Shown one piece after another: positions 1-36,054 of a stretch of 36,054 nucleotides of DNA (positions are counted from its first letter, which is position 1; every line of letters starts with the position of its first letter). The stretch covers positions 1 to 36,054 of the forward strand of contig NZ_QJTI01000030.1 in the NCBI RefSeq assembly GCF_003217325.1. Direction: 5' to 3'. The notes beneath the pieces were generated by a model, which was given only the letters and a program-made list of their open reading frames with translations, did no database searches and was not told the DNA's origin. This DNA comes from Rhodopseudomonas faecalis (GTDB lineage Bacteria; Pseudomonadota; Alphaproteobacteria; Rhizobiales; Xanthobacteraceae). Made by a program: the position numbers and the translations under genes.

Positions 1-1820
1 AGCGTGTCACCACCGAGCAGGTTGACGCCGTTGAACGACGCATCCTGAGCCGTGGTTTTGATCTGCTCGATGATGTTGTTGTACTGCGTGACCAGATTGG
101 CGCGGGTGGTCTGGGCATTGACGTCGGCCACCGGAGCGGTGGCGGTCGAGAACATCGCCGCCGCAGTGCCGCCGATCTTGCCGCCTGACTCCACCGAACC
201 GATGGTCGAGGAGGCGTAGTCGTTCGACGCCGAGATGGTCAGCTTGCCGGTGGTGTCGATCGAAGCGGTCATGTTGTTGGCCGCCAGCTTCGAGTTCAGG
301 TCGGCGAGCGACTTCACGGTGCCGTTGGTGCCGTCACCGATGGTCACGTTGACCGCGCTGCCGCCATTGAAGGCTTCGAACGACAGCGTCTTGCCGGTGA
401 TGCCGCCGGCAGTCGCGGTACGCGCCACCGAGAAGCTGGTCGCCGTACCCTGGTTGCCGGCGAGGCCGAGCGCCTGCAGCGCATTGCCGGTGCCGGTGAT
501 GTTCAGGTCACCAGCAAGACCGGAGCTGAGCTGCAGCTGACCGCCGCTCAGCACCTTGGAGGCTTCACTGCCCGCCGTCACGGAGAGGGTCGCAGCACCG
601 TTGCTGACCGGCGCGGTCTGGGCGCCGCTGGCGATATCGATGGCGGTGAGCACGTCATCGATCTTGCCGCCCTGCAGGAACACGGTCGAGTTGCCGTTGC
701 CGTCGGTGATGACGTTCTTGCCGGTGACGATGCCGGAGCCGTAGTCGGCAGCCTTGGGGATCGCGGCATCCTTGAAGGTGATGGTCTTGCCGTTGACGGT
801 CAGGGTCGCCCCATCCTGGATCATGTTGGCGCGGCTGACGCCGGCGCCAACAGCGGTGTTGGCGGTGCGTTCGACCTTAAAGGTGCCCGTGCCGGTGGTT
901 TCGGAGCTCAAGCCGAACGCCGACAGCAGGGAGTTGTTGCCCGAGATCGTCAGATCCGAACCGGTCGAGGTCGACAGTGTGATTATGCCCGAGGCAATGC
1001 CCGCAGGGGTGCCTGTTTCGCTTTTGAGTGTCGCACCGCCGCCGCTGATCGTCACCTGCTGGACGCCACTCGCGATGTCGATCGCGTTCATCACGTCCTC
1101 AACCGTGCCTGTGTCCAGATAAACGGTTGAATTGCCTTTGCCGTCGGTGACCAGCTGGCTGTTGGCACCCTGGCCTGCCGGCAGCGTTGCCTTGTCCGGC
1201 GCGGCGCCGCTGGCGAAGGTGATGGTGTGACCATTCACCGTCAGCTTGTCGCCAGCCACCGGCTTATTGGTCAGCTTGCTAAGCAGGGTGGTCTTTTCTA
1301 TGTCAGCGCCGGCCACTTGGACATTGTTGCCCGTGCCGGTTTTCGCGACGCCACCGAGCAGGGTGTTGCCGGTGACGACGCCGGGGCTCGCCTGACCGTC
1401 CTGCACGCCGATGCCCTGCGCCAGGCCGTTGGTGTAGGTCGAGGTACCGCGCAAATCGTCCGCGGTGGCGCCGGCGATGGTGGTCGAGACGCTGGACTTG
1501 CTGGTGTAGCCGGCGACCGACTGCAGCGCCTGGTTGGCGATCGACTTGGCGCTGTCCACCAGCTTGGTCAGCGAGCTGATGCCGGTGTTGGCGGACTGGA
1601 TGATCTGAATGCCATTGCCGATGCCATCCAGCAGATTGTTGATGTCACTGGCGCGCGAGTCGAGCGAAGCGGCCGTGAAGAAGTTCGTGGGGTTATCGAG
1701 CGCCGTGTTCACCTTCTTGCCGGTCGAGAGCCGGCTTTGGGTGGTGGCGAGCAAGTCCGCGGTGGCCTGCAGAGACGAAAGATTTTGGCGGACAGCGTTG
1801 GAGAGAACGATACCTGACAT
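1..1820 (-). CDS. fliC: Flagellin, 3' end outside the window
   Basis: Structural subunit of the flagellar filament, exported by the flagellar type III apparatus. The protein begins MSGIVLSNAVRQNLSSLQ and continues with TQSRLSTGKKVNTALDNPT, the classic flagellin D0/D1 N-terminal helix. About 606 residues lie in the window with no stop, and the conserved C-terminal D0 helix is still missing, so the gene runs off the left edge. The middle region holds two related modules of about 115-140 residues (near 1250-830 and 808-430). Each contains LTVNG-x-TITF, DG-x-GNSTV and AIDIASG, and these probably form the surface-exposed D2/D3 domains. The start at 1820 was preferred over an ATG at 1825, which is in another frame; an AAAGG lies a few bases upstream. 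No sigma-54 or sigma-28 promoter could be recognised with confidence. Confidence 0.93.
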   Translation of the reverse strand, partial: MSGIVLSNAVRQNLSSLQATADLLATTQSRLSTGKKVNTALDNPTNFFTAASLDSRASDINNLLDGIGNGIQIIQSANTGISSLTKLVDSAKSIANQALQSVAGYTSKSSVSTTIAGATADDLRGTSTYTNGLAQGIGVQDGQASPGVVTGNTLLGGVAKTGTGNNVQVAGADIEKTTLLSKLTNKPVAGDKLTVNGHTITFASGAAPDKATLPAGQGANSQLVTDGKGNSTVYLDTGTVEDVMNAIDIASGVQQVTISGGGATLKSETGTPAGIASGIITLSTSTGSDLTISGNNSLLSAFGLSSETTGTGTFKVERTANTAVGAGVSRANMIQDGATLTVNGKTITFKDAAIPKAADYGSGIVTGKNVITDGNGNSTVFLQGGKIDDVLTAIDIASGAQTAPVSNGAATLSVTAGSEASKVLSGGQLQLSSGLAGDLNITGTGNALQALGLAGNQGTATSFSVARTATAGGITGKTLSFEAFNGGSAVNVTIGDGTNGTVKSLADLNSKLAANNMTASIDTTGKLTISASNDYASSTIGSVESGGKIGGTAAAMFSTATAPVADVNAQTTRANLVTQYNNIIEQIKTTAQDASFNGVNLLGGDT

Positions 1821-1950
1821 GACATGGCCTTTCTGGGCATTACTTGTCGCGTTACGCCGATCGTTTCGGTCGGCGTGCCATCGTCATGCTCCGGCCGCAA
1901 ATGATCGCTGAAGCGGCATCCATCATTTCGGGTACTCGTTTCACCCATTC

Positions 1951-1975
1951 GGGTGTCGGGTGTCGGGTGTCGGGT
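1951..1975. repeat. 7-bp tandem repeat, about 3.5 copies
   Basis: The unit gggtgtc is repeated three times exactly (1951-1971) and followed by a partial copy. It sits in the flagellin leader about 130 bp upstream of the start codon. Such a short tract can change in copy number by slippage; whether it affects flagellin expression is unknown. Confidence 0.7.
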
Positions 1976-2060
1976 GGCGGCGTCGCGGTGTTGTTTGGTT
2001 GTGGTGCGCGCGTTCACATCGCCGCGTCGCGCTGCTGCGGGCAGTGGCTCACCAAAAGAA

Positions 2061-2099
2061 AAGCCCCGCGGCCGATCCTGGATCGGCGACACGGGGCTT
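2061..2099 (-). terminator. Rho-independent terminator of the ABC1 kinase gene
   Basis: The outer arms AAGCCCCG (2061-2068) and CGGGGCTT (2092-2099) enclose inner arms CCGATC (2072-2077) and GATCGG (2081-2086). Read on the minus strand, the hairpin ends in GGGGCTTTTCTTTT, a good U-tract, about 60 bp past the kinase stop codon. Confidence 0.8.
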
Positions 2100-2160
2100 G
2101 TGATGCTTGGTGAGTGGTGCGCAGTGACCAACGGCGTTGGTGACGCCGCTGGTGGCGCGC

Positions 2161-3483
2161 TTACAGATGCGGCTCGATCAAGGCACGCAGATTGACGCGG
2201 GCGCGCAGCTTGGTGGCGAGCATGTAGATGCCGCCGAATTTGCGCTGCATGAATAGCGTGTCCATCGGCGGAATCCGGAAATGGTCGCGGTCTTCCGCCA
2301 TCGCCATGCCGGTATCGCGAATCCGCATCGCCAGATCGCTGGCGCCGAAGTCAAACGGCGCGTTGTGGCGCAGCGGCTGCAGCGACATCTCGAGCATGTC
2401 GAGCATTGATCGTTCGAGTGCGGCCGGCATGTCGGGTGCCATGAAGCCGATGCGATGGGCGACCGCGCGAACGCCGTCGCCATCGCCAGCGAGGCCGGCG
2501 CGCAGCAGATCGCGATAGAGATCAGCGAAATGATCCGGGAACGCGCGGGTGGCGCCGAAATCGAGCAGGATCACCTGCTGGGTCGAAGGTGCGTAGCGAT
2601 AATTGGCGAAATTTGGATCGGTCTGCATCAGCTTGAATTCGAACAGCTCGCGGAACAAGAGCCCGATCAGCAGCGTCATCACCCGGTCGCGCTCGGCCTG
2701 CGACGCGGTCTCCAAACTGTCGACTGCCTCGCCTTCGAGATAGCTCATCGCCAGCACGTTCGGCGTGGTCAGGTCGGTGTGCAGCTCCGGCACCAGGAAC
2801 TCGGGACGATCGGCGAGCAGCGCGCCGAACCGCGACAAACAGCGGCCCTCGCGTTCATAGTCGGCTTCCTCGTGCAACTGGCGCTTGGCCTCGGCCAGCA
2901 TCGGCGCGATGTCGATGCCCTTGGGCACCAGCCCGGCCATGCGCAGCAGCGCCGCGACATTGTCGACGTCGGAATCGATGCTGCGGCGAACGCCGGGATA
3001 CTGCACCTTGATCGCGACCAGGCGGCCATCAATGGTGTGGGCGCGGTGCACCTGGCCAATCGAGGCGGCGGCAATCGGCCGGATTTCGAATTTCTGAAAG
3101 CGGCGTTGCCAATCGGCGCCCCAGGCTTCGGACAGCACGCGGCGCAGTTGCAGCATCGGCATGTGATGGGCGTCGGCGCGCAGGCTGGCGAGAATTTGCG
3201 CGAGTTCCGGCGGCAGCATGTCGCCGGCATCCATTGAGATCAATTGCCCGACTTTCATCGCGGCGCCGCGCATCCGCGCCAGTTTGTCGGCCATCTTCTG
3301 GGCGTTGGCGGGCGTCAGCAATAGCTCGTCGAGCCGTGGCCGCTGGCCGCGCGCCAATTGCCGCGCTGCTTCGGCTGCGACATTGCCGGCGATCGAGGAC
3401 GCCAGCCCGCCGAGTTTGCTCAGTCGCGACAGGCGCGAACTCGGCACGGCCAGGGCTTTTCGCTCGATCTTCGGATATGACAT
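2161..3483 (-). CDS. ABC1/UbiB atypical kinase, COQ8 (ADCK) type
   Basis: Predicted 440-residue protein-kinase-like ATPase of the ABC1 family, which supports ubiquinone biosynthesis. Visible in order: the KxGQ motif (MKVGQLIS), the alanine-rich nucleotide loop AAASIGQVHRA, the lysine in VAIKVQYPG, EEADYEREG, the catalytic stretch QTDPNFANY and the metal-binding DFG in LLDFGATR. QTDPN in place of HADPHPGN and the C-terminal FGGIYMLATKLRARV resemble eukaryotic COQ8 and its alphaproteobacterial relatives more than E. coli UbiB. The start at 3483 (MSYPKIERK) was chosen because AAGGAG lies just upstream; a longer in-frame extension to 3696 has no such site. It is a lone gene with its own terminator. 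The exact substrate is not known for this family. Confidence 0.92.
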   Translation of the reverse strand: MSYPKIERKALAVPSSRLSRLSKLGGLASSIAGNVAAEAARQLARGQRPRLDELLLTPANAQKMADKLARMRGAAMKVGQLISMDAGDMLPPELAQILASLRADAHHMPMLQLRRVLSEAWGADWQRRFQKFEIRPIAAASIGQVHRAHTIDGRLVAIKVQYPGVRRSIDSDVDNVAALLRMAGLVPKGIDIAPMLAEAKRQLHEEADYEREGRCLSRFGALLADRPEFLVPELHTDLTTPNVLAMSYLEGEAVDSLETASQAERDRVMTLLIGLLFRELFEFKLMQTDPNFANYRYAPSTQQVILLDFGATRAFPDHFADLYRDLLRAGLAGDGDGVRAVAHRIGFMAPDMPAALERSMLDMLEMSLQPLRHNAPFDFGASDLAMRIRDTGMAMAEDRDHFRIPPMDTLFMQRKFGGIYMLATKLRARVNLRALIEPHL

Positions 3484-3789
3484 GGAAAACTCCTTTACGC
3501 TCGGCAGGGCGATGCCGCGGCGATTGCGGTCATGCGCCATCCCAGCTGCGGCATTGATGCAGCCTGCGCACCGCGCCGTCTGTGACGATGTCACCCGTAC
3601 AAGGATACGTCGAATGGCCTGCAAGCGGTTCAGCGCTCGCTTGCGCGATCGCTGGCACGGGCGAACACGCCTGTAGGACAAATTGACGCGCCTCAATGAA
3701 GGGGGCCGCGGATCAGCTCAGCCTTCTCATCCAAGAAAGCCAAGTGATCGCCGACAGTTTTGCGTGGGCCAGGCAGCCGAGGGGCGCCG
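3484..3789. promoter_or_regulatory. Divergent promoter region between kinase and Cys-rich operon
   Basis: Non-coding stretch between two divergent genes. The only clear element is the inverted repeat at 3683-3696, described separately. No sigma-70-type promoter could be assigned by eye. Confidence 0.5.
3683..3696. promoter_or_regulatory. TTGA-N6-TCAA box (Crp/Fnr-type operator candidate)
   Basis: TTGACGCGCCTCAA has both TTGA and TCAA half-sites at Fnr/FixK spacing, 94 bp upstream of the Cys-rich operon start and about 200 bp upstream of the kinase start. Its inner six bases (CGCGCC) differ from the CGRCCG of the best copies elsewhere in the window, so it is the weakest of the five complete boxes. 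Confidence 0.45.
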
Positions 3790-5004
3790 ATGAGGACTCG
3801 TGCAGATGGCTGGTGGACTCAGCTTGCGGCTCTGATCGCCGCGCTGATGCTATGGGCGCTGGCTTCATCACCGGCGAAGGCCGGATGCAGCGCCGAGGAC
3901 TTGGTCAATTCCTGGGTCGATACCGCCTATGCCGCCTATGACTGCAAGTCGGTCTATGCCAATGCCGCCACCCGCGCCGCCGCGCTGGCGCTGACCGCGG
4001 CGCTGACCGGCGTCGCGCTGCAAGGCTCCGACACCGGCAAGGGCCAAGCGCTGGTCAATCAGTTCTGCAATGAGGCGCAGGGCAACGCTGACCAGATCGT
4101 CTCCAAGCTCAACACCATCTTCGGCAATGCGATCGCCAAAGAAGTGCTCGGCGATCTGTCTGATCAGCTGGCCGCGCTCGGCGCCGCCGCCGACGTCGTG
4201 AAATGCTCCTGTAAGAGCGAGCAGAGCACGGTCGGGCTGGCGTCCGGGGTCGGCTCCTGCATCGAAGAGGGGCTGTGCTGGCTGCAGGAAAAGCTGCACA
4301 TGCAATCCTGCGACAGTTGCACGCGGCCGCCGCCGACGCGCGCAGTGTGTGCGGCGACCAACATCCCGGTCAAGGACGGCCGCACCTGCGAAAGCTACAC
4401 CTATCTGGAATGGCACAGCCATCCGCAATGCGCCAATATCGGCGGTCCCGGCTCGATCGTCAGCCCGTCGAAGAATGGCGCCTTCAAAGATACGTATGGC
4501 CGCTATGCGGTGATCGTGGTCGAGACCGCTGACGGCACGCTGGTGACGACCGATCCTGGCGCCAATGCCTGCCATTCCGGCACGCTCTATTGTGTGTGCC
4601 CAAAACCGATGGTGCCGCATTGGCAGATGATCCCGAACCCCGGTTCGGGCGATTCTAAATATGTATTTGCCTGCGATTGCCCGAAGGGCACCCATCCTGG
4701 CGTCACCAAGCCGGATGGCTTGTCGGAATGCCTGTGCGACGACACCAATCAGGTCGCCAATTTTGGCTTTGCGCCATTCGGCATGTGCCCGGCGCCGGCC
4801 TGTCCTGCCGGGCAGAGCCGGCTTGGCGGAGACAAGGACGCGACGTGCGTGACGCCGTGCGCCGATGCCAAGCAAGGCATGGGGTTTGACGGCAGTTGCT
4901 GCAATCCGGCGCAGATGACGAATTGCGGCGAGTGCTGCCCGCCGGACACCGTGCCGAACGTCAAGACCGGCTCCTGCGAGCCGCGCCCGAAACCGCCGAA
5001 ATGA
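3790..5004 (+). CDS. Secreted cysteine-rich protein of unknown function
   Basis: 404 residues. It starts with a Sec signal peptide: MRTRADGWW, a hydrophobic stretch rich in Leu and Ala, and SPAKA before a likely cleavage ahead of GCSAED. An alpha-helical, alanine-rich segment follows (about residues 32-140), then a cysteine-rich remainder with motifs such as CSCKS, CVCPKP, CDCPKG and a C-terminal CGECCPPDTVPN-type module. The start at 3790 was chosen because GAGGGG lies 5 bases upstream; an in-frame start at 3760 would put extra residues before the signal peptide. The stop overlaps the next gene start as ATGA, so the two are probably translationally coupled. The Cys pattern implies a disulfide-bonded envelope or extracellular protein. 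I do not recognise a named family. Confidence 0.82.
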   Translation: MRTRADGWWTQLAALIAALMLWALASSPAKAGCSAEDLVNSWVDTAYAAYDCKSVYANAATRAAALALTAALTGVALQGSDTGKGQALVNQFCNEAQGNADQIVSKLNTIFGNAIAKEVLGDLSDQLAALGAAADVVKCSCKSEQSTVGLASGVGSCIEEGLCWLQEKLHMQSCDSCTRPPPTRAVCAATNIPVKDGRTCESYTYLEWHSHPQCANIGGPGSIVSPSKNGAFKDTYGRYAVIVVETADGTLVTTDPGANACHSGTLYCVCPKPMVPHWQMIPNPGSGDSKYVFACDCPKGTHPGVTKPDGLSECLCDDTNQVANFGFAPFGMCPAPACPAGQSRLGGDKDATCVTPCADAKQGMGFDGSCCNPAQMTNCGECCPPDTVPNVKTGSCEPRPKPPK

Positions 5005-7583
5005 GGCCGATGCAGATGAGCAAGCACGGCCGATCGCTAGTCTCTCACGCCACGGGCGGCGCGCTCCGACATCTCGCCGCGCTGCTGATCGCGATGCTGT
5101 GGCTCGGCGGCGCGGCGATCGCGCAGACGCCGCGCGGCATCTATGCGCCCGGCGATGCCGCGGTCACTGGATTTTCTGGCGCGGTGCGGCCATTCGAGAT
5201 CGCGCCCGGCCAGGACCCGGCTTCGGTCAGCTTCATCGATCCTAATGGCCCGGCGCTGCGTGTCATCGATCTGACGCGCATGGGCGGGCCAGCGCAGGGC
5301 CAAGTGGTCGGCGCGCCAAAGCCGTTCACGGTCAGCGCGGCGCTGATCGGCCAGGTGTTCGGCGTGGCGCTCGACGATCGCGCACCGGCCAATATCTATG
5401 TCGCGGCCAGCTCCGCTTACGGGCTGTCGCTCGTCGCGCCGGGGCCGGATGGCCAGCCGCAGCGTGTGCAACGCGGTGGCAAGGACGCGGCGTTCATGCC
5501 GGGGCAGTGGGGGGCGGGCGGCGGGCCGGGGTCGATCTGGAAGGTCGATGGCGTTACCGGGCTGGTCAGCCTGTTTGCGACGGTGGCGGTTGACGGCAAG
5601 GGCAATGCCGGCGCGGCGCTCGGTGGGCTCGCTTACGATCCAGGCTCGCAATCGCTCTATGTCGCTGATCGCGAAAGCGGGCTGATCCATCGTTTTGCCC
5701 CGGATGGCTCGCCGCGCGGCGTCTATGATCACGGCGTCGCCGGGCTAAAAGCCGTTGGGCTTGAGCCGGTGCCGCCATCGCCGGTGCCGGCGATGGATAT
5801 CACCAGTGCCGACTTTGACAGCGCCAGTCCGGCGAGCTGGGGTTTTGCGCCGCCAGAGCGGCGGGTGTTCGGGCTCGCGGTTCGCGATCGCCGGCTGTAC
5901 TACGCGGTCGCCGATGGGCTGCGGGCCTGGTCGGTGGGGCTGTCGGGTGATGGCGCCTTTGCGGCCGATGCCCGCATCGAATTGGCGGCACCGCCGGCCG
6001 CCGGGCCGACCGAAATCGCCAAGATTGATTTTGATGACAGCGGCCGCATGTATTTGGCCGAGCGCGCCGCCCCGACCGGCGCGCAGGATTATCAGGCGCT
6101 GGCCGTGCCCGCGATCGGCCGGCTACTGCGCTACACCACCATCGGCGTCACCGAGAATAAACAGCCGATCTGGCAATTGCAGCCGGATGAATACGCGGTC
6201 GGCTTCGCCGGCGATTTCCGCAATGACAATGGCGGCGTCGCGATCGGCTATCGCTATGATGCGCGCGGCGACCTCAATCGCGACTCATGCGGCGGTTTTG
6301 TCTGGACCAGCGGCGAGCAACTGCGCGCCGCCAGCGATCCGGCGCTTGCCGCGGAACTGGCCCGCAGCGACGCCGCCGCGATCAACGGCTTGCAGGGCAT
6401 GCCGATCTGGCACATCCGCCGCAACAACGAACCGCCGCGCGCCAGTTACTTCATCGACTATGCCGATGCGCCGCCGAACCCGGCCGCGCGCGGCCATCTC
6501 GGCGATATCGCGATCCTGCGGCAGTGTCAGCCGCGGCGCGCCATGATGCTGTTCGGCGGCGAACCAGAGCGCGGCGTGCTGGTGCCGGGCCTGTGGACCT
6601 GTCGCAGCCATGTGTGCGCGCCGGGCGGCCCGGCATGCCCGGTCAATCAGGTGTGGAATCCGGCAACCGGCGCCTGCTCGTCGGGCTGCGCGCCGCAAGA
6701 CGTGCTGATCAATGGCCAATGCTGCTCGCCCAAAGACCTGCGCCCCGGCGGCGCCTGCAAGCAGCCATCGACCAACATCGGCAAGCCGATGTGCGGCACC
6801 ACCCAGACGCCGATCGGCCCCAACAATGAGTGCTGCGAGAACAGCCAGATCTATGCCGGCGGCAATGGTCAGCTTCTGTGCTGCGCCGGCACCGTGGTCA
6901 ACGGCACATGTGACCTCAAAAAGCCGAAACTGCCGATTTGCCTCGACTGCTGCGCGCCGGGCTACGTCAAGAGCGGCGGCAAATGCTGTCTGCAGAGCCA
7001 GCTCAGCAGCAAAGGCCAGTGCTGTCCGACCGGCCAGACGCCGAGCGCCAATGGCAGCTGCCAGCCCTGGAAGTGGCTGCCGAAACTCTCATTGTGCTGC
7101 GCCTCGGGCTTCGTGCCGACCGCCAAAGGCAGCTGCTGCGCCGCCGCCAATCTCACCACCAGCGGCGAATGCTGTCCGGTCGCGCTCGATCCCAATGATC
7201 GCTCGCAATGCCCGACCCAATCTTCGCCGCCAGCGCCGTGCGGACGCGGCGAGCGCCGCGACGCCAGCGGCGCTTGTGTCGCCACGCCGCGATCGCCGCC
7301 CTCGACGGTGATCCCGGTGGTGCCGCGCAAGCCGGCGAAATGTCTGCCCGGCGAGCGGCGCAATGCGCAAGGCGTGTGCGTGCCGCGCCGGCCGCCGCCC
7401 GGTGTGGTGACGCCCGGCGTGATGCGGCCGATCGCCTGTCCGCCGGGCTTTGCGCCGGGGCCCTATGGACAACGCTGTTTCCCGATCGGCCGCGGCGGCC
7501 GGTTCGGGCCCCCGCCGTTCCGTGGTGGCGGCGGCGCGATCGGGCCGGGACCCAATATGCGCGGCGGCCTGGATCGGCGTTGA
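5001..7583 (+). CDS. Secreted beta-propeller-like protein with Cys-rich repeats
   Basis: 861 residues from the ATG that overlaps the upstream stop; in-frame ATGs at 5010 and 5016 are possible, and GAGG at 5003-5006 would suit 5016. A signal peptide ends near GGAAIAQTPRG. Residues of about 45-520 look like an NHL/SMP-30-type propeller, with repeated segments such as GLAYDPGSQSLYVADRESG, GVALDDRAPANIYVA and IDFDDSGRMYLAE. From about residue 533 there are roughly 35 cysteines, including nine CC pairs in units of the form GxCC...GxCC, then two CxxGERR-x-A-x-G-x-CV units and a Pro/Gly/Arg-rich tail. It shares its CC-type modules with the protein encoded upstream, so the pair probably acts together outside the cytoplasm. 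Function unknown; the propeller call is from pattern only. Confidence 0.82.
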   Translation: MRPMQMSKHGRSLVSHATGGALRHLAALLIAMLWLGGAAIAQTPRGIYAPGDAAVTGFSGAVRPFEIAPGQDPASVSFIDPNGPALRVIDLTRMGGPAQGQVVGAPKPFTVSAALIGQVFGVALDDRAPANIYVAASSAYGLSLVAPGPDGQPQRVQRGGKDAAFMPGQWGAGGGPGSIWKVDGVTGLVSLFATVAVDGKGNAGAALGGLAYDPGSQSLYVADRESGLIHRFAPDGSPRGVYDHGVAGLKAVGLEPVPPSPVPAMDITSADFDSASPASWGFAPPERRVFGLAVRDRRLYYAVADGLRAWSVGLSGDGAFAADARIELAAPPAAGPTEIAKIDFDDSGRMYLAERAAPTGAQDYQALAVPAIGRLLRYTTIGVTENKQPIWQLQPDEYAVGFAGDFRNDNGGVAIGYRYDARGDLNRDSCGGFVWTSGEQLRAASDPALAAELARSDAAAINGLQGMPIWHIRRNNEPPRASYFIDYADAPPNPAARGHLGDIAILRQCQPRRAMMLFGGEPERGVLVPGLWTCRSHVCAPGGPACPVNQVWNPATGACSSGCAPQDVLINGQCCSPKDLRPGGACKQPSTNIGKPMCGTTQTPIGPNNECCENSQIYAGGNGQLLCCAGTVVNGTCDLKKPKLPICLDCCAPGYVKSGGKCCLQSQLSSKGQCCPTGQTPSANGSCQPWKWLPKLSLCCASGFVPTAKGSCCAAANLTTSGECCPVALDPNDRSQCPTQSSPPAPCGRGERRDASGACVATPRSPPSTVIPVVPRKPAKCLPGERRNAQGVCVPRRPPPGVVTPGVMRPIACPPGFAPGPYGQRCFPIGRGGRFGPPPFRGGGGAIGPGPNMRGGLDRR

Positions 7584-7607
7584 AACCAGGCTTGGTGCGG
7601 ATGGCGA

Positions 7608-7622
7608 GGCGGCGGTGCCGCC
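7608..7622. terminator. Weak hairpin between convergent genes
   Basis: GGCGGC and GCCGCC arms around a 3-base loop lie between the end of the Cys-rich operon and the end of the O-antigen ligase-like gene. There is no U-tract on either side, so termination here is only a possibility. Confidence 0.2.
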
Positions 7623-7634
7623 GCGCTCAAGTTG

Positions 7635-8906
7635 TCAGCGCAGATTGTCGACCACGGGGCGCGGCACGAAGCGGCGGGGGCTTGGGTCGCCCTGGGATTG
7701 CTGCGCCACCGCCGCTACCCGGCCGGCATAGGCGAAATACAGCGCCATCGAGGTGAAATTATCGAGCAGGTTCTCCGAGAAGAAATAGATGCACAGCACC
7801 AGGAACAGCACCTTGGTGGCGCCGGAGGTCAGCTCGCTGCGCACATGCAGCAGGAACAGCACGAACACGATCAGATTGAAGATGCCGTATTCGGCCAGAA
7901 TCCGCAGATAGTCATTATGCGGCACCAGCGCCGAATAGGTGAGCAGTGCGGTCTGACCGGCGCCATAGCCGAACAGCAGCGTCAGCACGCCGTTGTTGGC
8001 GTACAGATCCCAGATGTTGGTCCAATGGATCAACCGGAAGAATGACGACAGATCGGTCGAGCCCGTGAGCCGCACCAATTGGCCATAGGACATGGTCGCC
8101 ACCGATCGCGGGTCGATGCTGCCGACATAGCTGAGATTTTCGATGGTGGTGATCACCCGATTGAACGCGCCGAACGAATAAGCGGCCGCGCCGCCGACCG
8201 CCAGCAGCACGAGTACCAGCAGTGATTTTAACCGCAGCGGGAACATGATCCAGGTGATGACTGCGACCACCGTGGCGGCGACCGCGCCCATGCGGTTCAT
8301 CAGCAGCGCATTGACCAGCTGCACCAGGATCACCTTGTCGCCATAGCGCTGCGCGGCGGCGAACAGCAACGCCGAAAAATACAGCACGCCGGTATTGGCA
8401 TTGGGGAAATAGGCGAACACTTCGCTGGCGAAGCTCTCGATCGCGAATGGCTTGCTGGTGCCGACCGCCAGGAACGCCAGCGGCAACGCCGCCAGCAGAT
8501 AGAGGCAGCGCACCTCGACCGAGCGGATCACGCCGCCGCACGAGCGGCCAGCGGCATAGAGGATATAGATCGCCAGATATTTGATGGCGTCGGTGGTGGA
8601 CGCGACCGCGAAATTGAACAGCACGCTGAGCGTGATCAATACGCTCGCCGCCACCAGAAAAGTCTTGGCGGTGCGCGCCGCCTCGCCGTGCTGCACGATC
8701 ACATAGAGCGAGAACGCCAGCAGCGAGATGCCGACGAAATTGCTGATCACGTTGAACAGCGTCGAGCCCGTGTAGTGATACAGGAACGTGAACACGTTCA
8801 GAATGACGAGACTGATCGTCAGAACCGGGAAATACAGTGCGGTCGCATTGATGCGAGCGGCCGGTGGCACGCTGGCGATGGCGTCGCTGGGGTGCAGGGC
8901 GCTCAT
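7635..8906 (-). CDS. O-antigen polymerase/ligase-like membrane protein (Wzy/WaaL type)
   Basis: 423 residues with about ten hydrophobic membrane segments. Before the last membrane segments it has the periplasmic signature PHNDYLRILAEYG, characteristic of the O-antigen ligase/Wzy-C superfamily. In an EPS locus with Wzx and a co-polymerase the natural role is block polymerisation of lipid-linked repeat units on the periplasmic face of the inner membrane. Ligase activity cannot be excluded from sequence alone. Its start lies 7 bp after the stop of the GT4 gene at 8914-10134, so the two form an operon. The C-terminus is a short basic, proline-containing tail. Confidence 0.88.
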   Translation of the reverse strand: MSALHPSDAIASVPPAARINATALYFPVLTISLVILNVFTFLYHYTGSTLFNVISNFVGISLLAFSLYVIVQHGEAARTAKTFLVAASVLITLSVLFNFAVASTTDAIKYLAIYILYAAGRSCGGVIRSVEVRCLYLLAALPLAFLAVGTSKPFAIESFASEVFAYFPNANTGVLYFSALLFAAAQRYGDKVILVQLVNALLMNRMGAVAATVVAVITWIMFPLRLKSLLVLVLLAVGGAAAYSFGAFNRVITTIENLSYVGSIDPRSVATMSYGQLVRLTGSTDLSSFFRLIHWTNIWDLYANNGVLTLLFGYGAGQTALLTYSALVPHNDYLRILAEYGIFNLIVFVLFLLHVRSELTSGATKVLFLVLCIYFFSENLLDNFTSMALYFAYAGRVAAVAQQSQGDPSPRRFVPRPVVDNLR

Positions 8907-8913
8907 GAAGCCA

Positions 8914-10134
8914 TCATTCGCCGGCGTTCAATCGATGTGATGCAGATGGGCTGGCGGTGATGGTCGCCAGCCGTGCCGGTGCTGAGCGCAGCGCTGCCTT
9001 CTGCTGGCGCTGGGCGCGTTGCGGCGCCAGCGTGTCGGCATAGGCGGCGACCGTCAGTTCGGCGATATGGCTCCAATCATAATCGCGGATGTTGTCGCGG
9101 CCGACGGCGTGGCGCTCGAGCGGCGGCTCGGGCTCGGCGGTCAGCGCGGTGATCTTGGCGGTCAATTCCGCAACGTCGCCCATTTTGAAGGTGCGGCGCC
9201 GATCGCTGATCACTTCGAGATTGGACGGGATGTCGCTGACCAGCACCGGCAGGCCGTAGCTGAGCGCTTCCAGCAGCACGATCGGCAGTCCTTCATGCGA
9301 CGATGGCAGCACGAACAGCCCGGCATGGGCATAAAGCTGGCGCAGCGTCTCGCCGGTCTGGAATCCGGTCATCACGACATTGTCAGCCTGAGCGGCTTCA
9401 GTGGCGAGCTGATCGGCATAGGCGTTCTGATGATCGATGCGGCCGACGATCGCGAGCTTCCAGCCGGGCAGGCGGGCCGCGACGAAGGCGCGCAGCACGT
9501 CGAGCTGGCGCTTCTCTGGCACGAGGCGACCGACCGTCAGCAGATAGCGGCCTGGCTCCAGGCCGAGTTCTTCGATCTGCCCGCTCTCCATGGGCGGATA
9601 GGAAAACTGCACGCCATTGGGTATGACGTCGCACGGCTTGCCGTATTTGGACGCGATCAGCCGCTCGATGCTGCGGCTGATGGCGATGCGCTTATTGGCA
9701 AAGCGCATGCCCAGCAATTCGCCGGCGCGCAGCACGGTGCGCGCCGCGAGCCCCCACTTCTCGCGATCATAATCCTCGCCGTGATGGGTGACGACGACGC
9801 GCAGTCCCATCAAGCGCAGCAGCGGCGTCACGAGCGCCGGGCCGATGCCGTGCACATGCACCAAGGCCGGGCGGCGCACGCCGGCCGCGACCGCGCAGAT
9901 CAGGGAGTGCAGCAGCGTCTCGAAATAGGCGTTGCGGATGGTCCATAGCCGCAGCAGCCGCACGCCGCGCCAATGTTTGGTATCAGCGGGCACATAGGGC
10001 GAGCGCGTGCAGGCGGTGACGCGGTGGCCGCGGGCCACCAGCCGCGGCGCCAGATGCTGGACGTGGGTTTCAATGCCGCCCTGGACTTCGGGGAAGCCGC
10101 GGAAGCCGAAGATGAACACCTCATTGCGACTCAT
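8914..10134 (-). CDS. Glycosyltransferase family 4
   Basis: 406-residue GT-B fold enzyme, predicted to add a sugar to the lipid-linked EPS repeat unit in the cytoplasm. The N-terminus has the acceptor-side glycine loop GFRGFPEVQGGIETHVQ. The C-terminal donor domain shows TVGRLVPEKRQLD and the E-x7-E motif in EGLPIVLLEALSYG. The start at 10134 (MSRNEVFIF) has GGAG 8 bases upstream; a 10-residue longer in-frame form lacks a site. First gene of the minus-strand pair with the Wzy-like gene, and divergent from the GT4 gene at 10465. Donor and acceptor sugars cannot be read from sequence. Confidence 0.9.
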   Translation of the reverse strand: MSRNEVFIFGFRGFPEVQGGIETHVQHLAPRLVARGHRVTACTRSPYVPADTKHWRGVRLLRLWTIRNAYFETLLHSLICAVAAGVRRPALVHVHGIGPALVTPLLRLMGLRVVVTHHGEDYDREKWGLAARTVLRAGELLGMRFANKRIAISRSIERLIASKYGKPCDVIPNGVQFSYPPMESGQIEELGLEPGRYLLTVGRLVPEKRQLDVLRAFVAARLPGWKLAIVGRIDHQNAYADQLATEAAQADNVVMTGFQTGETLRQLYAHAGLFVLPSSHEGLPIVLLEALSYGLPVLVSDIPSNLEVISDRRRTFKMGDVAELTAKITALTAEPEPPLERHAVGRDNIRDYDWSHIAELTVAAYADTLAPQRAQRQQKAALRSAPARLATITASPSASHRLNAGE

Positions 10135-10464
10135 AGCGCTTACTCCACATCCGCGGCCGCCCATCGCCCTTGTTGATCACGGTCGCGGCGGCGTTTCGAT
10201 CGGTTGCTCGGCTTCCTCAATCACCGTCGTTGCGGCGAGCCGTGACCGCTGCAGGCAAGGCAGCGGCGTTGCCGCGACGATGAGCCAACCACCCTCGCGC
10301 AAGTTGACGACCGTCAATATCGCGGTGCAGTCGGCCGATAGGCTTTCGTCATCGGCGGTTCAAAACCGTGTTCAAGGCGACAGGAGAGGGTGGATGCGAC
10401 TGACGCGATGTCTTCGTAGCAATCGGCCGATCTCCGCCACTGTCAGCACCACGCGGGCGCTGCG
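10135..10464. promoter_or_regulatory. Divergent intergenic region between two GT operons
   Basis: 330 bp without a convincing gene. It must contain the start sites of both the minus-strand GT4-Wzy pair and the plus-strand GT4-radical SAM pair. The one clear element is the inverted repeat at 10304-10317. Core promoter hexamers could not be assigned. Confidence 0.55.
10304..10317. promoter_or_regulatory. TTGA-N6-TCAA box
   Basis: TTGACGACCGTCAA: arms TTGAC/GTCAA around GACC. It lies between divergent EPS genes, 147 bp upstream of the plus-strand GT4 start and 169 bp upstream of the minus-strand GT4 start. Same consensus and Fnr-like spacing as the boxes at 20320, 29251 and 29367. Confidence 0.7.
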
Positions 10465-11790
10465 ATGAGCGAGCTGTCGATCCCCACCACTGCCGGCGAT
10501 CCGCCGCTGCTGCGCGAACAGGCGGCGCTTGCAACATCACCACGCGAGACCGAGCAACAGGCGCGGTCGGCGCGCACCGCGCGCGGCCGCCGGCCAAAGG
10601 TGCTGGTCGCCAACAAGTTCTTTTTCCTGAACGGTGGTTCGGAAGCGGTGATGTTCCAGGAAATGGAACTGATGCGTCAGGCCGGTCTCGATGTGATCGA
10701 GATCGCGATGCAGGACTCGCGCAACCGGCCATCGGACTTTGCGCGCTACTTCGTGTCATCCAAAGACTATCGCAGCGCGTCCGGGCTTGATCAGGTGAAA
10801 GCGGCGCTGGCGCTGATCCGCTCGCGCGAGGCGATCGCGCAAGTCTCGCGCATCATCGAAGAACAGCGCCCCGATATTCTGCATTGCCACAACATCTATC
10901 ATCAGCTCACGCCGTCGATCATCAATGTCGCGGCGCGCCACCATGTGCCGGTGGTGCTGACGCTGCATGATTATAAGCCGGTGTGCCCGGTCTATACCCA
11001 GCTGTCGCACGGCCAGGTGTGCACGCAATGCGCCGATGGCGGCTTCGAGGCCGTGCTGCGCAACCGCTGCGCCGATGGATCGCTGGCGCGCAGCGCGCTG
11101 CTGTGGGCGGAGGCGCGTTATCACGCGCTGGCCGGCAGCTATCACCATGTTGCCAAATTCATCGCGCCGAGCCGCTTTATGCGGGACGCCATCTCGCGGC
11201 GCTTTGGCGACGATAAGGTCACCTATATCCGCAACGCGATCGATGCCTCGCAGATCACGCCGGCGCAGGACGATGACAATTACGTGCTCTATCTCGGCCG
11301 TCTGACGCCGGAGAAGGGCATCAAGACGCTGCTGCGCGCGCACGCTTCGGATTACGGTGATTGGCGGCTGGTGGTTGCCGGCACCGGACCGCTCGCCGCG
11401 GAATTGCGCGGCCGGTTTCCGAAGGCAGAGTTCGCGGGTCATCTGACCGGCGCTGATCTTGAGCGCGTGCTGTCGCGCGCTTCGGTGGTGGTGGTGCCGT
11501 CAGAATGGCATGAGAACAGTCCGCTCTCGATCCTGGAAGCGATGGCGCATGGCAAGCCGGTGGTGGCGTCGCGGATCGGCGGCATCCCGGAACTGGTGCG
11601 CGACGGCGAGACTGGCTTGCTGGTCGAGCCCAAAGAGATCGCGCAATTCGCGCACAGCATCCGCACGCTGATGAACGACCCGGCGCTGCGTGCGCAACTT
11701 GGCCGCAATGCCCGCCGTGTCGTGGAAACAGAACATGCGCTTAGCCAGCACGGCGCCGCGCTGCTCTCATTGTACGACAGCCTGATTTAG
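10465..11790 (+). CDS. Glycosyltransferase family 4 with Cys-cluster insert
   Basis: 441 residues. After about 45 probably disordered residues the GT-B fold begins at KVLVANKFFFLNGGSE. It shows LTLHDYKPVCPVY followed by a cysteine group (VCTQCADGG, then NRCADG), which recurs in a subset of bacterial EPS GT4 enzymes and may bind metal. The donor domain has YLGRLTPEKGIKT and the E-x7-E-like ENSPLSILEAMAHGKPVVAS. Predicted to add one sugar of the EPS repeat unit. No good ribosome binding site is visible for the ATG at 10465, so an internal start nearer residue 45 is possible. The radical SAM gene follows 24 bp downstream. Confidence 0.9.
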   Translation: MSELSIPTTAGDPPLLREQAALATSPRETEQQARSARTARGRRPKVLVANKFFFLNGGSEAVMFQEMELMRQAGLDVIEIAMQDSRNRPSDFARYFVSSKDYRSASGLDQVKAALALIRSREAIAQVSRIIEEQRPDILHCHNIYHQLTPSIINVAARHHVPVVLTLHDYKPVCPVYTQLSHGQVCTQCADGGFEAVLRNRCADGSLARSALLWAEARYHALAGSYHHVAKFIAPSRFMRDAISRRFGDDKVTYIRNAIDASQITPAQDDDNYVLYLGRLTPEKGIKTLLRAHASDYGDWRLVVAGTGPLAAELRGRFPKAEFAGHLTGADLERVLSRASVVVVPSEWHENSPLSILEAMAHGKPVVASRIGGIPELVRDGETGLLVEPKEIAQFAHSIRTLMNDPALRAQLGRNARRVVETEHALSQHGAALLSLYDSLI

Positions 11791-11814
11791 CCAGCAGAAC
11801 CGAGTGAGCACCCT

Positions 11815-12948
11815 ATGGACCTGACCGTCATCTCGACCTTCCGCTGCAACTCACGCTGCCAGATGTGCTACATCTGGAAGAATCCGACCGAACCGAAAGA
11901 GGAAGTCTCGCTGGAGACGCTGTCGAAACTGCCTGACGGCTTCGACAATCTCAACGTCTCGGGCGGCGAGCCGACCTTGCGCAAGGATCTGCACGAGATC
12001 GCCGACCTGCTCCATCCCAAAGCGCGGGTGATGGAGATTTCCTCGAACGGCCTGCATCCGGAACGGCTGCTGCCGATCATCAAGAAGTATCCCAACATCA
12101 AGGTGCGGTTCTCGCTGGAAGGCGACCAGCAGACCAGCGACTCGATCCGCGGCGAGAAGGATGGCTACGCCACCAAGGTCGCGGGGCTGCGCATGCTGCG
12201 CGAGGCGGGCGGCACCGATCTCGGCTTCGCCATGGTGATCCAGGACGAGAATGTCGACCAGCTGGTCGATGTCTATGAATTCGCTCGGCGTGAGGGTTTT
12301 GAACTGGCAACCTCGACGCTGCACAACGCCTGGCAGTTCTACAAGAACGACAACTACTTTTACGATCGTCGCGCCGTGGCCCATAAGGTCGAGGGACTGA
12401 TCGAGGCGATGTTGCGCAGCAACAAGCCGAAGAACTGGTTCCGCGCCTATCTCAATCTCGGCCTGATCGAGAAAATTCTCGGCCATGACCGGCTGATTCC
12501 GTGCAGCGCCGGCCGCGATTTCGCCTTTATCGATCCGTGGTCCGATGTGTGGGCCTGCAATGTGCGCTCCGATCTGCCGATGGGGAACCTGGCACGGCAG
12601 TCGTGGGACGAGATCATGAATAGCGATCAGGCCGAGCATACCCGCGGCAAGGTCGCGCGCTGTGACCAGAATTGCTGGATGGTGACCACCGCGCGCACCG
12701 CGATGCGTTCCAATCTGGTTCCGCAGATGCCCAAGCTCGAACCGATGCTGTGGGTGCTGAAGAATAAGCTCAAGGTGTCAATGGGCAAGAGCGTCTGCTT
12801 CAATAGCTACATCAACTACGGCGACGTTCGGCATTCGCCGCTGGTGAAGCGCGCATCCTATCTTGGAACCGGCGAAAAGGCGCATTTGGTGAAGGGCCGG
12901 GTCTCGGTCGATGAGCATTATCCGCTGAAGACGTTCGTGAACAACTGA
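11815..12948 (+). CDS. Radical SAM protein with SPASM/twitch-like C-terminus
   Basis: 377 residues. The N-terminal CNSRCQMC (C11, C15, C18) is the CxxxCxxC motif that binds the catalytic 4Fe-4S cluster with S-adenosylmethionine, followed by the glycine-rich NVSGGEPTLR. Further cysteines at about 230, 248, 283 and 287 (CSAGRDF, WACNVRS, RCDQNCW) resemble an auxiliary-cluster SPASM/twitch region. It sits 24 bp behind the GT4 gene, so it is probably co-transcribed with EPS genes. That suggests a modification of a sugar, a lipid carrier or a peptide, but the substrate is unknown. No small precursor peptide gene was recognised next to it. Confidence 0.88.
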   Translation: MDLTVISTFRCNSRCQMCYIWKNPTEPKEEVSLETLSKLPDGFDNLNVSGGEPTLRKDLHEIADLLHPKARVMEISSNGLHPERLLPIIKKYPNIKVRFSLEGDQQTSDSIRGEKDGYATKVAGLRMLREAGGTDLGFAMVIQDENVDQLVDVYEFARREGFELATSTLHNAWQFYKNDNYFYDRRAVAHKVEGLIEAMLRSNKPKNWFRAYLNLGLIEKILGHDRLIPCSAGRDFAFIDPWSDVWACNVRSDLPMGNLARQSWDEIMNSDQAEHTRGKVARCDQNCWMVTTARTAMRSNLVPQMPKLEPMLWVLKNKLKVSMGKSVCFNSYINYGDVRHSPLVKRASYLGTGEKAHLVKGRVSVDEHYPLKTFVNN

Positions 12949-13225
12949 TGATGCGCCGCGCACCGTCAGCAAGGCTGCCTCGCTACTGGACGGAACTTAG
13001 TATCACCTAGTCGATCGTCGCATAGCACGGCGCGAGCGCTGCCCTCGTTTTGGCGAAAAGCACTTGCAGCATGCCGCCGCATCAGCCTTGAGTGTTCAAT
13101 CGTCCTACGCGTCGTAATCAGTAACGTGCGGCGCGGTCGATCTCGCGCTGCGCGACGTCGCAGTTATTTGGGGGATCGTTCGATGACGCCAGGCGAACAC
13201 TGCCCAGCAAACGAGAAAAAGAACG

Positions 13226-15358
13226 TTGCAAGAGCACAGTGAACCACTCTGCGCGGCACCCGACCATGGCTTGATTGCACTGGTGATGATGCTGCGATTT
13301 CAGGGCTTGGCGGTCGATCCCGAACAGGTCCGGCATCAATTCGCCGGCACCACCATCGGGCTTGCCGAGATGGTGCGCTGCGCCAAACGGCTCGGCCTGA
13401 AAGCCAAGCTGATCTCGACCAATTGGCTGCGGCTGGCGCGCATGCCGCTGCCGGCGCTGGCCACGCGCCGCGACGGCAGCTATCTGCTGGTCGGCAAGGC
13501 CGATGGCGACAAGGTGATCGTGCTCGAGCCCGGGCAATCGCATCCGGCCGAGATGGATAAGGCCAGTTTTGAAGCGGTGTGGGACGGCCGGCTGGTGCTG
13601 ATGGCGCGGCGCGCGGCGCTGTCTGATCTCGCCAAGCGGTTCGATCTCACCTGGTTTGTCAGCGCGATCCACAAATACAGGTGGCTGCTCGGCGAAGTGC
13701 TGGTGGCCTCGTTCTTTCTGCAGATCTTTGCGCTGATCTCCCCGCTGTTCTTCCAGGTGGTGGTGGACAAGGTGCTGGTGCACCGGAGCATGAGCACGCT
13801 CGACGTGCTCGCGGTCGGGCTGGTGGCGATCGCGCTGTTCGAAACCGTGCTCGGCGTGCTGCGCACCTATCTGTTCTCGCACACCACCAACCGGATCGAC
13901 GTCGAGCTTGGTGCGCGGCTGTATCGCCATTTGCTGGCGCTGCCGATCGGCTATTTCCAGGCGCGCCGGGTCGGCGACTCGGTGGCGCGGGTGCGGGAGC
14001 TGGAGAACATCCGCAATTTTCTCACCAGTTCGTCGCTGACGCTGGTGATCGATCTCGCCTTCACCTTCATTTTCATTGCGGTGCTGTTCTTCTATTCGCC
14101 GCTACTCACCTGGATCGTGCTGGCCTCATTTCCGATCTACATCGCCATTTCGGCCGCGGCGACGCCGCTGTTCCAGCAGCGGCTCGACGAGAAATTCCGG
14201 CGCGGCGCCGACAATCAGGCATTCCTGGTGGAAAGCGTGTCCGGCATCGAGACCGTGAAGGCGATGGCGATCGAGCCCCTGATGCAGCGGCGCTGGGAGG
14301 AGCAGCTCGCTGGCTATGTCGCGGCCAGCTTCCGCGTCACCAGTCTTGGCAATGTCGCCAGCCAGTCGGTGCAGTTCATCAGCAAGCTGGTGACGGCGGC
14401 GGTGCTGTATTTCGGCGCCAAGCTGGTGATGAGCGGCGATCTCACCGTTGGCGAATTGGTGGCGTTCAATCTGCTCGCGGGCCGAGTCAGTTCGCCCGTG
14501 CTGCGGCTCGCGCAAATCTGGCAGGATTTCCATCAGGCGCGGCTGTCGATCGACCGGCTCGGCGATATTCTCAATTCCAGTCCTGAACCCGCTTATCAAT
14601 CGAGCAAGACCGCGCTGACCACGGTGCGCGGCGACATCAGCTTCGATCGGGTCAGTTTCCGCTATCGGATCGACGGTCCGGAAATCCTGCATGACATTTC
14701 ACTCGACATTCCTGCGGGCCAGGTGATCGGCATCGTCGGCATGTCGGGCTCGGGCAAAAGCACGCTCGCGAAATTGGTGCAGCGGCTCTATCTGCCAGAG
14801 CGCGGCCGCGTGCTGGTCGATGGCGTTGACCTCGCCCAGGCCGATCCCGCGCAACTGCGCCGCCAGATCGGCGTGGTGCTGCAAGACAGCGTGCTGTTCA
14901 ACTGCTCGGTGCGCGACAACATCGCGCTGTCGGACCCCGCGGTGCCGGCCGAGCGCATCATTCGCGCCGCCAAACTTGCCGGCGCGCATGAGTTCATCCT
15001 GTCGCTGCCCGAAGGCTACGACACCATGGTCGGCGAACGCGGCGCCAGCCTGTCGGGTGGCCAGCGGCAGCGGGTCGCGATCGCGCGCGCGCTGATGACC
15101 GATCCGCGCATTTTGATCTTTGACGAGGCCACCAGCGCGCTCGACTACGAAAGCGAGCGGATCGTCCATGACAATATGGAGCAGATCTGCCGCGGCCGCA
15201 CCGTGATGATCATCGCCCACCGGCTCTCGACGCTGCGCATGGCGGACCGTGTCATCACCATCGAAGCCGGCCGTATCACCGAAGACGGTTCGCATCAGGA
15301 CCTGATCAGAGCAGGGGGACGCTATGCCAAGCTCCATCGACTGCAAGCCGGCGCCTAG
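13226..15358 (+). CDS. Type I secretion ABC transporter with C39-like domain (HlyB/PrtD type)
   Basis: 710 residues: a peptidase-C39-like domain (about 10-130), an ABC transmembrane domain with about six helices (about 150-440) and a nucleotide-binding domain. Walker A is GMSGSGKST (505-513), the signature LSGGQRQRV starts at 609, Walker B ILIFDEATSALD includes D633/E634, and the switch His is in IIAHRLST. The C39-like domain has DHG where an active C39 peptidase has DCG, so it should not cleave, as in the HlyB C39-like domain, which docks unfolded substrate. The start is a TTG at 13226, with only a weak A/G-rich site; no in-frame ATG precedes the conserved domain. The partner MFP follows 72 bp downstream. 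It exports a protein, not polysaccharide, in one step across both membranes. Confidence 0.92.
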   Translation: MQEHSEPLCAAPDHGLIALVMMLRFQGLAVDPEQVRHQFAGTTIGLAEMVRCAKRLGLKAKLISTNWLRLARMPLPALATRRDGSYLLVGKADGDKVIVLEPGQSHPAEMDKASFEAVWDGRLVLMARRAALSDLAKRFDLTWFVSAIHKYRWLLGEVLVASFFLQIFALISPLFFQVVVDKVLVHRSMSTLDVLAVGLVAIALFETVLGVLRTYLFSHTTNRIDVELGARLYRHLLALPIGYFQARRVGDSVARVRELENIRNFLTSSSLTLVIDLAFTFIFIAVLFFYSPLLTWIVLASFPIYIAISAAATPLFQQRLDEKFRRGADNQAFLVESVSGIETVKAMAIEPLMQRRWEEQLAGYVAASFRVTSLGNVASQSVQFISKLVTAAVLYFGAKLVMSGDLTVGELVAFNLLAGRVSSPVLRLAQIWQDFHQARLSIDRLGDILNSSPEPAYQSSKTALTTVRGDISFDRVSFRYRIDGPEILHDISLDIPAGQVIGIVGMSGSGKSTLAKLVQRLYLPERGRVLVDGVDLAQADPAQLRRQIGVVLQDSVLFNCSVRDNIALSDPAVPAERIIRAAKLAGAHEFILSLPEGYDTMVGERGASLSGGQRQRVAIARALMTDPRILIFDEATSALDYESERIVHDNMEQICRGRTVMIIAHRLSTLRMADRVITIEAGRITEDGSHQDLIRAGGRYAKLHRLQAGA

Positions 15359-15430
15359 CGCCAACGCTGCGTGAGAACCGGCGCGGGCCGTGGGCCTGCG
15401 CGTCTGTCGTCAATCGATGCAGAGCCAACA

Positions 15431-17503
15431 ATGACCATTCCGTTGCACCATCAGTTCAAGCCCGATCCTGGATTGTTCGTCCTGGAAATCCTGTTGCGGC
15501 TGCAGGGCGCGGATCTGCGCCTCGACGACATGCGCGCCGCGCTGCGCGGTCGCGCGGTCGGCATTCCCGAGATGCTGCAAGCAGCGCGTCACGCGGGCGC
15601 CAGTGCCGTGTGCCTGAAGATCGGTTGGGACGCGCTGGCGCAGCAGACGCTGCCGGGCATCGCCGCGCTGCGCGGCGGCCAATTCCTGATTGTGGGGCGG
15701 ATCGCCGGCGACTCCGCGCTGGTGCTGCGGCCAGACTCGCCAAAACCGTCGGTGATGAGTCGCGCCGAATTCGAGCAGGCCTGGGATGGCCGGCTGGTGG
15801 TGATCGGCCAAGAAGCCGACGCACCTGCCGAGCAGCCGCGTGCGCTTGATCAATGGCGCGAGCGGATCAGCGCCGCGGCGCAGCAGCTTATGGCGCGGCT
15901 GCGCGCCGTCGAGCTGCCAAGCGTGGCGGCCTTCGCCGACAGCATCAAGGCGCGGTGGCAGCGGCGAGGCCAGCCCACGCCGAAAACTCCGCCAAATATC
16001 GGCCCAGGCAGTACGACACTGCCGATCGCCGCGCCGCCCACCACCCCGGCGGTGGCGATTGCCAGCCACGCCAAGCAGCTGCGCGACAAAGTGCTGGCGC
16101 TGCGCAGCGATCAGAGCCGGCGGCTGCCGGCCGAGATCGCGTTCCTGCCAGCGGCGCTGGAGATTGTCGAAACGCCGCCGTCGCCAGTCGGCCGTGCTGT
16201 TGCGATCAGCATTGCCGCGGTGTTCAGCGTGGCGCTGTTATGGGCGTCGATCGGCACGGTCGATATTGTCGCGATTGCGCCCGGCAAGGTGATTCCGGGC
16301 GGCCGCACCAAAACCATTCAGCCATTCGAGACCGGCGTGGTGCGGGCCATCCATGTGCGCGACGGCCAGATCGTGCGCAGCGGCGATACGCTGGTGGAAC
16401 TCGACACCACCATGAGCGATGCCGATCTCGAACGGCTGAAAAGCGAATTGATGGGCGCGCGGCTCGACGTGGCGCGCCTGAAGGCGGCGTTGTCCGGCAA
16501 GCCCGATCCGGTCGCGGCATTCGAGCCGCCGCCCGGCGCGTCACCGACCGCGATCGCCATGCATCGCCGCTTCCTGATCAGCCAGACTGCCGAGCAGAAG
16601 GCCAAGCTGGCCTCGATCGATCAGCAGCTCAAGCAGAAGGAAGCCGAACGGGCGACCTCGATCGCCTCGATCGACAAGCTGAAAGCGACCTTGGCGCCGC
16701 TCGAGCAGCGCGTCGCGATTCGCGAGCAGCTCTATCAGAAGGAGCTCGGCTCCAAGCTCACCTACCTCACCGAGTTGCAGGATCTGGTGGCGCAGCAGCA
16801 GGAAGTCTTGGTGCAGCAAAGCCGACTGACCGAGGCCAATGCCGCCATCTCGATGCTCAATGAGAACGCCGCCAAAGCGGTCGCCGAATATGAGCGCGCG
16901 ATGTTCGAGGAGCTGGCCAAGGCCGAGCAGAAGGTCTCGACCTTGGAACAGGACGTGATCAAGGCCGATCAACGCACCCGGCTGCAGAAGCTGACCGCGC
17001 CGATCGACGGCAAGGTGCAGCAGCTGGCGGTGCACACCATCGGCGGCGTGGTGACGCCGGCGCAGGCGTTGATGGTGGTGGTGCCCAGCGAAACGGCGCT
17101 GGAGATCGAAGCCATCATTCCAAACCGGGACATCGGCTTTGTCGAAGTCGGCCAGGATGCCGCGATCAAGATCGATACGTTCAACTTCACCCGCTATGGC
17201 ACGCTGCAGGGCAAGGTGCTGAACATTTCGCACGACGCGATCACCCGCAACAAGGCGCCCGAACGGTCCTCGCCCGGTATGATCGGTAGCGATTCCGCGG
17301 GCAGCGAGCCGGCCGGGCAGGAGCTGGTCTATGCCGCGCGCGTGTCGCTCGATCGCACCGAGATGGAGATCGACAACAAGCGCGTGCGGCTGACAGCCGG
17401 CATGGCGGTGACGGTGGAGATCAAGAGCGGCACCCGCCGGATCATCAGCTATCTGCTGTCGCCGCTGGTGCGCTATCACCACGACGCGCTGCGTGAACGG
17501 TGA
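15431..17503 (+). CDS. HlyD-family membrane fusion protein with N-terminal C39-like domain
   Basis: 690 residues from ATG 15431 (MTIPLHHQF); a GTG at 15371 would add 20 residues. Order: an N-terminal C39-like domain (about 8-125), a Pro/Ala-rich linker (about 178-210), one membrane helix (about 253-277), a lipoyl/biotinyl-like half motif (PFETGVVRAIHVRDGQIVRSG), a long coiled coil (about 330-510), and a beta-barrel ending TAGMAVTVEIKSGTRR. It forms the periplasmic adaptor between the ABC transporter and a TolC-like channel. Typical HlyD proteins are about 400-480 residues with a short cytoplasmic N-terminus; the extra ~250 residues are the odd part. The C39-like domain aligns to that of the ABC partner without gaps, with DPG in place of DCG, so it is catalytically dead. 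Confidence 0.92.
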   Translation: MTIPLHHQFKPDPGLFVLEILLRLQGADLRLDDMRAALRGRAVGIPEMLQAARHAGASAVCLKIGWDALAQQTLPGIAALRGGQFLIVGRIAGDSALVLRPDSPKPSVMSRAEFEQAWDGRLVVIGQEADAPAEQPRALDQWRERISAAAQQLMARLRAVELPSVAAFADSIKARWQRRGQPTPKTPPNIGPGSTTLPIAAPPTTPAVAIASHAKQLRDKVLALRSDQSRRLPAEIAFLPAALEIVETPPSPVGRAVAISIAAVFSVALLWASIGTVDIVAIAPGKVIPGGRTKTIQPFETGVVRAIHVRDGQIVRSGDTLVELDTTMSDADLERLKSELMGARLDVARLKAALSGKPDPVAAFEPPPGASPTAIAMHRRFLISQTAEQKAKLASIDQQLKQKEAERATSIASIDKLKATLAPLEQRVAIREQLYQKELGSKLTYLTELQDLVAQQQEVLVQQSRLTEANAAISMLNENAAKAVAEYERAMFEELAKAEQKVSTLEQDVIKADQRTRLQKLTAPIDGKVQQLAVHTIGGVVTPAQALMVVVPSETALEIEAIIPNRDIGFVEVGQDAAIKIDTFNFTRYGTLQGKVLNISHDAITRNKAPERSSPGMIGSDSAGSEPAGQELVYAARVSLDRTEMEIDNKRVRLTAGMAVTVEIKSGTRRIISYLLSPLVRYHHDALRER

Positions 17504-17533
17504 TGCCGAACAGGCGGTGATGCCAAAAGAGAG

Positions 17534-17568
17534 CGGCATGCAGCGGCGAGGGGCACCGCTGCATGCCG
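17534..17568 (-). terminator. Strong hairpin terminator, possibly bidirectional
   Basis: A perfect 13-bp stem, CGGCATGCAGCGG (17534-17546) with CCGCTGCATGCCG (17556-17568), around a 9-base loop. On the minus strand it is followed by CTCTCTTTTGG, which suits the end of the DUF4910 gene. On the plus strand it sits 30 bp after the MFP stop but lacks a U-tract. Confidence 0.75.
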
Positions 17569-17580
17569 ATTGTCGAGCGT

Positions 17581-18915
17581 TCAGTCCGCCGCTTTTAGCA
17601 GCTCGGCCGCGAGCAAGGCTTGGGTGGCCTGTTTGATCAGGTCCCAGGGCAGCGCCGCGCGCTCGGCAATATCAAGTACCGTGTGGTCGCCGTCGGACAT
17701 ATTGAGCAGCCACAGCAGCGCCATCTGATAGTCGCTGGCCGATTGGCCGCCGATCGAGCTGTACAGCCCGTATTTGCCGAGCCGTGGTTCGCACATCGGC
17801 TTCTGGTTCCGATAGCGGCGATTGTTTTCAATGACGTCGATTGTGGTCAGCGCCAGTTGCAGCGTGTCGTGCAGCCCTTCGGGGCGCACAAAGGACGGGT
17901 TGTCGGCCGAGGTGTGATATTCCGGGAATTTGCCATGCGGCGTGCGCATCAAGCAGCCGACCGGCAGGTTGAGGCCCGGCGAACAGAATTGCCGCTCGTC
18001 ATAGCCAAACGGCGAGAATGGCAAGATCTCGAAGGCGGCGCCGCTCTGCTGCAGCACATAGCGCCAGGCCTGATCGATCTCGGCATTGCCGCGGCGGCTG
18101 ACCTTATAGGTGGGGTGGCCGCCATCGCCGACACAGGTCAGCACAAAGCCGTGCTTGATCTTGCCAAGATGCGCCTGGCGCAGCGCCGCCCAGGTGATGG
18201 CGCCGATTGTGCCGGGAATGAACAGCAGCCGGTAAGTATAGCGCAGCTCGCGCGCTGCCAGCTGCTGCGCCAGCGCGGTCGCGACCGCGATGCCCGAGAG
18301 ATTGTCATTGGCGAGCGAGGGATGGCAGACGTGGCATGAGATCAGCACTTCATCGGTGCTGCTGCCGCGCAGCACCAGTTCGCCATAAGTCAGGTGCCCG
18401 GGCTCCAGGCTGGAATCGATCACCACCTGATAGTCGTCCTCGGGCAGCGCTTCCAGCTGGCGATGCGACAGACAGAAGCCCCAGGTCTCCTTGTAATAGG
18501 AGGTGCGATACGGAATCCAATCCGGATGGGCGGGATCGGAGAACAGATGCGGCCGCAGTTCGGCCAGCGTCATGCGCGCGTTGATCGGCGTGCTATAGCC
18601 GACCACATGCAGATTATGGGCGCGGAAATCGACCACCCGTTCGCCAGCGCCGTTCTTGATATAGGCGTCGCGGATGTTCCATTCCTGCGGCACCGTCCAG
18701 TCGAACACCTCCATGCCGGATGGCACTTCGCAGACATTGAGCGGAATGTAGGCGAGCAGTGCAGCCAATGTCTGCCGGACACCATCGCCGGTGATACTGC
18801 GGCACAGCGGATAAAGCTCGGTGACCAGCCGATGCATGGCCTCGCCATGGTCGGCTGAGAGATCAGCGGCCGGCGCCGCGCTGGTGCCGGCTTTGCCGCG
18901 TGTGGTGCCGTGCAT
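17581..18915 (-). CDS. DUF4910-domain, M28-like zinc peptidase-fold protein
   Basis: 444 residues. It matches the DUF4910 family, which combines an M28-type aminopeptidase fold, a DUF2172 insert and a C-terminal winged helix. Visible metal and catalytic residues: HVCHPSLANDNLSG, GYDERQF and FPEYHTSADN. IPGTIGAITW is also typical, and the C-terminal ~60 residues (DHTVLDIAERA-type) fit the winged helix. Genes of this family recur in bacterial sugar-nucleotide and polysaccharide loci, but to my knowledge their reaction is unproven; an amidase or deacylase acting on a sugar precursor is only a guess. It lies 33 bp downstream of the C-methyltransferase gene and probably shares its transcript. Confidence 0.87.
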   Translation of the reverse strand: MHGTTRGKAGTSAAPAADLSADHGEAMHRLVTELYPLCRSITGDGVRQTLAALLAYIPLNVCEVPSGMEVFDWTVPQEWNIRDAYIKNGAGERVVDFRAHNLHVVGYSTPINARMTLAELRPHLFSDPAHPDWIPYRTSYYKETWGFCLSHRQLEALPEDDYQVVIDSSLEPGHLTYGELVLRGSSTDEVLISCHVCHPSLANDNLSGIAVATALAQQLAARELRYTYRLLFIPGTIGAITWAALRQAHLGKIKHGFVLTCVGDGGHPTYKVSRRGNAEIDQAWRYVLQQSGAAFEILPFSPFGYDERQFCSPGLNLPVGCLMRTPHGKFPEYHTSADNPSFVRPEGLHDTLQLALTTIDVIENNRRYRNQKPMCEPRLGKYGLYSSIGGQSASDYQMALLWLLNMSDGDHTVLDIAERAALPWDLIKQATQALLAAELLKAAD

Positions 18916-18948
18916 GGGCAGTCCTCGCTGTGAAACGCAGTGAACCCG

Positions 18949-20244
18949 TCACGGAACGAGATGGGTCTCCGGAATCGGGATCGCGAATTGACAGCCCCAG
19001 TCGCGCGCGAAAGCGAGCTGCGCCATGATCTCGTTTTTCAGATTCCACGGCAGGATCAGGATGTAATCCGGCTTGGTGACGCCGATCCGCTCCGGTTCGT
19101 AGATCGGAATATGCGTGCCCGGCAGCAGCCGGCCTTGCTTATGCGGGTTGCGGTCCACCGTGTAGGCGATCAGATCGGTGCCGATGCCGCAGAAATTCAG
19201 CAGCGTGTTGCCCTTGGCCGGTGCGCCATAGCCGACCACGGTCTTGCCGGCGCGCTTGGCGGCGTGCAGGAAGTCCAGCAAGGTCTGCTTGGTGCGCTGC
19301 GCGCGCTGATCGAAGGCGAGATAACCGCTGAGCGTATCGAAACCGGCGTCGATCTCGCGGTTGCGCAACGATTCCACGCGCGCTGATATCGGCTGGCGGC
19401 CGCGATTGGTGTGCTGGGCATAGATGCGCAATGAGCCACCATGGGTGCTCAGTTCCTCGACATCGAAGATCGTCAGGCCATGCGCGGCGAAAATTCGCTC
19501 GACGGTCAGCAGCGAAAAATATGAGAAATGCTCATGATAGATGGTGTCGAGCTGGCACTCGGCATAGAGCCGCATCAGATGCGGAAACTCCATGGTGATG
19601 ATGCCGTGGTCGGCGAGCAGCACGCGCAGGCCGCTGACGAAATCATTGAGGTTGGGCACGTGCGCCAGCACGTTGTTGCCGATCAGAAGATCGGCGCGCA
19701 TCCCTTCGCGGCGCAGCTTGCGGGCATTGGCCTCGCCGAAGAATTCCACGCGGGTCGGGATGCCCTTGGCGCGCGCTACTGCTGCGACGTTCTGCGCCGG
19801 TTCGATGCCAAGCACCGGGATGTCGCGATCCACGAAATACTGCAGGAGGTAACCGTCATTGCTGGCGATCTCGACCACGCGGCTGCGTGCGTTCAGTTCA
19901 AAGCGCGCGGCCACCGAGGCGACATAGGCCTCGGCATGGCGTAGCCAGGACTCGCTATAGGACGAGAAATAGGCGTAGTCGCTGAAAATCGCGTCTGGGC
20001 TTTCCCATTCCTCGAGCTGCACCAGCAGGCACTTCTCGCACACATAGACCCGCAGCGGAAAGAACCGCTCGTCCTGGTTGACCTGATCGGGCTTGAGATA
20101 GGTATTGGCGAGCGGCGACTGGCCGAGATCGACAAACACGTGTTCGAGCGGTGTGCCGCAGAAACGGCAGCCGCCATGAGCATGCGTGATCGGCGGCATC
20201 GTTCCGACGTCAAGCGTGTGAATGGCGGTGTCGTTGCTCAACAT
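18949..20244 (-). CDS. SAM-dependent sugar C-methyltransferase (TylC3/NovU-like)
   Basis: 431 residues. An N-terminal zinc-binding module (CRFCG and CEKC) is followed by a Rossmann methyltransferase core (VVEIASNDGYLLQYF, LLIGNNVLAHVPN) and a C-terminal Methyltransf_14-like domain with VVGYGAPAKGNTLLNF and ILILPWNLKNEI. This three-part layout belongs to enzymes that C-methylate NDP-4-keto-deoxysugars, usually at C3, producing branched sugars. With the RfbF-like, epimerase and SDR genes nearby, it argues that the polysaccharide contains a branched deoxyhexose. First gene of the transcript that includes the DUF4910 gene, with an inverted-repeat box about 75 bp upstream. Confidence 0.9.
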   Translation of the reverse strand: MLSNDTAIHTLDVGTMPPITHAHGGCRFCGTPLEHVFVDLGQSPLANTYLKPDQVNQDERFFPLRVYVCEKCLLVQLEEWESPDAIFSDYAYFSSYSESWLRHAEAYVASVAARFELNARSRVVEIASNDGYLLQYFVDRDIPVLGIEPAQNVAAVARAKGIPTRVEFFGEANARKLRREGMRADLLIGNNVLAHVPNLNDFVSGLRVLLADHGIITMEFPHLMRLYAECQLDTIYHEHFSYFSLLTVERIFAAHGLTIFDVEELSTHGGSLRIYAQHTNRGRQPISARVESLRNREIDAGFDTLSGYLAFDQRAQRTKQTLLDFLHAAKRAGKTVVGYGAPAKGNTLLNFCGIGTDLIAYTVDRNPHKQGRLLPGTHIPIYEPERIGVTKPDYILILPWNLKNEIMAQLAFARDWGCQFAIPIPETHLVP

Positions 20245-20319
20245 CGGGTGCTCCTATCTGTGTTGTGATGCTCGTTGTTTCAGGTTGAGTTGAGGTTAGG
20301 TGGACCGCACCGAGATTAG

Positions 20320-20333
20320 TTGACGGCCGTCAA
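20320..20333. promoter_or_regulatory. TTGA-N6-TCAA box, perfect palindrome
   Basis: TTGACGGCCGTCAA is a perfect 14-bp palindrome, the best copy in the window. It lies 75 bp upstream of the C-methyltransferase start codon and about 90 bp downstream of the epimerase stop, so it fits control of the methyltransferase-DUF4910 operon. Confidence 0.75.
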
Positions 20334-20424
20334 GTCGAACGCGATGTTGCCGCAAGTGGTAGGACAAGTATTGCGACGGCAGCGAATGGTCGTGACGTGC
20401 GGGCTGAAAGGAGTGTGCCGACAG

Positions 20425-21000
20425 CTAGGCCGATGCCAGCAGATCCATCCGGGCAAGCCGATCATCGCCATCGACTGCGATCGGTGCCCAGTTGCGGTCG
20501 CGCTCGGAAATCACGGTAATCGGCAAGGGCCAGGCAATTGCGAGCAGCGGATCAGCGTAGTTGAGGCCGCCAGAAGCATTGGGCGCGTAAGCCTCGCCGA
20601 TCAGGTAGGACACTTCAGTATCATCGACCAGCGTCAGAAAGCCGTGTGCGAACCGCTTGGGAATATAGAGACCGCGGCTGTTGTTCGCCGAGAGAATTGC
20701 GCTGACATGGCGCAGATAGGTCGGGGATTCGGGGCGCAGATCGATGATGACGTCAAAGATCGCGCCCCTGGTGCAGCGCACGTATTTGGTTTCCGCATCG
20801 GGCGGAAACTGAAAATGCATGCCGCGCAGCGTGCCGCTGCGCCGGTTGTAGCTGAGGCTGGCCTGGGCGACGGTGAAGTGAAGCCCATGCGCGGCGAATT
20901 CATCAGTGCAGAACACACGGCCGAAATGGCCGCGCTCGTCTTCGTGACGTTCGACATCGATCGTGTAAGCGCCAGCGAGCGCGGTTTCGGTGACGATCAT
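20425..21000 (-). CDS. dTDP-4-dehydrorhamnose 3,5-epimerase family (RmlC-like)
   Basis: 191-residue cupin. It epimerises C3 and/or C5 of an NDP-4-keto-6-deoxyhexose. The catalytic His is in GTLRGMHFQFPPDAETKYV, which also supplies the conserved basic residue; FAHGFLTLVDDTEVSYLIGE and YADPLLAIAWP follow as expected. Length is normal for RmlC. No rmlA, rmlB or rmlD is present in the window, so its substrate may be the CDP-linked intermediate made through the RfbF-like enzyme rather than dTDP-rhamnose. It follows the small membrane protein gene by 21 bp and is likely co-transcribed with it. Confidence 0.9.
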   Translation of the reverse strand: MIVTETALAGAYTIDVERHEDERGHFGRVFCTDEFAAHGLHFTVAQASLSYNRRSGTLRGMHFQFPPDAETKYVRCTRGAIFDVIIDLRPESPTYLRHVSAILSANNSRGLYIPKRFAHGFLTLVDDTEVSYLIGEAYAPNASGGLNYADPLLAIAWPLPITVISERDRNWAPIAVDGDDRLARMDLLASA

Positions 21001-21021
21001 GGCGAGGCCCGGCCGTCGTGA

Positions 21022-21210
21022 TCAAAGCACGAGCGAGGTGATCATGCGGATCAGCAACCAGCACAGGAAGTAGATCCAGATCACGGTTGAGCCGAGTGCG
21101 AGCGCGATCACGGCGGCCGGCCAGAGCCGATGAGTGGGGCGCGGTGGGGAGGCGACCAGCGTGCCATCCGTCGGCGCAAAGCGCTGATCGAGTTGATCGG
21201 TTTGCGACAC
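21022..21210 (-). CDS. Small single-pass membrane protein
   Basis: 62 residues from a GTG start. GGAGG lies exactly 5 bases upstream, a strong site that decides this start over an in-frame ATG at 21222 or the longer open frame to 21354. The first ~32 residues are polar and proline-containing; the rest is one hydrophobic helix (WPAAVIALALGSTVIWIYF and CWLLIRMI). I do not recognise a family. It leads the epimerase gene with a short gap and has a partial box upstream at 21268-21281. A small accessory subunit of an EPS membrane complex is conceivable but unproven. Confidence 0.6.
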   Translation of the reverse strand: MSQTDQLDQRFAPTDGTLVASPPRPTHRLWPAAVIALALGSTVIWIYFLCWLLIRMITSLVL

Positions 21211-21267
21211 GCGACCCTCCATGCATTGCCATGATGCAGGACGATAGCGGTGGTGCCAGATGGAAAC

Positions 21268-21281
21268 CTGATAACCGTCAA
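21268..21281. promoter_or_regulatory. Degenerate TTGA-N6-TCAA box
   Basis: CTGATAACCGTCAA matches the TTGACGACCGTCAA form at 11 of 14 positions and keeps the entire right half (ACCGTCAA). It is 58 bp upstream of the small membrane protein and epimerase genes. Weaker than the five complete boxes but in a fitting position. Confidence 0.4.
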
Positions 21282-21465
21282 TAACAGCGGCAGCGCTGCG
21301 GCGATCGATTGAGTTCCGGCTGGGTGATGTTGCGGCTTGTTCAGCCGCGGGCACGCGGATCAGCGCTGCAGGTCGCGGTTCGCTTGGCGAATCGATGCCG
21401 CAAACCGGGGTGGCGGTGACGACCCGCAGAGCCGATTGATCAGCCTATCAAACTGCCGATCGCGC

Positions 21466-21609
21466 TTAAGGATAGACCTTGTCGAGCTGGTCACGGGCCA
21501 GCGCCGGCTCGGGCTGGCGACTGCGCCGCCAGTCGCGCTCCAGCACGTATGCGGCCCAGGCCATATGAGCAAGCACCCACAGCACGAAGACGTGATGATA
21601 CCAGAGCAT
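21466..21609 (-). CDS. Possible 47-residue membrane microprotein
   Basis: ATG at 21609, with AGGA 8 bases upstream, opens a 47-codon frame ending TAA. The first ~22 residues are hydrophobic and aromatic (MLWYHHVFVLWVLAHMAW), followed by a basic segment (ERDWRRSR) and a polar tail. This fits a single-pass microprotein with a cytoplasmic basic tail. It lies between the priming transferase and the small membrane protein-epimerase pair, on their strand. No family is recognised, and a frame this short could be chance. Confidence 0.42.
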   Translation of the reverse strand: MLWYHHVFVLWVLAHMAWAAYVLERDWRRSRQPEPALARDQLDKVYP

Positions 21610-21805
21610 GACAGGCGTCCTGAGAACTGTGACCCGCTTTGACGCGAATCGCGGTGAGACGACGTCAGCAGTATCGGGAGCGAGCTGTTAACGATTGATT
21701 GAGGCGAGGGTGTGGATCGAAAGTGAGCAGAACGTGATTCGATGTGATCGGAACCGGCTGCGGGAACCGGCGTTGCATCGCCCTCGGGTTAGACCGCCCA
21801 AACGA

Positions 21806-21835
21806 AATGGCGGTTTCGCTGTTGGAACCGCCATT
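21806..21835 (-). terminator. Terminator after the priming glycosyltransferase gene
   Basis: A perfect 10-bp stem, AATGGCGGTT (21806-21815) with AACCGCCATT (21826-21835), and a 10-base loop. On the minus strand it continues as TTCGTTTGG, a modest U-tract, about 26 bp past the stop codon of the priming transferase gene. Confidence 0.7.
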
Positions 21836-21861
21836 GAACCAGGAGTATGCCATGTGTTGAG

Positions 21862-23343
21862 CTAGTAAGCGCGATCGGATTTCATCACGTGGATCACGGT
21901 CGCGAGCAAAATCCTGATATCGAGCCACAGCGACCAGGATTCGATGTACCACAGGTCGCTCTCCACCCGGCGTTGCATCATGCCGAGTTCGGGGGTCTCG
22001 CCGCGGAAGCCATTGATCTGCGCCCAGCCGGTGATGCCGGGCTTCATCTTATGGCGCTGCGCGTAGCTGGCGATCAGCCGGTCGTATTCGGTGTCGTGCG
22101 CCAGCGCGTGCGGACGCGGCCCGACCAGCGACATCTCGCCCCGCAGCACATTGATCAGCTGCGGGATCTCATCGATGCTGAGCTTGCGCAGCAATTGGCC
22201 GAGGCTGGTGACGCGCTTGTCATTGCGGGTGGCTTGAACGATCACGGCGCCGTCATCGGCCGTGGTCATGGTGCGGAACTTGTAGATTCGGAACGGCCGG
22301 CCGTTGAAGCCGGCCCGCTGCTGCAGGAACAACGCTGGTCCACTCGATTCCAGCCGCACCGCCGCGCCGATCACCGCGAACAGTGGCAACAGGGCGACGA
22401 TGCCGGAGGCCGCCAGCACGCGGTCGATGCCCTGCTTGAGTGCGCGCTGCGCCGCGCTGAGCGGGGCGCGCTGCAATTGCACGGCCTTGGTGGGACCAAG
22501 TTCGCACACTGGACGATCGAGCACCCGGCAGATCGAACTATCCGGCACCAGCTTGATCGGAATCGGCAGCACGCGCAGCGCGCGTTCGATGTCGTGGATC
22601 ATGTCCGGCTTCGTCCACGGGATCGCCAGCACGATCTCGTCGGCGCCGATCTCGCGGGTGCGGCGGATCACTTCGCGGATCAGTTGCCGGCGTTCCTCAT
22701 CATCAACCGAGCTATTGCTGGGCGGCAGCGCGAATTTCGCCTCAACGCTGTGGCCGAAATCGGCAAGCCGCGGCAGCGCTGGATTGGTGACGAATTCCTC
22801 GGCGAGACCGACCAGCACCAGCCGGTTGGGCCGGAACGCGCCGGAACGGATCACCCGGCTGCAAGTGTGCACGATCAATAGCCGCGTCGCGGCGACGCCG
22901 AACAACCCGCTGACGAACAGCACCAGGATTTGACCGCGCGAGAACGACGCGCCGACCTTGAGCAGAAACGCGAGAAACGCCAGGAACAGGAACACCGACA
23001 GCCACACCAGCGTCGCGCGCGTGACCTGCCAATAGCGCCGCACCAGATTTTCGGTCTTGTACAGGCCGCTGGCGTGGCCGAACGCCGAGAACAGCAACGC
23101 CACCGCGAGGCCGATGCCGATCTGCTGCTCGAGATCGCCGCCGCTGCTGTAGCTGCCGCCGATTGCCTGCGCCAGCAGCTCATAGATCAGCCCGGCGCCG
23201 CCGCCGAGCATGGCGATCCATGCCAGATCGAACAGCGCCACCAGCGGCGTCAGCACGCTGAGCGATGCTGGAACCGTGACCGGCTCAGCGGCCAGTCGAC
23301 CCATGACACCAGGCTGAGAACCGGCATTGCGAACATGAGACAT
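21862..23343 (-). CDS. Undecaprenyl-phosphate sugar phosphotransferase (WbaP/WcaJ-like)
   Basis: 493 residues. An N-terminal membrane region of four to five helices and a CoA-binding-like central domain precede the bacterial sugar transferase domain. The latter shows FNGRPFRIYKFRTM, LRKLSIDEIPQLINVLRG, MSLVGPRPHA and MKPGITGWAQING. It transfers a sugar-1-phosphate, commonly glucose or galactose, from a UDP-sugar to undecaprenyl phosphate and so starts the EPS repeat unit at the inner membrane. GGAGG sits about 8 bases upstream of the ATG at 23343. The Crp/Fnr regulator gene ends 39 bp upstream on the same strand, so regulator and priming enzyme are probably one transcript, closed by the hairpin at 21806-21835. 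Confidence 0.92.
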   Translation of the reverse strand: MSHVRNAGSQPGVMGRLAAEPVTVPASLSVLTPLVALFDLAWIAMLGGGAGLIYELLAQAIGGSYSSGGDLEQQIGIGLAVALLFSAFGHASGLYKTENLVRRYWQVTRATLVWLSVFLFLAFLAFLLKVGASFSRGQILVLFVSGLFGVAATRLLIVHTCSRVIRSGAFRPNRLVLVGLAEEFVTNPALPRLADFGHSVEAKFALPPSNSSVDDEERRQLIREVIRRTREIGADEIVLAIPWTKPDMIHDIERALRVLPIPIKLVPDSSICRVLDRPVCELGPTKAVQLQRAPLSAAQRALKQGIDRVLAASGIVALLPLFAVIGAAVRLESSGPALFLQQRAGFNGRPFRIYKFRTMTTADDGAVIVQATRNDKRVTSLGQLLRKLSIDEIPQLINVLRGEMSLVGPRPHALAHDTEYDRLIASYAQRHKMKPGITGWAQINGFRGETPELGMMQRRVESDLWYIESWSLWLDIRILLATVIHVMKSDRAY

Positions 23344-23382
23344 CTCAGGCCCCTCCGGAACGTTGTTCGGTTGGCGTCGCTG

Positions 23383-24036
23383 CTAATCCCCGGCGATGCG
23401 AATCAGGCCGGGTAGATTGAGGTAAGTGATGGTTTTGCGGTTCGGCATATCGATCAGCCCCTTGGCCTTGAACTCAGCCAAGGTGCGGCACACGGTTTCC
23501 AGCGAGGTGCCGACGTGATCGGCAATATCGGCGCGCGGGATCATCATCAACAGCGCATGCGGCCGCTTTGGATCGGTCGGCAGATGGCGGCGGATGCGCA
23601 GCAGGAACGCGGCGATCCGGGCGACGCTGTTCTTCTGGCTCATGGTCACCACCAGCGACAGCGTGTCGGTCAGAACCTGATGGGCACCGCAAGGTTCGCC
23701 AGACTGGCAGATCGATGCGACCGGCGAGCGCACCACGCGGCAGTTGGTCACTGCCTCCGCGGTGAATTGTTGGCAGGACGCCTGCGTGGGCCTGACCACG
23801 TCGCCCGGCCAATAAAAAGCCAGGATTTGCCGGTTTCCATTCTCCAGCAAGCGGACCGCACGCACCACCCCTTCGACGATCAAGATCTTGTCGGCGTGGT
23901 GATCGCCTTCCCAGAACAGGGCGCGGCCACGGGGCAGCAGCGAGGTTGGGGGGGAACGGACCTCACTGCAGGTGCTAATGGGTGGAACAACCCGGCGCGG
24001 GTAGGTGGAGATCGACGGAGCCATCAACGTTGACAT
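23383..24036 (-). CDS. Crp/Fnr-family transcriptional regulator
   Basis: 217 residues from ATG 24036, with GAGGG about 9 bases upstream; a GTG at 24078 would add 14 residues. It has a cNMP-binding-like beta-roll (ALFWEGDHHADKILIVEG, FYWPGDVV) and a C-terminal Crp-type winged helix (MIPRADIADHVGTSLETVCRTLAEF). The recognition helix has E180 and R184 with C183 between, equivalent to Fnr E209, S212 and R213, which read a TTGA-like half-site. No Fnr-type N-terminal CxxCx-type cluster is evident, so oxygen sensing by Fe-S is not supported. It lies directly upstream of the priming transferase, and several TTGA-N6-TCAA boxes occur in this locus. Regulation of EPS genes is a well-supported inference, not shown. 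Confidence 0.9.
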   Translation of the reverse strand: MSTLMAPSISTYPRRVVPPISTCSEVRSPPTSLLPRGRALFWEGDHHADKILIVEGVVRAVRLLENGNRQILAFYWPGDVVRPTQASCQQFTAEAVTNCRVVRSPVASICQSGEPCGAHQVLTDTLSLVVTMSQKNSVARIAAFLLRIRRHLPTDPKRPHALLMMIPRADIADHVGTSLETVCRTLAEFKAKGLIDMPNRKTITYLNLPGLIRIAGD

Positions 24037-24427
24037 GAACGCAGCCCTCAACTTTCGACTGCACCCACGCTGACACACTCACCTGATTTGCATAACTGCG
24101 CGCATGATCTAAGCGCCTGCATGTTCCTCTTAGGCCAGTTGGCCTAGTTCATGTAGCGCGAAAACTAGTCGTCAGCGTGATAGAAGGCGGGTTCCGCATC
24201 ACTTGGCGGCAATCAGCACGCCGAATGTGCTCATCACGGCACGATTCGCAGGCATTTCGGCGATCGAAAACTCCGCGTGACGGTCTAACGAGGTTGCTGC
24301 CGGGGCGCGCAGTTGTACGTGCGATTTGCACTCGCCGACAGCTTGCTCCATTCTGTGATCAGCAAGCGTTTACAAGCCGTGAACATCGCCGCTCATCGAC
24401 ATTGCCCACGTCGATGCTGTTGAAGCG
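24037..24427. promoter_or_regulatory. Divergent region between Crp/Fnr and Wzx genes
   Basis: 391 bp with lower GC than its surroundings and no convincing gene. It contains the 16-bp palindrome at 24131-24146 and a looser inverted repeat at 24341-24367 (GCTTGCT...AGCAAGC, 13-base gap) about 60 bp upstream of the Wzx start. No TTGA-N6-TCAA box was found here. Core promoter elements could not be assigned. Confidence 0.5.
24131..24146. promoter_or_regulatory. Palindrome, candidate operator of the Crp/Fnr gene
   Basis: TAGGCCAGTTGGCCTA has perfect 7-base arms (TAGGCCA/TGGCCTA) around GT, about 95 bp upstream of the Crp/Fnr start codon. No U-tract follows, so it is more likely a protein binding site than a terminator. 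The binder is unknown, and the sequence is unlike the TTGA boxes. Confidence 0.5.
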
Positions 24428-25771
24428 ATGATGGCGAGCCGACCCGATCGACCGGAGGATGACGATTTGCTCGCAGCCATCCGCAAGTTGAGGCATCACG
24501 CGCCGCCAACGCGCGCCGCGCTGCTGGTTTCAGCGACGATCGTGCCGATGCGGGCCGCGATCATCGCCTGCAAATTCGGCCTCGCGATCTTCATCGGCCG
24601 TTATCTCGACCTCGCCTCGCTCGGTCTGTACGGCCTGTTTGCCGGCGCGATTGCGATCACCCCGGTGGTGGTCAGCATGGGGCTGGTGCATGTCATCATG
24701 CGCGAAGCGGTGACGCTGCCGCGCAACCAGCTCGTCAATCATTTGCGTCATTATTGGCTGTTTGTGGTCGCGGTCTATGGCGTGCTGCTGGTGCTGACGG
24801 GGCTCGCCGTTGCGCTGCTTGGCGCGTCATCGCTGTTGATCCTGGTGCTGCTGATCATCCTGTTCGAGCATCTCGGCAACGACGTGTTCCAGCTGTTCAC
24901 CAATCTGGAACTGCCGGTGATCGCCAATGTCAGCGTGTTTCTGCGCGGGGCCGCGTGGATTTTGGTCTATGTGCCGCTGGCGATTTTCATCCCGGAACTG
25001 CGCAACATGGCCGCGTTGCTCAGCTTCTGGCTGGCTGGCAGCATCGCGTCATTCCTGCTGTTCGTCTGGGCGAGCCGCGGCTGGCCGTGGCGGGCGACAT
25101 TCGCCATGCCGTTCCACAGCAGCTTCATCTGGCTGACCATCAAACGCTCCTTTGTGATCTATCTCAGCGATCTCGCCTTCATCGGCAGCCAGTTCATCGA
25201 TCGCTATCTGGTGACGCTGTTCCTCGGGCTGGAACTGACGGGCGTGTATTTCCTGTATTGGTCGGTGGCGAATGCGGTGACCACGCTGGTCAGCATCACG
25301 ACGCTGCAGGTGCAGCGGCCGCGTTTGATCAAGGCGCATCATGAGGGCGGCGCAACCAGCCATCGCGATCAGACCGTCACTTTTCTCAAAATCACGGCGC
25401 TGACGACCGCAGCCTTCATCGTTGCGGCTGGCGGGGCGTTCCTGTTGATTCTGCCGATCTTGAAACAGCCGGCGGTCGGCGATCATCTCGGCGCGTTCTG
25501 GCTGATCATGGCTGGCATGGCAGCGCGCAATCTCGCCGATTTCGGCGCGATGGTGCTGTTTACCGCGAGGCGCGACGGCATCATGACCGTGACCAACGTG
25601 GTCGCTGTGGTGGCACTGGTCGCCGCCCAGTCCGCGCTGTTGCCGCTGGCCGGGCTGCGTGGCGCTGGCGCGGCGATCCTGCTGACATTCTCGGCGATCG
25701 CGATCTGGCGCTTTGTGCTGGTGTTCGGCGCCTGGCCGAAGGCTCAGGTCGCGGCGCCCGGCAACGCCTGA
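24428..25771 (+). CDS. Wzx-like lipid-linked oligosaccharide flippase
   Basis: 447 residues with about twelve predicted membrane helices in the layout of the polysaccharide transporter (MOP) superfamily. The N-terminal region includes FIGRYLDLASLGLYGLFAG; a central FIGSQFIDRYLVTLFLGLE resembles the start of the second half of Wzx/MATE-fold proteins. Predicted to flip the undecaprenyl-diphosphate-linked repeat unit to the periplasm, upstream of the Wzy-like protein and the co-polymerase. Two adjacent ATGs (24428, 24431) are possible starts; the ribosome binding site is weak. Transcribed alone and divergent from the regulator-priming transferase operon. Confidence 0.87.
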   Translation: MMASRPDRPEDDDLLAAIRKLRHHAPPTRAALLVSATIVPMRAAIIACKFGLAIFIGRYLDLASLGLYGLFAGAIAITPVVVSMGLVHVIMREAVTLPRNQLVNHLRHYWLFVVAVYGVLLVLTGLAVALLGASSLLILVLLIILFEHLGNDVFQLFTNLELPVIANVSVFLRGAAWILVYVPLAIFIPELRNMAALLSFWLAGSIASFLLFVWASRGWPWRATFAMPFHSSFIWLTIKRSFVIYLSDLAFIGSQFIDRYLVTLFLGLELTGVYFLYWSVANAVTTLVSITTLQVQRPRLIKAHHEGGATSHRDQTVTFLKITALTTAAFIVAAGGAFLLILPILKQPAVGDHLGAFWLIMAGMAARNLADFGAMVLFTARRDGIMTVTNVVAVVALVAAQSALLPLAGLRGAGAAILLTFSAIAIWRFVLVFGAWPKAQVAAPGNA

Positions 25772-25800
25772 GCTGGTTTTTTCGATTGCAGATGGGAGAG

Positions 25801-25825
25801 AGCCGATCGCGATGGCCAATCGGCT
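25801..25825. terminator. Hairpin between convergent Wzx and LuxR-type genes
   Basis: AGCCGAT (25801-25807) and ATCGGCT (25819-25825) form a 7-bp stem 29 bp after the Wzx stop. There is no clear U-tract, so it is at best a weak terminator. Confidence 0.3.
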
Positions 25826-25914
25826 GTGAAGTTGGCGCTTGGTTTCCGACGATAAATTCAACGGCCAGACAAAGCGAGAGCCGCGGGTCTGTTGGCGATC
25901 AGAACCGCAGCTGT

Positions 25915-26622
25915 CTACATGCTGGACGCGCGCACGCTGCCCATGCCTTTGATTAAGAAACGTTTGCTCTTGAAGCGCGGCGCGGTCTGTGTGGTCGAGC
26001 GGATCAATTTGGCCGCAATGAAGGCGGCTTCGGTGCGGTTGCGGGCGCCGAGCGCGCGCAACAACGCGGCGGTGTGGATCTTGGTGGTGCCCTCGGCAAT
26101 GTTCAGATGCCGAGAGATTTCCTTGTTCGACATGCCTTGCGCGATCAGCGGCAGAATATCGTTCTGGCGGCGCGTGAGCCTCAGCGTCTCCAGCTCGATG
26201 TTCAACGCCGACGGCTCGTCCGACAAGCTGCCGTGCCCGTCAGCGAGCCAGCGCGGCACGTAGATACGGCCCGACAGCAGATCAGTAATCGCGGTCAAAA
26301 GTTCGTCGTCGCTCTGCAGCTTGTGAACGAAGCCGTGGAAACCGGCCGACAAGCAGGACAAAACGTCGGATCTTGTATTGGAGGCTGACATCACTGCGAA
26401 CCGGGTTTCAGGCCGCAGTGCCAGAGCTTCTTTCAGCAATTCCAAGACGCGGAAATTCAAGCACGCTGCGTCAACGAGTATCAGATCATAATAGTGATTG
26501 GTGGCGAACCGCTCCGCCCCCGAAGCTTCAAAGACTGTGGCTCTTTCGATCTTCTTCTCAATCAGCTCGCGGAGACCGCTACGATATACGCCGTGTTCGT
26601 CGATCAATAAGATCACTGACAC
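25915..26622 (-). CDS. NarL/FixJ-type response regulator with LuxR HTH
   Basis: 235 residues. The receiver domain starts VSVILLIDEHGVYRSGL with the acidic pair D/E, the phospho-acceptor Asp is in LILVDAACL, the switch Ser is in VMSAS and the Lys is in FVHKLQ, so it looks phosphorylatable. The C-terminal LuxR helix-turn-helix reads LTRRQNDILPLIAQGMSNKEI and GTTKIHTAALLRALG. The start is a GTG at 26622, chosen because GAGGG lies 8 bases upstream and because receiver domains normally begin just there; the open frame continues to an ATG at 26748 but adds 42 residues with no domain. No sensor kinase gene is adjacent. A role in EPS control is likely from position only. Confidence 0.87.
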   Translation of the reverse strand: MSVILLIDEHGVYRSGLRELIEKKIERATVFEASGAERFATNHYYDLILVDAACLNFRVLELLKEALALRPETRFAVMSASNTRSDVLSCLSAGFHGFVHKLQSDDELLTAITDLLSGRIYVPRWLADGHGSLSDEPSALNIELETLRLTRRQNDILPLIAQGMSNKEISRHLNIAEGTTKIHTAALLRALGARNRTEAAFIAAKLIRSTTQTAPRFKSKRFLIKGMGSVRASSM

Positions 26623-27211
26623 GATACGACCCTCAAAGTTAGCCCCCAATGAACCGAGTTGAAATAGCCCCTCTTTGAATTCCCGGTTCACGACGCGGGA
26701 AAAATGGTGTCCATCGAAAACGCCGCTTCTGATCATTGGAAGCAACACAAAATTCTAGTCACATTTGTCGAAAGGTTGCAAGACGTCGCTCGCGCGAAGC
26801 GCTGCGTCTCACTACCCGAGTGATGCGAAACCGCAGATACTTTCGACGAATAGTTAATCACGGCTCCTGAAACAAACCGTAACACCAGAAACAAATTACT
26901 TCGTCAGCTATGCATTGTTGGTCTGCCGAGTGATTAGTAGCAGTGACTGTAAAATGATCGACGTCCTCCAGGCGAACGGGATGCGGCGTGTCGCCTGCTC
27001 TTTGGCCGTTTTGCGAGAAAATCAGCCGTTTCGTCTGCACGTGCAGCGTGTGCTCTCGGACAGATGCGTCCGCAGGGTGCCAGGTTCGCCGTGATTGCTC
27101 GTAGTTCTACGGGAACAGCGGTCACAATTGCCGGAGCGTGGAACTAAACCCAAATCGCCGGAACTGCATAGCTGTCCCGGCGAGTCGTGATGCTAATTAA
27201 TCGTCATGGTA
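26623..27211. promoter_or_regulatory. 589-bp intergenic region upstream of the response regulator
   Basis: The longest non-coding gap of the window, noticeably richer in A+T than the flanking genes. I see no credible gene: the open frames at 26858-27125 have no ribosome binding site and odd composition. It should contain the promoter of the response regulator and, at its right end, the terminator of the RfbF-SDR operon. No TTGA-N6-TCAA box was found. Given its length, a small RNA or a long 5' leader is possible but not shown. Confidence 0.5.
27156..27182 (-). terminator. Possible terminator of the RfbF-SDR operon
   Basis: The arms CGCCGG (27156-27161) and CCGGCG (27177-27182) form a 6-bp GC stem. 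On the minus strand ATTTGGGTTT follows, an interrupted U-tract, about 30 bp past the SDR stop codon. Confidence 0.4.
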
Positions 27212-28318
27212 TCAGTGCGCCGTTGCGGTTGCTCCTTTGAAAATAGTTGCGCGCGGAACGGTCGCTGGCGTCACCAGCGGGATCACGTCGTCGACCGGCG
27301 TCCACAGCAGCTGCGGATCGAGCTGGTGGGTTTGCCGCAGGTGGCGAAGCTCTGACAGGCGCGTGAAAGGCGCCGCATTGAAGGTCGCTTCATCGAGTTG
27401 AATGCGATCGAACACCGTCTTCAATTGCTGCGCGCCGCGCTCCGCGCTCCATTGGCACATGAAGCCCGGCATGTGCTGGCGGATTTTTTCGAACGAGACC
27501 CGATAGCTGCGATTGTCGCCGCCGCTGCTGCCATAAGAGATTTCGCAGCCGGGGAAGGTGCGGTTCACCACCTCGGCGATCTCGCGCACGATGTAGTTCT
27601 GCGCGTCGTCACCGACATTGAACGCTTCGCCGCACACCGCCTCGCGCGGTGCTTCCAGCGCGCACAGGATCGCCTGGCAGATGTCGTCGATATGGACCAG
27701 CGGCCGGCACGGGGTGCCGTCGCTCATCACGCGAATCTGTTTTGTGGTGTAGGCGACGCCCGCGAGATTGTTGAGCACCAGATCGAAACGCTGGCGCGGC
27801 GAGGCTCCGAACGCGGTCGCATTGCGCAGGAAAACCGGGGTGAACCGGCTGTCGATCATTGCGCTGAGATCGCGCTCGACCAGCACCTTGCAGCGGGCAT
27901 AGGCGGTCTGCGGATTGAACGCCGAGGTCTCGGTCTTCATCTCGGAGCCTGCGGCGCCATAAATGCTGCAGGACGACGCATAGATGAATCGGGACACGCC
28001 GGCCGCTCGGCACTTGCGCGCGAATTCGATCGAGCCGCGATGGTTGATCGCCATCGTGATCTCCGGATCATTCTCGCCGAGCGGGTCATTGGACAATTCG
28101 GCGAGATGCACCACCGCGTCGAAGCCAACGAGGTCCGATTGCTTGATCTGGCGGACATCGCGGGTGATCACCATCGGCCGGGTGCGGCGGTCGTCAAACA
28201 GCCAGCCGCGGCGATACAGACCGGTGTCGATGCCGGTGGCGGCGTGGCCACAGCCAAGCAGCTTCGGGCCCAGCACCGCGCCGATATAGCCGTCTGCTCC
28301 AGTGTACAGAATACGCAT
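27212..28318 (-). CDS. NAD-dependent epimerase/dehydratase (extended SDR)
   Basis: 368 residues. The N-terminal Rossmann motif is GADGYIGAVLG, the catalytic Ser/Tyr/Lys are in YASSCSIYG and YARCK, and HIDDICQAI and EAFNVGDD are typical of extended SDR sugar-nucleotide enzymes. It begins 9 bp after the stop of the RfbF-like gene, so the two are one operon. The N-terminus does not resemble RfbG (CDP-glucose 4,6-dehydratase); epimerase, reductase or dehydratase on a CDP-sugar are all possible. The last ~70 residues extend beyond the usual fold and may be family-specific. Confidence 0.88.
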   Translation of the reverse strand: MRILYTGADGYIGAVLGPKLLGCGHAATGIDTGLYRRGWLFDDRRTRPMVITRDVRQIKQSDLVGFDAVVHLAELSNDPLGENDPEITMAINHRGSIEFARKCRAAGVSRFIYASSCSIYGAAGSEMKTETSAFNPQTAYARCKVLVERDLSAMIDSRFTPVFLRNATAFGASPRQRFDLVLNNLAGVAYTTKQIRVMSDGTPCRPLVHIDDICQAILCALEAPREAVCGEAFNVGDDAQNYIVREIAEVVNRTFPGCEISYGSSGGDNRSYRVSFEKIRQHMPGFMCQWSAERGAQQLKTVFDRIQLDEATFNAAPFTRLSELRHLRQTHQLDPQLLWTPVDDVIPLVTPATVPRATIFKGATATAH

Positions 28319-28327
28319 GGTCGATCC

Positions 28328-29155
28328 TCACGAAATCGGCGAAGTGACGAGAGCGGGTTGAGAGTTTTGCGGCGCCGGCCGGTCCCAGACACGCCAGGGC
28401 GGATTGCCGCCGTCCCATTGTTCCTGCAGCACAGCCTTGTCGCGCAGCGTGTCCATGTTCTGCCAGTAGCCGTGGTGCCGATAGACCGCGAGCTGATCCT
28501 GATCGATCAGCCGCGCTAGCGGTTCGGATTCCCAACTGGTGGCATCGCCATCGATCATGTCGAGCGCTTCCGGCTCGATGACGAAGAAGCCGCCATTGAT
28601 CACCTGGCCATCGCGCGCGTCCTTCTCTCGGAAATGCGCGGCGCGCGGTCGATCGGACGACAGATTGATGGCGCCGAACCGCCCGGGCTGCTGCACGGCG
28701 GTCACCGTGGCGAGCGCGCCCTGCTGATGGTGGAAGTTGATCAGTTCGCGAATGTTCACGTCGCCGACGCCGTCGCCATAGGTCATGCAGAAGGTCGAAT
28801 TGCCGAGGAAGTCGCGCACGCGCTTCAGGCGGCCGCCTGTCATGCTCTTTTCGCCGGTGTCGACCAGCGTGACCTTCCACGGTTCGGTGGAGTTGCGGTG
28901 CAGCTCGACGCGGTTGTTCTGCAGGTCGATGGTGAAGTCGGCCTGGTGCGGACGATAATTCAAGAAATAATCCTTGATGATATCGCCCTTGTAGCCGCAG
29001 CAGATCACGAAGTCATTGAGGCCGTAATGCGAATAGATGCGCATGATGTGCCACAGGATCGGCCGTCCGCCGATTTCCACCAGCGGCTTGGGCACCACCG
29101 TGGTGTGTTCACTGAGCCGCGTGCCGTAGCCTCCGGCAAGGATCACCACTTTCAT
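28328..29155 (-). CDS. rfbF: Glucose-1-phosphate cytidylyltransferase
   Basis: 275 residues. It makes CDP-glucose from CTP and glucose-1-phosphate, the first step to CDP-linked deoxysugars. The nucleotide-binding start MKVVILAGGYGTRLSEHT, then PKPLVEIGGRPILWHIM, CCGYKGDIIKDYF, MTYGDGVGDV and NGGFFVIEPE match RfbF throughout, at normal family length. The start at 29155 has GGGAG about 8 bases upstream; an 11-residue extension to 29188 is unlikely. Heads the operon with the SDR gene; a TTGA-N6-TCAA box lies 96 bp upstream. Confidence 0.93.
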   Translation of the reverse strand: MKVVILAGGYGTRLSEHTTVVPKPLVEIGGRPILWHIMRIYSHYGLNDFVICCGYKGDIIKDYFLNYRPHQADFTIDLQNNRVELHRNSTEPWKVTLVDTGEKSMTGGRLKRVRDFLGNSTFCMTYGDGVGDVNIRELINFHHQQGALATVTAVQQPGRFGAINLSSDRPRAAHFREKDARDGQVINGGFFVIEPEALDMIDGDATSWESEPLARLIDQDQLAVYRHHGYWQNMDTLRDKAVLQEQWDGGNPPWRVWDRPAPQNSQPALVTSPIS

Positions 29156-29250
29156 GCTTCGTCTCCCGCTGTTGCGTTGCTCGTCCACGGCCAGCGCCAG
29201 CGGACGGCATGTTGATGCTGCGACAAGTAAGCGAGCGCGGGACCGCCAAT

Positions 29251-29264
29251 TTGACGGCTGTCAA
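29251..29264. promoter_or_regulatory. TTGA-N6-TCAA box upstream of rfbF
   Basis: TTGACGGCTGTCAA differs from the perfect palindrome at 20320 by one base. It is 96 bp upstream of the RfbF start codon, the same distance range as at the other operons. Confidence 0.72.
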
Positions 29265-29366
29265 CTTTCGATCAGTGAAACCATAGGGCGCCGACAGGCG
29301 CTGCGACGCAGCGCGCATCGTCACGACGGCTGATCGAAAATCGCTAGGCGAAGCACCATTCGCGAC

Positions 29367-29380
29367 TTGAGAACCGTCAA
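29367..29380. promoter_or_regulatory. TTGA-N6-TCAA box upstream of the co-polymerase gene
   Basis: TTGAGAACCGTCAA keeps both outer half-sites and the right-hand ACCGTCAA seen in other copies. It lies 128 bp upstream of the co-polymerase start codon. Confidence 0.68.
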
Positions 29381-29507
29381 CTTGGGACGACGTGTTTCCC
29401 GCACTGTGACGCAATCGGGCTTCGTACCAATGGGTTCCGTCCCGGGTAGGGGCCGCGGCGACGGATAACGGCGCTGTGTCGGCAGCGGGTGTTGGAGGCA
29501 CGGAAGG

Positions 29508-30923
29508 ATGATGAAGCAGGAATATCAACTGATCCTCTCGAACATCCTGCCGATCCTGATGGGTCGGAAAAAGACCGTGATCGCCACCATCGCCGCGGCG
29601 GGCGCGATCGCGATGTTCGTCTATGCCTCGGTGGGCGAGCGCTACGAACCCTATACGCTGATGCGGGTCGGCCAAGGCATCAAGGATCGCTCGATCGGCT
29701 CGGCCGGCAGTCCGCTCGGCGAGGGCGTTGACCTGGTCAGCCGCATCGACTCGCTGGCGCGCATCGTCACCACCGATCACGTGATCAGGTTGGCGGCGAA
29801 TTCGGTCGGCTTCGATCGGCTGTTCAACGAAAAGGATGCGCCGTGGATCGCCAAGCTGAAATGGCGGGCGATCAGAACCGCCGATGACGGTCTCGATCAG
29901 AAAGACGCCAGAGATCAGGCAGCGATCTCGGCGCTGCGCGATCTGATCTCGACCAAGGCGGAAGGCAAGTCCGATCTGCTGCGCATTTCGTTCCGCTATC
30001 CGGACGCTGTGATTGCCACCGAGTTCTTGAACGCGCTCGCCAATGGCCTGGTGGCCACCCAGGCCGATCTGATCCAGGTGCCGGGCGCCGACGTGTTCTT
30101 CCAGGAGCAGTCCAAGCGGCTGGAGCGCGAGGCGGAACGCGCCTCGACCGAGCTGGAAGGCTTTTCCGTCGGAGCCGCGATCTATTCGGTGTCCGATCAG
30201 CGGCAATTGCTGCTGAAGCGCGCCAATGAGTTGACCGCGCAGGTCGCGACCACGCGCGGCTTGATCGAAGAACGGCGTGGCCAGAAGCAGGCGATCATCG
30301 ATCAATTGCTGGTGCTGCGGCCGGTCACGCAGTCTCGCACGGTGACCGGCATCGTCGCCACGCTCGGCGGCGTCGAAAGCCGCAACGGCTCGAACGATGT
30401 CGGCAACATCCAGAAGTTCGAGGAAGCGCCGCCGCTGCTGCTGGTCAAGGTCTATCAGGACGCGATGAGCTCGCTGCTCAAGATCAATTCCGATCTGAAC
30501 GGCTCGCTGCAATTGGAAAAGGCGCTCGGCAGTCAGATCGAACAGGTCAATGCCGAGCTGGCGGCGCTGTCGTCCAAGGAAGCGGAATATGATCGGCTAA
30601 AGCGCATGCTGACTCGCGCGTCGTCGGCCGCGGATCATTACGCCACCCGCATGATCGAAGAGCAGATCAACGCCGACATCGCCAAGAAGACCCAGCTGTC
30701 GAGCGTGCGCGTGGTGCAGGTCGCCGAGCGCATGGCCGAGCCGATTTTTCCGCGGCCGATGCAGCTGGTGCTGCTGGCGCTGATCGGCGGCCTGCTGTGC
30801 GGCGTCGGCATCGCCTTGATGCTGGAATTGGCCGCGATCCGCCACCAGCTCGAACTCGACGCGCAAACGGCATTCCCGCAGGCGGGGCGCGGCACGGTGC
30901 GCAAGCTGCAAGCCGGTGAGTAG
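29508..30923 (+). CDS. Wzz/GumC-like polysaccharide co-polymerase
   Basis: 471 residues with the PCP layout: one N-terminal membrane helix (about 22-42), a long periplasmic region with coiled coil (about 190-400) and a second helix (about 417-440) preceded by the proline motif AEPIFPRP. It sets polymer chain length with the Wzy-like protein. No C-terminal tyrosine-kinase domain is fused, and no separate BY-kinase gene is in the window. The N-terminal Wzz segment is somewhat unusual (YTLMRVGQGIKDRS). GGAGG 9 bases upstream supports ATG 29508. It heads a plus-strand operon with the GT2 gene. Confidence 0.88.
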   Translation: MMKQEYQLILSNILPILMGRKKTVIATIAAAGAIAMFVYASVGERYEPYTLMRVGQGIKDRSIGSAGSPLGEGVDLVSRIDSLARIVTTDHVIRLAANSVGFDRLFNEKDAPWIAKLKWRAIRTADDGLDQKDARDQAAISALRDLISTKAEGKSDLLRISFRYPDAVIATEFLNALANGLVATQADLIQVPGADVFFQEQSKRLEREAERASTELEGFSVGAAIYSVSDQRQLLLKRANELTAQVATTRGLIEERRGQKQAIIDQLLVLRPVTQSRTVTGIVATLGGVESRNGSNDVGNIQKFEEAPPLLLVKVYQDAMSSLLKINSDLNGSLQLEKALGSQIEQVNAELAALSSKEAEYDRLKRMLTRASSAADHYATRMIEEQINADIAKKTQLSSVRVVQVAERMAEPIFPRPMQLVLLALIGGLLCGVGIALMLELAAIRHQLELDAQTAFPQAGRGTVRKLQAGE

Positions 30924-30974
30924 TCGAGTGGCGCGGCGCTCGTCTGACGAACAGATCAATGAAGTGAGGTCGTA

Positions 30975-32018
30975 ATGTTGCATCTCAGAGAGAGCCCGAG
31001 CCGGATCACCCCGGTCCATCAGCATGTCGGGCCGCTGGTGACGATTGCGATCCCGACCTTCAACCGCTCGGAGCTGCTGCGTGCCTGCATCGATCGCGTG
31101 CTGGCCCAGACCTATCCGCGGTTCGAGCTGCTGATCTGCGACAACGCCTCGGAGGACGATACCGAGCAGATGCTGGCGGGCGTTGACGACGACCGGCTGC
31201 GGGTGGTGCGGCACGATACCAATATCGGATTGTTGCCGAACTGGAATTCCTGCGTCGAGCACGCGCGCGGCGACTACATCGTGATCCTGCCCGATGACGA
31301 CGCGATCGCGCCGCACTTTTTGGAGCGCTGCGTGGACGTGATCAACCAGCATCCCAATCTGCAGCTGGTGGTGTCGCTCAGCGACGTCGAGCTGAAGGAG
31401 TTTGGCACCGCGGTGCCGGCGCAGGCCAGCCGCGTGCTGTCCACGGGCGTGCAGGATGGCATCGACGTGCTGATGGAGTTTTTGCGCGGCCGCATCACGG
31501 TGACGATGTGCAGCGTATTGATGAAGACTTCGATGTTGCGCGAGCGCGGCGGCATTCCGCAGAATTTTCCGCACACCGCGGACGTCGCGGCCTGGGCGCC
31601 GCTGCTGCTGTTCGGGCAAGCGGGCTTTGTCAACGAGACCTGCGCGAGCTTCACCCACCACAATGATTCCGAGACCGGACGGCTCAGCCTGGAGCAGCTG
31701 CTCGATGATGGCTGGAAGGTTGCGGACCTGATCTCCGCAGTCGCGGATGAGCGTGTGGCGGATCAGTCGAAGCGCGAGCTGGTGCGGGTCAACGCCAAGC
31801 GCTGCTTCGCGCGGCGCGGCATGATCGTGTTGTCCGATCACCGCCGCAATGGCGGCAGTATCAGCAATCTTCTGAACGCGGCGTGGCGCTTCCGCACTCA
31901 TTTGCGCCATGGCGATCCGGCGTCCGCGGTGCGGCTCGCCGCGCTGCTGATGCTGCCGCGTCCCGTGATCGATCAGCTGCACCGGCTAAAGCACGCCGTC
32001 GCGACGCCGTCGGCCTGA
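30975..32018 (+). CDS. Glycosyltransferase family 2
   Basis: 347 residues with a GT-A fold: VTIAIPTFNRSELLRACI, the nucleotide-binding ELLICDNASEDDTEQM, NIGLLPNWNSCVEHARGDY and the metal-binding DxD as LPDDDAIAP. Predicted to add a sugar to the EPS repeat unit. GTGAGG lies a few bases upstream of the ATG. It is 51 bp downstream of the co-polymerase gene and 54 bp upstream of the anchored paralog gene, so all three may be one transcript. Confidence 0.9.
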   Translation: MLHLRESPSRITPVHQHVGPLVTIAIPTFNRSELLRACIDRVLAQTYPRFELLICDNASEDDTEQMLAGVDDDRLRVVRHDTNIGLLPNWNSCVEHARGDYIVILPDDDAIAPHFLERCVDVINQHPNLQLVVSLSDVELKEFGTAVPAQASRVLSTGVQDGIDVLMEFLRGRITVTMCSVLMKTSMLRERGGIPQNFPHTADVAAWAPLLLFGQAGFVNETCASFTHHNDSETGRLSLEQLLDDGWKVADLISAVADERVADQSKRELVRVNAKRCFARRGMIVLSDHRRNGGSISNLLNAAWRFRTHLRHGDPASAVRLAALLMLPRPVIDQLHRLKHAVATPSA

Positions 32019-32072
32019 GCCGTTACCGGCCAAGTGGCTGTGCTGCTGCGCCGAGCAAGGGACCACGAGCCG

Positions 32073-32963
32073 ATGCCACCCTGGATCTATCTGTCGATCG
32101 GACTGCTGCTGGTGGGCGCATTGCTCGGCGGTGTCGGCGTGGTCCGGCAGGCGCTATCGTTCGCCAGTTCAAACATCTCGGCGGGGGCGCTGCAGGACGC
32201 GCTGGTGCAAAACACCCCCGGCTTCAGCGAGGGCTATCCGGCCGGCGTGCCGCGCGCCTTCGAATGGTGCAGCGGCGCCTATCGTCCCGGCGGCAACGCC
32301 GCGCCGCCGCCGGACTTCAGCGCCGTCACTGGCTGGGGCCAGGTGTACCGGATGTATGGCGCCACAGTGGCGCCGAGCCCGCAGGCCCGGATCATGATCG
32401 CCAATTTCCGCACCTATGTGCGGCTCAGTTCCACGCAGCAATGGGTGCTGGTGCAGAGCCAGGCCAATGACGCCATCGCCGGCGGTCATTTCGTCGCCGA
32501 CTTCGCCGGCAACCGCGCGATCGAGATGGCGATCGAGCGTGCGCCCGACGGCGCGGTGACGATCGGCGCCCCGCCGCGCGGCTACAACAGCCATTTCTGG
32601 CTGGCCAGTCGCGGCACCTACGCCCCGGGCAGTGTCAACGCGGTCTATGTGCAAATGGAGATCAAGGCCGCTGACGCCGAGCCGGCGCTGGTCGCCAATG
32701 TCGGCGCCGACTGGTGGCGCGATGCGCGCGCCGACTATGTCGCGGGCTTTAGTAACAATCCGGGGGCCGGGATGAGTAACTGGATCACGCTGTCGTCCGA
32801 TTGGACAGTGCTGCGATTCTATTCGGGCGCGACCGATGCGTTTATCGCCGATCCGCCGCCGCCGCTGCGCGGCGCCACCATCGCGCCATTATCAGGCGGC
32901 AAGCGCCACCAAACTAACACAGTGCCGCCCTGCTTGGTGACGAATCACCGTGGTGCGCCTTAG
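32073..32963 (+). CDS. Membrane-anchored protein with 'GFS-GYP' domain
   Basis: 296 residues from ATG 32073; a GTG at 32034 would add 13. An N-terminal hydrophobic helix (PPWIYLSIGLLLVGALLGG) acts as signal anchor, followed by a domain of about 220 residues nearly colinear with the N-terminus of the protein at 33285. Shared features are GFS-x-GYP-x-GVP, GWGQVY, WVLVQ, GGHFV-x-DFAGN, GYN-x-HFWL, SRG-x-YAPG, AVYVQM, GADWWR, GFSNNPGAGM and ADPPP. The last ~20 residues (TNTVPPCLVTNHRGAP) are unlike the paralog and may be read-through of a decayed end. I do not recognise the family; aromatic richness hints at carbohydrate binding. A role beside the EPS export machinery is inferred from position. 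Confidence 0.78.
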   Translation: MPPWIYLSIGLLLVGALLGGVGVVRQALSFASSNISAGALQDALVQNTPGFSEGYPAGVPRAFEWCSGAYRPGGNAAPPPDFSAVTGWGQVYRMYGATVAPSPQARIMIANFRTYVRLSSTQQWVLVQSQANDAIAGGHFVADFAGNRAIEMAIERAPDGAVTIGAPPRGYNSHFWLASRGTYAPGSVNAVYVQMEIKAADAEPALVANVGADWWRDARADYVAGFSNNPGAGMSNWITLSSDWTVLRFYSGATDAFIADPPPPLRGATIAPLSGGKRHQTNTVPPCLVTNHRGAP

Positions 32964-33284
32964 TCGCGGTGTTCCAGCCGTGCTGATGATTAGTTCCATC
33001 CTGTTCCGGCTAACGACTTTTGGATGATGACCGTCAGGCGCAGATAGTCGCCGGGCGGCGCTCTCTTTGGCGTTAACATCCTCAATCACCGACAAAAATC
33101 GCGATGTGCGGAACGCGCGCGCCAGCAGCGCGGCGACATGTCTCACGGGCGTTGGGATTAGTACGGACGCCCCACACCACATTGCCGACAACATCAAGCA
33201 TCACTCAACGCTCCGGGCGAACGAACGCGGGGACATTGCACCGCGGCTGCTGATTCGGTCGCGGCGCCAAGCACTGGAGCTAAA
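32964..33284. promoter_or_regulatory. Intergenic region between the two paralogs
   Basis: 321 bp, no credible gene. It separates the EPS transcript from the large secreted-protein gene, which therefore probably has its own promoter. A poor match to the TTGA box (ATGATGACCGTCAG, 33024-33037, 11 of 14) is present but lacks both complete half-sites. Confidence 0.4.
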
Positions 33285-35672
33285 ATGGCAACTTCAATGT
33301 CAGAGATCATCAAGCAGAATACCGTCGGCTTCAGCGACGGTTATCCGGTGGGGGTGCCGGAGAGCTACAGCTGGTACCAAGGTTTGTATAAGCCGGTCGG
33401 CTATAACGGGCCGCCTGGAGACTTCACGTCTGTGTTGGGGTGGGGACAGGTCTATCAGAAGGCTGGCGCGCCTGCCTATAGCAACGCCAACGCCAAGGTT
33501 GAAGTCGCCAACGCCCGGACCTGGGTGCATCTCAAGGCCACCGGCGATTGGGTGCTGGTGCAGGATCAGGGGCCGATGAAGCTTGAGGGCGGTCATTTTG
33601 TGACCGACTTCGCCGGCAATGCTGGTTCGACGATGAACGTCGCCAATTCCGGAAGCACCGCGCAATTCGCGGCTCCCCCCAATGGCTACAATGATCATTT
33701 CTGGCTTGGTTCGCGAGGCGAATACGCGCCCGGTACCGTCGATGCCGTCTATGTGCAGATGGATATGCGGGTCACCGATCCGAATGTGAGCCTGGTCGCT
33801 AATATCGGCGCCGATTGGTGGCGCACGCCATCGGCGCCCTATGTCGACGGTTTTAGTAACAACCCTGGCGCCGGCATGGGCAATTGGGTGGAACTGTCCA
33901 CCGATTGGTCGACGCTTGGCTTCTATTCGAGCAGCACCGCGGTGTTTCAAGCCGATCCGCCGCCCGGACTGTTCGATGCCGGTGCGATCGCGACGCCGAA
34001 AGTGCTGTCGTTTTCGCCGGACAGCGACACGGTCGGCGATGGCATCACCACCGCAACCGTGGTCAAGCTCGAGGGTTCTGCTCAGGCCGGCAGCACCGTG
34101 ACGGTGTTCGACGGCACCAACAAGATCGGCACGGCGACGGCCAACTCATCGGGGGCGTGGAGCTTCCAGACTGGCGAATTGTCGAAGTCGACGCACAGCT
34201 TCACGGTCACCGCCAAGGATGCCGCCGGCAATGTCAGCGCCAAGTCGCAGGCTTTGAATGTCACGGTGCAGGCGGCCGGCACGCCGGGGCCGGTGAATCC
34301 CCCGACGACGCCGACCGGAGACAATCTGGTGGTGAACGGCTCGTTTGAAACGACGCCGACCGCGGTCAATTCCGGTAGCTGGGGTGCGTTCAACAACATC
34401 CAGGGCTGGACCGCGATCACCGGCGGCACCATCGAGCTGTGGAATAACCTCAACGGCGTGAAGGCCACCAACGGCTCGAATTTTGGTGAGCTCGATTATC
34501 TCGGTGCCCGTGACGGTTTCTATCAGGACATCAAGACGGCCAAGGGCCAGACCTATGACCTGTCGTTCGACGCGCGTTCGCGTCCGGGCTTCACATCGTC
34601 CACCACCACCATCGAGGTGTTGTGGAACGGTTCTGTGGTGGCGACCGTGCCGCCCGGCGCTGACTGGCAGGGCTATCAATTCAAGGTGGTCGGTACCGGT
34701 GGCGCCGATCGACTGACATTCCGTGAGGCGGCCAATCAGGGCGCGGACGGTCTCGGCGCGCTGTACGACAATGTCAGGCTGGTCGCGGCCAAGACCGGGA
34801 CGACACCGCCGCCCGTCACCACGCCTGAGCAGCCGACCACGCCGGTCGCGACCAATCTGTTGGTCAATGGCTCGTTTGAGAACACGCCGAGCGCGGTCGA
34901 TTCCGGGCGCTGGGCGGGCTTCAGCAGCATTCCGGGCTGGACCGCGCTGACCGGCGGCACCATCGAGTTGTGGAACAACCTCAACGGCGTGAAGGCCTCC
35001 GACGGCGCGAAATTCGGCGAGCTCGACTATCTTGGCGCGCGCGACGGCTTCTATCAGGACGTCAAGACCGCGAAGGGGCAGAGCTACGATCTGTCGTTTG
35101 ACGCACGGTCGCGGCCGGGCTTCACCTCGTCCACCACCACCATGGAAGTGCTGTGGAACGGTGAGGTGGTGGCCACCGTACCGCCTGGAGCCGATTGGCA
35201 GAACTACCAGTTCAAGGTGGTCGGCACTGGCGGATCTGATCGGCTGACGTTCCGCGAGGCCGCCAACCAGGGCGCCGACGGTCTGGGCGCTCTCTATGAT
35301 AACGTCAGCCTGGTGGCGTCGTCGTCCACGGCGAGCGCGACGCAAACGTTTGCCACGCAATCGGTCGCCACTTCGTCGGTCACGACCTCGGCGTTGGCCA
35401 CCCAGCCGGTGACGTCATCGATCAACGTCGCGCCGCAGGCGGCATCGATCACCACCACTAGTTCGGCGCTGACTGAGACCAGCCCGGCCACCCGGCCGAG
35501 CTTGACCCAGGTGACCGCCAGCAGTGCGGGGGTGGCGTCGATCGACCGCGCGATCGACCTGATGTCGCAATATTCGGCATCGCGCGTGGGCGCTCTGTCG
35601 GTGTCGACCTCGACCAGCAGCTATCGGCCGGCGCCGAGCCTGACCGACGCTCTGGTGCTGCCGCAGGTGTGA
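33285..35672 (+). CDS. Large multi-domain surface protein, predicted type I secretion substrate
   Basis: 795 residues with no N-terminal signal peptide. Order: a 'GFS-GYP' domain (about 8-230) paralogous to the anchored protein at 32073; a Bap-type Ig-like domain (about 236-335, with GSTVTVFDGTNKIGTATA and SFTVTAKDAAGNVSA); two tandem copies (347-502 and 524-679) of a jelly-roll carbohydrate-binding-like module beginning NLxVNGSFE and containing GGTIELWNNLNGVKA, ELDYLGARDGFYQD and DARSRPGFTSSTTT; then a Ser/Thr/Ala-rich C-terminus ending LTDALVLPQV. Such architecture and a hydrophobic C-terminal end without a Sec signal fit a type I secreted adhesin or polysaccharide-binding protein. No GGxGxD RTX repeats are present. 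GGAG 5 bases upstream supports the start. Confidence 0.85.
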   Translation: MATSMSEIIKQNTVGFSDGYPVGVPESYSWYQGLYKPVGYNGPPGDFTSVLGWGQVYQKAGAPAYSNANAKVEVANARTWVHLKATGDWVLVQDQGPMKLEGGHFVTDFAGNAGSTMNVANSGSTAQFAAPPNGYNDHFWLGSRGEYAPGTVDAVYVQMDMRVTDPNVSLVANIGADWWRTPSAPYVDGFSNNPGAGMGNWVELSTDWSTLGFYSSSTAVFQADPPPGLFDAGAIATPKVLSFSPDSDTVGDGITTATVVKLEGSAQAGSTVTVFDGTNKIGTATANSSGAWSFQTGELSKSTHSFTVTAKDAAGNVSAKSQALNVTVQAAGTPGPVNPPTTPTGDNLVVNGSFETTPTAVNSGSWGAFNNIQGWTAITGGTIELWNNLNGVKATNGSNFGELDYLGARDGFYQDIKTAKGQTYDLSFDARSRPGFTSSTTTIEVLWNGSVVATVPPGADWQGYQFKVVGTGGADRLTFREAANQGADGLGALYDNVRLVAAKTGTTPPPVTTPEQPTTPVATNLLVNGSFENTPSAVDSGRWAGFSSIPGWTALTGGTIELWNNLNGVKASDGAKFGELDYLGARDGFYQDVKTAKGQSYDLSFDARSRPGFTSSTTTMEVLWNGEVVATVPPGADWQNYQFKVVGTGGSDRLTFREAANQGADGLGALYDNVSLVASSSTASATQTFATQSVATSSVTTSALATQPVTSSINVAPQAASITTTSSALTETSPATRPSLTQVTASSAGVASIDRAIDLMSQYSASRVGALSVSTSTSSYRPAPSLTDALVLPQV
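34323..34790 (+). repeat. Carbohydrate-binding-like module, copy 1
   Basis: 156 codons (residues 347-502 of the large surface protein). It differs from copy 2 at about 23 positions by hand count, roughly 85% identical, with no gaps. The module resembles DUF642/CBM-like jelly rolls found in secreted bacterial proteins. Confidence 0.8.
34854..35321 (+). repeat. Carbohydrate-binding-like module, copy 2
   Basis: 156 codons (residues 524-679). Offset from copy 1 by 531 bases, with a short Pro/Thr-rich linker between them. High identity points to a recent tandem duplication or to gene conversion. Confidence 0.8.
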
Positions 35673-35684
35673 TCCACAAAAACG

Positions 35685-35714
35685 AGCCGCCGCCCGCGCT
35701 GGTCGTGGGCGGCT
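35685..35714 (+). terminator. Terminator of the large surface protein gene
   Basis: AGCCGCC (35685-35691) pairs with GGCGGCT (35708-35714), followed by TTCTTCTTGT. It lies 12 bp after the stop codon, so the TolC-family gene is transcribed separately. Confidence 0.75.
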
Positions 35715-35832
35715 TCTTCTTGTGGCGCGTCGAGTGGCGCGTGGCTCGGACGGCCGGCCGGCCCGTCGCCAGCTCCGTTCGCCGGGCGAAGTTAATTGAT
35801 CGAGCGCGCCGCCGGTTAACCTCGCATCAAGC

Positions 35833-35847
35833 TTAAGATGGTCTTAA
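35833..35847. promoter_or_regulatory. CtrA-type box TTAA-N7-TTAA
   Basis: TTAAGATGGTCTTAA fits the alphaproteobacterial CtrA recognition pattern TTAA-N7-TTAA, 50 bp upstream of the TolC-family start codon. Two further TTAA tetramers follow at 35860 and 35868, within a direct repeat ATGG(T/C)CTTAATGGC (35838-35851 and 35854-35867). Confidence 0.5.
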
Positions 35848-35897
35848 TGGCGGATGGCCTTAATGGCTTAAGTTCAGCACTGGCGTGGTCGAGGGGT

Positions 35898-36054
35898 ATG
35901 GCAACACAACGGATTTCTCTCCGATGCAGCGCTGCCATGGCCTTGCTGCTGTTGTGCAGCGCCGCGGCGCCAGTGTCGGCGGACACCATTGAGGCGGCGT
36001 TGGTGCGGGCCTATCAGAGCAATCCGCAGCTCAATGCGCAGCGCGCCTCGGTGC
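35898..36054 (+). CDS. TolC-family outer membrane channel, 5' end only
   Basis: 52 codons in the window, then the sequence ends. A signal peptide (MATQRISLRCSAAMALLLL through a likely APVSA cleavage) is followed by DTIEAALVRAYQSNPQLNA, the typical first helix of TolC-like type I secretion outer membrane proteins. GAGGGG lies very close to the ATG, so the exact start is uncertain. Together with the ABC transporter and MFP at 13226-17503 it would complete a type I secretion channel, although TolC proteins may also serve efflux pumps. Confidence 0.82.
   Translation, partial: MATQRISLRCSAAMALLLLCSAAAPVSADTIEAALVRAYQSNPQLNAQRASV

Follow-up and report, generated by a model that had tools for sequence, protein, structure and literature searches.

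A probable dedicated Crp/Fnr-type exopolysaccharide regulon in Rhodopseudomonas faecalis and its relatives

Introduction

The closest described systems to the one reported here are regulators of the FixK type. In R. palustris, FixK acts on pioABC, an iron-oxidation target, from a TTGA-N6-TCAA box with a reported centre at −44.5, a class II position near the start site (PMC3050613, available excerpt), and 26 boxes of FixK2 are tabulated in Table 2 of PMC9104804 (available excerpt). The exopolysaccharide (EPS) boxes described below have the same TTGA-N6-TCAA frame. They differ from the pioABC box in having EPS targets and a centre that would lie near −40.5, and from FixK2 boxes in that positions 6–7 are mostly purines and the strong sites are confined to the EPS locus. 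The Crp/Fnr-type protein encoded in that locus, P0001, has the LETV.R recognition helix in common with FixK2.

In two reviews on rhizobial EPS regulation, a word search found CRP at no place but rosR of Rhizobium leguminosarum and found neither Fnr nor FixK. Neither the regulator nor the box is described in the titles and abstract openings of the PMC papers searched, a collection that leaves most of the subscription literature outside. The regulon is new; the regulator is of an already known kind. We propose, with a probability of roughly 0.85, that the boxes are operators of a dedicated EPS regulon to which P0001 would bind and which it would activate in the class II manner. If this is true, a soil-bacterial surface polymer could be controlled through deletion of a single gene and mutation of a single box. 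An EPS-dedicated Crp/Fnr activator would then span Bradyrhizobium, Tardiphaga and Rhodopseudomonas, several of the hosts coming from a genus of legume partners, and would provide a natural case in which to test how the inner-base preference of a FixK-like helix shifted.

Experimental procedures

The DNA analysed (the window) was the whole of contig C30 (36,054 nt), from the 4.07-Mb genome of Rhodopseudomonas faecalis (G000). Genes were assigned by Pfam and NCBIfam domain matches, and the structure predicted for P0001 was used for a check of its fold only. A symmetrised matrix was built from 68 exact sites of the window and of loci L035–L048; the near-identical L034 was omitted, and matches in coding DNA (L035:16452 and L036:16444) were dropped. 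Genomes G078, G122 and G102 lay outside this training set; G126 and G079 are apparently the same genomes as L037 and L048 and hence not independent of the matrix. A sixteenth P0001 match (Caulobacteraceae, 32%) was left unused.

A 24-position sequence profile (R1), whose training sites came in part from G000, G102 and G122, was run on 11 genomes; 150 first-look candidates were scored per genome, so that weak sites may be missed. Spacing was counted in 16 source stretches at boxes scoring at least 16, with identical cores collapsed and sites near stretch ends dropped; L037, L040, L041, L043, L044, L046 and L048 were omitted, L037 and L048 being present as G126 and G079.

Results and discussion

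The window contains an EPS cluster (Table 1), in which domain matches identified two GT4 glycosyltransferases, a GT2, a Wzy-type polymerase/ligase, a priming sugar transferase, a Wzc-like GNVR protein, a glucose-1-phosphate cytidylyltransferase, a sugar epimerase/dehydratase, an RmlC-like epimerase, a C-methyltransferase and a DUF4910 protein. A C39-type ABC exporter with its HlyD partner, a radical SAM/SPASM protein, a LuxR/NarL-type response regulator and P0001 are also encoded there; the gene at 24428 gave no match in the Pfam search. The radical SAM/SPASM gene adjoins those of the C39-type ABC exporter and the HlyD protein (11815–12948 and 13226–17503). The HlyD protein has a C39-like domain of its own, and this arrangement in the EPS locus is kept across genera.

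Table 1. Boxes, promoter-like elements and genes of the EPS locus, in window coordinates
Feature	Position	Strand	Remarks
TTGACGCGCCTCAA, probably a chance match	3683–3696	.	Matrix score 16.0, lowest of the 68 training sites
GT4a, glycosyltransferase family 4	8914–10164	-	Domain match; possible divergent target
EPS box TTGACGACCGTCAA	10304–10317	+	Between divergent GT4a (-) and GT4b (+); exact match; matrix score 27.2
−10-like TAGGCT	10339–10344	+	21 nt past the 10304 box
GT4b, glycosyltransferase family 4	10465–11790	+	Domain match; target; radical SAM/SPASM gene next
Sugar C-methyltransferase (Methyltransf_13/14)	18949–20244	-	Domain match; target
−10-like TAACCT	20293–20298	-	21 nt from the 20320 box, on the C-methyltransferase side
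EPS box TTGACGGCCGTCAA	20320–20333	.	Perfect palindrome upstream of C-methyltransferase; exact match, matrix, promoter comparison
RmlC-like epimerase	20425–21000	-	Domain match; likely target via the 21268 box
Imperfect EPS box CTGATAACCGTCAA	21268–21281	-	Matrix score 13.6; upstream of a 62-codon GTG-started ORF preceding RmlC
Priming sugar-phosphate transferase (Bac_transf)	21862–23343	-	Domain match; directly after the regulator gene; without own box
Crp/Fnr-type regulator P0001	23383–24078	-	Likely ATG at 24036; recognition helix TSLETVCR
Palindrome TAGGCCAACTGGCCTA	24131–24146	-	Upstream of the regulator gene; TAGNCC-N4-GGNCTA, 7-2-7 layout; differs from the EPS box
LuxR/NarL-type response regulator	25915–26748	-	Kept near the Crp/Fnr gene; candidate controller of that gene
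NAD-dependent sugar epimerase/dehydratase	27212–28318	-	Domain match; apparently same operon as cytidylyltransferase
Glucose-1-phosphate cytidylyltransferase	28328–29188	-	TIGR02623 above cut-off; target
EPS box TTGACGGCTGTCAA	29251–29264	-	Upstream of the cytidylyltransferase operon; exact match; TACTTG at 29224–29229, 21 nt away
EPS box TTGAGAACCGTCAA	29367–29380	+	Upstream of the Wzc-like gene; exact match; CACTGT at 29402–29407
Wzc-like chain-length protein (GNVR)	29508–30923	+	Domain match; target

The first-pass annotation had reported five exact TTGA-N6-TCAA sites (3683, 10304, 20320, 29251 and 29367), all between genes, and a chance count well under one. All five were found again, each of them intergenic in a window that is about 13% intergenic by an approximate gene list; 0.21 sites were expected, and none of 100 dinucleotide shuffles reached five. 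In the whole genome the pattern occurs 67 times, against 19 for the reversed control, so that the density of exact sites in the window is about eight times that of the genome. The narrower TTGAC-N4-GTCAA occurs seven times in the genome, three of these in the window contig. The shared core CGRCCG proposed for the sites holds in part: it is exact in 10304 and 20320 and near in 29251, and it is found in one half only of 29367 and not in 3683. Membership of 3683 in the group was not supported either: it has the lowest matrix score of the training set and, as read from the sequence, neither of its flanks has a TA at 21 nt (see below), so it is probably a chance match.

The match to seven of eight positions claimed at 21268 is real. 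With 15 window sites at no more than one mismatch (10 with exactly one) and 6.9 expected, this single mismatch by itself means little; the site was kept because relatives, JSC-3b among them, have similar imperfect boxes at the corresponding position and because a TA (TATCGT, 21241–21246) lies 21 nt away. The coherent set consists of 10304, 20320, 29251 and 29367 with the imperfect 21268; 3683 is probably outside it. Box centres lie 82 bp from the start codon of the C-methyltransferase gene, 134 bp from that of the Wzc-like gene, 70 or 103 bp from that of the cytidylyltransferase gene (GTG or ATG start), 146 and 154 bp from those of the two glycosyltransferases flanking 10304, and about 64 bp (21268) from the small GTG-started ORF before RmlC.

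R. palustris JSC-3b has an orthologue of P0001 with 99% identity, and others are present in 13 Bradyrhizobium and Tardiphaga robiniae (68–80%). All 15 of these loci contain between two and six exact sites, two of which fall inside coding sequence. The cytidylyltransferase gene is preceded by a site in 15/15 loci, and a site lies between the RmlC and C-methyltransferase genes in 14/15 (the exception is L038), so that the comparison of intergenic regions called for by the first-pass annotation found the boxes kept at homologous promoters; the related genomes in these counts are not independent of one another. In the resulting matrix the box is extended by an A (82%) two bases beyond its ends, and positions 5–7 favour C-G-R. 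Boxes also precede GT4b in JSC-3b, G078 and G122. RmlC has a box within 450 bp upstream in a minority of sources (the window, JSC-3b, G078, G122, L035, L036 and L040). An EPS box was absent upstream of the priming transferase in 10/10 sources, upstream of the response regulator gene in the 18/18 sources scanned (G102 left out), and upstream of the C39/ABC gene in the few relatives' stretches scanned.

Within 40 kb, sites of at least 18 bits numbered 10 in G078, 5 in G122 and 6 in G102, with a chance count of 0.00 for each (20 Markov sequences each). G102 is the most telling of the genomes outside the matrix: with a regulator of 60% identity and a rearranged order of genes, it still has boxes before the C-methyltransferase, cytidylyltransferase, Wzc-like and radical SAM genes. 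Further away, G328 (regulator 51% identical, with the same ETVCR helix) showed neither a box nor an EPS cluster within about 20 kb, so that this helix is not in every case accompanied by such boxes. In G329 (46%, helix ETACR), three moderate sites stood 14–18 kb from the regulator, and the C-methyltransferase gene, 45 kb away, was without a box.

In a survey of the family, an orthologue (E 1e-40 or better) was present in 9 of 296 genomes, carrying the labels of 8 genera. The sequence TTGACGNNCGTCAA occurred in 8/9 genomes with the orthologue and in 102/287 without it (Fisher p 0.002), a contrast that is modest because single matches are common; among 14 Rhodopseudomonas without the regulator, four had one such site and two had three. 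The promoter of the C-methyltransferase gene separated the genomes more sharply. A box of at least 17 bits, 73–84 bp upstream, was found in 7/8 genomes with the regulator and in 0/22 without it (p 4e-6, kinship ignored), none of the 22 regulator-less upstream regions exceeding 2 bits. For this comparison 30 loci were scanned out of 71 genomes with a C-methyltransferase match, and each match was assumed to start 1500 bases into its locus, which may misplace the short locus L143. Three of the seven positive genomes (G000, G126 and G079) fed the matrix, G014 hardly differs from G000, and the regulator-less enzymes are more distant homologues that may lie inside other operons.

A genome-wide scan, as had been proposed, was carried out for profile matches, and these were concentrated in this locus. 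In G000, 8 of 11 strand-matches were the four window boxes, the best in the genome; two were on C33 (clpB) and one on C36. Strand-matches inside the locus amounted to 16/16 in G078 (not used in training), 12/13 in G102, 9/17 in G122 and 10/14 in G014. In these five genomes the strong sites are confined to the regulator's locus, all matches with E < 0.29 being inside the cluster. The weaker outside matches (E ≥ 0.29) were those on C33 and C36 in G000, 2031772, 2528481 and 885878 in G014, and a further eight strand-matches in G122 and one in G102. Among the genomes with a distant regulator, no match was seen in G328, and the two in G329 lie close to the regulator gene. Intergenic placement in the window, conservation, concentration in the locus and the 0/22 count without the regulator all support the dedicated EPS regulon that had been the preferred reading at the outset. 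P0001 (encoded at 23383–24036) would, as a dimer, bind the extended palindrome [AG]A-N-TTGACGRYCGTCAA-N-T[CT] and activate the exopolysaccharide promoters of the locus.

The boxes stand at a fixed distance from a −10-like element, a spacing that is new here. A TA exactly 21 nt outward from the box was present in 54 of 154 flanks, the other offsets from 5 to 67 having a mean of 3.47 (sd 2.1, max 10). In 72% of the 54 flanks a T followed five bases after the T of this TA (TANNNT). A TA immediately after the box (21 flanks) is part of the extended box. Counted by box, 50/77 had the 21-nt TA on at least one side and 27/77 on neither; it was found in 3/4 of the window set, 8/11 boxes in G078, 4/5 in G122 and 2/7 in G102, that is 14/23 for the last three genomes pooled. 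The 10304 box has it on the GT4b side. At the 29367 box a CA takes its place, as before the Wzc-like gene in 6/8 sources.

Since TANNNT resembles a −10 hexamer, the box centre would fall near −40.5 from the inferred start site, which, class II sites being centred at about −41, is probably a class II activator geometry. The box would there stand in for the −35 element, and P0001 would probably make class II contacts with sigma and alpha. A repressor, occupying promoter DNA at the boxes and blocking transcription, would suit the pairing of some boxes (29251/29367, and boxes about 75–81 bp apart in several relatives); the exact class II distance to TANNNT and the lack of a −35 hexamer at its usual place (judged by eye only) speak for activation instead, and repression is considered unlikely.

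As had been claimed from the sequence, P0001 is a Crp/Fnr-type protein with an E-xx-x-R recognition helix. Its N-terminal cNMP-binding-type barrel (PF00027) and C-terminal Crp winged helix (PF13545/PF00325) scored above cut-off, and its predicted fold matches Crp/Fnr structures (mean pLDDT 75.6, disordered N-terminus). The helix ETVCR is invariant in 17 aligned sequences, and G329, outside the alignment, has ETACR. C113 and C124 are invariant and C130 nearly so in the P0001-type proteins, and the likewise invariant C197 lies inside the recognition helix at the place of FixK2's serine (SLETVCR against LETVSR, the LET..R pattern being kept). More distant matches at 28 loci comprised 23 with ETVSR, one with ETISR, one (L065) with ETVCR and three that yielded no motif.

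Oxygen sensors of the FNR type hold their iron–sulfur centre in an N-terminal cysteine cluster. No conserved N-terminal cysteine cluster was seen in the 17 aligned sequences, so an FNR-type switch is not expected; P0001 has the fold and the E...R helix in common with FNR of Aliivibrio fischeri (5e44/5cvr) and differs from it in this respect. Of the solved structures, FixK2 of Bradyrhizobium (PDB 4i2o) gave the best match by sequence (E 4.2e-13, residues 61–221); in Foldseek it ranked third, with 24% identity in the fold alignment. At the position of FixK2's C183, P0001 has Pro and some orthologues have Ser. Against the FixK equivalog NF050806, P0001 scored 68.9 bits, below the cut-off of 300. 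It is probably a FixK-like protein with a half-site preference of its own.

Such a preference would be reflected in positions 6–7, which are mostly purines (G or A) in the EPS boxes and mostly C and T in the 26 FixK2 boxes of PMC9104804 (available excerpt); the EPS boxes do not have FixK2-type inner bases. A log-likelihood ratio of the two profiles, calculated for boxes scoring at least 16 from 14 sources (3683 and 21268 lying outside), was positive in 72/75 EPS boxes and 0/26 FixK2 boxes, with one genome left out in turn on the EPS side and the FixK2 profile scored on its own boxes. At 50 other TTGA-N6-TCAA sites of the R. faecalis genome (67 in total), the ratio was below −3 in 37 and above +3 in 3. 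This separation tells against the alternative named in the first-pass annotation, a global FixK as owner of the boxes. The boxes would then be ordinary FixK/FnrN boxes, the EPS locus part of a global low-oxygen regulon and the Crp/Fnr protein of the locus incidental. We regard this as very unlikely, even with an identical TTGA-N6-TCAA frame, FixK-like paralogues in the genome at C15:56088 and C15:73942 (32 and 30% identity) and FixK2 boxes that sometimes read TTGAC in the published table (PMC9104804, same excerpt): Rhodopseudomonas genomes that have such paralogues and are without P0001 (G003, G005, G010 and G012) gave 0–3 profile matches each, the best with E 0.66.

The regulator gene itself had no EPS box (≥13 bits) within 450 bp upstream in 18/19 sources, the exception being an imperfect box (score 17) in G102, and autoregulation through the EPS box was rejected on this count. 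Another palindrome, TAGNCC-N4-GGNCTA, lies upstream of the gene. Its pattern has 10 fixed positions, of which 12 of 15 such upstream regions matched 9 or more, two matched 8 and G122 matched 7; 9 positions were reached by 0.6% of 3000 shuffled regions. These figures overstate the evidence, the consensus having been chosen from the same, related sequences. A search for the strict pattern in 15 genomes found it in 6, and only in G000 and G014 did it lie at the regulator gene.

Sites of NarL-type proteins are heptamer pairs in a 7-2-7 layout. With no EPS box and a different conserved palindrome at its gene, expression of P0001 is probably set by another factor; the candidate, by a weaker argument from gene neighbourhood, is most likely the nearby LuxR-type response regulator, whose gene is conserved in the same loci as P0001. 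That same conservation could be taken to mean that the EPS boxes belong to the response regulator and not to the Crp/Fnr protein. Both the 4-6-4 palindrome of the boxes and the E...R helix suit a member of the Crp/Fnr family, and it is the 7-2-7 palindrome upstream of the crp gene whose layout is better for a NarL-type protein, which leaves this assignment highly improbable.

With P0001 kept as the protein at the EPS boxes, a putative cascade from the response regulator to the Crp/Fnr protein to EPS is a reasonable idea. It is possibly like the two-tier FixLJ–FixK cascade, in that the genes of a LuxR-type response regulator and of a FixK-like protein lie close together (PMC9104804 and PMC4999443, excerpts of both), and unlike it in the TAGNCC-N4-GGNCTA palindrome and in a response-regulator link that is only conjectured here. 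A full FixJ–FixK-like EPS circuit, in which a NarL-type response regulator would act through the 7-2-7 palindrome on a FixK-like activator whose helix cysteine would make class II EPS activation redox-tunable, is a tentative and rather unlikely extension.

That the boxes are a product of chance or of GC content has next to no likelihood, except for 3683 where it is still likely, given the shuffles, the conservation across genera and the fixed −10 spacing, even if two sites outside the cluster, C33:5786 before clpB and C36:4083, score nearly as high as the window boxes.

The first of these (C33:5786, L029) is an exact TTGACGACCGTCAA upstream of a ClpB-type gene; it is probably fortuitous, since none of the three TTGACGNNCGTCAA sites of JSC-3b matches it. 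At the second, G000:C36:4083 (L144), and at G014:C1:2528481 (L145), an identical 24-mer box precedes a 167-codon ORF with no Pfam match. In JSC-3b (L087, G061:C1) a strong box (27.7) was seen at 9099, past the stretch matching the window's end and before a paralogue of the 32034 gene; its counterpart was absent among the profile matches of the R. faecalis assembly. The same was true of an unlinked EPS-type box in JSC-3b near G014:C1:885878 (L147, 883500–888500). A TA stands exactly 21 nt from this box, and the gene downstream, which encodes acyltransferase and aldo-keto reductase domains, is a possible extra member of the regulon.
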